From a virus: 50,921 nucleotides of DNA. Made by a program: the position numbers and the translations under genes. Of this stretch, positions 1 through 50,921 are shown in pieces. The notes under the pieces are model-generated. The model did not search any database. It saw only the letters and a list, made by a program, of their open reading frames with translations, and was not told where the DNA came from. The stretch is from the IMG/VR virus record IMGVR_UViG_3300032241_001390, positions 1-50,921 of that record; one strand, given 5' to 3'. Every line of letters begins with the position of its first letter. Positions within the stretch are counted from its first letter, which is position 1.

Positions 1-122
1 ATCCAACAGCTATCGCACGTTTGAGCTCAAGTGCTGGTACACAGTTTGCCGCAGGCACAGCAGTGAAGTGGTCATTTGGATCAGCAGTTGTAAATTCAAG
101 TGTTAAAATAGAAAACGCTTAA
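1..122 (+). CDS. C-terminal end of a probable virion structural protein (partial)
   Basis: An open frame enters from the left edge and ends at TAA 120-122, leaving about 39 residues rich in Ser, Ala, Val and Thr, ending SVKIENA. The composition matches the neighbouring fibre proteins and it is co-directional with them. Too little is present for a family assignment. A stem-loop follows directly and the next gene starts 38 bases downstream. Confidence 0.6.
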   Translation, partial: PTAIARLSSSAGTQFAAGTAVKWSFGSAVVNSSVKIENA

Positions 123-130
123 TAAAAAGA

Positions 131-148
131 CGGGCTCTTTGGAGCCCG
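131..148. terminator. Intergenic stem-loop, terminator-like only on the minus strand
   Basis: A perfect 7-bp stem (CGGGCTC/GAGCCCG) closes a TTTG loop. On the plus strand no T-tract follows; an AAGGA ribosome-binding site sits just 3' of the stem. On the minus strand the stem is followed by TCTTTTTATTA, the form of an intrinsic terminator. No minus-strand gene is seen nearby, so on the plus strand it may act as an mRNA-stabilising or processing hairpin. Confidence 0.4.
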
Positions 149-160
149 CAAGGATTATAA

Positions 161-1228
161 ATGTCAAGAGTACTTAAAGTCAGTAATAGTGATTACAGAA
201 TACAAGTCCAAAGTGGTGGCAACATCATTTTGGATACTGGTAGCCTTACAGGCGTAGTGACTATAACAGGTAGTCTTGATGTCATGGGTACTCAAACAAC
301 TATTGAAAGTACCACAGCTACACTACAAGATAATATATTTCAATTAAACTACAATCCAAATAGTTTATATACTGGAATAGGATTACCTCTAGCAAGTCCA
401 ATCTACGGACAAAGTGGTATTGAAATGTGGCGCGGCACTTTAAACACTGCGCAGTTTGTGTTCAGCGAGCAAGTGTATCACTATGATCCAACACAGACAA
501 ATACCATTATAGGCGATGCGCTTAATGGTTCTCACAATATTAAAGGAACTTTTCAGTTAAAAACTAGACTGCCTAGTTCTAGCAATCCAGCGTCAGGGAC
601 TTATCTTGATGGATTACAATTAAGAACTATTGTAGGCGACGGTACACAAGATCTATTATTTGATTTACAAAACAGCACTCCAGTAATGCGTATAGTTAAC
701 AGTACCAACTATGCCAGCCGTCTTGGTGTTGAAAACGGTGGCAGTGATGATGCTATCCCAAATATTTCTTACATTAAAAATTATGTAAGTGCCAGTAGCG
801 GTGTTGCCAACGTGTCTCTAATACACTATCCATTAACTGGTTCTTACAATACCGTTGCTCAAGCCACTAGTTCAAGTATTGATTTTTTGGTTGGTAGCCA
901 ACTCAAAGCTCAGGTAACAGCAGGCGGATTTGAAGTAAACAACATATTACTTTCTACAAACACAATCACAAACGTTAGTGTTAACAATTTGATATTGACA
1001 GCAACAAATAACAACGTAGAAGTAAACGCCATAGTAAATTTAGATAATCAAGCAACGGATGTTATTACAGCAGTGTCTGGAACTACAAAACTATATACCA
1101 AGGCCGCAGAAGGTCCAGGACGTACTGGTATATACTTTACCAACAACACCGCATACGGATCAAATGCATACAACAATGACGAATTAGTTAGTAAGAACCG
1201 AGCAGTACTGCTAAGTATTTTACTATAA
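161..1228 (+). CDS. Virion structural (tail fibre-like) protein
   Basis: A 355-residue beta-rich protein dominated by Ser, Thr, Asn, Gly and Val, with no signal peptide or membrane segment. Early residues contain alternating beta repeats (LTGVVTITGSLDVMG), a style typical of phage fibre shafts. The C-terminus (near residues 315-355) has a GRTGIYFTNN segment followed by DELVSKNRAVLLSILL, a tail I recall from structural proteins of T4-like marine phages. The start is supported by AAGGA seven bases upstream. It is the first complete gene of a co-directional fibre operon. Exact role in the virion is unknown. Confidence 0.65.
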   Translation: MSRVLKVSNSDYRIQVQSGGNIILDTGSLTGVVTITGSLDVMGTQTTIESTTATLQDNIFQLNYNPNSLYTGIGLPLASPIYGQSGIEMWRGTLNTAQFVFSEQVYHYDPTQTNTIIGDALNGSHNIKGTFQLKTRLPSSSNPASGTYLDGLQLRTIVGDGTQDLLFDLQNSTPVMRIVNSTNYASRLGVENGGSDDAIPNISYIKNYVSASSGVANVSLIHYPLTGSYNTVAQATSSSIDFLVGSQLKAQVTAGGFEVNNILLSTNTITNVSVNNLILTATNNNVEVNAIVNLDNQATDVITAVSGTTKLYTKAAEGPGRTGIYFTNNTAYGSNAYNNDELVSKNRAVLLSILL

Positions 1229-1237
1229 GGAACAAAC

Positions 1238-1585
1238 ATGGCACTAACAGCAACTCAAATAACAGCAACCGCATTAAGTAGCGGAGTTACCAATGGTACT
1301 ACTATCTATACAAGTTCTGGCAATAATGCTATTACCAGTATTATTGCATGTAATAACAGCGGTAGCGCAATAATATTGTCTCTTTACGCTGTACCAAGTG
1401 GCAAAAACGCTTATAACAATCCAGAAACTACCATTGTTAGTAATTTAAGTATACCAGGCGGAGAAACACTTAGCTTAGATCAAGAAAAACTAGTTTTAGG
1501 CAATGGCGATGTAGTTTGTGCTATAGCCAGTTCAGCTTATTCGGGCACAGGCCTTGGTATTGTTATTAGCACATTACCGGTGTAA
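1238..1585 (+). CDS. Small beta-sandwich-like virion protein, paralogue 1
   Basis: A 115-residue protein with no charged catalytic pattern. The core reads as alternating beta strands: an N-terminal strand with TTIYTSSGNNAITSIIACN, then a strand ending ILSLYAVPSG, then a P-G-G-E-x-L-x-L-D turn and LVLGNGDVV. The same strand order and the late G-E-x-L-x-L turn recur in the 110-residue proteins at 5006-5338 and 25113-25445, so the three are probable paralogues. The gene starts ten bases after the previous stop with an AAGGA site. A small fibre cap, collar or adaptor role is inferred from context. Confidence 0.6.
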   Translation: MALTATQITATALSSGVTNGTTIYTSSGNNAITSIIACNNSGSAIILSLYAVPSGKNAYNNPETTIVSNLSIPGGETLSLDQEKLVLGNGDVVCAIASSAYSGTGLGIVISTLPV

Positions 1586-1587
1586 AT

Positions 1588-2391
1588 ATGAGATTCTTAA
1601 AAAGACAGACAATTAATCGTAGACAACTTAAATCTACAACAGTTTATTCTGATGTAACAGATACCAACGTCTACATCAATCCAATAAACTCTGGAAGCAT
1701 GGTGTTGCCCAGCGGAACTGACGCTCAAATTCCCAGTAGTCCTGTGAACGGCATGATGCGATATAATGTTGACCATAATGAAGTACAAGTTTATCAAGGA
1801 AGCAGTTGGAGAAGTTTGCGCTTTAAAGAATCTACAGGTATCACTCAACAAAATCTTGGTGCCGGCGATGCTAGTACAGTTTATTTTGGTCCTTTAAATC
1901 CTGCTCCGCCTACCACAGTTCAAAGCGGAACAACATGGGGCGCACAGAATATTTTAGTAATTGTTGAGAATGTTATACAAATTAGTGGTACAAATTATAC
2001 CGTTGTACAAAATCCAACAATTGCCAATGAAACATACACAGGTCACACCAACGGTGCTGTAACTAGTGGGTCAACTACTATTAACTTTGATGCTACGACT
2101 GGTACAAGTGGAATTACCATTTATCCAGCAGTTAATATAACAGGTGCTACTATTACTGGTAGTTCATATTTACAAAGCGGAACTACTATTGTTTCATACA
2201 CAACTGATCCAAATACAGATGCTTTGACAAGTATAGTAATCAGTAAACCAACTATCACCGGAACTATTGCTAACGGTACTACATTGACCATTACAGAAGG
2301 CACACGAACTGGTTCGGGTTATTATCTTTATTTCAGTAGTCCTGTTCCTTACGGTAAAACAGTTACCGCATTAATTGGCTTTGACCAATAA
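1588..2391 (+). CDS. Fibre-associated protein with RYN/W motif
   Basis: A 267-residue probable structural protein starting two bases after the previous stop. The basic N-terminus (RFLKRQTINRRQLK) is unlike its neighbours. Around residues 50-75 it carries the module G-M-M-R-Y-N ... Y-Q-G-S-S-W-R, which recurs in five other proteins of this window, both fibres and glycine-rich adhesins. The C-terminal half is Thr/Gly-rich beta repeat ending YGKTVTALIGFDQ. No enzymatic motif is visible. Role is inferred from operon position and the shared module. Confidence 0.6.
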   Translation: MRFLKRQTINRRQLKSTTVYSDVTDTNVYINPINSGSMVLPSGTDAQIPSSPVNGMMRYNVDHNEVQVYQGSSWRSLRFKESTGITQQNLGAGDASTVYFGPLNPAPPTTVQSGTTWGAQNILVIVENVIQISGTNYTVVQNPTIANETYTGHTNGAVTSGSTTINFDATTGTSGITIYPAVNITGATITGSSYLQSGTTIVSYTTDPNTDALTSIVISKPTITGTIANGTTLTITEGTRTGSGYYLYFSSPVPYGKTVTALIGFDQ

Positions 2392-2406
2392 AGGCAAGCT
2401 ACTACT

Positions 2407-3801
2407 ATGGGGCGAGAACTAGGTAGAATAAGCGGCCCGTTACTAGCAAATAATTTAAAGCGTAACGGTGTAAATCTCGCATTTGAAACACAACTCCTAT
2501 ATTTTGATGTTGTTAACAATCGTATAGGTATCAATTCCAGTGCTCCTACTAGAGATCTTTTAGTAAACGGTAACACAAATACTACAAATTTACTAGTTAC
2601 CACTCAAGCGGACCTTGGACCTAATTTTGAAATCACAAACAGTCAAATTCAAAATTATGTTGATGTAATTAACATTGTTCCTGATCAAACTACCAACCCT
2701 GTTATCAACATTCAAAATGTACTGGCAACTGACAATTTGAATTTTAGAGACAATGCTGTTAGTGCCAACACATCCAATACAGATGTCAATATAAGCCCCA
2801 GTTATACACCACAAATTGGCTATAGGCTAGTACTACAGCAAGATGCAGCAGGCAATAAATCTTTACCTTTCTATGCTGGTTCTGGTAATCAATATGTGAC
2901 ATTTACTCAGTTGTTGACAGCTAGTGATATGGCCATAGACGAAACTTGGCTGAATAATTCTGCCACAGTGATATTTAACGATGGCAGTGTTTTTCCGTTA
3001 TCCAATGCTGGAATTAGCGGAAGTTATGGATTTATAATAATTCCAATCATCAATAATGTGTTGTCTAAAACAGTCAATAATATTTGGCCCATAACAATAA
3101 TCAGTGTGGATTATGCTCCTGAATTAGATGCCAGGATTGTTTCAAATGCTGATGTATTGGTAAGCGGAAATTTACACGCTACTGGCAATATCACTTGGGA
3201 TGGCAATATCACGTTAGGAAATGCGCCCACCGATACAATTAATTTTGCAGCAGAAATCAACAGCGATATCTTGCCCAGCGCCAATCAAGTGGACGATTTA
3301 GGATCAAGCAGTTTACAATGGAACAACGTCTATTCTAATAATCTTAACATAACAACTGGACAATTACCCAACTTGACTGCGGGCACCATGACTGCTGGCG
3401 GAGTAAGTGTTAATCAAAACAGTATTTTTAATAGTGTAAGTTCTAACAATATCACGCTACAGCCATCTGGGTCTGGACAAGTACAGTTAACCAATAGTGA
3501 TATCAAGTTAACTGGATCAAACATAACAAACACCAGTAATAGTTCACTGACTATTGGCAACACCGATAGTGGTTATACTAAATTTGATGGCACAAATGGT
3601 CTAGCAATTCCAGCAGGAAATAATGCCAGTCAACCAGTGACCCCTGAACAAGGAACCACTAGATACAATTCAGATACTGGGCATCCTGAAGTTTACGATA
3701 CTACAGCAGGATGGATTCCTGTTAGGGGAACAGCGCAAGTTATAACCAACAGCGATGTTAATGATATAACCGGAATTTGGGCCCTTGTACTGGGTTTATA
3801 A
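2407..3801 (+). CDS. Tail fibre-like structural protein, copy A of a tandem pair
   Basis: A 464-residue fibre-like protein. The N-terminus (GRISGPLLANNLKRNGVNLAFET) and the following RIGINSSAP ... DLLVNG segment are nearly repeated in the next gene, marking a tandem duplication. The R-I-G-x-N-T-x-x-P-x-x-D-L-x-V-N-G pattern is common in phage fibre shafts. Both copies also share a later segment, HATGNI...DGNITLGNA.TDTI, a DLGS...LQWNN strand pair, and near the C-terminus the RYN ... W-I-P-V module. This copy is longer through a middle insertion (roughly residues 110-250) holding a small globular region. No catalytic motif is seen. Confidence 0.7.
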   Translation: MGRELGRISGPLLANNLKRNGVNLAFETQLLYFDVVNNRIGINSSAPTRDLLVNGNTNTTNLLVTTQADLGPNFEITNSQIQNYVDVINIVPDQTTNPVINIQNVLATDNLNFRDNAVSANTSNTDVNISPSYTPQIGYRLVLQQDAAGNKSLPFYAGSGNQYVTFTQLLTASDMAIDETWLNNSATVIFNDGSVFPLSNAGISGSYGFIIIPIINNVLSKTVNNIWPITIISVDYAPELDARIVSNADVLVSGNLHATGNITWDGNITLGNAPTDTINFAAEINSDILPSANQVDDLGSSSLQWNNVYSNNLNITTGQLPNLTAGTMTAGGVSVNQNSIFNSVSSNNITLQPSGSGQVQLTNSDIKLTGSNITNTSNSSLTIGNTDSGYTKFDGTNGLAIPAGNNASQPVTPEQGTTRYNSDTGHPEVYDTTAGWIPVRGTAQVITNSDVNDITGIWALVLGL

Positions 3802-3809
3802 CTCGAACC

Positions 3810-3822
3810 GATAAATACTATT
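3810..3822 (+). promoter_or_regulatory. T4-type late promoter box
   Basis: GATAAATACTATT matches the T4 late-promoter consensus TATAAATACTATT at 12 of 13 positions. By T4 spacing, transcription would start near 3823, at the base of a stable hairpin in the 122-base leader of the next gene. Confidence 0.7.
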
Positions 3823-3944
3823 ACTGTAGAGCTTGACCAAAGTTCTACGATATTCAACTGTGGTAAACCGACAAAGAGCTCGCAAGAGATGCGGAGAAAT
3901 CCAAACTAGGTTAACCGTGAAACACGGGGTATACGGGAGCGTAA
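3823..3944 (+). promoter_or_regulatory. Structured 5' leader RNA, unidentified
   Basis: The leader between the late promoter and the downstream ATG contains a 9-bp stem with one G-U pair and a five-base loop (3826-3848), two mini-hairpins with GNRA-type loops (CTC-GCAA-GAG at 3879-3888 and GGA-GAAA-TCC at 3893-3902), and a perfect CCGTG-AAA-CACGG hairpin (3915-3927). A GGGAG ribosome-binding site lies at 3935-3939, five bases before the start codon. GCTC at 3878-3881 could pair with GAGC overlapping that site. I do not recognise a known riboswitch. The first hairpin would be at the very 5' end of the transcript, where it could protect the mRNA. Confidence 0.5.
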
Positions 3945-5000
3945 ATGGCTGTTGGTCGAATTTCGGGTCCGCTCTTAAAGGACAACCTCCTTCGCAACGG
4001 GGTAAATTTAGCCTTTGAGACGAGCCTACTGTACTTGGATGTTAATAACAGCCGTATCGGTGTTAACACAACCACGCCAGCCTACGATTTAGATGTCAAT
4101 GGAACTACTCGTACTACCAATCTTCAAGTAACAAATTCAACAACTATTGCTAATATCACAATTAGCAACAGTACAATTTCTAGCACAAATTCCACAATCA
4201 CATTGATACCGAACGGTGCCAATGGTGTAGTTTATCAAGGTAAGATTAGTGTTGGGCAATTACAAGTTACTGCTAATGTAATCAGTAGTGTAGGTACAAA
4301 TACCGATATTAATTTTAATTCAAGTGGCACTGGGCAAGTAAAATTAAACGGAAATACTCTAGTTAATGGTAATTTGCATGCGACCGGAAATATCACTGCA
4401 GACGGCAATATTACCCTAGGAAATGCTAATACTGATACTATCACGTTCGATGGAGAAGTTAACAGCAACATAATTCCAAATCAGTCAAATTCTTATGATT
4501 TAGGATCAGCTACATTACAATGGAACAATATATACGCCAACAATGCTTATATCACTACCACAACTAGTACCACAGTAAACACTACTAATTTTTATTCCAG
4601 TCAATTAGAGATAAGTAATAATACAATTAGCGCAATTTCGGCAAATACAGACATAAATCTTTCAACTTCGGGCACCGGCGGTATTGTAATAGGTAATTTG
4701 AAATTTGTTGGTAGTAGTATTACCAACACAGTATCCAATGCTGTAACTACTTTTGTAGAAACAGGAACTGGATATGCTAAATTTCCAGGCACTTATGGAA
4801 TTGTTGTTCCTGTAGGAACCAACAATGACAGACCTGCTATACAATATAGTGAAACTGGAATGATGAGATACAATACTGATTTACAGTATATGGAAGTGTT
4901 TAATGGAGTAAATTGGATTAGTGTAGCAGGTACAAGTATTGGAGTTACTTTTTCTGATGCAACTGATATTGGTATCGAATCTGCGCTTATGATAGGATAA
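3945..5000 (+). CDS. Tail fibre-like structural protein, copy B of a tandem pair
   Basis: A 351-residue paralogue of the preceding gene: GRISGPLLKDNLLRNGVNL at the N-terminus, then LYLDVNNSRIGVNTTTP and YDLDVNG, the shaft-like HATGNI..DGNITLGNA segment, a DLGSATLQWNN pair and a C-terminal G-M-M-R-Y-N ... F-N-G-V-N-W-I-S-V module near residues 305-330. It lacks the middle insertion of copy A. It has its own late promoter and structured leader, so it can be expressed independently of copy A. A short virion fibre or baseplate-attached spike role is inferred. Confidence 0.7.
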   Translation: MAVGRISGPLLKDNLLRNGVNLAFETSLLYLDVNNSRIGVNTTTPAYDLDVNGTTRTTNLQVTNSTTIANITISNSTISSTNSTITLIPNGANGVVYQGKISVGQLQVTANVISSVGTNTDINFNSSGTGQVKLNGNTLVNGNLHATGNITADGNITLGNANTDTITFDGEVNSNIIPNQSNSYDLGSATLQWNNIYANNAYITTTTSTTVNTTNFYSSQLEISNNTISAISANTDINLSTSGTGGIVIGNLKFVGSSITNTVSNAVTTFVETGTGYAKFPGTYGIVVPVGTNNDRPAIQYSETGMMRYNTDLQYMEVFNGVNWISVAGTSIGVTFSDATDIGIESALMIG

Positions 5001-5005
5001 CAGAG

Positions 5006-5338
5006 ATGACAACAGCTTTTAAAAATGTTTTAAATTCAGGACTAGGATCAACACCTACTACTGTTCTAACCACAAATGCCAGCGCAAAAACTACAGTCAT
5101 TGGACTTAGTTTGACAAATACAACAGCAAATGTGTTGTTGGGTAGTATACAAATTCAAGATACTATAGCTAGCACTAGTGCCTATTATATTCAAAATATT
5201 GTAATACCTCCTAATACTAGTGCTAGAGTTATTAATGGAGGCGAGCGTTTAGTATTAGGTCCTAGTACAAATGTTATTATTACCTCCAATCAATCTAGTA
5301 GTTTAGATTTGGTAATGAGCTACGTTGAAATTAGTTAA
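5006..5338 (+). CDS. Small beta-sandwich-like virion protein, paralogue 2
   Basis: A 110-residue protein, similar in length and strand order to those at 1238-1585 and 25113-25445. It shows a central strand TVIGLSLTNTTAN, a strand IQNIVIPPNTSARV, then the turn N-G-G-E-R-L-V-L-G-P. It lies five bases after the fibre copy B stop, so the two are probably co-translated. As for the other paralogue pairs, each copy follows a fibre-like gene, suggesting it pairs with that fibre. Confidence 0.6.
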   Translation: MTTAFKNVLNSGLGSTPTTVLTTNASAKTTVIGLSLTNTTANVLLGSIQIQDTIASTSAYYIQNIVIPPNTSARVINGGERLVLGPSTNVIITSNQSSSLDLVMSYVEIS

Positions 5339-5349
5339 GGATAACAATC

Positions 5350-5733
5350 ATGACATATTATGTTGGTAATGAATACAGTTTAAATGATTTATTAGGCGAG
5401 GGTAACCCTAGATATTTCTACGGATTACAACGTGCTGATGATGGCACACTTTATTTTTATAAAGTTGACCAATTAAGTTCCTCAGCTAGTATATCAATTA
5501 ATGTTCCAGGACCAAATGCTGGAAATTTTGAAAATTTTGAATACGGTGTGGACTTTTTTGACGGAAGACTAGCAACAGATCATAGTCGTCCTTATCCTAA
5601 TCTAGTATTTGATCAATATCGTTGGGATAATAAAAATTGTTATTATTATCTTGATAGTGCTACTGGACAACTAGTTGTTAGAATTAATCAAGTTTATAAC
5701 TATTCGCAGGCTCAAATAGTTAGCGCAATATAA
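5350..5733 (+). CDS. Conserved-looking phage structural-locus protein, unknown function
   Basis: A 127-residue protein unlike its neighbours in composition: rich in Tyr, Asp, Asn and Phe, with YFYGLQRADDGTLYFYKVDQ near residues 22-42, ENFEYGVDFFDGR in the middle and a Tyr-rich YRWDNKNCYYYLD segment. No cofactor motif, signal peptide or membrane segment is visible. It sits between a small beta protein and the first giant fibre, on the same strand. Family not recognised; a structural or assembly role is inferred only from position. Confidence 0.55.
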   Translation: MTYYVGNEYSLNDLLGEGNPRYFYGLQRADDGTLYFYKVDQLSSSASISINVPGPNAGNFENFEYGVDFFDGRLATDHSRPYPNLVFDQYRWDNKNCYYYLDSATGQLVVRINQVYNYSQAQIVSAI

Positions 5734-5736
5734 TAA

Positions 5737-5744
5737 GATAAGTA
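5737..5744 (+). promoter_or_regulatory. Possible late promoter box
   Basis: GATAAGTA differs by one base from the GATAAATA boxes at 3810 and 14193 and lies 22 bases before the first giant-fibre start codon, which has an AAGGA site at 5754-5758. In AT-rich sequence one mismatch is weak evidence. Confidence 0.3.
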
Positions 5745-5766
5745 ATAGAATACAAGGAATTTAGAC

Positions 5767-8700
5767 ATGGCAGCAGAATTTAAAATTGGCAGATTGCGTT
5801 TTAACTGGAAAGGTACATGGGTATCTGGCACAACTTACGCTCGCGACGACGTAGTTCTTAACGATGGCTCAGCATACGCTTGTTTAGTACCAAGTGTGGC
5901 TAGCGCAAACTTTTATACTGACCTGTATGCTGTTCCATACCCAGTTTGGCAAAAAGTAACAGACGGAAAAACTTGGGCCGGCAACTGGACGACCGGATAC
6001 TCATATGGTTTAAATCATATAGTTATATTTGGTGGTATTGTCTATTATTGTAATACTGCTCATACTAGTACAGCATTTGCTTCCGATTCTGCTAACTGGA
6101 CTATCTATACCGAATTCACTGCTTGGCATACCGGTTGGTCTACTAATACAGCATATGGAATTAATGACACAGTTAAATATGGCGGTATTGTTTATAAATG
6201 TACAGTTAATCATACAAGCGCTGCAACTACAGCATTAGGCCTTGAAAATAATTTAAGTGACTGGACCATCGTTGACCGGGGTATTGAATATAAAGGCGCA
6301 TGGACATCTAGTACACGTTATAAAGTAAGTGACGTTGTTAAATTAAATGCTGATTTATATATTTGCTCAACTTATAATACAGATACAACTTTTGTACCAG
6401 CTCACTGGACATTATGGTTTCCAGGCTTAGAATATCAAGGCGCTTGGTTAAATTCTACAATCTATCAACCAGGTGATGTTGCTGACTACGGCGGTTATAG
6501 TTATATTAGTGCCAGTGTTAATAATACAGGAAATGTTCCTAGTACAGATAATGGTACAAACTGGACACTATTTGAAACTGGATATAGTTTTTCTGGAGAG
6601 TGGAGTACATCGGGACAATATAGAATTGGTTCAGTTGTTCGCCGACATGGACAAGTATATGTAGCAACCGCAGACAATGCTGGCACAGATCCAGCAGGTT
6701 TTTCTGTTTCAACAACATATACTGCCTCTGGAAGTTCCGGTACAACACTAGTTGTAGCTAGCACATCTGGAATTGCTCCGGGCATGAATATCATTAATCC
6801 TGCTTTTACAGCGGGTCAAGCAGTTGTTAGTGTAACCAATGGAACAACATTAGTTATAAGTAAAGGCCCAGATGGTGCTATTTCTAACGGTGCTACAATT
6901 AATTTTGTTGGCGTAAATTATGCTAGTTGGTCAATGCTTATTCCAGGAACTTCTTGGACCAATCGTTGGGCTAGTAATTCAAAATATGCAATTGGCGATA
7001 TCACTGTTTATCAAAATGGTACATACGTTTGCGTACAAAATCATACAGCTTCAAATCTTAACAGACCTGATCAAGATAATACAAATACCTATTGGGTATT
7101 TTATATTCCACACGCTAGAAAAAATGCGTTGAATACATTAGGTGATATTGAAACTTATACAACTGGCCCGGGCTATGCTGCAATTCCTATTGGAACACAA
7201 AGTTATTTGTTGAAATCAATCAGTAGTACACCTACATGGAGTACAATGAATATTGTACCAAGTGTTTACTATGTCTGTAGTACAACAGGTCAGGATAGTT
7301 TATCATATGGACTAACTTGGGATCAACCTTGGAAAACTATCCAATATGCTACAAAAATCGTTGGTGCTGGAACAAATTATCCAATAGCTGTAGGTGTTTT
7401 AAAGCAAAACAAAACATGGCTAACAACTGAAATGTACAACTGGATGTTGTACAACATGTCTCAAAGTACTAATGGATATACTCCAAGTTCAGTATTCGAC
7501 GAAACTAAAACATTTAGAGATGCTGGTTATATTATTGATGCGCTAGCCTATGATTTGTCCCGTGGTGGAAATAGTCAGACAGTTGCAGCTACACTGGCAT
7601 ATTTTGCTTTTGGTAGTAATGGTACATTGTTTGATAATTCAGTACTCGCAGAAATAAGTTATTTTGTTAGTTCACTACAATTTTTATCAACACTGATAAC
7701 AAATTATTGTATTCCTCAAACACCAGCAACGCAGAGTTATCAATCATTGAACGGAAATTCAGTTGTAATTAGTCAATATACTTCTGCTGTTCAATCAGAA
7801 ACAGGTGCGGCTGCTGCAGCGGCTTCTTTATTAAACATAGTTACTACTGCTCTAAGCACACAAAGCACTCTTCAAGTTCCTCAAGCAAACAATGGAACAA
7901 CTGCTACAATTTTTGTCAAAACAGGTACTTATGCCGAACCACTACCAATTAATGTTCCTGAAAACTGTGCCATTGTTGGCGATGAGTTGCGTGGAGTAGT
8001 AGTTACACCTGCTGTAACTATCACCGGAACTGTTACGAATATTAATGTATCTCCAGCAAATACATTTGTAGTATCGTCTACATCTGGATTAACTGATCAA
8101 ATGCCTATTCAGTTTGTTGATCCAACAATTTCAACTACTTTTATATATTCAGCACAAGGCGGTCCTGTTGCCGGCCAAACTTATTATATTAGTGGAAGCT
8201 CAATAACTAGTACTACTTTCAGTGTACTAACAGCTCCAACAGTTACGTTCTTTGGAACTACTACATCTAATAGTTCTGTTATAAATTTTGTTAGTCAAAC
8301 TACAAATTTAGTAGTAGGTGCTAGCATAACTGGTAATGGAATTCCTACAGGTAGTACTATTTTACAAATTACAACAGCGGCGCTAGCTAGCACATATACA
8401 ATTACAATAAGTAATCCTGCTACAGCAACAGCTTCTAATGTTCAATTGACACAAACAGGTCAGGTATTGACTTTAATTTCTCCAACAACTACATTATCAA
8501 TGAATTTCTATGCTGGTGATTGTTTGAAAGATATGTTCCGTTTAAGAAATGGTACAGGTCTGAGAAACATGACACTAACTGGACTATTAGGAACATTAGG
8601 CGCACCAGACATTTATACAATACAACGACCAACTGGCGGAAGTTTTGCTTGTCTAGATCCAGGCAACGGTCCGAATGATACTAGTGTTTGGATTTTTAGA

Positions 8701-11700
8701 CGCAGTCCGTATGTTCAAAACGTTACAGCATTTGGTAACGGATGTGCCGCATATAAAGTAGACGGCGCACTACACAATGGTGGAAATAAATCTATTGTTA
8801 CTAACGATTTTACACACATTGTCAATGACGGTATCGGTATATGGTGTACTGGACCGAGCGCATTAACTGAAGCCGTGTCAGTATTCTCATACTATGGTTA
8901 TAGCGGATACTTAGCAGATGCTGGCGGACGTATTCGTGCTACTAACGGCAATAGCTCATATGGTACATACGGTGTTATTGCTACTGGTTACGATGTAACT
9001 GAAACACCAGCAACTGGTACAATTTTTAACCAATCAAGCCAAGTTCAGGCAATGGTACAGCAAGCATATGGTACTAATAGTCAGTTATTAAGATTAGATT
9101 ATACTAATGCTGGTAGTAATTATACTACAACAACAACAAATATGTTGAACTTTAGTAATAACTTTCTTGGAGCAAGTTGGGCTAGTGACGGTAATGTTAC
9201 TTTTTCTAAAGTAACAGTTGCTCCAACTGGATTAACAGAAGGATGGACGCTAACTGGCGGAACTTCTGGAACAGATGGAAGTTATTTGTATCAAAATATC
9301 AGTATTCCTTCTGCAGGAACAACCTACACAGGAGTAAGTGCGCTTAACCTTAGCGGTACTGGTACCAACGCAACATTTACAGTTACAGTGACCAGTACAG
9401 GCTATAATGTTACTGTGCTTAATCCAGGTAGCGGTTATACAGTTTATGCTGGCGGTACTGGTAGTCAATTATACATTCCAGGAAGTCAATTAGGTGGACT
9501 GGATAGCGTTAATAATTGTGTTATTAATGTAACAGGTTTAACAGGATCTGGAATTCAAAGTATTAGTTTGCCTTCTGCGGGCACAACTGGAAATATAGTT
9601 CCAGCTGGTAGTGCATTAAGTTATACTTGTAGTATTGAAGTTAAGAAAGGATCAAGCCCAAGTATTGATCTTTACGCAATATTTTCTGGAAGCAGTACTG
9701 TATCAAGCAGTATTAATTTTAACTTTTTAACCGGAGTAGTTACTCCAAATAGTTCAGCTAGCGGCTATCTTCCAACAAAATATGGAGCAATCAATTTACA
9801 AACATCTACTACTGCAGCAAACGCTGGGTGGTATAGAATATGGTTTGCTGTAAACGATACAACCGGACTAAACACCCAACTACAATTTAGAGTATATCCA
9901 AGAGGCTATACTGGACTTGCTGGACAGTACACATATTTTTACGCATCACAGGTAGAATTATCAAATGTTCCGCCAACATCGTCAATTACATTATGGACTG
10001 CTAATACTACATATTCAATTTTAGGACAATATTTGTATTACGGTAGTAGTATATACAAAGTAACAATTGCAGGAACATCGAACACTATTGCCCCAGGATT
10101 TACTAGCGGTGTGGGTTCTAATGTAATCTACGGAGTTGGTTTATCCTGGGCAGGTCAGTGGAGCCCAAGCTTCTATCAAGAAGTTACAAATAGTTCAAAA
10201 TATACTGCTTACGCTAATTTCAATATATCGGGTGCTGGTACTGGAGTTGTAACTATTGCTGACGAAGTTAGAAGTAATAGTGTGTTCAATACACGTATTG
10301 CTACAGACTCTAACGGTATAACTGGTGGCGCTGGCTATTTAACAGCTAGTAACAACGCTCAAGCTGGATCTAATCAATGGATACAATTATCAGCATCTGA
10401 CACTAATACTAACGGTAATTATACTGGTATGCGTGTGTTTGTTAACAGCGGAACTGGAGCTGGGCAATATGGATACATTAGTTATTTCAATAGTGCTACA
10501 AGCGGTCTTACTTCAAAATATGCGTATGTGCTGAAAGAATCATTTACAAGTTTACAAGTTACTAGTACAAATTCTGGAACTGGTTATCTTACATTAAACA
10601 GCGGTTTAAATAATAACACAATGTATTTGAACATGCCGGTTCAGTTTATTCCTACATATTATACAACGAGTGTTACTAGTACTGGTTTAGCACAAACAAC
10701 ATGTACAGCTACTACCGGCGGAACTATTAATACATTAACTGTTGGTAGTACATTAGGCATGTATGTAAATATGCCGTTAACATTTAGCTCAAGCGGTCAG
10801 GGAGTGTTTAGTACAGTAACTACTGGCTACTACTATTATATCTACGCTGTTGTTGATAGTCAAACAATTCAAATTACTAATCAGTTATATGGACCTGTAT
10901 GGCAATTATCAACTGTGACTGGCGAATCTATGACTATTAATTTCCCATCAAATAATAGTTATATCCAAGGACCTACAACTAACATGGTTGTTAACTATCC
11001 AATACAATTTACTGGAACAGCATTGGGAGGCATTAATGTTGGTACAGTATATTATATTCAAGATATTATTGATAGTAATGATTTTGTTATCTCTGGAGCT
11101 ATTGTAACTGTTACTGTTACAACAACCACTCCTGGATCTGTATCTGGTACTGCTAATAATTATTGGGGATCAAACTTGGCAAACGTGCCACTATTAACAG
11201 TTACTACAAATACAGCATTGTTAAATCCAATGACTCCAATATTGTTTACTAATACTGTGTTTGATAATGTTGTAGACAGTACAAAATATTATATTAGCAA
11301 TATTATTAACTCAACACAATTTACAATAGCATCGAGTCTAATTACTCAAACTGTTACAACAACGGCTGTTATTAGTAACTTGATTACATGTTCAGATACA
11401 AGCCAATTCCAAATTAACCAACCAATTAAATTTGTCGGAACAAGTTTTGATGCTTCAATTAAAACTGAAACAAACTATTACATACTGGTTGTTAATAATA
11501 GCACAACATTTACAATTAGCCAAACACCTGGCGGAAACGCTATAAACTTAACAGGCGGTACAGGTTCTATGACCTTGTATACTTGTCCAGCGGCATTTGC
11601 CTTAGCTGGTACTACAGGCTCTATGGTAGGTACTACTACAGCAACTAAAACTGCGTTGTCATTAAGTATTGGCGGAATGAATGGCACATTCTCTACAAGT

Positions 11701-14172
11701 TTATACGGCGGTGTAACTCTAGGCCAGACTTACTATGTACAGTCGTTGCCTAGCTCAACAACATTTACGGTGTCATCGACAACTGGTACAATATCTGGCT
11801 CGTCAACTAGCGCAAGCCCAATTAGCTTAATAACTAAAACAGGATCTATGAACGTGGCAGCGGTAGGATGGGATCATATTAACCCAGGCACTCCAATTCA
11901 AAGTGTTCTTGATAATACTTCTGTATACTATATTGAACCAAGAACAATTTATACACCTCCTCCATTCTCACAAGCGGCTGCCAACAGTCCTTTAAGTCTA
12001 GGAGTGGGTACATCTTGGTCTGCTGTAGCATATGGTAACGGATATTTTGTAGCATTGCCAAGTACTAATACATTAGGTGCTTATAGTACAGATGGAACAA
12101 ACTGGTCATCTTTAGCATTACCTTCTAGCAGATCATGGACTGGTGTTGCTTATGGTAACGGTTACTGGGTGATAATCAGTTCGGGTGGTAGTGGAAATAG
12201 TGTAGTAGCAGTTAGTAAATCTGACGGCTTAGGCTGGAGAAACTATTCTTTACCAAGTGCTACAACATGGAGTAGCGTTGTTTACGGCAATGGAATTTTT
12301 ATTGCTTTAGCAACAGGCACAAATAGTGCAGCTTACAGTACTAATTATGGTGCTACATGGACATCAAGTACATTACCAAGTACAGCGGCATGGTCTAGTA
12401 TAGCCTATGGTAATGGTTTATTTGTAGCAGTATCTAGTACCGGAGCTGCCGTAGCTACTCAAGCTCTTACAGGTGGTGGCTCAGCTACTACTAACTCTTT
12501 TACTGTAGCAAGCGCTACAGGCATTGTTATAGGACAATTAGTAGTTGGAACTGGTTTAGCTTCTGGAACAACGGTAACTAATGTATCTGGCGGAACTATT
12601 ACCGTAAGTAATAATTTCACAGTAGTTGGTGCTGGCAATTATGTATTCTATTCTCCAACAAGTACTTCGGCAGCTTATAGTACAAATGGTTCCACATGGG
12701 TTTCAAGTACTATTCCTGCCGGAGCATGGTCCAGTATAGCATACGGCCAAGGCATATTTGTAGCAGTATCTAATACATCTCAAAATACTGCTTATACATT
12801 TAATGGATCAACATGGTATACAAGTAATATTCCAGTAACAGCAACATCTGTAACTTATGGCCAAGGAGTATTTTTAGCGTTGAATAATAATTCAACTACA
12901 GCTTATACTAGTGAAGACGGAATTCAATGGATTCAACAAACTGTATCTAATAACGGATACAATGCTGTTTGTTTTGGATATACCAGTGTAAGCAACAACG
13001 GTGTGTTTATTTCAATGGCAGGTCAGTCAACTGTGACTAATATTTTTGCTGGTTGTTTGACAAAAGGGCGAGCAACAGTAAACTCAGGTGTTATCAACTA
13101 TATTAACGAATGGGAACCTGGTTCAGGTTATTATTCAAATGGTATAGCTAGTGCCCCAACTGTTACATTCTCAGATCCAAACGTAACTACTCTAGCTGTA
13201 GTTAATCCAAGAACAAGCAACGGAGTTTTAAGTAGTCCTACATTTTATAGTAGAGGTATTGGATATACTACAGCAAGTACACAAGTTGTTATTACAGGTA
13301 ATGGATTCGCAGATACATATCAAACAGGTTTAAGTATTATTATTAACAATTTATCAAGACTACCAAGTCCTGGTGATAACTTAACAATTAACGGTGTGAG
13401 CCAAGTTTATAAAGTAACTAGCGCCTATGCTGTGTTTAATACAGTGGTTCCATTACTAGAGGCTAATGTTAGTGTTAGTCCAAGTGTAAGCGTAGCAAAT
13501 AGTACTGCTAATGGAACTGCCGTAAGTATTCGTAGCAAATACAGTCAGGCACGTTTAACCAACCATGACTTTTTAAATATCGGCTATGGTGATCAGGCAG
13601 AATCAAATTATCCAGGATTCCCAGAAAGCGGTTATGCCAGCACACCAAGCAATCAAACAGTTGAAGCTAACTTTGGTCGTGTTTTCTATACAAGTACCGA
13701 CCAAGATGGTAACTTTAAAGTTGGTGGATTATTTGGAGTACAACAGGCAACTGGTATCGTAACATTGAGCGCCAGCCAGTTTGGTTTAAGTGGTTTGAAC
13801 AGCTTGAGCTTAGGTGGTATTAGTGTTGGCGGATCTAGTGTAACAGTTACACAGTTTAGTACAGATTCGACATTTACTGCTAACAGTGATTCAGTGTTAC
13901 CAACACAGAAAGCTATCAAAGCATATCTAACAAGTCGTTTAAGTCAAGGTGGATCGAATACATTTACTGGACAGCTAACAGCAGGTACTGTTATTGTTGG
14001 TGGTCCAAATTATATAAGATCCACCATAGCTAACGGTGTTAGCGGATCAAACATTAAGATGCTCAATAAGGTGTATATTAATGCTAGCGGGGTTGACGGA
14101 AATATGGCAGCTTTAGATTTCTTTGTAAGAAATAATAGCCATAAGAGCAGTTTTGGTTTCGGCAACAACTAA
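5767..14172 (+). CDS. Giant modular tail fibre/spike protein, paralogue 1 (2801 aa)
   Basis: Residues 12-446 hold seven repeats of the form W-x(5-9)-Y-x3-D-x-V-x3-G-x2-Y-x-C...W, resembling carbohydrate-binding (CBM5/12, chitin-binding-like) modules. From about residue 500 a right-handed beta-helix-like region begins; KTGTYAEPLPINVPENC and GDELRG near 720-745 are the usual start of pectin-lyase-like helices, continuing with GLRNMTLTG (about 930) to 1085. One R584-D585 helical repeat lies before it. Several roughly 40-residue 'G-x-P-I-x-F ... YY ... TxFxxS' modules occur between 770 and 2030. Residues 2075-2407 hold BNR-like WSSIAYGNGLFVAVS/AYSTDG repeats. The last about 200 residues, with FYTSTDQDGNFKVGGLFGVQ and LPTQKAIKAY, match the next giant. 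Likely a receptor- or glycan-binding fibre; no lyase catalytic site is identifiable. Confidence 0.8.
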   Translation: MAAEFKIGRLRFNWKGTWVSGTTYARDDVVLNDGSAYACLVPSVASANFYTDLYAVPYPVWQKVTDGKTWAGNWTTGYSYGLNHIVIFGGIVYYCNTAHTSTAFASDSANWTIYTEFTAWHTGWSTNTAYGINDTVKYGGIVYKCTVNHTSAATTALGLENNLSDWTIVDRGIEYKGAWTSSTRYKVSDVVKLNADLYICSTYNTDTTFVPAHWTLWFPGLEYQGAWLNSTIYQPGDVADYGGYSYISASVNNTGNVPSTDNGTNWTLFETGYSFSGEWSTSGQYRIGSVVRRHGQVYVATADNAGTDPAGFSVSTTYTASGSSGTTLVVASTSGIAPGMNIINPAFTAGQAVVSVTNGTTLVISKGPDGAISNGATINFVGVNYASWSMLIPGTSWTNRWASNSKYAIGDITVYQNGTYVCVQNHTASNLNRPDQDNTNTYWVFYIPHARKNALNTLGDIETYTTGPGYAAIPIGTQSYLLKSISSTPTWSTMNIVPSVYYVCSTTGQDSLSYGLTWDQPWKTIQYATKIVGAGTNYPIAVGVLKQNKTWLTTEMYNWMLYNMSQSTNGYTPSSVFDETKTFRDAGYIIDALAYDLSRGGNSQTVAATLAYFAFGSNGTLFDNSVLAEISYFVSSLQFLSTLITNYCIPQTPATQSYQSLNGNSVVISQYTSAVQSETGAAAAAASLLNIVTTALSTQSTLQVPQANNGTTATIFVKTGTYAEPLPINVPENCAIVGDELRGVVVTPAVTITGTVTNINVSPANTFVVSSTSGLTDQMPIQFVDPTISTTFIYSAQGGPVAGQTYYISGSSITSTTFSVLTAPTVTFFGTTTSNSSVINFVSQTTNLVVGASITGNGIPTGSTILQITTAALASTYTITISNPATATASNVQLTQTGQVLTLISPTTTLSMNFYAGDCLKDMFRLRNGTGLRNMTLTGLLGTLGAPDIYTIQRPTGGSFACLDPGNGPNDTSVWIFRRSPYVQNVTAFGNGCAAYKVDGALHNGGNKSIVTNDFTHIVNDGIGIWCTGPSALTEAVSVFSYYGYSGYLADAGGRIRATNGNSSYGTYGVIATGYDVTETPATGTIFNQSSQVQAMVQQAYGTNSQLLRLDYTNAGSNYTTTTTNMLNFSNNFLGASWASDGNVTFSKVTVAPTGLTEGWTLTGGTSGTDGSYLYQNISIPSAGTTYTGVSALNLSGTGTNATFTVTVTSTGYNVTVLNPGSGYTVYAGGTGSQLYIPGSQLGGLDSVNNCVINVTGLTGSGIQSISLPSAGTTGNIVPAGSALSYTCSIEVKKGSSPSIDLYAIFSGSSTVSSSINFNFLTGVVTPNSSASGYLPTKYGAINLQTSTTAANAGWYRIWFAVNDTTGLNTQLQFRVYPRGYTGLAGQYTYFYASQVELSNVPPTSSITLWTANTTYSILGQYLYYGSSIYKVTIAGTSNTIAPGFTSGVGSNVIYGVGLSWAGQWSPSFYQEVTNSSKYTAYANFNISGAGTGVVTIADEVRSNSVFNTRIATDSNGITGGAGYLTASNNAQAGSNQWIQLSASDTNTNGNYTGMRVFVNSGTGAGQYGYISYFNSATSGLTSKYAYVLKESFTSLQVTSTNSGTGYLTLNSGLNNNTMYLNMPVQFIPTYYTTSVTSTGLAQTTCTATTGGTINTLTVGSTLGMYVNMPLTFSSSGQGVFSTVTTGYYYYIYAVVDSQTIQITNQLYGPVWQLSTVTGESMTINFPSNNSYIQGPTTNMVVNYPIQFTGTALGGINVGTVYYIQDIIDSNDFVISGAIVTVTVTTTTPGSVSGTANNYWGSNLANVPLLTVTTNTALLNPMTPILFTNTVFDNVVDSTKYYISNIINSTQFTIASSLITQTVTTTAVISNLITCSDTSQFQINQPIKFVGTSFDASIKTETNYYILVVNNSTTFTISQTPGGNAINLTGGTGSMTLYTCPAAFALAGTTGSMVGTTTATKTALSLSIGGMNGTFSTSLYGGVTLGQTYYVQSLPSSTTFTVSSTTGTISGSSTSASPISLITKTGSMNVAAVGWDHINPGTPIQSVLDNTSVYYIEPRTIYTPPPFSQAAANSPLSLGVGTSWSAVAYGNGYFVALPSTNTLGAYSTDGTNWSSLALPSSRSWTGVAYGNGYWVIISSGGSGNSVVAVSKSDGLGWRNYSLPSATTWSSVVYGNGIFIALATGTNSAAYSTNYGATWTSSTLPSTAAWSSIAYGNGLFVAVSSTGAAVATQALTGGGSATTNSFTVASATGIVIGQLVVGTGLASGTTVTNVSGGTITVSNNFTVVGAGNYVFYSPTSTSAAYSTNGSTWVSSTIPAGAWSSIAYGQGIFVAVSNTSQNTAYTFNGSTWYTSNIPVTATSVTYGQGVFLALNNNSTTAYTSEDGIQWIQQTVSNNGYNAVCFGYTSVSNNGVFISMAGQSTVTNIFAGCLTKGRATVNSGVINYINEWEPGSGYYSNGIASAPTVTFSDPNVTTLAVVNPRTSNGVLSSPTFYSRGIGYTTASTQVVITGNGFADTYQTGLSIIINNLSRLPSPGDNLTINGVSQVYKVTSAYAVFNTVVPLLEANVSVSPSVSVANSTANGTAVSIRSKYSQARLTNHDFLNIGYGDQAESNYPGFPESGYASTPSNQTVEANFGRVFYTSTDQDGNFKVGGLFGVQQATGIVTLSASQFGLSGLNSLSLGGISVGGSSVTVTQFSTDSTFTANSDSVLPTQKAIKAYLTSRLSQGGSNTFTGQLTAGTVIVGGPNYIRSTIANGVSGSNIKMLNKVYINASGVDGNMAALDFFVRNNSHKSSFGFGNN
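5800..7104 (+). repeat. Seven tandem chitin-binding-like protein repeats in giant fibre 1
   Basis: Seven degenerate coding repeats of about 45-90 residues, each with paired Trp, a D/N-x-V strand, a Gly-x-x-Y-x-C or equivalent strand and a closing Trp. Repeat 6 carries an inserted Gly/Thr-rich beta module in its loop. The second giant fibre carries the same seven in the same order. Confidence 0.7.
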
Positions 14173-14192
14173 AAACTAATATAAGCAATAGA

Positions 14193-14204
14193 GATAAATA
14201 TTAT
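14193..14204 (+). promoter_or_regulatory. T4-type late promoter box
   Basis: GATAAATATTAT resembles the 3810 box. Predicted transcription start is near 14206, placing an AGAGGA ribosome-binding site at the very 5' end of a leader of about 16 bases before the ATG of the second giant fibre. Confidence 0.6.
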
Positions 14205-14221
14205 CAGAGGAACAGAATAAA

Positions 14222-17200
14222 ATGGCTGAATTTAAACTAGGTAGAATTAAGTTTGTGTACCAAGGTACATGGCAACCAAGCACATCGTATGTGGTTGATG
14301 ACGTAGTAACAGTAGGCGGAAAGACTTATATTTGCGTTATAAGCAATACAAGTTCAAGTTTATTTGCTACAGATTTAAACAATATAACTCCATATTGGAA
14401 TTTGGTAGCCGATGGTAGTCGTTGGGCCGGAACTTGGACTAACGCAACTTATTATCAACTAGGCGATCAAGTACAATATGGAGGCATTGTTTATCAATGT
14501 ACAACACCTCATACTAGTGCTAGTTCTACCGCTACATTAACAGCCACAGCGTTTACTGTATCAACAGGCACAGCTACCCTGACTTATAATACACAAGTAG
14601 TACAGCCATTTTTGGTCGGATCAACAATCACACTAGCTGGATTTAGTCCAACTAGTACTAGTGGTACAGTTAATACTGTTAATACAACATTTACAGTTGT
14701 AAGTTGCTCAACAACACAAGTTACATTTGCGTTAACTGGAACATATACTGCTGGAACATTAGGCACAGTTTCTGGTACAAGCCAGTTAGGTCTTGAAAAA
14801 GATCAAAGCAACTGGGTAGCATTTGCTCAGAATATTAATTGGATTGCCGGAGGCTGGACAGCTAATACACGATACAAAGCTCGTGACTTAGTCACTTACG
14901 GCGGCTACACATATCTATGTAATACCGCTCACGTATCGGCATCGACAATCGCACTTGGTCTAGAAAACAATCAAGGCAATTGGGATACTTTTAATGCTGG
15001 TATAATCTATCAAGGTACTTGGGCAACTAGCACACGTTATCGTATAAACGATGTTGTTACATATGGTGCTGATTTATGGATTTGTACAACACAACACACA
15101 AGTACAGGTACAACTCTTGACAATACTAAATTTAGCGTTTTTGTAAACGGTTTTGAGTTCCAAAATTCTTGGAGTTCAACTACTAACTATATTGTTGGTG
15201 ATACAGTAACCTATGGTGGTTATACATATACTGCTATTCAAAATGGTCTTAATCAAATACCATCAACACAAACTGCTTACTGGCAGCCATTTACAACTGG
15301 ATTTAGTTTCCAAGGAGACTGGTCTAGCGCAAATAGTTATAAAGTTGGTAGCGTAGTTCGCAATGATGGATACACATATTTGGCTATTGCCGATAACGGA
15401 CCTGTATCGGTTTCAGCAACAGCGACTACAAATTCTTCTGTAACTTTTGTAGCAAATTATCCATCTGGTAATGCGATGACTTATGTCAGCGGGACAGTTC
15501 CTTCGATAGGAGCAGTAATTAGCGGAACAAATATTCCTACTGGAACTTATATTGTTTCTGGAACAAGCCCTAATTTTATATTGAGTCAAAGTTTAAATCC
15601 ACCAGCTGGCGGATATAATAATGTAACAACAACCGCAGTTTCAAATACTATCACGGTTAGTTCAACTACTAACTTGCCAGTTGGTATTCCGGTTTCATTC
15701 GCAGGATCTGTTGGATCTAGTTTATTATCAACAACAGCAACATACTATGTTTTACTAGTATTAAGCTCAACAAGTATTGTAATTAGTACATCTGTCGGCG
15801 GCAGTCAATTTACAGTAGGAACAGCAACAGGGTTAAGTTTAACATTAACTGCTAGCCCACGTCCTCCATACGCAACATACTGGAGTCAATTAAACTCTGG
15901 ACTAAAATGGAATCCAACACAAGGAACTTATACAGGGGTAACTCAGTCTAGCACATCTGGCGGCGGTTCAAGCGCACAATTTACAGTCCTAGCAAAAAAT
16001 ACTACCTATTCAGTAACTGTAACAACAGCAGGTTCTGGTTATGCTCTCAACGATACTATCAAAATTTTAGGATCAAGTTTAGGCGGAATTAGCCCAGCTA
16101 ACGATCTTACACTTACTGTTACTAGTGTAAGTACTGGTGGAATTGTACAAGTTAGCGTAACTGGTATCAGCAGTACATGGTCAACTGGAACCACTTATGT
16201 ATCTGGTGACGTTGTTCTATGGGGTGTAAGTAGTTATATCTGTATTTTGGCTCACGTTGCAGCTTCAGGAAGTAGACCAGATAATGATACAACAGGTACA
16301 TATTGGAACTTGTTAGCATCTGGTACTGAGCAAGCAGTACTAACTACAACAGGTGACATGTTCTACTATGGCGCTAACGGTCCAACACGTTTGCCAATTG
16401 GTACAGACGGACAAGTTCTACGTGTAAATAATAATGTTCCAGCATGGCAATATTATGGTCAGATTAATAACATTGTGTTTGTTTCTACAAACGGTGCTGA
16501 CGTAATTACTAACGGTCAAGGAACAACTATTGATAAACCCTGGGCAAGTATTCGTTTTGCTTGTCAACAAGTTGAAGATGGTTATTTAAATACCAACGCT
16601 AAAACATTATTAAGAATTAACAAACAATTCTTGATGAAAGAAACAAACAACTATGTTTTAAACCAATATAGTGTTAATGTAACCAGTACAAGCGGAACAA
16701 CTATTACAGTTGGCGGGTCAAATAATGCCGCTCAAGTTACTACAGCAAACTTATATCAAGGTATGCCAATTGCGTTCACAACATCTAGCGGAAACATTGG
16801 CGCAGGTACAACATATTGGGTAGCAACTATTCCTAGTTCATCAACATTTACAGTTGCTACTAGCTATGCGCTTGCTACCCAAGCAAGTCCTTCATTGTTT
16901 ACAGTTGGTACAGGAACAACAAACGTTGGTAGCTATGTATACAACGCAAGCAAGACAGAACGTGATGCTGGATTAATTATCACTGGATTTATCCATGATA
17001 TTTCACGTGGCGGCACATACGCTACTATTACTAATTTAAATTCATTCTTTAGTAATGGATCTTTAATTTCAGGTGTTAATAACTACGATATTCCTCCGTT
17101 TGTATATAGCGAAAATTATCTAGCTAATACTTTAATACCAGCTGTGTTGAATAATACAGCACCAATAAAAAATTATCAAACATTGAATGGTGTATCAAGC

Positions 17201-20200
17201 GGTTCACAAGGCGTACAACAAATCAATACTGCGTATACAGCTGAATCAGGTGTAACAACTAAAATATCTACGCTGGTAAGTTATATTACTAGTGCGCTAA
17301 CAGCTGGAACTAACGTTGGTAGCCCAACAGCTATCACTCCTAATACTACAATTAGTATTAAGACTGGAACATATAATGAAATTCTTCCAATTAATGTTCC
17401 AAGTTATACTGCGTTAGTCGGCGACGAACTACGTAGTACTGTTGTTCAACCATATGCGGCTGATCCACAATTAGCAACTGTTGTTCCAAAAACTGTAACA
17501 GCAATGACACGTATCAAGAGTTTGATACCTAATTTGATTGCTAATACTAGTATTACTCCTACATCTGGCAACACAGTTGCACAAGTAAGAAGCTTACCAG
17601 CAGGATCGACAGGAAGTACTGTAGCTATTACAAATTTACAAAATAGTTTTAACGTACTATACGAATTAGTTGCTAGTGGTTTAGGAGGCGAACCAACAAT
17701 AGTAATGCCACAGCCGACAAACTATAATACTAGTTCGTTGACAAACATTGCTTATGCTACTACAACAGGTAGTAATTCAACTGGTATTACAACTGGCTAT
17801 GGTTACGCAGTTGCTCAAATTCAACAAAACTATAAGTTTTTAATCACAGATACATTACAGTATATTACTAACAATTATAGCATTACTCTTCCAGCACTAG
17901 GCGAAAGAGATATTCGTTATATTTTGGATAGTGTATTATATGACTTAACTTATGGTGGAAACACACAAAGTTTAGTAGCAGGGTCTGCTTATTATTCGTT
18001 GTATCAATTACAAATTACATCTGGACAAGTTGCTGGATTTACAGCAGGCCTTGGCCGTTTGAAATCTATTATTAACTTAGTATCTCAAGGATTATCAGTA
18101 GCTAGTAATGGAGGCGTTACATCGGGCAACGTTGTAACTCAAACTACTGCCGGTTCTCCAGGTAGCAGTGCAGCAGGCGGGTTTGCTCAAGATCGTATTC
18201 AAAACGTAATTAACTGGATCAATAATGCGTCTGCAGATAATACTGTAACACCTTATATCAGTGGAGCAAGTAGCGCACTACAAACAGCATATTCTTCAAT
18301 TACCGCTTTAACAAGTAACATTGCTAGCGATGCTACTGTATGGGTAAGCAAATATTATCAATCAGTTACTTTTGCTAATAGTTCACTAATTAATCGAGAT
18401 GCTACTTTAATCGTTAATGCTTTGGCATACGATATGGTATTAGGTACTAATTTCAATGCTATCCAAGCAGGTCGTGCGTTTAATCGTGCCAATACTAGTG
18501 CTACAAACTTACGTGCAACAAGTAGTGGTGAATTATCTCCAACACTTGGCGCAATTAATTTCATGTATTATAAAATGAAAAATATTGCGGCCAGCGGCGC
18601 AGTAGCACAGATTCAAACAACTATTGATGATTTAACAAATTATCTACAAGGCGGTGCCGCTCCAATGGCTATAACATGGAGTCAACCTGGTCTTCCATTA
18701 GCAACATACACCGGTGTAACAGCTGCAAGTGTAACAGGCGGTGGCGACGGTACAGCGGCATTTACAATTACTAGAGCAAGTAACGGAAATGGTTATTACA
18801 ACTATCAAATTACTGTAACAACTCCGGGTGCTAGTTATACTACAAGTAGTAAACTTCGTATATATGGCGATAGCATTGGCGGACAACGTTCTACTAATGA
18901 TATTGTTATCAACGTAACTCAAGTTAACTCTGGTGCTATACAAGTTGTAACATATTCTGACACAGAAGCTACATTAGGATTATTTGAATCTAATAGAGCA
19001 TTCTTGTTAGCTGAATCAATCGCATATTTTAACACAAACTATTCAAGCCTATTAACTAACCCAGCTTACTCTGTAGCTAAAGCTAACAGAGATATGTCTT
19101 ACATTTTAGATGCTGTTCATTATGATATGAATTACGGCGGCAACTGGGCAAGTCAAAATGCTGGTATGGCTTATTATTCAGCATTATATGGTTCAGAAAT
19201 TACTTCGGGATTTACTAGTGCGTTTGCGGCAACAATTGGTTACGTAAGTACATTAGCACAATCTGTAGTTGTTGGAACAACTGTAGCAAGCCCATTACAA
19301 GGTACAGTTACACAAGTATTACCAACAACTAGTGGTTATGTTGGTTCATCGCGCGATACTGGACGTATTGGTACACTATTAACATTGGTTACAAATTTTG
19401 TTTCAAATGGATTAACTTCAGGCGCTCTAACGGCAACAATTACAACTATTGCTAGTGGTACAACATTTACAACAAGTGCAGCTCACGGATTAGTAGTAGG
19501 CGATATTATTATTCCTCAGACTTCAAGTAACGGTTTAGTATCGACAATTATTGGTTCAGGTACTCCTTACTATGTAGTAAGTGTTCCAACTACAAGCACA
19601 TTTACATTAGCTACAAGCTATAACGGTAGTGCTATAACTTCATTTACTAGCGGTACAAGTTTATCAATTGCTATTCAAACAATTAATATGCCATATGTAA
19701 GTTGGGCAAGTAGTCAAGCATTGGCAGCCTATGCTACAACAAGTGCGGCTATTCCAACTTATCAAACAAGTGTTGTAAACTATATCAATACTAACTATCC
19801 AGCTTTAACATACAACACAACATACGCTCAACGTGATACAAATAATGTAACATTGGCAGCTATGTTAGATGCTGTTTTAGGAAGCAATTACGCTAGTATA
19901 CAAGCTGGTCGTGCGTACAATCGTACACAAGATTATCAAGTACAAGGTTACGAACTTACAGCTACTACAGCTAGTATGTATTATCTAAGTAGCTTAATAG
20001 CAACAACTTTAGCCAGCTACAGTACACAAGCAACATCGGCTGGAAATAGTGTTCAATTGATTGTTAATTATTTAAATCAAGGACAATATGCTACTCCGCA
20101 AGTAAATGGAACAACAACATACAATGATAATTTAGGCATAATTAACGGTGCTGAAATATTACGTGCTAACATTCCATTCTTGGCAGCAGAAGTTGTAGCT

Positions 20201-23200
20201 TACTATGCGGCTAATTTTGGTGGCACAGTAAGTAGTATCACTACAAGTGTTATTAACACTAGTGCTAATCACAACTTGAATGTAAACGATCCAGTTGTGT
20301 TCTCTGGAACAAGTGCTGGAGGAATTACTACTAATACAGTTTACTATGTATTAACAACTCCGAGCACAACTTCATTTACAATCACTACTTCAGAAGGCTA
20401 TTTAAATGCTAATACTGGTAGTTCAGGAACAGCGGTTACATTAACAGCAGTTCCAAGCCCAACAATGACAGTAAATTACTATCATGTGGCTACTGGTGTT
20501 AACAGTACTACAAGTGATATTACATATTATCTAAACGCTATTATTAAAGATTTAGAATATACTGGAAACTACAGAACATTAAGAGCCGCTCAAGTATTAT
20601 TAAATGCTGTTAACGGTTCCGCAAAATCTAATATGTGGTTAGTACGCAATGCTTGTGGTGTTCGCAACATGACTATGAATGGATTAACTGGTATATTACC
20701 AAGTACTTTAAATAGTTTTGGAACAAAACGTCCAACAGGTGGAGCATATACAAGTTTAGATCCAGGCTTTGGACCAAACGATACAAATGCTTGGGTATAC
20801 TCAAGAAGTTGTTATGTACAAAACTGTACTATGTTTGGTTATGCTGTAATCGGAGCAAAAGTTGACGGAGCATTGCATGCCGGTGGTAACCGCTCAATGG
20901 TTGCTAACGATTATACATGTATTATCGGTGACGGCTTAGGCTGGCAAACAACTGGTGCCGGATCGTTATCAGAACTTGTTTCAGTGTTTAACTACTATAG
21001 TTACGCAGGTTACTTAGCAGAACTAGGTGGACGTATTCGTGCTACCAACGGTAACAGTTCATACGGAACATATGGTGTTGTTGCCGAAGGTGTCGATACA
21101 ACTGAAACTCCAATCTTTGGTACATTGAATAATCGTTACAACCCAGCTCAAATTACTAATACTGTAACAGATGCTGTTAGTGCTGTTTTACGTTTAGAAT
21201 ATGCTAATGCTGGTAGCACATATACAAATGCTGTAACTACTGTTGCCGGCTCAGGCTATAATACAGCGGTAACAGCAGATGAGTTCCGTGATGCAGCGGT
21301 ATTTGAAACTCGTTTAATTGATACTGGTACAACTAGCCAATCTAGTGTTGGTGGTACAAGCTATATTACAGCAACTAATACCAGCCAAGGTGGCGCAACT
21401 GGATACATTACAATTGCAGCTACTGATACTACATTAAGTAACGCTTATAATAATATGCGTGTTCAATTACTTGCTGGTACAGGTGTTGGGCAATACGCAA
21501 ATGTTCTTACATATACTAACGGTACAAAAGTTGCCCAAGTAATTAAAGATTCATTTACTCCAATCTTGATTACTTCATCAAGTACTACTGTATTCAATAC
21601 AGCAAGCACAGCAAGTTTATATGCCGGTATGCCAATTTATCTAAGTGCAACTTATGCTGGTTTAACTGGATCAGTAACAAGCGGAGTAACAAGTGCAGCT
21701 ACATTGTATTATGTACAAAGTACAAACTTTACTTCTACAGCATTTAGTGTATACACTTCGGCAACGGGTGGCGTAACTAGTTTAACAGCAGTAAGTGGAG
21801 CAACGGTTACAGTTACAGCAACCGCTACTACAAATAACTTAATTACTGCTACTAACTCTTTATCAGCCGGACAAGGTATTACATTTAGCAGTAGTTTTAA
21901 CGGTATTGATGCTGGAACAATTTACTATGTACTAGCATTAAACTTATCTAGTTCTGCTTTCTCAGTAAGCACATATCCAAATGGACCTGCTGTGACAATT
22001 ACAGCAACTGGTTCTGCGTCTAGCACAGGCACAACAGGTGTTGTAGCATTTGCCGCAGGATGGGATCATGTTGTAGCAGGAACAACTATTCAAAATACAT
22101 TAGATTTGACTACTGGTTATATTATTGAACCACATATTTCATATAGTGCTCCAGGATATACCGCTACAGGCAGAACCATAACAAGTGGCGCATACTCAGG
22201 TGTTACATATGGTGCTGGATCATTTGTAGCAGTTTCCTCTAACGGATCTGCAACAGCATATAGTTCAAACGGAACAACTTGGACAGCAGGCGGCGGTCTA
22301 GGTAGTTCTACAACTTGGACAAACGTTGTTTATGGTGGCGGACAAGGCGTTAAAGCTACTCCAGTCGTTGGAGGTTTTGGTGGAACAGGTGCCGTGCTTC
22401 AAGCAGTCATTGGTACAGGTTCAACAGCTACTCAGATTGTTAGTATTACTGTAGTTCAAGGCGGATATAATTATACAACTCCTCCAACTATTGTAATTAC
22501 AGGCGGCAACGGATCAGGTTGTACAGCAACATGTACAGTTCTAAACGGTGCTATTCAAACTGTAACAGTATCAATTAACGGTTCTGGATATACAGGAACA
22601 CCTACAGTATCAGCAGTTACTGGTATCGTATCAAGTGTTACAATGAATAGCTGGGGTAAGAATTATTATACTCTTGGAAACATTAGTGTAACATTTAGTC
22701 AACCTCAAGGAATCAACCCAACTGCATTTGCTTTAAATACTTCTGTAACAGCAGGTCAGTATATTCAAACTGCCGCAGGTAGAATTTACTATGTAGCAAG
22801 CACTGGTATTACCAGTGCTAGTACAACTCCAACATTTGATTACACAAGTGCAACATATAATGGAGTAGCAAATGGTACAGCAACATTAAACTATGTTGCT
22901 ACACAAGCTCAAGGCACAGCAGTTTTAACTAATAATGGTATTAGTTCTATTACGCTAAGTCAGGCAGGTTATGGATACACTAGTGTACCAAGTATTACAA
23001 TAGCAGATTCAGGAGCGTTCTTCGCAACAGTATCTAGTTCAACTAATGCTGTAGCTTATGCTTCGCCTACTGGAATTTCAGGATCTTGGTTAACTTCTAC
23101 TTCATACGCAAGTAATCAAAGTTTACGCTGGATTGCTTACGGTGGCGGAACATTTGTAGCAGTTGGTGGAGCTAGTGGAACTGGTATTGCGTTAGCTTCC

Positions 23201-25093
23201 AATACTCCTAACACACTAACACTTAAAGGTGCTATAACATCTTTATCAGGAAGTGCTTATTACAGTTCTGTAGCTTACGGAGCGGGTGTGTTTGTTGCTA
23301 TTAGTACTGGATCTAGTACAGTAACTAGTTACACTCCAAACAATAGTGCTAACTGGTATAGTGCTGGAGCATTGCCAAGTTCATCGGCAAGTTGGGCAAG
23401 CGTAGCATTTGGTAATAACAGATTCGTTGCGTTAGCAAGTAATGGTTATATTGCCTTACAATTTATTACTGCTTTAGGTACAGCATCAAGCTCAGCATGG
23501 ACAACTGTTCCAAACTGTGTAGGTACAAGTACAAGTATCCTTTCAAGCAGTTTAACTTGGACAAATATTAGCTACGGTGAAGGTGTGTTCTTAGCAACAG
23601 CTAGCGGATCGACAACTTGTGCTACAAGCCCAGACGGTATTAACTGGACATTACACGTGATGCCAAGTTCAACTAACTGGAGTGGTTCTGCATTTGGAGT
23701 TCTAAATAACGTATCTAGCTCAGTAATTGGTGCTCAACCATTATGGGTAGCAGTAAGCAGTAGTTCAGGAACTGCGGCTGCAAGTATACGTACTGGAGTT
23801 ACAACTGCTGGACGTATGAAAGCATTCGGCGGAAGTATTACAGAAATTCGCTTAGTTGAACCAGGTAGCGGTTACGCAAAAGGTAACGTTACGGCTACAA
23901 CATCAAGTACTAATTTGATTACAGTTGACGATACAACAAACTTATCAACAAGTTTGGCAAATAATCAACCAATTGAATTTAACTTAGTAGGTAGCGGAGG
24001 TTTAACAACTAATACAACTTATTATGTAATTGGTTCGAGTGTTACAAGTACACAGTTCCAGGTTACTGCTAACGCAGGTAGTACAACACCTGTAACATTG
24101 TCAACTACAAGTCCGACTGGCATGATTTATACCGCTGGACCTGTTGTAACACAAATTGATCCAAACCACGTTACAACAGCAGGCGTTCGTGTGCGTATGG
24201 GAGACGGCGCATTAGCTAACCCAACATTTACTAATCGTGGTACTAATAATGCTACTGCTACATCAACTACAACTGGCGATGGATATGGTGATCTATATCA
24301 AAATGCTAGTTATGTTAACGTAGCTGGATTATACAGTATTCCTCAACCAGGTGCTAACGTACAATTTGCTACAATTACTGGAAGTGCTCAGTGGTATAAA
24401 TTAGTATCGATTACAAACCAATTAGGAAATGCTGGAAATTATACAGCTACATTCCAAATTAATCCAGCAATGACAACGTTATTGGCTCCAACACATAGTA
24501 CATTAATCACAACTAGATTAAAGTATAGCCAAGTACGTTTAACTGGACACGATTTCTTGTACATTGGTACAGGTAACCAAACGCAAACTAACTACCCATA
24601 TGTTATTGCGGCCAACGCTATTCAAGCCAATCAGGAATTGAATACAGGTGGCGGACGTACATTCTTTACAAGTACTGACCAAGACGGTAACTTCAACGTT
24701 GGTAACTTGTTCGGAGTTCAACAGTCAACTGGTACTGCTACATTGAATGCTAGCGCATTTAACTTAGCTGGATTACAATCGTTGACATTGGGCGCGGTAA
24801 GTTTAGGCGTAGGAAGTGCTACAATTACCCAATTTAGTACAGACCCTTACTTTACAGCTAATAGTGATAATATTTTACCAACGCAAAAAGCAATCAAGGC
24901 ATATATTACAGCCCAGATTGGTGGCGGATCAAGTAGTTTGAACGTAAATACTATTACTTCGGGTCAGATATATATTGCTAATAATACGATAAGTAATACA
25001 GCAGGTAATCAAATATATGTAAGCAGTAAAATGACCTTTACAGGCGGAATTGACGGGGCACCTGTTGCTCTAGCATTCTTTAGCACACGATAA
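14222..25093 (+). CDS. Giant modular tail fibre/spike protein, paralogue 2 (3623 aa)
   Basis: Same architecture as the previous gene, about 820 residues longer. Seven CBM5/12-like repeats lie between residues 12 and 700, two of them (repeats 2 and 6) split by inserted beta modules. The beta-helix start (KTGTYNEILPINVPSYT, GDELRS) is at 1045-1070, but its continuation GVRNMTMNGLTG is not reached until about 2146. The roughly 1070-residue insertion contains five copies of an R-D-x(3)-I-x-D-A-x(3)-D helical repeat (RD or equivalent at 1229, 1392, 1623, 1871, 2098); a further copy is at 914. BNR-like YGAGSFVAVSSNGSATAYS repeats span about 2640-3190. The C-terminal FFTSTDQDGNFNVGNLFGVQ/LPTQKAIKAYI segment matches paralogue 1. 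Likely a long receptor-binding fibre. Confidence 0.8.
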   Translation: MAEFKLGRIKFVYQGTWQPSTSYVVDDVVTVGGKTYICVISNTSSSLFATDLNNITPYWNLVADGSRWAGTWTNATYYQLGDQVQYGGIVYQCTTPHTSASSTATLTATAFTVSTGTATLTYNTQVVQPFLVGSTITLAGFSPTSTSGTVNTVNTTFTVVSCSTTQVTFALTGTYTAGTLGTVSGTSQLGLEKDQSNWVAFAQNINWIAGGWTANTRYKARDLVTYGGYTYLCNTAHVSASTIALGLENNQGNWDTFNAGIIYQGTWATSTRYRINDVVTYGADLWICTTQHTSTGTTLDNTKFSVFVNGFEFQNSWSSTTNYIVGDTVTYGGYTYTAIQNGLNQIPSTQTAYWQPFTTGFSFQGDWSSANSYKVGSVVRNDGYTYLAIADNGPVSVSATATTNSSVTFVANYPSGNAMTYVSGTVPSIGAVISGTNIPTGTYIVSGTSPNFILSQSLNPPAGGYNNVTTTAVSNTITVSSTTNLPVGIPVSFAGSVGSSLLSTTATYYVLLVLSSTSIVISTSVGGSQFTVGTATGLSLTLTASPRPPYATYWSQLNSGLKWNPTQGTYTGVTQSSTSGGGSSAQFTVLAKNTTYSVTVTTAGSGYALNDTIKILGSSLGGISPANDLTLTVTSVSTGGIVQVSVTGISSTWSTGTTYVSGDVVLWGVSSYICILAHVAASGSRPDNDTTGTYWNLLASGTEQAVLTTTGDMFYYGANGPTRLPIGTDGQVLRVNNNVPAWQYYGQINNIVFVSTNGADVITNGQGTTIDKPWASIRFACQQVEDGYLNTNAKTLLRINKQFLMKETNNYVLNQYSVNVTSTSGTTITVGGSNNAAQVTTANLYQGMPIAFTTSSGNIGAGTTYWVATIPSSSTFTVATSYALATQASPSLFTVGTGTTNVGSYVYNASKTERDAGLIITGFIHDISRGGTYATITNLNSFFSNGSLISGVNNYDIPPFVYSENYLANTLIPAVLNNTAPIKNYQTLNGVSSGSQGVQQINTAYTAESGVTTKISTLVSYITSALTAGTNVGSPTAITPNTTISIKTGTYNEILPINVPSYTALVGDELRSTVVQPYAADPQLATVVPKTVTAMTRIKSLIPNLIANTSITPTSGNTVAQVRSLPAGSTGSTVAITNLQNSFNVLYELVASGLGGEPTIVMPQPTNYNTSSLTNIAYATTTGSNSTGITTGYGYAVAQIQQNYKFLITDTLQYITNNYSITLPALGERDIRYILDSVLYDLTYGGNTQSLVAGSAYYSLYQLQITSGQVAGFTAGLGRLKSIINLVSQGLSVASNGGVTSGNVVTQTTAGSPGSSAAGGFAQDRIQNVINWINNASADNTVTPYISGASSALQTAYSSITALTSNIASDATVWVSKYYQSVTFANSSLINRDATLIVNALAYDMVLGTNFNAIQAGRAFNRANTSATNLRATSSGELSPTLGAINFMYYKMKNIAASGAVAQIQTTIDDLTNYLQGGAAPMAITWSQPGLPLATYTGVTAASVTGGGDGTAAFTITRASNGNGYYNYQITVTTPGASYTTSSKLRIYGDSIGGQRSTNDIVINVTQVNSGAIQVVTYSDTEATLGLFESNRAFLLAESIAYFNTNYSSLLTNPAYSVAKANRDMSYILDAVHYDMNYGGNWASQNAGMAYYSALYGSEITSGFTSAFAATIGYVSTLAQSVVVGTTVASPLQGTVTQVLPTTSGYVGSSRDTGRIGTLLTLVTNFVSNGLTSGALTATITTIASGTTFTTSAAHGLVVGDIIIPQTSSNGLVSTIIGSGTPYYVVSVPTTSTFTLATSYNGSAITSFTSGTSLSIAIQTINMPYVSWASSQALAAYATTSAAIPTYQTSVVNYINTNYPALTYNTTYAQRDTNNVTLAAMLDAVLGSNYASIQAGRAYNRTQDYQVQGYELTATTASMYYLSSLIATTLASYSTQATSAGNSVQLIVNYLNQGQYATPQVNGTTTYNDNLGIINGAEILRANIPFLAAEVVAYYAANFGGTVSSITTSVINTSANHNLNVNDPVVFSGTSAGGITTNTVYYVLTTPSTTSFTITTSEGYLNANTGSSGTAVTLTAVPSPTMTVNYYHVATGVNSTTSDITYYLNAIIKDLEYTGNYRTLRAAQVLLNAVNGSAKSNMWLVRNACGVRNMTMNGLTGILPSTLNSFGTKRPTGGAYTSLDPGFGPNDTNAWVYSRSCYVQNCTMFGYAVIGAKVDGALHAGGNRSMVANDYTCIIGDGLGWQTTGAGSLSELVSVFNYYSYAGYLAELGGRIRATNGNSSYGTYGVVAEGVDTTETPIFGTLNNRYNPAQITNTVTDAVSAVLRLEYANAGSTYTNAVTTVAGSGYNTAVTADEFRDAAVFETRLIDTGTTSQSSVGGTSYITATNTSQGGATGYITIAATDTTLSNAYNNMRVQLLAGTGVGQYANVLTYTNGTKVAQVIKDSFTPILITSSSTTVFNTASTASLYAGMPIYLSATYAGLTGSVTSGVTSAATLYYVQSTNFTSTAFSVYTSATGGVTSLTAVSGATVTVTATATTNNLITATNSLSAGQGITFSSSFNGIDAGTIYYVLALNLSSSAFSVSTYPNGPAVTITATGSASSTGTTGVVAFAAGWDHVVAGTTIQNTLDLTTGYIIEPHISYSAPGYTATGRTITSGAYSGVTYGAGSFVAVSSNGSATAYSSNGTTWTAGGGLGSSTTWTNVVYGGGQGVKATPVVGGFGGTGAVLQAVIGTGSTATQIVSITVVQGGYNYTTPPTIVITGGNGSGCTATCTVLNGAIQTVTVSINGSGYTGTPTVSAVTGIVSSVTMNSWGKNYYTLGNISVTFSQPQGINPTAFALNTSVTAGQYIQTAAGRIYYVASTGITSASTTPTFDYTSATYNGVANGTATLNYVATQAQGTAVLTNNGISSITLSQAGYGYTSVPSITIADSGAFFATVSSSTNAVAYASPTGISGSWLTSTSYASNQSLRWIAYGGGTFVAVGGASGTGIALASNTPNTLTLKGAITSLSGSAYYSSVAYGAGVFVAISTGSSTVTSYTPNNSANWYSAGALPSSSASWASVAFGNNRFVALASNGYIALQFITALGTASSSAWTTVPNCVGTSTSILSSSLTWTNISYGEGVFLATASGSTTCATSPDGINWTLHVMPSSTNWSGSAFGVLNNVSSSVIGAQPLWVAVSSSSGTAAASIRTGVTTAGRMKAFGGSITEIRLVEPGSGYAKGNVTATTSSTNLITVDDTTNLSTSLANNQPIEFNLVGSGGLTTNTTYYVIGSSVTSTQFQVTANAGSTTPVTLSTTSPTGMIYTAGPVVTQIDPNHVTTAGVRVRMGDGALANPTFTNRGTNNATATSTTTGDGYGDLYQNASYVNVAGLYSIPQPGANVQFATITGSAQWYKLVSITNQLGNAGNYTATFQINPAMTTLLAPTHSTLITTRLKYSQVRLTGHDFLYIGTGNQTQTNYPYVIAANAIQANQELNTGGGRTFFTSTDQDGNFNVGNLFGVQQSTGTATLNASAFNLAGLQSLTLGAVSLGVGSATITQFSTDPYFTANSDNILPTQKAIKAYITAQIGGGSSSLNVNTITSGQIYIANNTISNTAGNQIYVSSKMTFTGGIDGAPVALAFFSTR
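16961..20620 (+). repeat. Expanded helical RD repeats within giant fibre 2
   Basis: Six coding repeats with consensus (N/E/Q)RD-x3-I-x-D-A-x3-D-x3-GGN-x6-G-x-A-Y. Spacing is irregular (160-320 residues), because Gly/Thr-rich beta modules separate them. Paralogue 1 has a single copy. The amphipathic helical character contrasts with the otherwise all-beta protein. Confidence 0.65.
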
Positions 25094-25112
25094 AATTTTT
25101 GGAGAAACATAA

Positions 25113-25445
25113 ATGGCAACAGGAAGATTAAACTTAGGTGGCGTTGGTATACAGTTGGCAACAACTAATACAACATTGTATACAGTACCAACTGGCTACT
25201 ATAGTGTTTTTAACGTTTCGTTAACAAACACCAGCTCAACAGCAGTTACTATTAAGTTGGCGCTTTCAAGCACAACTACACCAGGAACTGCTGATTGGAT
25301 CGAACAGCAAACTACTATTGTAGGTTATGGTGTTTTTGAACGTACTGGTCTTGTACTACAAGCTGGTTACAACGTAGTAGCGTTATGTAGTAACGCTTCA
25401 GTTGTAAACGCTACCGTGTACGGAATTGAAACTTCAACATCATAA
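25113..25445 (+). CDS. Small beta-sandwich-like virion protein, paralogue 3
   Basis: A 110-residue all-beta protein: TLYTVPTGYYSVFNVSLTN, then TAVTIKLALSS, a strand with IVGYGVFERTGLVLQAGYNV, and VYGIETSTS at the end. Its length and strand order match the proteins at 1238 and 5006. A TTGGAGA ribosome-binding site precedes the ATG. It follows the second giant fibre by 19 bases, as paralogue 2 follows fibre copy B. Function unknown; a fibre adaptor or cap is plausible. Confidence 0.6.
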   Translation: MATGRLNLGGVGIQLATTNTTLYTVPTGYYSVFNVSLTNTSSTAVTIKLALSSTTTPGTADWIEQQTTIVGYGVFERTGLVLQAGYNVVALCSNASVVNATVYGIETSTS

Positions 25446-25467
25446 TTAGTATAAGAGAGATTAAAAT

Positions 25468-26610
25468 ATGGCACGTTATAATACAGTATTACCAACTTCG
25501 ACAATTTCGAGCAATGCGGCTGGTCCAATCACCGCTCCATCGGTTGGTTTATTCACAGAATTCACTGGTACAACATCTGCGGTGACTATTCCAGATCCTA
25601 CCGTATATTACGGCCAGACTCAAAGTTACTATAATGCGACTGCTGGCGCAGTTACACTTACATCACCAAATGGAAGTTTTAAAGGACCAGGATCAAGCAA
25701 CGCAAGCACACAGTCACTAGCTGCCGGCGGAACAATAACGCTAGCATCTGACGGTGCTAACTATGTTGTTATTTCAGATAACGGCGGACCAGTGGCTGCT
25801 AGCACATTATCGGCAACAGCTGCAGTTACACTTAGCCCGAGCACTGGAGGCGTAACAATTAGTCCAAGTAGTGGACTTACCATTGCTCCAACCGGATCTG
25901 TTGGTACAATCAATAATACAACAGTTGGTGTTGTTACACCAGCCGCTGGAAATTTCACAAGTATTGGTGCTACTACTCCAGGTAGTGGATCATTTACAAC
26001 TTTAGCCGCGAACAGCACAGTTACATTAAGTCCTGCTAATACTAACGTAACAATTAGTCCAAGTGGAAGCGGCGCAGTTACGATGGCTCCTGCTTCAGCA
26101 GGATCTATTAATAACATGTCAATTGGTGTTACTACACAGGCTGCTGGTTCTTTTACTACACTAGCATCAAGTGGTTTAACAACATTTACTAACGGTACAC
26201 AAGGTTCAAGTGCTACAGCTGGTCAAGCTGTATTGTTTACTGGCGGTGTTGGTATTGGCGGAACATTGTACACAGTTGGTTTAGTTGAAACTTCTAGTAT
26301 AGCATTTAAAGAAAATATTAATCCTATTACGGGTGCGTTAGACGCCATTTTAAATTTAACCGGTGTAACATATGATCGTAAAGATAATAAAAAGCACGAA
26401 GCAGGATTAATTGCTGAACATGTTTACAAATATGCTCCCGATTTAGTTGCGTTAGATGAAAAAGGCAAACCATACGGTATTCATTATACAAAAATCAGCG
26501 CTTACCTAATTGAATGTGTTAAGACACTTCAAGCTGAAATTGACGAATTAAAAGGTAAAAAAGTAGTTGCTCAAAAAACAACTGCTAAGAAAACTAAAGG
26601 TAGCAAATAA
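25468..26610 (+). CDS. Tail fibre with C-terminal S74 intramolecular chaperone
   Basis: A 380-residue fibre protein. The shaft carries repeats of the type IG-x-x-T-P-x-x-G-x-F-T-T-L (residues about 145-235), typical of trimeric phage fibres. The last 105 residues match the Peptidase_S74 self-cleaving chaperone: S276-S-I-A-F-K281-E-N-I, then LDAILNLTGVTYDRK, EAGLIAEHVYKYAPDLV and a final coiled-coil-like LIECVKTLQAEIDELKGK. In characterised S74 domains a Ser and a Lys five residues later catalyse release after trimer folding; S276/K281 have that spacing, although the usual Asp after the Ser is Ser277. The extreme C-terminus is Lys/Thr-rich. The next gene begins three bases after its stop. Confidence 0.85.
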   Translation: MARYNTVLPTSTISSNAAGPITAPSVGLFTEFTGTTSAVTIPDPTVYYGQTQSYYNATAGAVTLTSPNGSFKGPGSSNASTQSLAAGGTITLASDGANYVVISDNGGPVAASTLSATAAVTLSPSTGGVTISPSSGLTIAPTGSVGTINNTTVGVVTPAAGNFTSIGATTPGSGSFTTLAANSTVTLSPANTNVTISPSGSGAVTMAPASAGSINNMSIGVTTQAAGSFTTLASSGLTTFTNGTQGSSATAGQAVLFTGGVGIGGTLYTVGLVETSSIAFKENINPITGALDAILNLTGVTYDRKDNKKHEAGLIAEHVYKYAPDLVALDEKGKPYGIHYTKISAYLIECVKTLQAEIDELKGKKVVAQKTTAKKTKGSK

Positions 26611-26613
26611 AAA

Positions 26614-27741
26614 ATGGCAACCCTACAATCCACATCGTTTACTAATTTAACATTACCATCAGGACCTACTGCTGATAGATACGGTAGTCCATCAGCAGGT
26701 ATGACTCGTTACAATAGTACTATTGGTACTATTGAGCATTTTGACGGTACAACATGGCGTCCAGTTACTGGTATTAGTAAAGGTACTATTGGATCTGGTG
26801 GCGATAGTATACAATATGTAGGTAATACTGGAAGTCGTGCTTCTGGTGGTATTGTACACGTTTATACTACTGTACAATCAACAAGTTTTACTCCAGCATT
26901 TACTGGTACTGTAGAAATTCTAGTAGTAGCTGGCGGCGGATCTGGTGGAGCACACTGGGGTGGAGGTGGTGGAGGTGGCGGAGTTATTTACAACCGTACA
27001 TATCCTGTATCTAGCGGTACTCCAATTTCAATTACAGTAGGAGGTGGCGGCGCAAAATCAAGTTTTCCGAATGCTGGCAGTCCTGGTGGTAACAGCGTAT
27101 TTGGAAGCGTAACTGCTAGCGGCGGCGGTGCTGGTGGTAGTTGGTATAACCAAGGAGCACAAGGAAACACAGGACAACAGCCTGGTGGATCAGGAGGCGG
27201 ATCAGCAATGGTTGATAGCCCAGATAGTAGATACCGTGTTCAACCAGTTCCAGGTATAGCAGGTCAAGGATTCCCAGGCGGCGCCTCAGTTCGTTATAAT
27301 CAGCAAGGCGATAATTGTCATATGTCCGGCGGTGGCGGTGGCTCCGGCGGCAATGGTCGTCCAGGACCAGACTATTGCTGGGATGGTCGTGTAGCGGATG
27401 GAGGTCCAGGAGCGGCTAATGATATTTTAGGAAGTATTTTGTACTGGGGAGGTGGTGGTGCTGGTTGTTGCTATCAAGGTAACAATACTACAGCAGAGTC
27501 AGGAGGTATTGGCGGCGGAGGCGGAAGTGGTAAATATCACGGTGGCCCACGTTATCCAAACGGACCTTTCAGTAACGGTATGGGCGGCGGCCAAGCATAC
27601 AACGCAGGACAACCAGGAATTGATACAAACTATGCGGGTAACGCAGGTGCCAATACTGGCGGTGGCGGTGGTGGATCCAACTATAACTATACTCAAAACG
27701 GTACACAGGGCGGTTCTGGTATTGTTATTGTTAGATACTAA
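26614..27741 (+). CDS. Glycine-rich tail fibre adhesin 1
   Basis: A 375-residue protein. The N-terminus has the G-M-T-R-Y-N ... F-D-G-T-T-W-R-P-V module (residues about 29-55), followed by a neck shared with the next two genes (TVQSTSFTPAFTGTVEILVV). The remaining two thirds is Gly-rich: GGGGGGG stretches separated by variable, Tyr/Asn/Pro-rich loops, ending NGTQGGSGIVIVRY. This architecture resembles glycine-rich phage tip adhesins, where poly-glycine II helices carry receptor-binding loops (gp38 of T-even-like phage S16). No collagen-type G-X-Y periodicity is seen. First of three tandem paralogues directly downstream of the S74 fibre. Confidence 0.75.
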   Translation: MATLQSTSFTNLTLPSGPTADRYGSPSAGMTRYNSTIGTIEHFDGTTWRPVTGISKGTIGSGGDSIQYVGNTGSRASGGIVHVYTTVQSTSFTPAFTGTVEILVVAGGGSGGAHWGGGGGGGGVIYNRTYPVSSGTPISITVGGGGAKSSFPNAGSPGGNSVFGSVTASGGGAGGSWYNQGAQGNTGQQPGGSGGGSAMVDSPDSRYRVQPVPGIAGQGFPGGASVRYNQQGDNCHMSGGGGGSGGNGRPGPDYCWDGRVADGGPGAANDILGSILYWGGGGAGCCYQGNNTTAESGGIGGGGGSGKYHGGPRYPNGPFSNGMGGGQAYNAGQPGIDTNYAGNAGANTGGGGGGSNYNYTQNGTQGGSGIVIVRY

Positions 27742-27753
27742 TTAGAGAAAAAT

Positions 27754-28857
27754 ATGTCAACATTACGAAATACAACAATAAACTCTACTGGTGCTGTAAC
27801 TTTACCCTCGGGTAACAACTCTACTAGAAACTCATCTAACGGCTCTGGAAATTTTAGATATAATACTACAAATAGTCCAGGTTTATTAGAATTCTGGGAC
27901 GGAACAAACTGGAGATCAGTTACTGGTTATAGTGTAGGAACAATCGGCACAGGCGGTGACAACATTAGTTACTTAGGTAATAGTGGCGGGGTTGTACATC
28001 AATTTACTACAGTTCAATCAACAAGTTTTACACCATCGTTTACTGGCTCGGTACAAGTTTTAGTAGTAGCCGGTGGCGGAGGTGGCGCAGGCGGCCACGG
28101 TGGTGGCGGTGGCGGAGGTGGATTCATTTATCAATCTAACTTTCCAGTTGTTTCTGGCACACCTTATCCTATTACTGTAGGCGGTGGCGGCGGTGGCGGT
28201 CCATACGGATCTGCTGGAGGCAACGGCGGTAATAGCGTATTTTCAACTATTACAGCTACCGGCGGCGGTGGTGGCGGTGGTTGGTTTGCCGTAACTGGTC
28301 GCCCAGGCGGGTCAGGCGGTGGCGGCGGTAATGCTGGCGATACTGGGTACGATAATAGATATAGAATTATGGGCGGTAACGGTACATATGGTCAAGGTTT
28401 TCCAGGAAGCAGTGGAGTACGTTACAATCGTCAAGGCGATAACGCTCACATGTCAGGAGCTGGAGGCGGAGCTGGTGGTTCTGGTCGCGATGTTCCTGAT
28501 CAAAGTTACGATAGATTTAGTGCGTGGGGAGGCCCAGGTGCTGCAAGTGATATACTAGGTAATATTACCTATTGGGGTGGTGGCGGAGGTGGTGGTCATC
28601 ACTATAATCCAGCTGGTGGCGGACCTGGTGGAATTGGTGGTGGAGGTGGTGGATCTTGCCATCATGGCGGTCCACAAATGCCTGGTAACTATCCAGCACA
28701 ATACGGATTAGGTGGTGGTCAAGCTGTTAATACTGGACAACCAGCACCAAGCCAGACTGTTGGCGGCGCCGGCGGTAATAATACCGGAGGTGGCGGTGGC
28801 GGTGGTAATAGTCCGGGCGGTAACGGCGCATCTGGAATGGTTATAATTAGATATTAA
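27754..28857 (+). CDS. Glycine-rich tail fibre adhesin 2
   Basis: A 367-residue paralogue of adhesin 1. It keeps the N-terminal F-R-Y-N ... W-D-G-T-N-W-R-S-V module, the TVQSTSFTPSFTGSVQVLVV neck, the GQGFPG...VRYN..GDN.HMSG block near residue 215 and the DILG...YWGGGGGGG block near 270, ending ASGMVIIRY. Loops between the glycine runs differ from those of adhesins 1 and 3, as expected for receptor-contacting loops under diversification. Twelve bases separate it from adhesin 1, with an AGAGA ribosome-binding site. Confidence 0.75.
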   Translation: MSTLRNTTINSTGAVTLPSGNNSTRNSSNGSGNFRYNTTNSPGLLEFWDGTNWRSVTGYSVGTIGTGGDNISYLGNSGGVVHQFTTVQSTSFTPSFTGSVQVLVVAGGGGGAGGHGGGGGGGGFIYQSNFPVVSGTPYPITVGGGGGGGPYGSAGGNGGNSVFSTITATGGGGGGGWFAVTGRPGGSGGGGGNAGDTGYDNRYRIMGGNGTYGQGFPGSSGVRYNRQGDNAHMSGAGGGAGGSGRDVPDQSYDRFSAWGGPGAASDILGNITYWGGGGGGGHHYNPAGGGPGGIGGGGGGSCHHGGPQMPGNYPAQYGLGGGQAVNTGQPAPSQTVGGAGGNNTGGGGGGGNSPGGNGASGMVIIRY

Positions 28858-28870
28858 TAAGAGACAATAA

Positions 28871-30004
28871 ATGGCACAGTTACAAACAACAAACTTTTCT
28901 CAAGACGGTTACTTAGCTTTACCCGCAAGTACTACTGGTAACCGTCCAAGTCCAACAGCAGGCATGACACGTTTTAATTCTAGCATGAGTATGTTAGAAT
29001 TTTACGATGGTACTAACTGGCGTCCTGTTAGTGGTATTAGTCAAGGAGCTATTGGAACTGGCGGTGATGATGTTAGAATTATTGATAATAACGTAGTTCA
29101 CTTGTTTACAACCGTACAGTCGACAAGTTTTACTCCGGCATTTACTGGTACTGTTCAAGTATTAGTAGTTGGTGGCGGCGGTAGTGCTGGTTATGATTGG
29201 TCCGGAGGTGGCGGAGGTGGCGGTTTTGTATTCAACCGTTCATTCCCGGTTGTCTCTGGAACTCCTTATCCTGTTACAGTTGGCGGAGGTGGCGCTGGTC
29301 CAGGTCGCGGAGGCGGTAATAGTATTGGTAACAATGGCGCTAACAGCGTATTTTCGTCAATTACTGCTACCGGTGGCGGTGCTGGTGGCGGATGGGCTAC
29401 TCCTCCACAAGGTTATAGTAATCCATACGGCGGCGGTGTAATGGGTAATAGTGGCGGATCTGGAGGTGGCGGTGGTAACACCGGCGATACCGGAGCAGAT
29501 AATCGTCAACGTGTACAATTCGGTGATGGCACATCAGGACAAGGATTCCCAGGAGGATCGGGAGTTCGTTATAACACTTCTAGTGATAATCAACACGCAA
29601 GTGGAGCTGGCGGCGGTGCTGGGGGTCCTGGCGGCGGTGGACAAGATGAACGTCAAGGAGCTTCAAACTATAATGCTAACGGTGGCCCAGGCGCTGCAAG
29701 TGATATTTTAGGTAGCACATGGTATTGGGGAGGCGGCGGTGGCGCCGGCAGCCATCATGGAGCAAGTTTAGGTTCTGGCGGAGTTGGCGGAGGCGGAGGC
29801 GGCAACGTTTATCATGGCGGCCCAACATATCCAAACGGATATATTAATGGAGTTGGAGGCGGACAATCAATTAACGCTGGTAATCCTGGCAGTGGACATC
29901 ATCATGGCGGCGCTGCAGGTTCTAATACTGGCGGTGGCGGTGGTGGAGCACAGCACGGATCAACAGGATCTGGCGGTTCTGGAATTGTTGTTATAAGATA
30001 TTAA
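28871..30004 (+). CDS. Glycine-rich tail fibre adhesin 3
   Basis: A 377-residue third paralogue: T-R-F-N ... Y-D-G-T-N-W-R-P-V module, TVQSTSFTPAFTGTVQVLVV neck, Gly-rich body with GQGFPGGSGVRYN and DILG.TWYWGGGGGAG blocks, a His-rich loop (GSGHHHGG) and SGIVVIRY at the end. Its stop codon overlaps by four bases the stop codon of the convergent first gene of the accessory island, with no terminator visible between them. Confidence 0.75.
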   Translation: MAQLQTTNFSQDGYLALPASTTGNRPSPTAGMTRFNSSMSMLEFYDGTNWRPVSGISQGAIGTGGDDVRIIDNNVVHLFTTVQSTSFTPAFTGTVQVLVVGGGGSAGYDWSGGGGGGGFVFNRSFPVVSGTPYPVTVGGGGAGPGRGGGNSIGNNGANSVFSSITATGGGAGGGWATPPQGYSNPYGGGVMGNSGGSGGGGGNTGDTGADNRQRVQFGDGTSGQGFPGGSGVRYNTSSDNQHASGAGGGAGGPGGGGQDERQGASNYNANGGPGAASDILGSTWYWGGGGGAGSHHGASLGSGGVGGGGGGNVYHGGPTYPNGYINGVGGGQSINAGNPGSGHHHGGAAGSNTGGGGGGAQHGSTGSGGSGIVVIRY

Positions 30005-30735
30005 GTTTTATTAGGATTGTAAGGGCATTTAGCTTCGGCAAATGCCTTATATCTTTCTTTTAAAGGACGCCACCTGTCTTTGTTTTTAATATTCATACAC
30101 ATGATAGTATCGTCCCAAGGTATAGGTTGCTGTTCTAATTTTATTGGAGCATCTGTATAAAATTTAAAATAGGCGATTATGTCGCCTTTTTTGATGACTA
30201 CTTTTTCAGAAGGCGATTTAAATTCGAATACTAGTTCTACAGGCCTTACCCATTTGCTAGGATCATACTGACCAGGAATCATTGAAGTCTTTTGTGTAAA
30301 ATCATTGTGATGTAAAAATGCAGGAAGTAGTTGTACCATCATAGATTCTTCACTTGTAAATGTACACAACCAATCTATTCCAACTAATGGATATGGGCTA
30401 GATCCTTTCTCACCCTTTTCTAAGAACCTAGTATCTATAAGTCTGTTAAAAACATTTTGGTTAATATTTTCACAAAACACACCTACTACGCCGTCTTCTT
30501 TAGTATCTATTTGAATTGTAAGATCGTGGGGAGCAACTAAACCAAAAGTATTTTTTAAAAAATCCGCATTAGCAGGACATTTTAAAAATACTTCCCCCTT
30601 GCGAACTTTATTAACTTCCTTGACTAAACTTACAAATGGATAGTAGTCTTTATCAATCAAGGGAATTATAGAAACCGAATGAGTTATGCCCTCTTCTCGA
30701 GATTCTGTTCCAAATGACCATTTAACTGTTTTCAT
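30001..30735 (-). CDS. Halogenase-island protein of unknown function, paralogue a
   Basis: A 244-residue protein without signal peptide or membrane segment. It aligns by eye with the 247-residue protein on the other side of the adjacent halogenase: both have a central hydrophobic strand ending L-x-P-(S/A)-(W/F), then a P-G-x-x-D stretch, then a strand pair before GDIIAYFKFYTDAP here and GKPLAHFVPLSDK there, and both end with a K-C-P-(F/Y) motif. The jelly-roll-like strand order suggests a cupin-like or DUF6065-like fold; that name is from memory and unverified. The start overlaps the halogenase stop (ATGA), so it is translationally coupled as the last gene of its unit. Confidence 0.55.
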   Translation of the reverse strand: MKTVKWSFGTESREEGITHSVSIIPLIDKDYYPFVSLVKEVNKVRKGEVFLKCPANADFLKNTFGLVAPHDLTIQIDTKEDGVVGVFCENINQNVFNRLIDTRFLEKGEKGSSPYPLVGIDWLCTFTSEESMMVQLLPAFLHHNDFTQKTSMIPGQYDPSKWVRPVELVFEFKSPSEKVVIKKGDIIAYFKFYTDAPIKLEQQPIPWDDTIMCMNIKNKDRWRPLKERYKAFAEAKCPYNPNKT

Positions 30736-32237
30736 GTGTTATTAACTTCTGATATTCTGTCTACTTCACTGCTATGATGTAACCCACCAACACTACGATG
30801 TTTTTCGTTGCGAATATAATTTTTTATTAAAATCTCACGAGCATATTCAGGTGACATCGGTAAATTTCTTGGAGCAACTGGAAATCCCATTTGTATTAAA
30901 ATAGAACTCCAATTTACTCCGTTAAAAATTGTATTAAATCTTCCTCTATAGGACAACGCATTAGTTGATTTTCCCACCAATGCTAAATGGTGTTTCATAC
31001 GTTCGCTTGGAACAAATTTATTTTTTACATAATTCCAAAACGGAGTTGTGCGTTCGTTACGATCATAATGAGCGGATACAAAATCTACACAATCCTCAAA
31101 ATACATTTTCATAGTTTGATTAAAATAATCTGTACTATTTTGATCGTAAAATTGTTCTCTAATTGCGTTATGTACTTGTGTTGCGCCAGTTGTAATTAAG
31201 GCAATACCTGTACTTTCTAAAGGTTCAATGAAGCCTGCGCTTAACCCAACTTGTACAACATTGCCTTTCCATTGATTATTATTATAAAAAGGAGTCCAGT
31301 CTATTACACGAACCTTGTCTTTGCTGATACGATTATTCCAGTAGTTGACAAAGTATTCTTTTGCTTCTTCAGGATCTGTAACATCTCTATTAAACACCAT
31401 ACCACTACCAATCCTACTACTTACTCCAATTTTCCAAATCCAGCCATGATCTACAGCATCACATTCAGCAAATGGTTTAAATTCTTTATCTCTATCTTGA
31501 TATGGAACAGGGCATACTACTGCTGTATTACAAAATAATCGTTCCATTAAATCAACACGGTCCCTATTAGGACTAAGCAAACTCTTGAATCCGGTACAAT
31601 CTATGTATAAATCAGCTTTAACTATTTGTCCATTTTTAAGTTCTAAATGATCGATATCGTCGTTTTCTTTGCGTACAATATCTACAACATCAGAACGAAT
31701 AATGTTTAGTCGATTAAATTGCGCCTCTGCTAATTTATCCTGTATATATTTTACCAATTTACCACAATCTACATGGTACCCGTAGTATCCTACATTTAAT
31801 AAAAACGGATCAACTTTATTTTCATATATAGAAGCGTCATAATTGCCCATGGTGTATTTTTTAAAATCAAGATCTTGATTTAAAGTCCACAAATCGTGTA
31901 CGTATACATCAATAGGATACTCGGCATCGGCAGGCAATACTTTATTGCCTTTATAAAAAGGATGCCATAGTTCATTACCCGGTTTAGTCCAGTTAGTAAA
32001 AAGAATTCCTGCTTTATAACCTGAATCAATTTTAGGAAACCACTCCTTAATATCGAACCCACACTCGTCTAAAAAATCTTTAAAATTAATTAAAGTAGCT
32101 TCTCCTACTCCGATAGGTGTACCTACTTCTTTATCAACAACTGTTACAACTAGTTCTGGATTATTTTTATGTAAGTATGCCGCAGTCATCCAACCGCTTG
32201 TTCCGCCACCTACAATTACTATATGTTCTACTTTCAT
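30732..32237 (-). CDS. Flavin-dependent (tryptophan-type) halogenase homologue H1
   Basis: A 501-residue protein, the length of PrnA/RebH-type halogenases, which use FADH2, O2 and halide to chlorinate or brominate aromatic substrates. Residues 8-16 carry the FAD dinucleotide motif (IVGGGTSGW) and 43-48 the second flavin motif (GVGEAT). K75 in GYKAGILFTNW aligns with PrnA catalytic Lys79. The GWIWKIG segment at 265-271 corresponds to W-x-W-x-I-P, but Pro is Gly here. E341-S-T-G aligns with the PrnA Glu346 halide/catalytic motif. Alone among the five homologues here it keeps E-S-T-G. Four-base overlaps join it to both unknown-function paralogues, so the three are probably made together. Substrate unknown. 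Confidence 0.85.
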   Translation of the reverse strand: MKVEHIVIVGGGTSGWMTAAYLHKNNPELVVTVVDKEVGTPIGVGEATLINFKDFLDECGFDIKEWFPKIDSGYKAGILFTNWTKPGNELWHPFYKGNKVLPADAEYPIDVYVHDLWTLNQDLDFKKYTMGNYDASIYENKVDPFLLNVGYYGYHVDCGKLVKYIQDKLAEAQFNRLNIIRSDVVDIVRKENDDIDHLELKNGQIVKADLYIDCTGFKSLLSPNRDRVDLMERLFCNTAVVCPVPYQDRDKEFKPFAECDAVDHGWIWKIGVSSRIGSGMVFNRDVTDPEEAKEYFVNYWNNRISKDKVRVIDWTPFYNNNQWKGNVVQVGLSAGFIEPLESTGIALITTGATQVHNAIREQFYDQNSTDYFNQTMKMYFEDCVDFVSAHYDRNERTTPFWNYVKNKFVPSERMKHHLALVGKSTNALSYRGRFNTIFNGVNWSSILIQMGFPVAPRNLPMSPEYAREILIKNYIRNEKHRSVGGLHHSSEVDRISEVNNT

Positions 32238-32977
32238 GATTTACCTCCAAACGGGCATTTACTTTTAGTTTGTTGTATTTTTTTAATTTTTTGATAAGAC
32301 GATAAAAAACTAGGCATTCCCGGTTCCATAATTCTAGATATATTTGCGTCGTCTTTGCCTATAAAATGCAATTTTATTTCAACTTCTTTATCTGACAACG
32401 GTACAAAATGTGCTAAAGGTTTGCCTGCCGGCCATTCATATCTTCTTTCGGGTAGTAAAAACGTATTTACATTTGTTGCGTGTTGGTAAGTAAAGTCAAT
32501 TATTCCTGGAGGAGTATGCATTCCTGTTATTTCATTAGGCATATTCCACGATGGTTGTAAAAATAAAAACTTAACTCCTGTTTTTTCTTGTATACGCCAC
32601 GGTGTGTGTATCTTAGCGTGTGTATATTTTTTAAATTCGTTGCCTCTTTGATTATCATCGTGATAACCTATCGATCCTGAACTATCAGCAAAATGATAAA
32701 CAAATCCTTTTTCGTCGGATTCTATAATTAAATCGGTCCACAACGGCATAACAAATCCGTGATTGTAAAGTCCTATTAATCCTTCGCAACGTTTCATAGT
32801 TCCACGAGGAATTCTTAAACCATGTTCATTTTCTGACATGTACATATTTGGTAAACTTTTCCACCAATCAGGTAAAAATCTACTAGCTTCTTTTATAGGA
32901 AAAAGCTCATAAGAATTAGGATGTGTTGTAAAACAATCTACAACAATTTTACTTCTTTTAAAAAATATATCAAACAT
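32234..32977 (-). CDS. Halogenase-island protein of unknown function, paralogue b
   Basis: A 247-residue protein starting DIFFKRSKIVVDCFTTHPN, followed by ASRFLPDWWKSLP, then RIPRGTMKRCEGLIGL and VMPLWTDLIIES. The C-terminal half has LFLQPSWNMP, TPPGIIDFTYQHATNVN, RYEWPAGKPLAHFVP and a terminal KCPFGG. The parallels with the protein at 30001-30735 make the pair paralogous although overall identity is low. I recall similar proteins beside phage halogenase genes (possibly DUF6065), unverified. The strand pattern suggests a beta-barrel. It overlaps the downstream halogenase start by four bases. Function unknown; a substrate-presenting partner of the halogenase is a speculation from coupling. Confidence 0.55.
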   Translation of the reverse strand: MFDIFFKRSKIVVDCFTTHPNSYELFPIKEASRFLPDWWKSLPNMYMSENEHGLRIPRGTMKRCEGLIGLYNHGFVMPLWTDLIIESDEKGFVYHFADSSGSIGYHDDNQRGNEFKKYTHAKIHTPWRIQEKTGVKFLFLQPSWNMPNEITGMHTPPGIIDFTYQHATNVNTFLLPERRYEWPAGKPLAHFVPLSDKEVEIKLHFIGKDDANISRIMEPGMPSFLSSYQKIKKIQQTKSKCPFGGKS

Positions 32978-32978
32978 A

Positions 32979-33566
32979 TTAGAGTCTCAAAAGTGCTAGT
33001 TTAAAAGTGTTTACATCACCGCTTAACCATGAATTAAATGCTATACTATATCGAACTGGAGTATTAGCATCTGCCGCTTCTACCTCGTGCTCCAGTTCAC
33101 TAGGCCACATTAATAACAACCCAGGTTCAGGCGCGATTTCCCATACTTCTGAATTAAAATAATTATAGTCAGTCATATCGTATTTGATTTGATTATATGA
33201 TCTGCGAACAAATCTAATCTTAGCAGGGTGATAATCAAAATACACACATCCACTTATTATACTATTAGCGTGTGAATGCCTTGGGTGAGCTTGAGCAGGA
33301 TAATTTTTATTAGCCACACTAGTAGTCATATTGATTTTACAGTCTGGACTTGCCCGTAGTTCTCGATAAAAAAACTGCTCCATATGAAACATGATTTGAG
33401 TTTTTAAAGATTGCCAAACAGTTTGATCCAGTAAAAAATTATCCCGACTCATGTGATGCCCATGACTCTCTTCCCAGTCGACGCTTTCTAAATTTGGACA
33501 AGAACTTACGTCTATTTTAGTAGAATAGACAGGAGTTGAAAATAAAGGTATAGTTACATAATCCAT
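32979..33566 (-). CDS. 2OG-Fe(II) oxygenase-like protein (2OG-FeII_Oxy_5 type) A
   Basis: A 195-residue protein starting YVTIPLFSTPVYS, the opening typical of the 2OG-FeII_Oxy_5 (PF13759-like) family. The metal-binding segment is H97-S-H99-A-N-S-x-x-S-G-C-V-Y-F; a distal H160 in ELEHEV and R172 in VRYSIAFNSW match the later His and the 2-oxoglutarate-binding Arg. A canonical H-x-D is not visible at the first position. It is the promoter-proximal gene of the minus-strand unit ending with halogenase H1, one base before the next gene. Target unknown. Confidence 0.7.
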   Translation of the reverse strand: MDYVTIPLFSTPVYSTKIDVSSCPNLESVDWEESHGHHMSRDNFLLDQTVWQSLKTQIMFHMEQFFYRELRASPDCKINMTTSVANKNYPAQAHPRHSHANSIISGCVYFDYHPAKIRFVRRSYNQIKYDMTDYNYFNSEVWEIAPEPGLLLMWPSELEHEVEAADANTPVRYSIAFNSWLSGDVNTFKLALLRL

Positions 33567-33621
33567 ATTAACTACTTATGATATTTTCAAGGGTGCCAGA
33601 ATATTTCATAAATAATCAACC
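33567..33621. promoter_or_regulatory. Divergent promoter gap 1
   Basis: Fifty-five bases separate two diverging units. On the plus strand CATAAATA (33607-33614) matches the T4 late box at 7 of 8; predicted transcription start is near 33620, two bases before the ATG, giving an essentially leaderless mRNA with no ribosome-binding site. No clear box is seen for the minus strand. Confidence 0.5.
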
Positions 33622-34203
33622 ATGATAATAAAAGATAACTTTTTGCCTAAACCATTATTTGATCAACTTCAGAATCAAGTATTGTCTGCAGATTTTCCCT
33701 GGTATTATTCTGCTCAAGTTTCTTTACCACCAGGCCAGTTTAATTTCTTAGATCCTTTAGCCAAAGAAACAGACGGTTTTAATCATAGAACATACGATAG
33801 AGAAGATTCAAACATGAGTTTTTTCTTTCAACAATGTAGGCCTTTTTTTGAATGTGTGGCTAGAGAATTTGGATATACTCATGAAAAATTAATCAGAGCT
33901 CGATTTAGCATGAAACATCCTAGAGTTGGCTGGAAAGAAGAATATTATAACTTGCCACACGTGGATTATTTTTATCCGCACGATACTATAATTTATTATC
34001 TCAACGATAGTGATGGCGACACACGAATTTTTGAAGAATTTTTTACTGGATTTCCTGAAAAAGATTTGTTTAAAACACAACAGCGTATAAAGCCAGTTGC
34101 TAATAGATTAGTACTATTTAACGGCCTTCAATATCACACTGCCGCGAATCCAATAGAAAGTACAAGACGTGTTATTTTTAATATTAATTTAGATCCATTA
34201 TGA
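33622..34203 (+). CDS. 2OG-Fe(II) oxygenase (prolyl-4-hydroxylase-like) B
   Basis: A 193-residue single-domain oxygenase with a complete facial triad: H113-V-D115 in LPHVDYFYPHDTIIYYLND, distal H172 in LQYHTAANP and R182 as likely 2-oxoglutarate-binding residue ten residues later. DSDGDTRIFEE after the first motif is the usual P4H-type strand. Its closest relative in the window is the minus-strand oxygenase at 39167-39817, sharing PHVD, YYxxDSDGDT and the FNGxxYHxxxxPI block. Such enzymes hydroxylate proteins or small molecules. First of four coupled plus-strand genes; its stop overlaps the next start (ATGA). Confidence 0.8.
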   Translation: MIIKDNFLPKPLFDQLQNQVLSADFPWYYSAQVSLPPGQFNFLDPLAKETDGFNHRTYDREDSNMSFFFQQCRPFFECVAREFGYTHEKLIRARFSMKHPRVGWKEEYYNLPHVDYFYPHDTIIYYLNDSDGDTRIFEEFFTGFPEKDLFKTQQRIKPVANRLVLFNGLQYHTAANPIESTRRVIFNINLDPL

Positions 34204-34829
34204 TAGTAGACAATTTATTTCCAGTACCAATAGCAACTATAATGATCGAAGAAGAGATCATAGACAACACCATGAATAAACTAAAAGAGTTTTTAATGGA
34301 CGAAAATAATAAAAAATATGTATCAAGAAGACCAGATGAAGGCAGTCTTCTTACTACATATTATGCCGATGATAAACAGGATTTACTTGGCAAGTTAAAT
34401 GATAAAATGTTAATGGCTGTAATTAATGACGAAGCTAGGCAATTTTTAAAATTGCTAGGTATAGACCCCGAATGTCACGTTAATATTACAACATGGATGC
34501 AGCTAAATCCGCCAGGTTCGCTATTTAACAAACACGAACATTTTGGAGCATTGTTAAGCGGAGTGATTTATTTAGACGTTGCTGATAATTGTGGAGATTT
34601 AACTTTCTTTAATCCTGTTCCATTAAAAACACAAAATTTAGCCTATGTTAATCGAGTATTAAAACAAGACGGCAATTTTTATAATTTTGAAACAGTTAAA
34701 TTTACTCCCAAGAAAGGCAAGATGATTATGTTTGAATCATATTTGCAACACGCTGTGGGTGTTAACTTATCTAATAAAGATAGGTTTGCTATTTCATTTA
34801 ATATACAGGTAGCGCCAAATGAATGTTGA
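34200..34829 (+). CDS. 2OG-Fe(II) oxygenase-like protein (2OG-FeII_Oxy_5 type) C
   Basis: A 209-residue protein opening VDNLFPVPIATI. It has a family-typical W...NPPGSLFNKH112-E-H114-FGALLSGVIYL core, CGDLTFFNP, then a FTPKKGKMIMFESYLQH184AVG block with distal His and R195 in DRFAISFNI. The first motif is H-x-H rather than H-x-D, so the carboxylate ligand cannot be assigned by eye. The reading frame overlaps both neighbours (4 and 11 bases), indicating tight co-translation. Activity and substrate are not predictable from sequence. Confidence 0.7.
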   Translation: MIVDNLFPVPIATIMIEEEIIDNTMNKLKEFLMDENNKKYVSRRPDEGSLLTTYYADDKQDLLGKLNDKMLMAVINDEARQFLKLLGIDPECHVNITTWMQLNPPGSLFNKHEHFGALLSGVIYLDVADNCGDLTFFNPVPLKTQNLAYVNRVLKQDGNFYNFETVKFTPKKGKMIMFESYLQHAVGVNLSNKDRFAISFNIQVAPNEC

Positions 34830-35403
34830 AATGTGGTTTCCCGTAAGTATCTATAGTGAAAAAGAATTGTTTTCAGCTGAACAAAATAAACTATGGACTG
34901 ACTATATACTAAATTTAAAAACTACAGTACCTAGCGCACATAATAACTGGCAAGGCGGTACATACACTACGCATGAATCTAGAGAATATTACCTTAAATC
35001 GGACCCTATGTTTGCCTCACTAGTAGAAAAAATTACTGATCGTGTAAATTCATTTGCTAGAAAACATGGATGCGATGGTATATATGAATGTCAACACGCA
35101 TGGATAAATGTTGCCGACAGTAATAATTTTCAAGAATTTCACACACATAACGGAAGTATTTTTAGTCTAGTATACTATGTTTCTGCGCCAGAAGGTTCTG
35201 GACGAATTTTATTTGAAGATCCTAAAGAACCCGATATGATGCCTTTAAAGAGTATCAAACATGATAGTCCATTAAGTTATCAGCGTATACACTATAAAGC
35301 AGAAGAAGGATGTGTTATTATTTTCAGATCTTATCTTAGACACATGGTAGAGCCTGGTACAAATATCACTCCTAGAATATCTATATCAATGAATTTTGGC
35401 TAG
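34819..35403 (+). CDS. 2OG-Fe(II) oxygenase-like protein (2OG-FeII_Oxy_5 type) D
   Basis: A 194-residue protein starting EMWFPVSIYSEK. The core is W-I-N-V-x7-Q-E-F-H108-T-H110-NGS, followed by LVYYVSAPEGSGRILFEDP, EEGCVIIFRSYLRH175 and R186-ISISMNFG. This is the best match in the window to the PF13759 pattern. As in its relatives, the first motif is H-x-H. The start overlaps the preceding gene by 11 bases. Probable iron/2OG enzyme of unknown target. Confidence 0.72.
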   Translation: MNVEMWFPVSIYSEKELFSAEQNKLWTDYILNLKTTVPSAHNNWQGGTYTTHESREYYLKSDPMFASLVEKITDRVNSFARKHGCDGIYECQHAWINVADSNNFQEFHTHNGSIFSLVYYVSAPEGSGRILFEDPKEPDMMPLKSIKHDSPLSYQRIHYKAEEGCVIIFRSYLRHMVEPGTNITPRISISMNFG

Positions 35404-35404
35404 T

Positions 35405-36031
35405 ATGTTTAATTTATTTGAGCTTAATGACAATCTTGATATTAAAACTGAAATATTTGATAATTCTAAAATCTATATAATAGACGATTTTTACAAATAT
35501 CCGGATGAAATAGCCGCTCACTTGTTTATAGATGTGCCGGCTAAATTGTGGAAAGCAGAAGACCGCCCATCGTTTAATGGCGAACATTTTATTGATCAGC
35601 GACACGATTTTAAAGATACTGGAGTTGTTGACGCTGAAAAATTATTATCTAATTTGTGCGGACAACCAATTAGTAGTTCTGAAAAAATAGTTACAAACTG
35701 TATACAACTTTTTAACAAGGAATTTAATGATTATAAAAATAATTATTGGTGCCCGCATACTGATTATGGGTATAACGGCATTGTATACTTAAATACTTTT
35801 GATTTTCTAGGCACTAATTTATACGAACAAATTGATAGAGACATAAACAATACTCCTGAACATTACGCTCCTTGGAGATCTCGTAGCAAATATCGTGTAA
35901 TTAAAACACTAGAAGCAAAATTTAATCGTTTAGTTTTATTTGACGGTGCTCATTTTATACACGGAATGAGTATAGAAGATGATACTTTTTTTAATCTAAA
36001 GAGGATTAATCAAGTATTTTTCTTTAATTAG
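35405..36031 (+). CDS. DUF6445-type 2OG oxygenase-like protein E
   Basis: About 208 residues from ATG 35405; a TTG at 35396 would add three residues, but it overlaps the previous stop and lies outside the conserved start. The pattern C-P-H118-T-D120-YGYNGIVYLN, then GTNLYEQ, PWRS, FNRLVLFDGAHFIHGMSI (H183 or H186) and R-I-N-Q-V-F-F-F matches what I recall of DUF6445, a 2OG-oxygenase-like family found beside tryptophan halogenase genes in Proteobacteria. H-x-D, distal His and late Arg are all present. It closes the plus-strand unit; its stop overlaps that of the convergent halogenase H2 by four bases. Confidence 0.7.
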   Translation: MFNLFELNDNLDIKTEIFDNSKIYIIDDFYKYPDEIAAHLFIDVPAKLWKAEDRPSFNGEHFIDQRHDFKDTGVVDAEKLLSNLCGQPISSSEKIVTNCIQLFNKEFNDYKNNYWCPHTDYGYNGIVYLNTFDFLGTNLYEQIDRDINNTPEHYAPWRSRSKYRVIKTLEAKFNRLVLFDGAHFIHGMSIEDDTFFNLKRINQVFFFN

Positions 36032-37494
36032 TGTTCGCCTCGACGAATCATACCGATAAATTCTCTATGAGTATACATTGGTTCATTATTGTGTTTATTA
36101 TGTATAAAATTAAACACATGCTCGCCATATCTCTTAATTTCAGGATTCATCATATCCCACTCACGTTTAATTAAGTCTGTATCAAAGAAATCCAACCCGT
36201 ACAAAATCTGTGAAAAATTTCCAGCCTTAAACATAGTATACATAGTCTGGTAACTAAAATCATCGGTCATTGGAAGATTCTTTTTCCAACGTTGTAACAA
36301 TGTTTGTAAAGTGTCTGGCAATTCTATATTTGATACATCTTTCCAAAATGGTGTATTAGTTTTATCTGTAAGATAATGCAATATTACAAAATCTCTAATA
36401 TTAGTTAATATATCAGTTGCGGCTTTATTATACGTTTCTATAGTTTGCTCATCATAATTAGGCAATCTATGCATTAGTAAAAATATTTGTCGTATGCTAC
36501 TACCAATACTAGTAGCTTCTAAGGGCTCTACAAAACTAGCACTGAGTCCGCAAGCACAACAATTTTTAATCCATACACGATCTAAAGCACCTGGATCAAA
36601 ATCAATCTGTTTTCCTACTGTTATTTCTCTGCCTAAAAATTCTTCAACTTCTTGTTTGGCCTGCTCTGCTGTGATATAATCACTGTCAAAGATATAGCCG
36701 TTTCCGCTACGACCCCAAACTGGAATATTAAACATCCAACCATAATCCATTGCTTGGGCAGTTGTATACATTTTTAATTCTTCTTCTTCGGGTAAAGGAA
36801 AAACAATAGCCGATTTAACTTTTAACCATTGACTATAACTTTGCCATTTAGCACCCATTTTAGATATCAATACACGTCTCATGCCTGTGCAGTCGATATA
36901 AAAGTCTGAAGCATAGTGTCCGTTTTCACCGATAAGGTCTACAATTTCTCCTTGATCGTTAAACACTATATCTTTTATCTCATCATCTATTACATCTATA
37001 CCACGTGCTAGAGCAATATTAGTTAAAAAATCATTTAATTTTTGAGTATTAAAATGATATTGATTAAAAGGCGGCCATGTCTGCTGAGTATCTTTTACAA
37101 ATATCTTATTATCCCAGTTACCTGCCGGATTTAAAAATTGTTTAGGAAGATTTTCACCAATGACTTTATTGTATATGAATAACGATTCGCCGTTTTTCTT
37201 TTCAAGGTCAGGACTGGTACTGTGCATGTAGTCATCTTTACTCCAACCTTTAAACATAATACCGGCTTTAAATGTAGCATCGCAGGCTCGTATACATTCT
37301 TGATAGCTAACACCAATGTAGCTCATGAATTCGTTCCAATGTTCGGTACTGCCTTCTCCGACCCCAATGGTACCAATTTTAGTAGAACGAACTACTTCGA
37401 TTTTCATATGTGGGAATCGAATTTTTAAAATTAAAGCGGATACAAAGCCTGCTGTTCCACCGCCTACTACTGATATTTTTTCTAGTTTATTCAT
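36028..37494 (-). CDS. Flavin-dependent halogenase homologue H2
   Basis: A 488-residue tryptophan-halogenase-type flavoprotein. VVGGGTAGF (9-17) and GTIGVGEGST (41-50) bind flavin; K76 in ATFKAGIMFKGW aligns with catalytic Lys79 of PrnA. The W-x-W-x-I-P motif reads WMFNIP (second Trp is Phe), followed by GYIFDSDYITAEQA. The Glu motif is E326-A-T-S in place of E-S-T-G, so the Glu and the Thr are kept while Ser is Ala. It is transcribed alone as a single-gene minus unit, divergent from oxygenase F. Substrate and halide preference unknown; halogenation itself is inferred from family membership. Confidence 0.82.
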   Translation of the reverse strand: MNKLEKISVVGGGTAGFVSALILKIRFPHMKIEVVRSTKIGTIGVGEGSTEHWNEFMSYIGVSYQECIRACDATFKAGIMFKGWSKDDYMHSTSPDLEKKNGESLFIYNKVIGENLPKQFLNPAGNWDNKIFVKDTQQTWPPFNQYHFNTQKLNDFLTNIALARGIDVIDDEIKDIVFNDQGEIVDLIGENGHYASDFYIDCTGMRRVLISKMGAKWQSYSQWLKVKSAIVFPLPEEEELKMYTTAQAMDYGWMFNIPVWGRSGNGYIFDSDYITAEQAKQEVEEFLGREITVGKQIDFDPGALDRVWIKNCCACGLSASFVEPLEATSIGSSIRQIFLLMHRLPNYDEQTIETYNKAATDILTNIRDFVILHYLTDKTNTPFWKDVSNIELPDTLQTLLQRWKKNLPMTDDFSYQTMYTMFKAGNFSQILYGLDFFDTDLIKREWDMMNPEIKRYGEHVFNFIHNKHNNEPMYTHREFIGMIRRGEH

Positions 37495-37523
37495 GCGTTT
37501 GATCTGTGTTTATAAATATTGCC
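37495..37523. promoter_or_regulatory. Divergent promoter gap 2 with perfect late box
   Basis: Only 29 bases separate halogenase H2 (minus) and oxygenase F (plus). TATAAATA at 37511-37518 matches the T4 late consensus exactly on the plus strand; with T4 spacing, transcription starts at 37524, the A of the oxygenase ATG, so the mRNA would be leaderless. Because TTTATAAA is self-complementary, the minus strand carries the near match TATAAACA for the halogenase. Confidence 0.6.
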
Positions 37524-38141
37524 ATGAACGAAATCATTGAATCTCCAATGTTCCTGTCATCTTGTTTTATTACTTATGCTACGGACATTGACAACAAAAA
37601 AATTATACAAAGTATTGAAGAAATACAACGTACACAGCCTTCTAATCATCGAAGTAATTCGGGAGGATTCCAGTCTTTTACTATAAAACGACCCGAATAC
37701 GACAACGATGAAACAGCTAAATTGTTTGAAACTTTGATAATTCCCATGGCAAAACAAATTGCTAGAGATGTAAAATATCCAGATTCTATGGATAGAGTGT
37801 GTTATTGGTATAATGTAAATTACAAATACAGCTATAATACAATACATTCGCATCCTAACTCTTATTTGTCAGGCGTCTATTATATGCGAGTTCCAAAAGA
37901 TAGCGGAAAGTTAGTATTTAACAGGGCCGAAAACGAAATAGATCGTATGAGTTTTATACTAGATAAATGTGTAAAAGAAGGCCATCAAATTGATAATATT
38001 CGAGTAAACACTGAACACTGGGTGATACCTGAAGAAAGTAAATTAGTTATGTTTCCCGGACATTCTAATCATTATGTCGAGCAAAATTTGACTAATGAAG
38101 AAGATTCTAGAAGAATTTCGTTATCCTTTAACTTCTTCTAA
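37524..38141 (+). CDS. 2OG-Fe(II) oxygenase-like protein (2OG-FeII_Oxy_5 type) F
   Basis: About 205 residues. The ATG at 37524 is preferred over GTG 37506, because the latter lies upstream of and would read through the late promoter box. The core is W-Y-N-V-N-Y ... N-T-I-H108-S-H110-P-N-S-Y-L-S-G-V-Y-Y-M, SGKLVFN, then PEESKLVMFPGHSNH183 and R-R-I-S-L-S-F-N-F-F (R196/R197). Again H-x-H at the first site. No ribosome-binding site is seen, fitting leaderless initiation. The 3' end overlaps the convergent fusion gene by 21 bases. Confidence 0.7.
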   Translation: MNEIIESPMFLSSCFITYATDIDNKKIIQSIEEIQRTQPSNHRSNSGGFQSFTIKRPEYDNDETAKLFETLIIPMAKQIARDVKYPDSMDRVCYWYNVNYKYSYNTIHSHPNSYLSGVYYMRVPKDSGKLVFNRAENEIDRMSFILDKCVKEGHQIDNIRVNTEHWVIPEESKLVMFPGHSNHYVEQNLTNEEDSRRISLSFNFF

Positions 38142-39170
38142 TTTATTTTTATAGTCGATAACTTCTTGATCAGAAGCAAAATCTCTAAATTTTTCCTCAA
38201 GAACATTGGCATAAGCAATAGTAATTAATTCAATATCTTTACAAGCTGGATCTAATAGTTCCTTATCTCTGTCAGTTAGACTACAGAATCTATGAACTAC
38301 AGCTTCTGCTTTTTCGCCAATTACATTTTGTAATATTTCTCTGTCTTTAAAAAACCCTTCTATAAATTCGGTGCCGTAAGCAGAATGAAATAATCCAGCA
38401 AGACAAATATATAAAGGTTTATTTTGATTTTTTAATATTTTATATGTATTATAGCAATGATTAAAGAACGTACCTCCACTATGATTCATACCTTGTGTGT
38501 AATTTGCTAAAAAAGCAATAGCTTCTTTTTCAAAATCAGATATATCTACTTTATGATTAATAAATGTATCTGCTATAGGAAAATCTGCTCTGTAATTTTC
38601 ATGATACTTAGAAGAAAATTTCATTGTAAAAACAAATCTAAATTCTGGAGCAGTGAACGAAGGTTGTGAACTCTTGTGAGGGATTGTAGCTGAAAATAAT
38701 ACAATTCTACCAGGTATAAAAGCAGAACTATATACAAGTTCCCGAGAGTGCGGATCGGCAAAATGTGTTTCTCCCTCCCAGTGCTGTTCCCATTTACAAT
38801 TAAAATAATACAATAAAGATATATCTTCATGTACTGAACTATCTGTATGATAATGATATATGTCTTGAGCAGTTGATAGATTAATGTATACACGATGTAA
38901 TCTAAGATTCTTTTCAATAATTTCTTGTTTTATAGGATCAGTAGCAGGTCCTTCAAAAAAGTTTGACCATAATAGATCGTACACACTATAATCGCTTTTA
39001 AGACTTTTAAATTGCTCGGTTACAGGCACGGTATGTGCAGCAGTTCTGTCTAAAGTATATTTAGATCTACGAGCCATTTCGTACAAATGGCTCATATCAG
39101 AGTATGGAAATACGTCGTCGTAAATTTTAATAAATTTGCCGTCTTCTAACTCTATCTTTTTATATTTCAT
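38121..39170 (-). CDS. Fusion: 2OG-Fe(II) oxygenase plus HD-like DUF6817-type domain
   Basis: A 349-residue two-domain protein. Residues 1-190 are an oxygenase: H108-T-D110 in YHYHTDSSVHED, ISLLYYFNCKW, ETHFADPHSRE, distal H165 in ATIPHKSS and R178 in EFRFVF. Residues about 205-330 match what I recall of DUF6817, an HD-superfamily-like domain: HSGGTFFNHCYNTYKIL (H230, H238), then CLAGLFHSAYGTEFI (H262-S263), and GEKAEAVVHRFCSLTDRD. HD-like proteins bind metals and include phosphohydrolases and mixed-valent di-iron oxygenases; which applies is unknown. It overlaps the preceding oxygenase gene by four bases and is the last gene of the H4-H3 unit. Confidence 0.75.
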   Translation of the reverse strand: MKYKKIELEDGKFIKIYDDVFPYSDMSHLYEMARRSKYTLDRTAAHTVPVTEQFKSLKSDYSVYDLLWSNFFEGPATDPIKQEIIEKNLRLHRVYINLSTAQDIYHYHTDSSVHEDISLLYYFNCKWEQHWEGETHFADPHSRELVYSSAFIPGRIVLFSATIPHKSSQPSFTAPEFRFVFTMKFSSKYHENYRADFPIADTFINHKVDISDFEKEAIAFLANYTQGMNHSGGTFFNHCYNTYKILKNQNKPLYICLAGLFHSAYGTEFIEGFFKDREILQNVIGEKAEAVVHRFCSLTDRDKELLDPACKDIELITIAYANVLEEKFRDFASDQEVIDYKNKLEEVKG

Positions 39171-39817
39171 AATGTCTCAAAATCAAAATTAATTACTATT
39201 CTTGTGCTGTATTTTATAGGATAATTTCCAGCATGGTATCTGTGCCCATTAAAAAATAATCCCACACCTTTTTTCGGAGTAACACGCAACAATTCAGTTA
39301 ATGGTTCTTCGAATAACGGATTAAATGGACCTTGGGATGTTTCATACATTTTATCGAATAAAATTGTATCACCATCGCTATCATCTACATAATATACTAA
39401 TGTAGAGTACGGAGCAGACGTACTAAAATCTACGTGAGGTGCCGCGTACTTTGTATCATCGTGCGCTATACTAGGATGTGTATATCTTAATCGAATACGC
39501 ATCAATTTTCCTATTTTAATTCCAGTTTTTTCTGAAAAGAATTCTAATACCATCCTAAAAAAATCAAAATGTACTGATTTAGGTTCAGAGTCAAATGCTA
39601 AATGATATAGCCCTACATCATCTGTGATATTTTTATCAGGATATACTGGAGTTGTTCCCCTTGGAAATGCTAATGGATTACCTACTCTGTGAATAGTAAA
39701 CCAGGGAAAATAATTTTCTCCTTGTAATTTATCAATTATGCCGTCTTGAAAACTTTTAGGAATAACGTTTTCTATAATCAAAATCTCATCGGCGATATTA
39801 GATATTTTATAATCCAT
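39167..39817 (-). CDS. 2OG-Fe(II) oxygenase (prolyl-4-hydroxylase-like) I
   Basis: A 216-residue oxygenase with a full triad: H128-V-D130 in AAPHVDFSTSAPYSTLVYYV, DDSDGDTILFDK, H195 in GHRYHAGNYPIKYS and R206 in TRIVINFDF. It is the closest relative of oxygenase B (33622-34203), from which it differs in orientation and in an extended loop between the metal motifs. Overlaps of 11 bases with halogenase H3 upstream and 4 bases with the fusion downstream show translational coupling. Confidence 0.8.
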   Translation of the reverse strand: MDYKISNIADEILIIENVIPKSFQDGIIDKLQGENYFPWFTIHRVGNPLAFPRGTTPVYPDKNITDDVGLYHLAFDSEPKSVHFDFFRMVLEFFSEKTGIKIGKLMRIRLRYTHPSIAHDDTKYAAPHVDFSTSAPYSTLVYYVDDSDGDTILFDKMYETSQGPFNPLFEEPLTELLRVTPKKGVGLFFNGHRYHAGNYPIKYSTRIVINFDFETL

Positions 39818-41354
39818 TTTTTGCCCTAATATTTCTAAAATATTCTATAAATTCTTTATATGTAGCGTGTTGTTTACTTTCTCTAATAAACTGGTCTTGA
39901 CTATTATAATAAAACTGAGCGGCTATATTACTTAGCGGAGCATCTTCTCCGGGCACTATCATATTAATTTCTTGTTTTGCTATATCTTTATCTATATGGC
40001 CAATACCATTTAACACCCAGGACCATAATGACCATCCGGTGCCTCCCCAGTAATCAGGAAAATCTCGTAATGTAGGAATTCTCGATTTAAGCATTTCTAA
40101 TCGATCAGCAACATAATCAGTCTTAGTTACACCAGTGCCAATATATCTCCAAAATTCACTATCATCTCTTCCACCCATATAGTGTGCGTTTACAAAATTC
40201 ATGAATTCATCGTGTGTATACGCACATCTTGCGTTGTAAGTATTCATGCTTCCCGTGTTTACTGTTTGATCCATTGTAGGTTTTAAATATTCGAATACAA
40301 AGTTTTTAAGAGTTACAATAGTACCATGAATACTAGTAGCTTCTAACGGCTCGATAAATGACGCAGACAGCCCGATAGCAAGGCAGTTATTAACCCATTG
40401 TTTTTCCTGTCTTCCTGATTCAAACTTAATAAGTTTAACTGGTTCTATCTCACACCCTAATGTTTGTTCTATCTCAGCATGAGCTTGATCAGGAGTTGTA
40501 AAACTATCACAAAATACATATCCACACCCGAGCCTATCCATCAAAGGAATTTGCCACATCCAACCGCATTTTTGTGCCCAAGCATGAGTCCAAGGAGCAG
40601 GAGTTTCACCTTCTTTGTATTTTAATAAAAATGGCATTCCTGTATTAATAGGAAGATGCTTCCTGTAACTAACCCAACTGTTAGGCATCTTACTCATTAA
40701 TAATCTAGAAAGCCCTGTACAGTCAATAAAAAAATCGCCTTCTACGTTAGTGCCATCGGTTAATGTTACACTTTTAATGAACCCATTTTCGCCAACATTT
40801 ACATTAGTAATTTTATTGTCTATATGTTTAACATACGGGCTCTTGAGACATATTTTTTTAAAATATTTTCCAACTAAGTGAGCATCTACGTGCATGGCGT
40901 GACGAATATCTTCAAATTTTCCCTTGTTTAAATCAAAGTTAGAAAGCCCGTTATTAATCCAATAGCCTAATCTAGAAAGTTTAATAAGATCTTTATCTGA
41001 CAAATTGTTTACACCCCATGAAAACAAAGCATCGGGTGTACTAGTAGCAGTAGCAGTACCGTCCAAAGGAGCAATATAAGATTGATTTATATCCTTAGTC
41101 CAACCTGTATGTTTAATGGCGTATTTTAATGTAGCACCAGTTTCTGCTATGAACTCTTCATGATCACAACCGAAATCCCACAGATGATTTGTTAATATGT
41201 CGGTGAATACTCCTGTAGTACTTTCTCCTACACCTACTACTGGAATTTCGGAAGTTTCAATAACCGTTACATTGTGTTCGCCGGGTCTGTATTTGCTAAC
41301 AAACAAAGATGCTAGCCAACCTGCTGTGCCTCCTCCGACAATTACTATGTTCAT
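39807..41354 (-). CDS. Flavin-dependent halogenase homologue H3
   Basis: A 515-residue halogenase-type flavoprotein. IVGGGTAGW (5-13) and VGVGESTTG (40-48) are the flavin motifs; K77 in ATLKYAIKHTGW aligns with catalytic Lys79 of PrnA. The W-x-W-x-I-P motif is intact (GWMWQIP) and is followed by GCGYVFCDSFTTPDQA. The catalytic Glu motif is E338-A-T-S. It overlaps the upstream halogenase H4 by four bases (ATGA), so two full-length halogenases are translated in tandem from one mRNA, possibly with different regioselectivity or as a heteromer. Substrate unknown. Confidence 0.84.
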   Translation of the reverse strand: MNIVIVGGGTAGWLASLFVSKYRPGEHNVTVIETSEIPVVGVGESTTGVFTDILTNHLWDFGCDHEEFIAETGATLKYAIKHTGWTKDINQSYIAPLDGTATATSTPDALFSWGVNNLSDKDLIKLSRLGYWINNGLSNFDLNKGKFEDIRHAMHVDAHLVGKYFKKICLKSPYVKHIDNKITNVNVGENGFIKSVTLTDGTNVEGDFFIDCTGLSRLLMSKMPNSWVSYRKHLPINTGMPFLLKYKEGETPAPWTHAWAQKCGWMWQIPLMDRLGCGYVFCDSFTTPDQAHAEIEQTLGCEIEPVKLIKFESGRQEKQWVNNCLAIGLSASFIEPLEATSIHGTIVTLKNFVFEYLKPTMDQTVNTGSMNTYNARCAYTHDEFMNFVNAHYMGGRDDSEFWRYIGTGVTKTDYVADRLEMLKSRIPTLRDFPDYWGGTGWSLWSWVLNGIGHIDKDIAKQEINMIVPGEDAPLSNIAAQFYYNSQDQFIRESKQHATYKEFIEYFRNIRAKNGL

Positions 41355-42898
41355 ACAGTTTCCTTATAAATGTTTTTTGCTAAGAATTCATACATAGTAG
41401 GAGCATCTTTAGCCAATTCTTTCCAAGACAATTTATTGTTATTAGGAATTAAAAATTCTTTGTAATCTCTAGCACCGGGATTATACGCTCTGAGAGTAAT
41501 TATGTCGCAGGGATTATAGCCCATGCCAGCTCCGATACAATTCATTCCGCCAAACGTATCTGGCATAGCAAAATCATTATATCTTGCTATGGCATTTTTT
41601 TTGAATTCGTCTACTAAACTTGTTTGAAAAGTAGGTAATGTTTCTGAATAGCATCTTCTAAGATTAGCTCTCCAGTATTCTGTATCGTCACGAACGCTCA
41701 GTGCGTAGTGCATAGCAACGAATTCTGTGAATTCTCTAAAATTCTTTTTACAAGCAAGATTAAACGAGTCTATTTCAAATCGGCCAACACGTTCTCTCGA
41801 TAGTGCTCTTACGATATGTGTTAAAAACCTATGAACGGTATACAAACCATTAGATTCTAGGGGTTCAATGAACCCTGCGCTAAGGCCTATTGCACATACG
41901 TTCTTCACCCAAATGCGCTCGTGCATTCCTATACGCATTGTAATGTCTTTAAATTCTAAGTTAGAAGTATCAAAACCTTTACTATTCAAATGATCAACAA
42001 ATTCTTGTTTAGCATCTGCTGGAGTAGTATACTTGTCACTATACACATACCCTGTACCAATTCGGCTCCATAGAGGTATATTCCATACCCAACCATTTCC
42101 CAGTGCTGTACAATTTGTAAACGGCTCTACTTGATTTGGTTTATCTGTATACTGTACCTTTGTCGCCCACGCACGGTTATTAGGCAGTATGTCTGAAAAA
42201 CTGTTAAACGGCTCTTTAATAGTCTTGTCTAACAACAAACTCTTAAACCCAGTACAATCGATATACAGATCACCAGTTACAGTAGTACCATTTTCTAATA
42301 AAAGATCAGTCACTCCATTTTCGTCAGAGTTAATGTTTACAACATTAGATTGTATAAAATTAAAATTATCTTCTTCACAAAATTTTCTAAGCCATATAGC
42401 AAACTTTGCCGCATCGAAGTGAAATGCAACATGGTGTAGCGTTGTTTCGGGCAATTTTTTAATAGTTTCTTTACAGAACTTGTTATCGTTAACTAATGCC
42501 ATTAAAGGATAATATTCTTCAGCAAATTCGCTATTAGGAGTTTCTGGCATCAGAGCCTTTTTAACGTGCCAGTCGTTCATTCCGACTTTAGTACCTTTTA
42601 GATATGGTACTCCAAAAGGATAATGGAATCCTCCATCACCATTTTTATAAAAATTTTCAAACCTAATACTTAGTTTATAGGTAGAATCACACGCTTCCAT
42701 GAAGTCTGTATCTTTAATGCCCAATAATGTTAACCAATCTTGTATTCCACCGATCGTACTTTCTCCCACTCCTACGGTAGGAACGTCAGGGCTTTCGATT
42801 AGTGTAACTTTTTTGTAAGGAAACAAGTGTACAAAAGTTGCGGCGCTCATCCATCCCGCACTTCCGCCTCCTACTATAACAATATTATCGATTTTCAT
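41351..42898 (-). CDS. Flavin-dependent halogenase homologue H4
   Basis: A 515-residue halogenase-type flavoprotein, first gene of the minus-strand unit H4-H3-oxygenase I-fusion. IVGGGSAGW (8-16), VGVGESTIGG (42-51) and K75 in STYKLSIRFENF fit the PrnA-type scaffold. GWVWNIP is an intact W-x-W-x-I-P motif, followed by TGYVYSDKYTTPADA. The Glu motif is E348-S-N-G: Glu and Ser kept, Thr changed to Asn. An AGGA site precedes the ATG on the minus strand. It shares its length with H3 but differs clearly in sequence, so the pair is an old duplication or two separate acquisitions. Confidence 0.84.
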   Translation of the reverse strand: MKIDNIVIVGGGSAGWMSAATFVHLFPYKKVTLIESPDVPTVGVGESTIGGIQDWLTLLGIKDTDFMEACDSTYKLSIRFENFYKNGDGGFHYPFGVPYLKGTKVGMNDWHVKKALMPETPNSEFAEEYYPLMALVNDNKFCKETIKKLPETTLHHVAFHFDAAKFAIWLRKFCEEDNFNFIQSNVVNINSDENGVTDLLLENGTTVTGDLYIDCTGFKSLLLDKTIKEPFNSFSDILPNNRAWATKVQYTDKPNQVEPFTNCTALGNGWVWNIPLWSRIGTGYVYSDKYTTPADAKQEFVDHLNSKGFDTSNLEFKDITMRIGMHERIWVKNVCAIGLSAGFIEPLESNGLYTVHRFLTHIVRALSRERVGRFEIDSFNLACKKNFREFTEFVAMHYALSVRDDTEYWRANLRRCYSETLPTFQTSLVDEFKKNAIARYNDFAMPDTFGGMNCIGAGMGYNPCDIITLRAYNPGARDYKEFLIPNNNKLSWKELAKDAPTMYEFLAKNIYKETV

Positions 42899-42946
42899 TT
42901 ATTAGTCCTGTGCTTGTTGCAAATGTTAAATATTTAACTAAAAAAT
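42899..42946. promoter_or_regulatory. Divergent promoter gap 3 with palindrome
   Basis: Forty-eight bases separate halogenase H4 (minus) from oxygenase J (plus). The perfect 14-bp palindrome GTTAAATATTTAAC (42925-42938) puts a GTTAAATA element, two mismatches from TATAAATA, on each strand, so it could be a symmetric late promoter or an operator. Confidence 0.4.
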
Positions 42947-43540
42947 ATGACCACAGAAAATAATTCATTCATCGAACTAGGGTATCTTGAAAATCCGGCT
43001 ATTTGTGATCTTTTGATTAATTTACACAAACAAAGTGATAGCAAAGGTCCGCCTTATTTTGTTGCTAATGGAGTTAACGTAAAATGCGATCCTTCCAAAA
43101 AAGATTCTACAGATTTTACAGTTTACAACCATAATGAATATGAAGAAATTAAAGTTTATATAGAACAATTGCAAGTTTTGGTAGAAAAATATATCGAAAA
43201 ATACAAATATTGTAACAGCGGTAATCCGTGGGCTATTATAGAACCTATTAATATACAACACTACGCTCCTGGACAAGGATATCATGCTTGGCATTATGAA
43301 AGAACTACTAATGACTTGCCATACGCTACAAGACATTTAGTTTTTATGACATATCTTAATGATGTTACAGATGCTGGAGAAACTGAATGGTTTTATCAGA
43401 ACTTAAAAATTCAACCAAGGAAAGGCTTAACTGTGCTATGGCCGGTTGACTGGACGCACACTCACCGAGGTGTAACTTCACCTACACAAGAAAAATACAT
43501 CATAACAGGATGGTTTAATTACATGGATAACACAAAATGA
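42947..43540 (+). CDS. 2OG-Fe(II) oxygenase J
   Basis: A 197-residue oxygenase. The metal motif is H116-Y-E118 in GYHAWHYERT (H-x-E variant), followed by RHLVFMTYLNDVTDAGETEW, the usual P4H-type strands. The distal His is H171 or H173 in DWTHTHRGV, and K183 in QEKYIITGWFNY stands where Arg usually binds 2-oxoglutarate; Lys occurs there in some families. It begins the second plus-strand unit and overlaps the short halogenase H5 by four bases, an intimate oxygenase-halogenase coupling. Target unknown. Confidence 0.78.
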   Translation: MTTENNSFIELGYLENPAICDLLINLHKQSDSKGPPYFVANGVNVKCDPSKKDSTDFTVYNHNEYEEIKVYIEQLQVLVEKYIEKYKYCNSGNPWAIIEPINIQHYAPGQGYHAWHYERTTNDLPYATRHLVFMTYLNDVTDAGETEWFYQNLKIQPRKGLTVLWPVDWTHTHRGVTSPTQEKYIITGWFNYMDNTK

Positions 43541-44727
43541 AAAAAGTAGCAGTAATCGGAACTGGAACAAACGGCATAACTTCTTTAGCGCATTTACTTG
43601 CGTGGCTGCCACCAGATGAATGGCAGGTAGTATCTATATACGATCCAAAAATTCCTATGTTAGGCATAGGAGAAACAGCAACATCATCTGTTCCCCAGGC
43701 ATTGTTCTACGGTGCCGGCCTAAACTTCTTTACAGATACAGACGAACTGGACGTTACAATTAAACAAGGGACAAAGTACACTAATTGGCGAGATAAAGAA
43801 CACATGGCTGTGTTCCCAGTTCCTAATTATGGAATACATTTTAATAATTTTAAATTAAAAGATGTATGTTTTCCTAGATTTAAAAAGAAATGGGGCAATA
43901 AGTTTGTATCTATAGAAGGAACGTTATCGGATATTCAAAATTTGCCCGATAAAGTTACTTGTAAAGTCGATGATGTTGAATATGAATTTGATTATATTGT
44001 AGATTGCGGCGGCTACCCTACTAACTATGACGAGGATTATATAACTGTTGATACTATCCCTGTCAATCATGCCTTGATTAATATGGTTCAAACTCCAGGA
44101 GATTGGAACTATACACATCACTGGGCACATCCTAATGGTTGGATGTTTGGTATTCCTTTAAAAACACGTCAAGGATGGGGATACTTGTACAATGATAAAA
44201 TTACTTCTAAAGAAGAAGCAATAAAAAACTTTAGTGAAATTAGAGGCATACCAGCAGATAAACTAATCACCAATGAATTTGCCTTTAAAAATTATAAAGC
44301 TAAGAAATTTATTGATAACAGAATTGTTAAAAACGGTAACAAAGCATTATTCTTTGAACCAATCGAAGCGTTAGCTGGCTGGTTTTATGATCAGATATTA
44401 AGAACATGGTTTGATTATGCTGTAATTAATAAGTTTACAGAAGAGCAAGCTAATGCCAACTTACACGATTTTGCGGTAGATCATGAACTAGCAATATGCT
44501 ACATTTATCACGGAGGTTCTACATTTGATTCTGAATTTTGGAAAACCACTGTAGAAAAATGTAGTAAAAAACTAGCAACTAGCGATAAGTGGAAATTTAA
44601 TTTAGAAGTATTAAAAAAAGTTAAGCCTGAATTGTACGCAAGTGCGCCGGCAATATACCCGTTTCCATATGCAGTTTGGAACCACTTTGACGAAGGGTTA
44701 GGTTACAATTATTTTTCGACCAAGTGA
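43537..44727 (+). CDS. Short flavin-dependent halogenase homologue H5
   Basis: A 396-residue protein, about 100 residues shorter than H1-H4. The flavin motif is V-I-G-T-G-T-N-G (6-13), with a single rather than triple Gly start; LGIGETAT (42-49) is the second motif. K76 in TIKQGTKYTNW aligns with PrnA Lys79. W-x-W-x-I-P reads WMFGIP. The Glu motif is E277-A-L-A, so both halide-contacting Ser and Thr are absent. Phage halogenases of this family are known (VirX1 of a marine cyanophage was reported to iodinate varied substrates), but whether this short form is active cannot be judged here. The C-terminal substrate-binding region is reduced. Confidence 0.72.
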   Translation: MKKVAVIGTGTNGITSLAHLLAWLPPDEWQVVSIYDPKIPMLGIGETATSSVPQALFYGAGLNFFTDTDELDVTIKQGTKYTNWRDKEHMAVFPVPNYGIHFNNFKLKDVCFPRFKKKWGNKFVSIEGTLSDIQNLPDKVTCKVDDVEYEFDYIVDCGGYPTNYDEDYITVDTIPVNHALINMVQTPGDWNYTHHWAHPNGWMFGIPLKTRQGWGYLYNDKITSKEEAIKNFSEIRGIPADKLITNEFAFKNYKAKKFIDNRIVKNGNKALFFEPIEALAGWFYDQILRTWFDYAVINKFTEEQANANLHDFAVDHELAICYIYHGGSTFDSEFWKTTVEKCSKKLATSDKWKFNLEVLKKVKPELYASAPAIYPFPYAVWNHFDEGLGYNYFSTK

Positions 44728-44766
44728 AAAATTGAATAAGTATAGTTATATTTTTAGGAGTGCCCA

Positions 44767-45387
44767 ATGGCTAACAATGACGGATTAACATTAGATTCTA
44801 GCGATAATTTTACTGAATCTACAGATTTATCAAATACTAAACTAGCAACTTTAGATATTTTATCAATAAACAAAGCAGATATATTTACAGCAGACGATTG
44901 CGATAAAATTATAAAAAGCTGTATAGAAGAACTATGGTTGTCTTCTAAAGTGATTGGAGATAAAAAATTACACGCATCTAAACGTCAAAAATTGCGCGGA
45001 GAAGTCGAAGGATTTCCATTCGAACCAATTAGATCAATTACTAAATCAGCAAATGACCAAATTTATGATTTTAAATTGCTAGGAATTATTGATCAAGATT
45101 TTCCACAAGTGTTTAAGTATGAGGAAAAAGATCATTATGATTGGCATATTGAGCTAACTCCTGTAGCTCCTTCGAGAAAACTTACATTTATTGTAAATTT
45201 GTCAGATCCTTCGACGTATGAAGGCGGGCAACTTGAATTTTTAAATACAGAAACAGATCCTGTATTGATGAATTCACAAGGAGGATGTGTTGTATTTCCT
45301 TCGTTCTTATCTTATAGAATTAAACCAGTTACAAAAGGTACAAAGTATATCATTATTGGAAATGTACACGGAGCATTATTTAGATGA
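44767..45387 (+). CDS. 2OG-Fe(II) oxygenase-like protein K lacking the distal His
   Basis: A 206-residue protein with a polar N-terminal 30 residues, then a PKHD/PiuC-type oxygenase domain: W-H127-I-E129 in YDWHIEL, LTFIVNLSDPSTYEGGQLEF and VVFPSFLSYRIKPVTKGTKY. In relatives this last block is FPS-x-x-x-H-x-V-T-P-V-T-x-G-x-R-Y; here Y183 stands in the iron-ligand His position and K193 in the Arg position. The adjacent gene L keeps both. K may be catalytically dead, or a partner subunit of L. Preceded by TTTTTAGGAG. It overlaps L by four bases. Confidence 0.75.
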   Translation: MANNDGLTLDSSDNFTESTDLSNTKLATLDILSINKADIFTADDCDKIIKSCIEELWLSSKVIGDKKLHASKRQKLRGEVEGFPFEPIRSITKSANDQIYDFKLLGIIDQDFPQVFKYEEKDHYDWHIELTPVAPSRKLTFIVNLSDPSTYEGGQLEFLNTETDPVLMNSQGGCVVFPSFLSYRIKPVTKGTKYIIIGNVHGALFR

Positions 45388-46187
45388 TATTGCCGTATAA
45401 TTATTGGTATTTTATCTCAGCTATTCCGCCACAAGTTTGTGATCAGATAGTTGAGTATGGTCTATCAATGATGTATGATCTTGAAAATCAATTTGGATCA
45501 CAAGTCACTGACGCTACTACAGGTGATATGAAACAAAAAGGTGGTGAAATTTATACAGGTGGCACTGCTTCTACAGTATCAACATCTAAATTTACAATCG
45601 ACGGATTAAAGAAAAAAGGAATTAAACCAGAAGAATTGTATATTAGAGATTCTAAGGTTGTATTCTTAGATAATAAATGGTTATATGAATTAATGTGGCC
45701 GTTTATTAAACAAGCAAATAAAGATGCCGGATGGAATTTCCAATGGGATTTTACTGAAAGATTTCAATTCACCAAGTACGGACCTGATCAGTTTTACGGT
45801 TGGCACGCCGATGCCGGTATGTATCCGTATTCTATGATCGATGATAAAACAGAATATCGTAAAAATCCAGACGGTTCGGACATGACAGACCCTATGGGTA
45901 ATAAAATTCCGGTAAGGATGGATATTGTTGATAACCTTGACATGGTAGGCAAGATAAGAAAAATAAGTACAACATTAAGTTTAAATGATCCGGCTGAGTA
46001 TAAAGGCGGTAATCTTCGCTTTGACTTGGGTCCTCACCGCGGTGAACGTTATCATACTTGTACTGAAATTCGTCCTCAAGGCTCGGTAATCGTATTTCCA
46101 TCGCACGTTTACCATCAAGTGACACCGGTAACAAAAGGTATAAGATACAGTTTAGTATCTTGGAGTTTAGGAAAACCATGGCAATAA
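45384..46187 (+). CDS. 2OG-Fe(II) oxygenase (PKHD-type) L
   Basis: A 267-residue prolyl-4-hydroxylase-like enzyme with an intact active site: H141-A-D143 in FYGWHADAGMYP, RKISTTLSLNDPAEYKGGNL, distal H244 in VFPSHVYHQVTPVTKG and R254 in GIRYSLVSW. Residues 155-185 form a hydrophilic insertion (DPMGNKIPVRMD) between the metal motif and the next strand. It is paralogous to gene K, with which it overlaps, and probably arose with it by duplication. Likely hydroxylates a protein or peptide side chain; target not known. Confidence 0.8.
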   Translation: MILPYNYWYFISAIPPQVCDQIVEYGLSMMYDLENQFGSQVTDATTGDMKQKGGEIYTGGTASTVSTSKFTIDGLKKKGIKPEELYIRDSKVVFLDNKWLYELMWPFIKQANKDAGWNFQWDFTERFQFTKYGPDQFYGWHADAGMYPYSMIDDKTEYRKNPDGSDMTDPMGNKIPVRMDIVDNLDMVGKIRKISTTLSLNDPAEYKGGNLRFDLGPHRGERYHTCTEIRPQGSVIVFPSHVYHQVTPVTKGIRYSLVSWSLGKPWQ

Positions 46188-46792
46188 TATTACCAGAACA
46201 ATTTAAAGAAAACAAGTACTTAGATCTTAAAAGTGTTATAACCAAAGATATTTGTAAAATTGTGACCAAATATGCGTTGCTACAAGAAGTAACTGAATTT
46301 GATCCCGAGTTAGGCGAAACTGCTCAAGTAGCAAACGCACATTCTAAGTACGCCGATACTTTAATGGAAACGTTGCTTCATTTTTTACAACCTATAATGG
46401 AAAAAAATACAGGCTTAGAATTGTGCCCTACATATAGTTATTATCGTGTATATCACCCAGGGATGACCTTAGCTCACCATATAGACCGTCCTAGTTGTGA
46501 GATAAGTACTACTGTATGTTTTGGTATAAACTATACAGATACTGACCCAGATTATAGATGGGGAATGTACGTAGATTCTGGTATTTTATGTAAACAAGAT
46601 CCGGGCGATATTATTGTTTATAGAGGCTGTGACGTAGATCACTGGCGTGACGAGTTCAAAGCCGGCCCAGGAAGCTATCAAGTACAAGGTTTTTTCCATT
46701 ATATAAATAAAGACGGTCCGTACTATCCAGCGTATGCCTATGATAAACGCCCCGGTTTAGGATATAAAGATTCAAACAGGCTAAATAACTAA
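46178..46792 (+). CDS. 2OG-Fe(II) oxygenase M
   Basis: About 204 residues from ATG 46178, chosen because TAGGAA lies five bases upstream; a TTG six codons earlier is less likely. The metal motif is H101-I-D103 in LAHHIDRPSCEIS, followed by a W-G-M-Y-V-D strand and PGDIIVYRGCDVDH155W with the distal His. The usual Arg is not found in its expected place (SYQVQGFFHY), so the 2-oxoglutarate anchor is uncertain. It overlaps gene L by ten bases and is the last gene of the island, 21 bases before the tail assembly chaperone, which is on the same strand. Confidence 0.72.
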   Translation: MAIILPEQFKENKYLDLKSVITKDICKIVTKYALLQEVTEFDPELGETAQVANAHSKYADTLMETLLHFLQPIMEKNTGLELCPTYSYYRVYHPGMTLAHHIDRPSCEISTTVCFGINYTDTDPDYRWGMYVDSGILCKQDPGDIIVYRGCDVDHWRDEFKAGPGSYQVQGFFHYINKDGPYYPAYAYDKRPGLGYKDSNRLNN

Positions 46793-46813
46793 TAATGGAT
46801 TTGGAGAAAAACA

Positions 46814-47266
46814 ATGGCGACACCCGCAATTAAAGTGTTTACAGTAGATGACGTAGTATCAGTTGATACTATTCAGCGTGGTACTGGACAAGAAACAGAA
46901 ATCATGTGTAAAATTTTGTTCAAAGGCTGTACTAACAAAGTTGATTTTTATGCTAATTTGAACGGTCGTAATCCTTTCACAATAGATATGTGGAATAGAT
47001 TACATGCCGAGCAGTGGGGCGAGGTAGTGTTTCCACCGAGTGACTACAGAACATTGCCTACCGAGCAAGAAGAACTAGAAGTAGAAGTTCGTGCTAACCG
47101 TGATGCTTTATTACAAGCTAGCGATTGGACCGACACAACTGCTGGTCAAAGCAGATTAACAGCAGATCAAATAACTGCTTACGCTACTTATAGACAATCA
47201 TTGCGCGATCTTACAGCTCAACAGGAATTTCCTTGGGACCCTACTTGGCCTACAGCACCACAATAA
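46814..47266 (+). CDS. Tail fibre assembly chaperone-like protein
   Basis: A 150-residue protein whose last 55 residues match the Phage_tail_APC-type pattern (PF16778-like): LLQASDWTDT, an intervening helix with ITAYATYRQSLRDL and a C-terminal P-W-x-P-x-W-P-x-x-P. The N-terminal 80 residues are a compact domain with TEIMCKILFKGC and YRTLPTEQEELE. Such proteins assist fibre or tail folding. Its position links the oxidative island to tail assembly: it is downstream of oxygenase M on the same transcript and is followed by a strong terminator. A TTGGAGA site precedes the start. Confidence 0.75.
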   Translation: MATPAIKVFTVDDVVSVDTIQRGTGQETEIMCKILFKGCTNKVDFYANLNGRNPFTIDMWNRLHAEQWGEVVFPPSDYRTLPTEQEELEVEVRANRDALLQASDWTDTTAGQSRLTADQITAYATYRQSLRDLTAQQEFPWDPTWPTAPQ

Positions 47267-47281
47267 ATTAAAGAGATCAAT

Positions 47282-47309
47282 AAAAAAGCAGATTAAATCT
47301 GCTTTTTTT
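47282..47309. terminator. Bidirectional intrinsic terminator
   Basis: AGCAGAT-TAA-ATCTGCT forms a perfect 7-bp stem flanked by an A-run on the left (47282-47286) and a T-run on the right (47304-47309). Each strand sees a stem followed by Us, so it can terminate both the plus-strand chaperone unit and the minus-strand groEL unit that converge here. Confidence 0.9.
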
Positions 47310-47324
47310 AACGAGTATAATTAA

Positions 47325-48992
47325 TTAAACATTATACTTTTCTGGTAATGGATGTCCTGCTGGAGGACTTGGATCCGGAGCTCCGCCAGCTTTTCTTTCA
47401 AGCGGTACTTCGTAAATCGCACAGTCCGTTGTCAATAGCAGTCCTGCTACACTAGCGGCATTAATCAATGCAGCTTTTACAACTTTAGTAGGATCTATAA
47501 TTCCAGTTTCAAACATATTGCCAAAAGTACTGTCACTTGCGTCATAACCAACTTCTGTGTCTGATTCTTTTACTTTATTAACAATAACATCTGGACTGTC
47601 ACCTGCATTTTCAGCAATTTGACGTAAAGGTTCTTCTAAAGCACGTAGTACAATTTGGATACCTGCGTTTTGCTCGTCATTATTGCCTTTAAGATCTTTT
47701 AATTTTTCTTTAATTCTAATATACGCTACGCCGCCACCAGGAACAATACCTTCTTCCATAGCTGCACGTGTTGCGTGTAATGAGTCATCGATACGATCTT
47801 TCTTTTCCATCATTTCGGTGTTAGTAGCGGCACCGACACGAATTACACTAATTCCGCCCGATAGCTTACTAATACGCTCAAGCTGTCCTTCGCGATTAAA
47901 GTTACTATCACCGTGTGGTTCTTCTTCTAGCTCTTGTTTAATACTAGCAACACGAGCGTCGACATCGTCTTTACTACCATGGCCACCGATAATAAGTGTG
48001 CTTGTACGTGTAATTTCAACTCTATTACATTGACCTAAGTCTGACAATTCAAGATTTTTAACTTGTTTGCCTGTAACTTCGCTAAGAACTTTTCCGCCGG
48101 TTAGAATAGCAATATCTTCCATTAGTATTGTTCTACGTGGGCCTTTCCAATCTGGACCGCGAACAGCACACGTCTTAATATTTCCACGATGTGTGTTAAC
48201 TACTAGTGTAGCTAACGCATCGTTTTCAACTTGTTCCGCCATAATTAAAAATGGACGTCCAGTAGCCGCTAATTTTTCTAAAGCAGGAACTAAATCATTA
48301 ACATTTAAAATTGGTCTATCAGCTAGTACAATATATGGATTTTCTAAAATACAACGTCCTTTATCTGCATTAACAAAATATGGACTTAACATACCTTGTT
48401 CATAAGATAAACCGCTAACAGAATCTAATTCGTCTTTTAATCCGTTGCCGCTTTCAACTGTAACAGTACCCATTTTACCTACTTTAGTAAGTGCGTCGGC
48501 AATTAACTGTCCCATTTCTCCGTCATTATTAGCAGAAATTGTTGCTACTTGAGCGATAGTTGTTGGATCTTCACATTCCTTACTCATAGTAGCTAGTTCA
48601 TCTACTACTGTTTGGACAGCTAAATCTATACCTCTTTTAAGATTAATAGGGCTCATGCCAGCTGTAACATATTTCATGCCTTCGCGGACCATAGCTTGTG
48701 TTAATACTGTAGCAGTAGTAGTACCGTCGCCGATATCATCTGCTGTCTGGTTAGCTACTTGCTTGATTAGTCGAACACCGCTATCTGCTAGTTTATCTTC
48801 TAACACAATTTCACGTGCTACTGTAACACCGTCTTTAGTAATATGTGGAGCACCGTGTTCTCTTTGAATAACAACGTTACGACCTTTAGGGCCTAGTGTA
48901 ACTCTAACAGCATCTGCTAAAATATTAACACCGGCTACAATTCTATCTCTACTTTCTTGGCCTAGAATTACAACTCTTGGATTTAATGCCAT
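47325..48992 (-). CDS. groL: Chaperonin GroEL (Hsp60)
   Basis: A 555-residue group I chaperonin subunit, close to the 548 of E. coli. GPKGRNV (34-40), D54 in TKDGVTVA, D89 in GDGTTTATV and D403 in DDSLHATRAA correspond to the nucleotide- and Mg-binding residues and the catalytic Asp398. PGGGVAY follows. The apical domain is complete. The C-terminus ends KAGGAPDPSPPAGHPLPEKYNV in place of the usual GGM-repeat tail. It is four bases from groES on the same strand. Phage T4 uses the host GroEL with its own gp31; carrying a full GroEL as well is uncommon for tailed phages, so it likely folds capsid or very large fibre proteins. Confidence 0.95.
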   Translation of the reverse strand: MALNPRVVILGQESRDRIVAGVNILADAVRVTLGPKGRNVVIQREHGAPHITKDGVTVAREIVLEDKLADSGVRLIKQVANQTADDIGDGTTTATVLTQAMVREGMKYVTAGMSPINLKRGIDLAVQTVVDELATMSKECEDPTTIAQVATISANNDGEMGQLIADALTKVGKMGTVTVESGNGLKDELDSVSGLSYEQGMLSPYFVNADKGRCILENPYIVLADRPILNVNDLVPALEKLAATGRPFLIMAEQVENDALATLVVNTHRGNIKTCAVRGPDWKGPRRTILMEDIAILTGGKVLSEVTGKQVKNLELSDLGQCNRVEITRTSTLIIGGHGSKDDVDARVASIKQELEEEPHGDSNFNREGQLERISKLSGGISVIRVGAATNTEMMEKKDRIDDSLHATRAAMEEGIVPGGGVAYIRIKEKLKDLKGNNDEQNAGIQIVLRALEEPLRQIAENAGDSPDVIVNKVKESDTEVGYDASDSTFGNMFETGIIDPTKVVKAALINAASVAGLLLTTDCAIYEVPLERKAGGAPDPSPPAGHPLPEKYNV

Positions 48993-48995
48993 ATA

Positions 48996-49292
48996 TTACT
49001 CCTGTTTTAAAATAGCTAAAACTTCTTTTTCTTCTAGAATTAGAAATTCTTCTGAATCAATTTTTGCTGGATGACCTGCGTATTTTGGAAATAAAATAAC
49101 ATCACCTTCTTTGACGGGCATAGGTAATAAAACGCCATCGTCATTTAATTTTCCCGGTCCAACTGAAATTACTGTACCGGTTGTTGGTCGTTCTTTTGCG
49201 TCGTCTGGAAGCACTAAACCAGATTTGGTTTTGGCTTCGTCTTCGATTTTTTGAACAACTATATTGTCTCTGATAGGAACAATTTGTGTCAT
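48996..49292 (-). CDS. groS: Co-chaperonin GroES (Hsp10)
   Basis: A 98-residue co-chaperonin, the size of E. coli GroES (97). It opens IVPIRDNIVVQKIEDE, carries the mobile loop KTKSGLVLPDD with an L-V-L hydrophobic tripeptide that docks on GroEL, and the barrel strands GTVISVGPGK, VKEGDVILFPKYAG and EEFLILEEKEVLAIL. It is a bacterial-type GroES, not a gp31-like protein. It is the first gene of the groES-groEL pair, with a CAGGAGA ribosome-binding site. Confidence 0.95.
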   Translation of the reverse strand: MTQIVPIRDNIVVQKIEDEAKTKSGLVLPDDAKERPTTGTVISVGPGKLNDDGVLLPMPVKEGDVILFPKYAGHPAKIDSEEFLILEEKEVLAILKQE

Positions 49293-49360
49293 ACTTCTCT
49301 CCTGAATTATTGTACTCTTTAATTTATCATATATCCTATGGATATAGAATTAAATTTGGC
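49293..49360 (-). promoter_or_regulatory. groES upstream region
   Basis: Between the Nudix stop and the groES start, reading on the minus strand: a 6-bp inverted repeat ATATCC-TAT-GGATAT (49331-49345), then GATAAATTA (49328-49320), close to the late box, and CAGGAGA just before the ATG. No CIRCE-type element is seen. This suggests groESL has its own late-type promoter. Confidence 0.4.
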
Positions 49361-49810
49361 TTAGATTAAATCTACTAAATCAAATACTGTTTGTAGTTTT
49401 GTTCGAATAGTTTTTGAACTAAAACTATTTCGTAGCCCTTGATGCAAAGGCTTAGGAGCTCGATCAATCGTGGCCCACGACCAGCCTTGATGTTCATCGC
49501 TGAGTTCGGGTACAAATTCCTTGTCTATTACACACATGTAGGTGTGAAAATTAAACACACGATCGTTTGATACAAATGTTTCTAAAGGAATTGTTTTTAA
49601 AATTTTAGGTGTTGCGCCAATCTCTTCAACAATTTCTCTTTGAAGACCTTGCCATGGAGTTTCGCCAGTAATATTAGTACCACCCACAAGGCCCCATGTG
49701 CCTTCGTGTTTGCCATGTGCTTTTTGTAATAGTAAAAACCGTCGTGTGGATTTGGCGTAGAATAATGCTCCGCTACAAACTATCTGATCTTTTACAATAC
49801 TATTTTCCAT
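49361..49810 (-). CDS. Nudix hydrolase
   Basis: A 149-residue Nudix protein. The Nudix box G44-x5-E50-x7-R58-E59-x2-E62-E63-x-G65 is complete (GGTNITGETPWQGLQREI, then VEEIGA). The N-terminal strand FLLLQKAHGKHEGTWGLVGG is typical. The family hydrolyses nucleoside diphosphates linked to another moiety; ADP-ribose, dinucleotide polyphosphates, oxidised nucleotides or capped RNA are all possible. T4 encodes a Nudix enzyme (NudE.1), but sequence alone cannot assign the substrate here. Its start overlaps the gp15-like stop region by 19 bases, so it is coupled to a structural gene. Confidence 0.9.
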   Translation of the reverse strand: MENSIVKDQIVCSGALFYAKSTRRFLLLQKAHGKHEGTWGLVGGTNITGETPWQGLQREIVEEIGATPKILKTIPLETFVSNDRVFNFHTYMCVIDKEFVPELSDEHQGWSWATIDRAPKPLHQGLRNSFSSKTIRTKLQTVFDLVDLI

Positions 49811-50921
49811 TGGGACGACGCATATTCACCTTCAAAGCTCTTGACCCATGAAACACCGTTCCACAAGTACTGAACTCCTGTATATATATTCGTCATCCAC
49901 ACTAAGGTGTCTGAGATCTGAGCGGAATCAAATACTATTTGCCACTCTGTGCCAGTCCATTCTATAATGTCGTTGGCCTTGGCCACTAGTGCGCCCCACT
50001 CGCTGGCAGGCTGTTCGTTGATTGCAGCTCCTATATCTTCTACTAACAAATAGCGTGTACCTGGAGCAACAGCCACATTGGGAGGATTAACTTCGTTGTG
50101 CGGACGATGCGGATTAAATGTCTGCGGATTAATAATAGCATCAAATGTTCCAGGACTATTGGGTCGATATTGTGTAGCGCCAGGACTGTTTATGGCACTA
50201 TTGGTAGTTAATGTATCTGGATTCCAGTTCACAGTAAGCACAGTGTAATCTAATGGGTTAAGAGCAATGGTTCCCACAATATAAGTTTGATTGGGTTGTA
50301 GTAAAAACAGTTGGCTTGAGCCTGCTACATATTTTCCAGGGTATTGACTGAAGACTTCTAACCAGTTGATGCCAGGACCCTGTCTAACACCAGGTTCTAA
50401 GCTAGGTTCGGGAGGAACAACACTTTCGTGTGGTCCTAACAACAATGCTTGACCAATACCTTGTTGATTATTGTAAACTTGTATTTTATAACCACTAACT
50501 GTGGCAGTAACTCCGCCTAGTGATTCTTGTAGTGTAGTAGTTGCCGCTACAGGATCTTGGCCAAGTCCAGCAATATATGTGCCACTGGTAATACTACTGT
50601 TGTGCATGCTGGCAACAATTTTGGTAACAACGCCAAGATGTTTGACCTTAACAGGCGGACTAATCCAAGCAGGGGTACTCACAGTCAATGTGGCAATATC
50701 TATAGGAGTATCATTGCCCACTGGCACTGTACGACTATCCCAATTGATATCTTCTAAATTCAATACACTTAAACTGGTCCAATCTATGTAGTTGTCAGTT
50801 GTTTGTAGTTCCAAACTGGGGTTGAATAGCACTAGTATCTGTTCAAGAATTTGTAATTTTTGATCTGTACTGCTGGACCAAATATCCACTTTCATTTTTA
50901 ATTGAAATGGAGTGGGCATCA
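49792..50921 (-). CDS. Tail sheath stabilizer, T4 gp15-like (partial, N-terminus beyond window)
   Basis: At least 375 residues. The first visible block, PFQLKMKVDIWSSSTDQKLQ, ILEQILVLFNPSLELQ and the later TLTVSTPAWISPPVKVK, parallels the C-terminal part of T4 gp15 (FTRYEDDMFQIVEQILPYF and LTFEVNGWMYPP), which caps the tail and stabilises the sheath. The Met at 50919 lies at the window edge and probably sits inside the protein, because the gp15 N-terminal half is missing. After the gp15-like part come about 240 further residues, including LVEDIGAAINEQ, WGALVAKANDIIEW and TGVQYLWNGVSWVKSFEGEY, a C-terminal extension I recall in marine T4-like relatives. Confidence 0.75.
   Translation of the reverse strand, partial: MPTPFQLKMKVDIWSSSTDQKLQILEQILVLFNPSLELQTTDNYIDWTSLSVLNLEDINWDSRTVPVGNDTPIDIATLTVSTPAWISPPVKVKHLGVVTKIVASMHNSSITSGTYIAGLGQDPVAATTTLQESLGGVTATVSGYKIQVYNNQQGIGQALLLGPHESVVPPEPSLEPGVRQGPGINWLEVFSQYPGKYVAGSSQLFLLQPNQTYIVGTIALNPLDYTVLTVNWNPDTLTTNSAINSPGATQYRPNSPGTFDAIINPQTFNPHRPHNEVNPPNVAVAPGTRYLLVEDIGAAINEQPASEWGALVAKANDIIEWTGTEWQIVFDSAQISDTLVWMTNIYTGVQYLWNGVSWVKSFEGEYASSQWKIVL

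Follow-up and report, generated by a model that had tools for sequence, protein, structure and literature searches.

A phage island of flavin-dependent halogenases and oxygenase-like proteins beside predicted tail-tip genes: a possible oxidative tailoring module

The window analyzed here is a 50,921-nucleotide stretch of viral DNA (positions 1 to 50,921 of IMG/VR record IMGVR_UViG_3300032241_001390). At positions 30001-46792 it contains an island of 19 ORFs: five flavin-dependent halogenases (FDHs), 12 oxygenase-like proteins, and two distant paralogues, g01 and g03. The island is bracketed by three predicted Gly_rich_2 (gp38/Pam3-gp24-like) tail-tip ORFs at 26614-30004 and by a tail chaperone. 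We tentatively propose that the island encodes an oxidative tailoring module linked to those virion parts that recognize the host, and we consider the flanking Gly-rich ORFs and tail chaperone to be the best guide to its function.

Composition of the island and its flanks

The ORF check of the window returned all 19 ORFs with unchanged coordinates and a coding share of 99% for the interval, so the island described in the initial annotation is real. Overlaps are common, as claimed there, and were found at 13 of the 18 junctions; they measure 4-28 bases each, not 4-21. Only three protein classes are represented. Both A+T content and synonymous divergence are higher in the island than in its flanks. 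The ORFs of the island and its flanks are as follows.

26614..27741, plus strand: Gly-rich tail-tip/adhesin-like protein 1, candidate substrate; 28% Gly; PF21722 Gly_rich_2, E 3e-16; phrog_2295 and phrog_863, tail fiber assembly
27754..28857, plus strand: Gly-rich tail-tip/adhesin-like protein 2, candidate substrate; 33% Gly; PF21722, E 1e-12
28871..30004, plus strand: Gly-rich tail-tip/adhesin-like protein 3, candidate substrate; 31% Gly; PF21722, E 4e-11
g01, 30001..30735, minus strand: dUTPase-fold-like protein, phrog_17480; almost every island of the lineage has it; AF2 mean pLDDT 86; best PDB fold matches are dUTPases
g02, 30732..32237, minus strand: predicted FDH; K75, E338; WIWKIG; PF04820, E 2e-89
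g03, 32234..32977, minus strand: dUTPase-fold-like protein, phrog_7084; AF2 mean pLDDT 74; dUTPase fold matches; homologue directly after VirX1 in Syn10
g04, 32979..33566, minus strand: PF13759 oxygenase, HxH...H (97, 99, 160); E 1e-14
g05, 33622..34203, plus strand: 2OG-Fe(II) oxygenase, HxD...H...R (113, 115, 172, 183); PF13640, E 9e-6; phrog_274, E 4e-34
g06, 34200..34829, plus strand: PF13759 oxygenase, HxH...H (112, 114, 184); E 3e-19
g07, 34819..35403, plus strand: PF13759 oxygenase, HxH...H (108, 110, 175); E 7e-20; PDB 3bvc/2rg4, E 5e-12/2e-11
g08, 35396..36031, plus strand: DUF6445-like oxygenase, HxD...H (121, 123, 189); PF20043, E 4e-5; phrog_1644, E 2e-32
g09, 36028..37494, minus strand: predicted FDH, island core; K76, E323; WMFNIP; PF04820, E 1e-95
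g10, 37506..38141, plus strand: PF13759 oxygenase, HxH...H (114, 116, 189); E 3e-18
g11, 38121..39170, minus strand: oxygenase domain (108, 110, 165) fused to DUF6817; PF20680, E 2e-19; PF13640, E 1e-5
g12, 39167..39817, minus strand: 2OG-type oxygenase, HxD...H (128, 130, 192 or 195); phrog_274, E 1e-22
g13, 39807..41354, minus strand: predicted FDH; K77, E335; WMWQIP; PF04820, E 7e-92
g14, 41351..42898, minus strand: predicted FDH, VirX1-like; K75, E345; WVWNIP; PF04820, E 3e-107; VirX1 6QGM, E 6e-96
g15, 42947..43540, plus strand: 2OG-Fe(II) oxygenase, HxE...H (116, 118, 171); PF13640, E 2e-10; missing from the collinear relative
g16, 43537..44727, plus strand: short divergent predicted FDH; K76, E274; WMFGIP; PF04820, E 4e-26; own deep clade
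g17, 44767..45387, plus strand: oxygenase-like protein; HxE with Tyr aligned in place of the distal His; questionable iron site; PF13640, E 2e-10; dN/dS 0.08
g18, 45384..46187, plus strand: PKHD/PiuC-like 2OG-Fe(II) hydroxylase, HxD...H (141, 143, 244); PF13640, E 7e-12; PDB PiuC 9ghl, E 2e-4
g19, 46160..46792, plus strand: oxygenase, HxD...H (107, 109, 161); phrog_2954, E 2e-40, whose 'ferrochelatase' label is misleading
46814..47266, plus strand: tail assembly chaperone at the far island edge; PF16778 Phage_tail_APC, E 4e-14; tail fiber assembly PHROGs

The 19 genes include no NRPS, PKS, transporter, or further pathway gene, and Pfam and PHROGs profile scans of these proteins and the flanking ORFs gave no match to an NRPS, PKS, or RiPP-precursor scaffold enzyme. 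The absence of NRPS, PKS, precursor peptides, and transporters reported initially was thus confirmed for the island, which has no scaffold enzyme beside its tailoring-type genes and does not qualify as a natural-product biosynthetic gene cluster. Neither a free flavin reductase nor a tRNA was found within the window.

By PF21722 matches and composition, the three Gly-rich ORFs have the features of Gly-rich adhesins (a Gly-rich domain, GGGGxGG runs, and adjoining fiber and chaperone genes) and are predicted to be tail-tip adhesins of the gp38/Pam3 gp24 type. In Pam3 gp24 and S16 gp38, the variable tips that bind the receptor are Gly-rich domains with GGGGxGG, and a neighboring chaperone folds Pam3 gp24 (PMC9608196). 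The S16/PP01 gp38 and Pam3 gp24 tips resemble the window in their Gly-rich receptor-binding-type domains, GGGGxGG, and adjoining tail chaperone; in contrast to the window, FDHs or oxygenases are not reported alongside them in the text consulted (PMC9608196). A tblastn search with one Gly-rich ORF returned no matches because of low-complexity masking. T4-type late promoters were considered as a sign of co-expression with virion genes and discarded: the sequence TATAAATA is not enriched and is rarer than chance (2 found vs. 9.3 expected), and thus gives no support for such co-expression. No link between the island and its tail-gene flanks had been drawn in the initial annotation. Regions near tail fibers are also landing sites of plastic cargo genes.

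Protein families of the island

The g02, g09, g13, g14, and g16 proteins match Trp_halogenase (PF04820)/phrog_2928 with E-values from 4e-26 to 4e-140, scoring 92-360 bits against a curated PF04820 cut-off of 21 bits. The GxGxxG motif and the counterparts of the catalytic Lys (PrnA K79) and Glu (PrnA E346) were found in all five and are invariant among orthologues. Judged by family and catalytic residues, these proteins are PF04820 FDHs. Of the motifs claimed previously, GxGxxG and the catalytic Lys are thus present in every FDH, whereas strict WxWxIP was found only in g13 and g14; g02 has WIWKIG, and g09 and g16 have WMFxIP. The tryptophan halogenases PrnA, RebH, and Thal share the PF04820 fold family, GxGxxG, and both catalytic residues with the island FDHs, which differ from them by the lack of a natural-product pathway and by the deviation of g02, g09, and g16 from WxWxIP. 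In the FDH tree, each of the five proteins belongs to a different ancient clade, and these clades are retained together in the island. A 27-row clade (support 100/99) contains both g14 and VirX1, which are not sisters and share 37% identity; the other four FDHs lie outside it. Halogenating activity has been published for VirX1 on non-native substrates, and its open active site accepts bulky substrates as well as many small aromatics (PMC8407142).

Each of the 12 smaller proteins has an oxygenase-type match in Pfam or PHROGs; for g12 and g19 it comes solely from PHROGs, and for g08 mainly from DUF6445/phrog_1644. The HxD/E...H motif was found in seven of them (g05, g08, g11, g12, g15, g18, and g19), and HxH...H of the PF13759 type in four (g04, g06, g07, and g10). 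The remaining protein, g17, has no distal His and yet is under purifying selection; it is not classed as an active oxygenase because the 2-His-1-carboxylate triad is incomplete. Thus, the earlier count of twelve oxygenase-like proteins stands at the level of family, but, given the motifs, neither g17 nor the HxH group can be taken for granted as ordinary 2OG hydroxylases. Across both enzyme classes, the predicted catalytic sites are mostly intact; a general lack of FAD or iron sites, which would have refuted the initial reading, was not seen. The PHROGs names 'DNA endonuclease V', 'ferrochelatase', and 'minor coat protein' were rejected as functions, since oxygenase motifs are retained; for g12 and g19, which keep HxD...H, the names look like misannotations. 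No island oxygenase was assigned to the TET/JBP family in the Pfam scan, the families found being PF13640, PF13759, and DUF6445-like.

PiuC is a PKHD hydroxylase encoded next to TonB receptors in bacteria. The g18 protein matches PiuC structures (E 2e-4), over 69 residues only and in a phage setting. A literature search on DUF6445 and TonB receptors returned nothing relevant. Cyanophage oxygenase sets (24 genes in S-SCSM1; ten plus prnA in S-CREM1) also combine PF13640 and PF13759 members of low paralogue identity; unlike the island genes, they are reported as sets covering the whole genome and read as metabolic, and no adhesin-linked multi-FDH island is described for these phages (PMC9602691, PMC9964418). 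Packaging of the oxygenases as virion enzymes was rejected, none being named among 45 S-SCSM1 virion proteins (PMC9602691).

The paralogy of g01 and g03, annotated initially as two paralogous unknowns, is distant (hhalign probability 65%, E 6e-5); close paralogy was rejected, the relationship being seen by profile comparison and not by blastp. Their models now provide a fold clue. All the top PDB fold matches are dUTPases (E 6e-4 to 9e-3, target TM 0.4-0.67), and the proteins appear dUTPase-fold-like, short of a confident full fold match. On inspection of the alignment by eye, only segments like motifs III/IV were visible and motifs II and V were not evident; g01 and g03 are not classed as dUTPases because the five conserved catalytic motifs are not all visible.

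Conservation and recurrence beside Gly-rich ORFs

An uncultured relative (G002) is collinear with the island over 18 of the 19 genes, with identities of 71-86%. Since order and strand of these genes are kept in an independent contig, the island is more than a chance assembly. The dN/dS values for the 18 common genes are 0.03-0.21, and all are under purifying selection. In total, about two dozen contigs were found with 3-5 FDHs each, together with 4-13 oxygenases. Most contigs of the lineage share a 12-gene core (g19, g18, g17, g13, g12, g10, g09, g07, g06, g05, g02, and g01) with unchanged gene order and strand at ~50% identity, while g15, g16, g11, g08, g04, and g03 come and go and g14 shifts place. 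This synteny and the joint retention of five FDH clades support the initial suggestion in so far as it concerns a dedicated, coupled cluster; in homologous loci the genes are clustered, not scattered.

The lineage belongs to the T4 superfamily and is related to jumbo phages (Phosso/PA5oct/GAP32). The major capsid protein of a related record (G001) is 67-71% identical to those of RaK2/GAP32/PA5oct/Phosso-type phages, and the last ORF of the window resembles their sheath stabilizer. Unlike the window, the examined regions of Phosso and PA5oct contain no FDH or oxygenase. The nearest phage matches of GroEL (~54%) are uninformative on the host, and no relative of g09 was confirmed in GTDB contigs.

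Two phages sampled by capsid gene alone (G013 and G014) have FDH, oxygenase, and dUTPase-fold genes no more than ~2 kb away from three Gly-rich ORFs and a fiber-sized ORF of ~2515 aa, in other gene orders and at 21-44% identity to the window genes. Gly-rich ORFs adjoining FDH and/or oxygenase clusters, or within ~8 kb of them, were also found in the cyanophages syn9, Syn10, S-WAM1, S-RIM44, Sf-CH11, and S-H38 and in the pelagiphage HTVC008M. VirX1 itself (PDB 6QGM, Syn10 CPUG_00131) is encoded inside an FDH-oxygenase cluster. In the Syn9/Syn10 locus, Gly-rich ORFs and fiber genes are directly followed by two FDHs, a g03 homologue, and at least nine oxygenase-like ORFs; g14 falls in the wider FDH clade of VirX1. 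The locus differs from the island in having two FDHs instead of five, a single coding strand, no g01 found, and a Kyanoviridae genome. The statement that marine T4-like phages carry single halogenases was therefore an undercount: smaller clusters occur in isolated cyanophages, including Syn10, and the cluster is thus not special to the window phage.

Gly-rich ORFs are more common in FDH loci with at least three oxygenases than in those without (31/49 vs. 3/18, p 0.0009, uncorrected for phylogeny), also when the window lineage is left out (15/26 vs. 3/18, p 0.012, likewise uncorrected). In single genomes, clustering near Gly-rich ORFs is only moderately beyond gene-order rotation (~6-13% each; combined p 0.03, treating three genomes as independent). 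The linkage is not universal: the FDHs of P-SSM2, Syn1, and S-B64 are located elsewhere in the genome, and so are many of the oxygenases in syn9 and HTVC008M. In marine 'metaviromic islands', Fe(II) oxygenases repeatedly accompany tail-fiber and gp38 genes and are grouped with host recognition (PMC3909814). The enzymes themselves are known; in the literature searched, we found no description of the Syn9/Syn10 locus as a module and no account of an adhesin-linked module joining halogenase, tail fiber, and Gly-rich proteins.

Possible function of the island

Recurrence with Gly-rich tips in distant phages suggests chemical decoration of host-recognition proteins. In the proposed tailoring module, the FDHs would be made in the infected cell, supplied with FADH2 by a host reductase and with halide, and would add halogen to aromatic side chains (Trp, Tyr, His) of phage tail proteins. 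The Fe(II)/2-oxoglutarate-type oxygenases would hydroxylate other residues (e.g., Pro, Asn, Asp, Lys). The main targets would be the neighboring Gly_rich_2 adhesins, and the modified tips could widen or tune receptor-binding chemistry beyond the twenty amino acids. The g01 and g03 proteins may form trimeric subunits for docking or for presenting the substrate. A broader version is more doubtful: tailed phages may diversify their receptor-binding tips by encoding halogenases and oxygenases that put halogen and hydroxyl groups on Gly-rich adhesins, host recognition may proceed via non-standard amino acids, and the native substrate of VirX1 may be a tail protein. The usual reading of halogenases and oxygenases in phages has for about fifteen years been auxiliary metabolism without defined targets; the recurring linkage of FDHs, oxygenases, and dUTPase-fold proteins to Gly-rich tips offers a concrete candidate substrate, for VirX1 as well. 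If correct, it would add a new type of protein modification in phages, bear on host-range change, and provide halogenases acting naturally on proteins.

It is rather unlikely that the enzymes act on small metabolites of the host (lipids, 2-oxoglutarate pools, and free tryptophan or other aromatics) to alter nitrogen signaling or yield a protective halogenated compound; on this reading, tail-gene proximity would reflect accumulation of cargo. Such a role agrees with published readings of prnA as antibiotic protection (PMC2984593, PMC9964418) and of 2OG drawdown for NtcA (PMC3037559), with the small aromatics taken by VirX1 (PMC8407142), and with the FDHs and oxygenases encoded far from tail genes. 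However, a single metabolite or a 2OG drain would seem to call for fewer enzymes than 12 sequence-diverse oxygenases and five FDH clades kept together under purifying selection, the island contains no transporter or other pathway gene, and the trio with dUTPase-fold proteins reappears beside Gly-rich tips in different lineages. Modification of the host's outer-membrane proteins, glycans, or other receptors during infection, leading to superinfection exclusion or free progeny release, is less probable still. It would also account for the linkage to receptor-binding genes, tail tips being co-inherited with matching receptor specificity, and fits the metaviromic islands (PMC3909814) and the resemblance of g18 to PiuC. 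Against it, both enzyme classes require cytosolic cofactors, and no obvious export signal was seen on inspection of the protein sequences examined, so any exported surface target would need its modification while still inside the cell.

Halogenation or hydroxylation of bases or nucleotides (e.g., pyrimidines), with nucleotide-binding dUTPase-fold partners and evasion of restriction, is highly improbable. Other oxygenase families do modify phage and eukaryotic DNA, and the g01 and g03 models match dUTPases; but no TET/JBP member was found, the aligned sequences do not show evident dUTPase motifs II and V, the island has no thymidylate synthase, nucleotide kinase, or glycosyltransferase, and its surroundings are late tail genes, not DNA metabolism. 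A hyperplastic region with selfish or lineage-specific expansion, in which duplication and recombination generate paralogues that act singly and share no pathway, has a small probability, close to that of host-surface modification. The variable gene content, the relocation of g14, and the elevated synonymous divergence and A+T content are in line with such an expansion, whereas the conserved order and strand of the 12-gene core at ~50% identity, the purifying selection on all shared genes, and the restriction of the island to three protein classes argue against it.

Gene Content and Predicted Active Sites

All 19 ORFs of the island (window 30001-46792; g01 to g19, numbered by coordinate) were found where the initial annotation had placed them, and its census of five halogenases, twelve oxygenase-type proteins, and two unknowns (g01 and g03) was matched by Pfam and PHROGs. 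The interval is 99% coding, with overlaps of 4-28 bases at 13 of the 18 junctions and a G+C content of 0.32-0.37 versus about 0.37-0.41 across most of the window. The flavin-dependent halogenases (FDHs; g02, g09, g13, g14, and g16) match Trp_halogenase (PF04820) in both databases, and the FAD motif and the catalytic Lys and Glu are invariant within each orthologue set. HxD/E...H is present in seven island oxygenases and HxH...H in four PF13759-type ones, whose PDB relatives 3bvc and 2rg4 also have His at the second position of the aligned motif. In g17, HxE is kept and Tyr replaces the distal His of the PiuC hydroxylase-like protein g18 (PDB comparison); iron binding of the usual type may be absent from g17.

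The oxygenase domain of g11 (window 38121-39170) is followed by a C-terminal DUF6817 (phrog_20220), possibly a second enzyme; relatives were found in the related contig G002 and in the L115/L136 contigs. Oxygenase-like proteins with HxD...H are also matched by phrog_274, phrog_2954, phrog_3531, and phrog_1644. Judging by this motif, the labels of these families (DNA endonuclease V, ferrochelatase, minor coat protein) are probably wrong and may misdirect automatic phage annotation.

The relationship between g01 and g03 was detected by profile comparison only (hhalign E 6e-5). AlphaFold2 modelling (mean pLDDT 86 for g01 and 74 for g03) led independently to dUTPases as the best PDB matches of both, with moderate scores. 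Because the set of dUTPase catalytic motifs is incomplete, assignment as true dUTPases was set aside, and both proteins are termed dUTPase-fold-like on the strength of the models. A g03 homologue immediately follows the paired FDHs in syn9, Syn10, and S-RIM44; therefore, the g03-type protein is a recurrent halogenase companion.

Phage Lineage and Conservation of the Island

The window is an IMG/VR fragment of 50,921 bases. The same island is found in G001, a related IMG/VR record of 152.8 kb with T4-type portal, major capsid, DNA polymerase, and gp46-like genes. The G001 capsid protein shares 67-71% identity with its counterparts in Sinorhizobium phage Phosso, Vibrio phage 2.275.O, PA5oct, and GAP32, and the last ORF of the window is similar to the sheath stabiliser of the Phosso/PA5oct/GAP32 group. 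These similarities place the phage in an uncultured branch of T4-superfamily jumbo phages; its complete genome presumably exceeds 200 kb.

G002 (IMG/VR 3300032265_001977) and the window are collinear throughout their shared length, and g15 is the sole island gene missing from G002. All shared island genes, including g17, have 71-86% identity and dN/dS of 0.03-0.21, these ratios being rough because synonymous sites are close to saturation. In total, about 24 IMG/VR contigs (each counted once, some near-identical) contain 3-5 FDHs and 4-13 oxygenases, most in the order g19-g18-g17-...-g13-g12-g10-g09-...-g07-g06-g05-...-g02-g01 at about 50% identity, and mostly with the strand switches of the window. 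The genes g03, g04, g08, g11, g15, and g16 are variably present, and g14 belongs in most relatives to a separate branch at a different location. The five FDHs of the window fall into five different clades of the FDH tree. The island enzymes look long-kept and non-redundant, with genes gained and lost at the margins.

Synonymous divergence from G002 is mostly 1.3-2.4 in the island versus about 0.8-1.2 in tail genes, and the island is richer in A+T than its flanks; it may have been inherited or exchanged apart from them. Two small ORFs (window 5006-5733; G002:C1:46226-46953) have 97-99% identity and dS of 0.04-0.10, with neighbours near 1, a pattern suggestive of a recent recombination event within the tail region. 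Single short halogenases of the g16 type lie beside giant ORFs of ~2150 aa, without any oxygenase, in a further group of viral contigs (L111, L104, L100, L102, and similar loci). A solitary g13-type FDH (54% identical), near a GroEL-sized 555-aa ORF and without oxygenases, was found in L094/L095, in a phage context different from that of the window; this locus is possibly a reduced form of the island.

Linkage to Glycine-Rich Tail-Tip ORFs

On its upstream side, the island is preceded by ORFs of 2801 and 3623 aa, both fibre-sized (phrog_9851), a protein with an S74 chaperone domain, and three Gly-rich paralogues (28-33% Gly) that match PF21722 Gly_rich_2 and are candidate tail-tip adhesins. 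The downstream genes encode a tail assembly chaperone, GroEL and GroES, a NUDIX hydrolase, and the protein resembling a sheath stabiliser. The receptor-binding tips of Pam3 and S16 gp38 are Gly-rich domains with GGGGxGG runs, and Pam3 gp24 requires a neighbouring chaperone (PMC9608196). By analogy with these tips, and given its flanking fibre-sized, Gly-rich, and tail chaperone genes, the island would sit within a host-recognition module. The GroEL and GroES genes (window 47325-49292) may aid folding of large or Gly-rich tail proteins; GroEL identity is 68-88% in island relatives and does not exceed about 54% against other records of the phage collection.

The isolates syn9, Syn10, S-WAM1, S-RIM44, Sf-CH11, S-H38, and HTVC008M have Gly-rich ORFs either immediately beside their FDH and/or oxygenase clusters or no more than about 8 kb away; no such proximity was found in the isolates S-B64, P-SSM2, and Syn1. 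Of 68 IMG/VR loci spanning 9 kb or more, those with at least three oxygenases contained Gly-rich ORFs in 31 of 49 cases and those lacking oxygenases in 3 of 18 (p 0.0009); with the window lineage left out, the figures were 15 of 26 versus 3 of 18 (p 0.012), both counts ignoring kinship. In an FDH-blind sample of 16 long contigs picked through two major capsid queries, FDHs were found in two (G013 and G014, four apiece). In each, three Gly_rich_2 ORFs lie no farther than about 2 kb from the FDH/oxygenase cluster, with an ORF of ~2515 aa beyond them; Gly_rich_2 was found in 2 of the remaining 14 (p 0.05). The island of G013 comprises four FDHs, 11 oxygenases, and one dUTPase-fold gene, and that of G014 four, seven, and two, respectively. 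Gene order differs from that of the window, and identity to it is only 21-44%, yet composition and slot are shared; the module has thus been either retained or reassembled over deep divergence. Rotation of gene order within single genomes (syn9, HTVC008M, and G001) gave only about 6-13% per genome (combined p 0.03). Over all these tests, the linkage is well supported but not overwhelming.

Pelagibacter phage HTVC008M also has csgF, csgG, and csgB-like curli genes, unusual phage cargo, near two oxygenase genes (L168 7562-9557).

Proposed Function

Every enzyme family of the island is already known in marine phages, where oxygenase sets reach 24 genes (PMC9602691) and paired prnA genes have been published (PMC3037559). 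The published view assigns such enzymes to host metabolism; remodelling of the host surface, modification of nucleic acids, and plain gene accumulation are further alternatives. We favour modification of phage tail proteins by the halogenases and oxygenases, because it would explain the location, the enzyme number, the two chemistries, and the recurrence, as well as the absence of pathway or transport genes. The Gly-rich tips would be the foremost targets, and the many different enzymes would correspond to many modified positions; substrates and products are predicted from gene context. Such modification would have a parallel in the role of host-recognition genes as diversity hot spots; Fe(II) oxygenases are already listed alongside tail fibres and gp38 in marine "metaviromic islands" (PMC3909814). 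In the literature searched, with partial coverage, no account was found of a module of FDHs, oxygenases, and dUTPase-fold proteins with a link to Gly-rich adhesins, and tip modification, if true, would be a categorically new system.

The halogenase VirX1 has an open active site and a wide substrate scope, and a review lists no biosynthetic cluster for it (PMC8407142). Syn10 CPUG_00131 differs from VirX1 (PDB 6QGM) in the start residue only. Alongside a second FDH and a g03 homologue, its gene cluster contains nine or more oxygenase-like ORFs, and it lies directly downstream of Gly-rich ORFs (22-35% Gly), a genome setting that suggests where the native substrate of VirX1 might be sought.

Follow-up and report, generated by a model that had tools for sequence, protein, structure and literature searches.

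A 2OG-Fe(II) oxygenase fused to a DUF6817 domain of predicted RelA/SpoT-type HD fold in a relative of cyanophages: a candidate two-domain modification enzyme

In the PhnY/PhnZ and TmpA/TmpB systems a 2-oxoglutarate (2OG) oxygenase works with an HD-fold protein, the two partners being separate proteins whose substrates are small phosphonates; SmaX, the partner of the oxygenase SmaO, is perhaps an HD-domain protein. YhhC (NCBIfam family NF041706) is a 2OG oxygenase of cyclophane peptides. According to the accessible part of PMC8177086, phosphatases of the HD superfamily carry the metal motif H...HD...D and oxygenases the motif H...HD...H...H...D, and the dyad Asp bridges both irons in MIOX, PhnZ and TmpB. 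Two-step peptide chemistry also exists, since the accessible part of PMC13097080 reports a cascade in which two oxygenases, SmaO and SmaX, turn Asp through hydroxy-Asp into aminomalonate. The literature searched, whose coverage takes in few subscription journals, has no mention of DUF6817, nothing relevant on fusions of HD-domain and 2OG proteins or on phage halogenases together with tail fibres and hydroxylation, and no description of the activity of FlmC.

The stretch of DNA analysed here (the window) is a complete IMG/VR virus record of 50,921 bases, possibly a fragment of a larger genome, and its nearest named relatives are cyanophages. It encodes tail-type proteins, a tail assembly chaperone and a GroEL-like chaperonin (47325-48992, Cpn60_TCP1 E 2.9e-72), and the region 5767-25093, upstream of Gly-rich tail-type genes, contains two ORFs of great length (2801 and 3623 aa). 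A gene at 38121-39170 had been described, in a sequence-only reading, as a fusion of a 2OG-Fe(II) oxygenase to an HD-like DUF6817-type domain. We confirm it as a single frame carrying both parts, the first recognised by its fold, and the residues that had been named (H108, D110, H165, R178, H230, H238 and the CLAGLFHSAYGTE block) are all in place. The gene, its two domains, the oxygenase residues and the genes upstream are as follows.

38121..39170, minus strand: 2OG oxygenase-DUF6817 fusion gene, 349 aa (uninterrupted frame; Pfam; AF2 pLDDT 86.7, pTM 0.79)
38586..39170, minus strand: N-terminal 2OG-Fe(II) oxygenase domain, residues 1-195 (VIA Z and Pfam, 103-171)
38841..38849, minus strand: H108-x-D110, presumed two ligands of the 2OG iron site (invariant in 20 rows of alignment A4)
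38676..38678, minus strand: H165, presumed third iron ligand (at least 90% of A4 rows)
38637..38639, minus strand: R178, expected 2OG carboxylate anchor (at least 90% of A4 rows)
38124..38537, minus strand: C-terminal DUF6817 domain, residues 212-349, predicted RelA/SpoT-type HD fold (Pfam 225-298, at 38277-38498; AF2; VIA Z 14.8 to 7qod)
39167..39817, minus strand: 2OG-like gene (phrog_274), upstream of the fusion gene (4-bp overlap with the fusion gene, ATGA)
39807..41354, minus strand: flavin-dependent halogenase-like gene (Pfam Trp_halogenase E 6.9e-92; 11-bp overlap with the next gene)
41351..42898, minus strand: another halogenase-like gene, which opens the run of four overlapping genes on this strand (Pfam Trp_halogenase E 3.3e-107)

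By its motifs and predicted fold the N-terminal domain is a prolyl-4-hydroxylase-class 2OG-Fe(II) oxygenase, with an HxD...H triad and a distal Arg on the double-stranded beta-helix of the predicted model; we take H108, D110 and H165 to be the iron ligands, and the role of R178 is the one expected from knowledge of the family. The Pfam model 2OG-FeII_Oxy_3 (PF13640) scores 26.8 bits over residues 103-171 (E 1.1e-5), a little short of its cutoff of 27. The best NCBIfam match is the FlmC family (NF052475, E 6e-22), of which the domain is not a member because its 78.5 bits stand against a cutoff of 240. When the model of the domain was used in structure comparison, the best row was OGFOD1 (Z 16.5, 3.1 A, 178 aligned), and PHD2 (Z 16.1), PolD (Z 15.8), which acts on a free amino acid, and a Pseudomonas prolyl-hydroxylase solved with EF-Tu (Z 15.7) were also matched. 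The fold matches together with the similarity to the FlmC family make the 2OG assignment secure.

The fusion occurs at full length in three more viral contigs (L018, L019 and L021, at 75%, 58% and 51% identity; contig L020 repeats L019), each with the preceding 2OG gene and the halogenase gene(s) in the same order as in the window. Against these homologues the dN/dS of the DUF6817 part is 0.16, 0.25 and 0.38, and the C-terminal part is under purifying selection; the dN/dS of the 2OG part is 0.25 and 0.28 against L019 and L021, synonymous sites being saturated against L018. We consider the fusion real because of the full-length homologues with conserved gene order and the C-terminal dN/dS of 0.16-0.38.

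The fusion gene is the last in the run of four overlapping minus-strand genes (two halogenase-like, one 2OG-like and the fusion), which belongs to a larger cluster at 30001-47266 with five Trp_halogenase-match genes and nine 2OG Pfam matches at E up to 0.01, the fusion included; additional 2OG-like genes found by other means bring the 2OG-type total to about a dozen. The cluster sits between the Gly-rich tail-type genes and the tail assembly chaperone, a gene order common to L018-L021. NCBIfam gave nothing more on the role of the halogenases. Two cluster genes, at 30001-30735 and 32234-32977, have no Pfam match at E 0.01, and the second is kept in L018 and L019. The family phrog_274 and several cyanophage records label the type of 2OG-like protein encoded at 39167-39817 as 'DNA endonuclease V', a label that seems to be an error copied from record to record; according to the accessible part of PMC2984593, cyanophage genomes lack denV.

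A profile search for DUF6817, proposed along with the sequence-only reading, matches PF20680 at residues 225-298 with 69.8 bits, above the cutoff of 25.2 (E 2.2e-19). The fold predicted for this domain is that of the RelA/SpoT-MESH1 hydrolases. The AF2 model of the domain alone (pLDDT 93.1; mean of the full-length model 86.7) fits Rel proteins and small alarmone hydrolases, 7qod with Z 14.8 and 2.6 A over 135 of 150 residues and human MESH1 with Z 13.1; its structural neighbours are hydrolases that bind (p)ppGpp, NADPH or PAPS. Foldseek E-values for the same model are modest (best 8e-3). The window protein alone, as a sequence query against the PDB, returned nothing below E 0.8, and a profile of 97 members found Lmo0812 (4yf1) at E 6e-5 and Rel proteins at E 0.014 and weaker. 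Alignment by hhalign to 11 RSH HD domains gave E 1.3e-5 and a probability of 80.6, and 50 of the 97 members had a Pfam HD_4 match with an E-value no higher than 1 (1.6e-7 for the best). The helical fold of the HD superfamily is thus found by AF2 model, structure comparison and hhalign; what had been called HD-like does have the HD fold, but one of RelA/SpoT type in which the Asp of the HD dyad is replaced by Ser.

The frequency with which DUF6817 is paired with 2OG oxygenases was examined in surveys of domain architecture, as had also been suggested. The first surveys used the fused protein as seed and took the best 80 of 467 and the best 80 of 168, and the resulting 160 loci were clustered at 85% identity into 96 clusters (43 viral, 53 bacterial or archaeal), with adjacency counted on the same strand. 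Among the viral clusters, drawn from these best-scoring loci, 16 have the order 2OG-DUF6817, 9 the order DUF6817-2OG, 15 are adjacent and 3 unlinked, so that the pairing recurs in 40/43 non-redundant loci and is a fusion in 25/43. A second viral survey, seeded with bacterial DUF6817 copies lacking a 2OG partner and limited to the best 80 of 449, gave 32 clusters, of which 27 are linked (6 fused, 21 adjacent, 5 unlinked); here adjacency was accepted on either strand, ten loci are shared by id with the first surveys and some further contigs recur under new ids. Around the viral copies 2OG genes fill 36/83 places at positions +-1 versus 54/279 at +-2 to +-5; the corresponding bacterial figures are 6/104 and 0/304.

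The 53 bacterial and archaeal clusters comprise 3 of 2OG-DUF6817 order, 1 of DUF6817-2OG order, 6 adjacent and 43 unlinked by the same profiles, and at least 13/53 are linked once L127 (JmjC fused), L154 and L175 (TauD adjacent) are added. About 40/53 show no 2OG partner at the locus by profiles and Pfam neighbour scans, and DUF6817 can therefore work without one in bacteria and archaea. The Pfam/NCBIfam neighbour scans (A5) covered 36 neighbours of unlinked bacterial clusters plus two DUF6817 proteins, admitting same-strand genes of at least 90 aa within 250 bp; ten similar Achromobacter/Roseomonadaceae-type clusters were represented by L117 alone, and of three TauD neighbours counted, two were placed at loci (those of L154 and L175). 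In the maximum-likelihood tree 7 changes are required for the 2OG-DUF label, of which starred branches force at least 3, and 4 for the DUF-2OG label, all of them forced in this way; such changes may be gains or losses.

The partners are of several types: FlmC-like (the window, L098, L143, L103, L177 and L130), YhhC (L167), 2OG-FeII_Oxy_5 (L068), JmjC (L127), TauD (L154, L175) and phrog_274-type (L042, L026). In the Dyadobacter locus L167 (3171-6712) the fusion lies between genes for a YhhB-like radical SAM maturase and an aKG-HExxH peptide beta-hydroxylase, and its 2OG half scores 155.5 against the cutoff of 150 for YhhC; a 103-aa ORF at 2816-3127 may, as a guess of ours, encode the precursor peptide. 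Plasmids of Paraburkholderia fungorum and Polaromonas have a 2OG gene overlapping the DUF6817 gene, the 2OG proteins being 20-22% identical to the window N-domain and retaining the HxD motif. On plasmids of Vibrio coralliilyticus and Klebsiella (L012, L013) two NRPS genes flank DUF6817, TauD lies downstream and a phenylacetate-CoA ligase gene is also present, and in a Myxococcales protein (L127, 4716-6512) DUF6817 shares one chain with a JmjC_2 domain. Because the same two parts recur in viruses and bacteria, whether as fusions or as adjacent genes, they probably act as one chemical-modification tool, and because DUF6817 pairs with several 2OG types in both fusion orders, its function would be a common need of those oxygenases. 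The earlier suggestion that the two parts act on one substrate is likewise supported by fusion and adjacency recurring in both domain orders.

We favour, with a probability of roughly 40%, a two-domain modification enzyme whose first domain hydroxylates a polypeptide and whose DUF6817 domain acts on or holds the same substrate. From its fold and its RiPP relative, the N-domain would use Fe(II), O2 and 2OG to hydroxylate a protein or peptide residue, and DUF6817 may then work on the same hydroxylated site, whether it catalyses a second step or keeps hold of the substrate. The target probably also meets the two halogenase-like enzymes and the other 2OG-like enzyme, since the fusion gene is the last of four overlapping genes, and the tail proteins encoded beside the cluster are candidate substrates. 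The nearest folds of the N-domain, the protein hydroxylases OGFOD1, PHD2 and the EF-Tu prolyl-hydroxylase, speak for this proposal; against it we count that PolD is matched about as well as they are, that the window protein is far below the FlmC cutoff, that viral contexts are mixed and that bacterial copies without a 2OG partner occur. A bolder version, which we hold to be doubtful, is that DUF6817 is the first RelA/SpoT-type HD fold to serve as a dedicated partner enzyme of 2OG oxygenases, performing a common second step on residues hydroxylated by several unrelated 2OG kinds in a widespread two-step protein or peptide module of marine phages and bacterial RiPP/NRPS clusters.

A tail-fibre target was considered as a general rule and rejected because the viral contexts are mixed; it is a candidate for this phage group only. 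When 123 viral neighbours, hand-picked mostly from 159 collected, were scanned with PHROGs, halogenases (8), clamp loader (6) and ribonucleotide reductase (5) led, and no tail family was among the 25 listed; Gly-rich ORFs (>16% Gly, at least 120 aa) occur in only 12/43 viral loci. In Marine virus AG-345-L05 (L007, 3788-7693) two 2OG-type genes lie no more than about 2 kb beyond the gene of a collagen-like GxKGxKG / GNDGTPG protein, which is a natural candidate for a hydroxylated tail fibre. In S-SSM7 (L016, 3345-4399) the upstream gene with which DUF6817 overlaps resembles a cupin on inspection by eye and is possibly another non-heme iron partner.

The residues of the DUF6817 pocket are listed here.

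38481..38483, minus strand: H230, conserved His at an Arg/Lys position of alarmone hydrolases (His in 96/97; alignment to 4yf1)
38457..38459, minus strand: H238, equivalent of the first HD-domain metal His (97/97; alignments to RSH proteins)
38382..38387, minus strand: H262-S263, the HD dyad, in which Ser stands for Asp (Ser in 97/97, where the search pattern required S or G; aligned to RSH HD domains)
38205..38207, minus strand: N322, where the HD domain has its last Asp (Asn in 66/97, Asp in 25/97, gap in 6/97)

The CLAGLFHSAYGTE block spans residues 256-268, and its His is H262, the third conserved His. The 97 members were collected with the pattern GL[FYV]H[SG]xY, which imposed H, S or G, and Y at the dyad region, so that only the choice of Ser over Gly is informative there. 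That residue 322 corresponds to the last HD Asp is our own reading of the motifs (A-[ND]-x-x-E versus LADRLHN). The other near-invariant positions are R277 (96/97), E289 (97/97) and R301 (91/97). The conserved H230, H238, H262-S263, R277, E289 and N/D322 look like a re-tooled pocket, whose strict conservation suggests a putative working site, non-canonical for the HD fold. Residue 322 is Asn in all 49 2OG-linked members that have a letter in alignment A3, and all 25 Asp members are unlinked, as are 17 further members with Asn, there being 6 gaps overall. We rejected N/D322 as a marker of 2OG pairing, as shared ancestry may explain the pattern: no more than 4 N/D changes are required on the tree, and significance is out of reach of the independent-pairs test.

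The same residues bear on the alternative, somewhat unlikely in our view, that DUF6817 is a non-catalytic or regulatory partner: its metal site gone, it would bind the substrate or make the oxygenase more stable, in the manner of RiPP partner proteins. The dyad Asp is lost in all 97 members (S or G being imposed by the pattern), and L143 has a weak match to ApyI, a RiPP partner (E 0.0017); partner-dependent RiPP enzymes do exist, according to the accessible part of PMC13097080. Yet near-invariant polar positions such as H230, H238, R277, E289 and R301 are more characteristic of an active site than of a docking surface, and stand-alone DUF6817 copies occur without any 2OG partner.

The nature of the fold neighbours raises a second and less probable alternative, in which a nucleotide-binding RelA/SpoT-type domain is joined to an oxidising 2OG domain and the module modifies nucleotides or nucleic acid. 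It is kept because viral neighbours elsewhere are nucleotide-metabolism and replication genes, namely those for ribonucleotide reductase, thymidylate synthase and the clamp loader, with a stand-alone DUF6817 near nrdA/nrdB in P-TIM68. The neighbours in fold bind (p)ppGpp, NADPH or PAPS, and DNA repair was once proposed for cyanophage 2OG proteins, as the accessible part of PMC3037559 states. The HDxxED hydrolase motif, of which HD and ED are invariant in 11 RSH sequences, is nevertheless HSAYGT at residues 262-267 of the window protein, the N-domain has a prolyl-hydroxylase type of fold, and NRPS and RiPP genes are found near bacterial copies.

A di-iron oxygenase of the MIOX/PhnZ type is disfavoured, and so is a plain alarmone hydrolase, since neither set of metal ligands is present: the H...HD...D motif has become H238...H262-S263...N322, and for H...HD...H...H...D the dyad is without Asp and a single His (H293) stands between H262 and N322 where two are needed. 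The sequence-only reading had offered an HD-domain di-iron oxygenase as the second centre, and on this point it is not supported, PhnZ reaching Z 7.4 versus 14.8 for the alarmone hydrolases. The clustering of metal ligands, which that reading had set as a condition, was judged by homology. A PhnY/PhnZ-like route, in which 2OG hydroxylation of a small molecule is followed by C-C or C-X cleavage at a di-iron HD site, has the same logic of pairing a 2OG with an HD oxygenase, with PhnZ and TmpB (Z 6.3) among the fold matches and the SmaO/SmaX cascade as a precedent; the alarmone hydrolases, however, are far closer in fold, and with the ligands unmatched we judge this route improbable and keep it as a working analogy. 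Drawdown of host 2-oxoglutarate was proposed for cyanophage 2OG genes (PMC3037559, accessible part). That the gene is an ordinary auxiliary 2OG enzyme of this kind, with an incidental second domain, is scarcely credible here, as it leaves the recurrent pairing with one specific domain and the purifying selection on the C-terminal part unexplained.

DUF6817 offers a concrete handle on the numerous 2OG oxygenases and halogenases, of obscure target, that are encoded by marine T4-like phages. The preferred two-domain modification enzyme would show an alarmone-hydrolase fold in a role with a broken HD dyad, and the bacterial RiPP and NRPS examples put the question within reach of standard heterologous expression.

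When the known systems are set beside the window fusion, the FlmC family is the best curated match of the N-domain. YhhC is linked through the Dyadobacter fusion, whose DUF6817-fused 2OG domain passes the YhhC cutoff; it differs in that the window N-domain has no YhhC match and the 182-position YhhC model holds no DUF6817. In the cyanophages S-RIM50 and ACG-2014g a 2OG-like gene lies, as in the window, directly upstream of the DUF6817 part, overlapping a stand-alone DUF6817 gene by 4 bp beside tail-fibre and Gly-rich genes, but these are two genes and the 2OG protein is of the phrog_274 type, 13-17% identical to the window N-domain. MESH1, RelA/SpoT and the small alarmone hydrolases have their fold in common with DUF6817, which differs from them in its HS dyad, in HSAYGT for HDxxED and in Asn for the last Asp. 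PhnY/PhnZ and TmpA/TmpB likewise combine a 2OG oxygenase with an HD-fold protein, whereas their di-iron ligand set is absent from DUF6817. We class the gene as a variant of the 2OG-plus-HD-fold tandem, composed of a 2OG oxygenase and DUF6817, and place it outside both the RSH hydrolases and the HD di-iron oxygenases.
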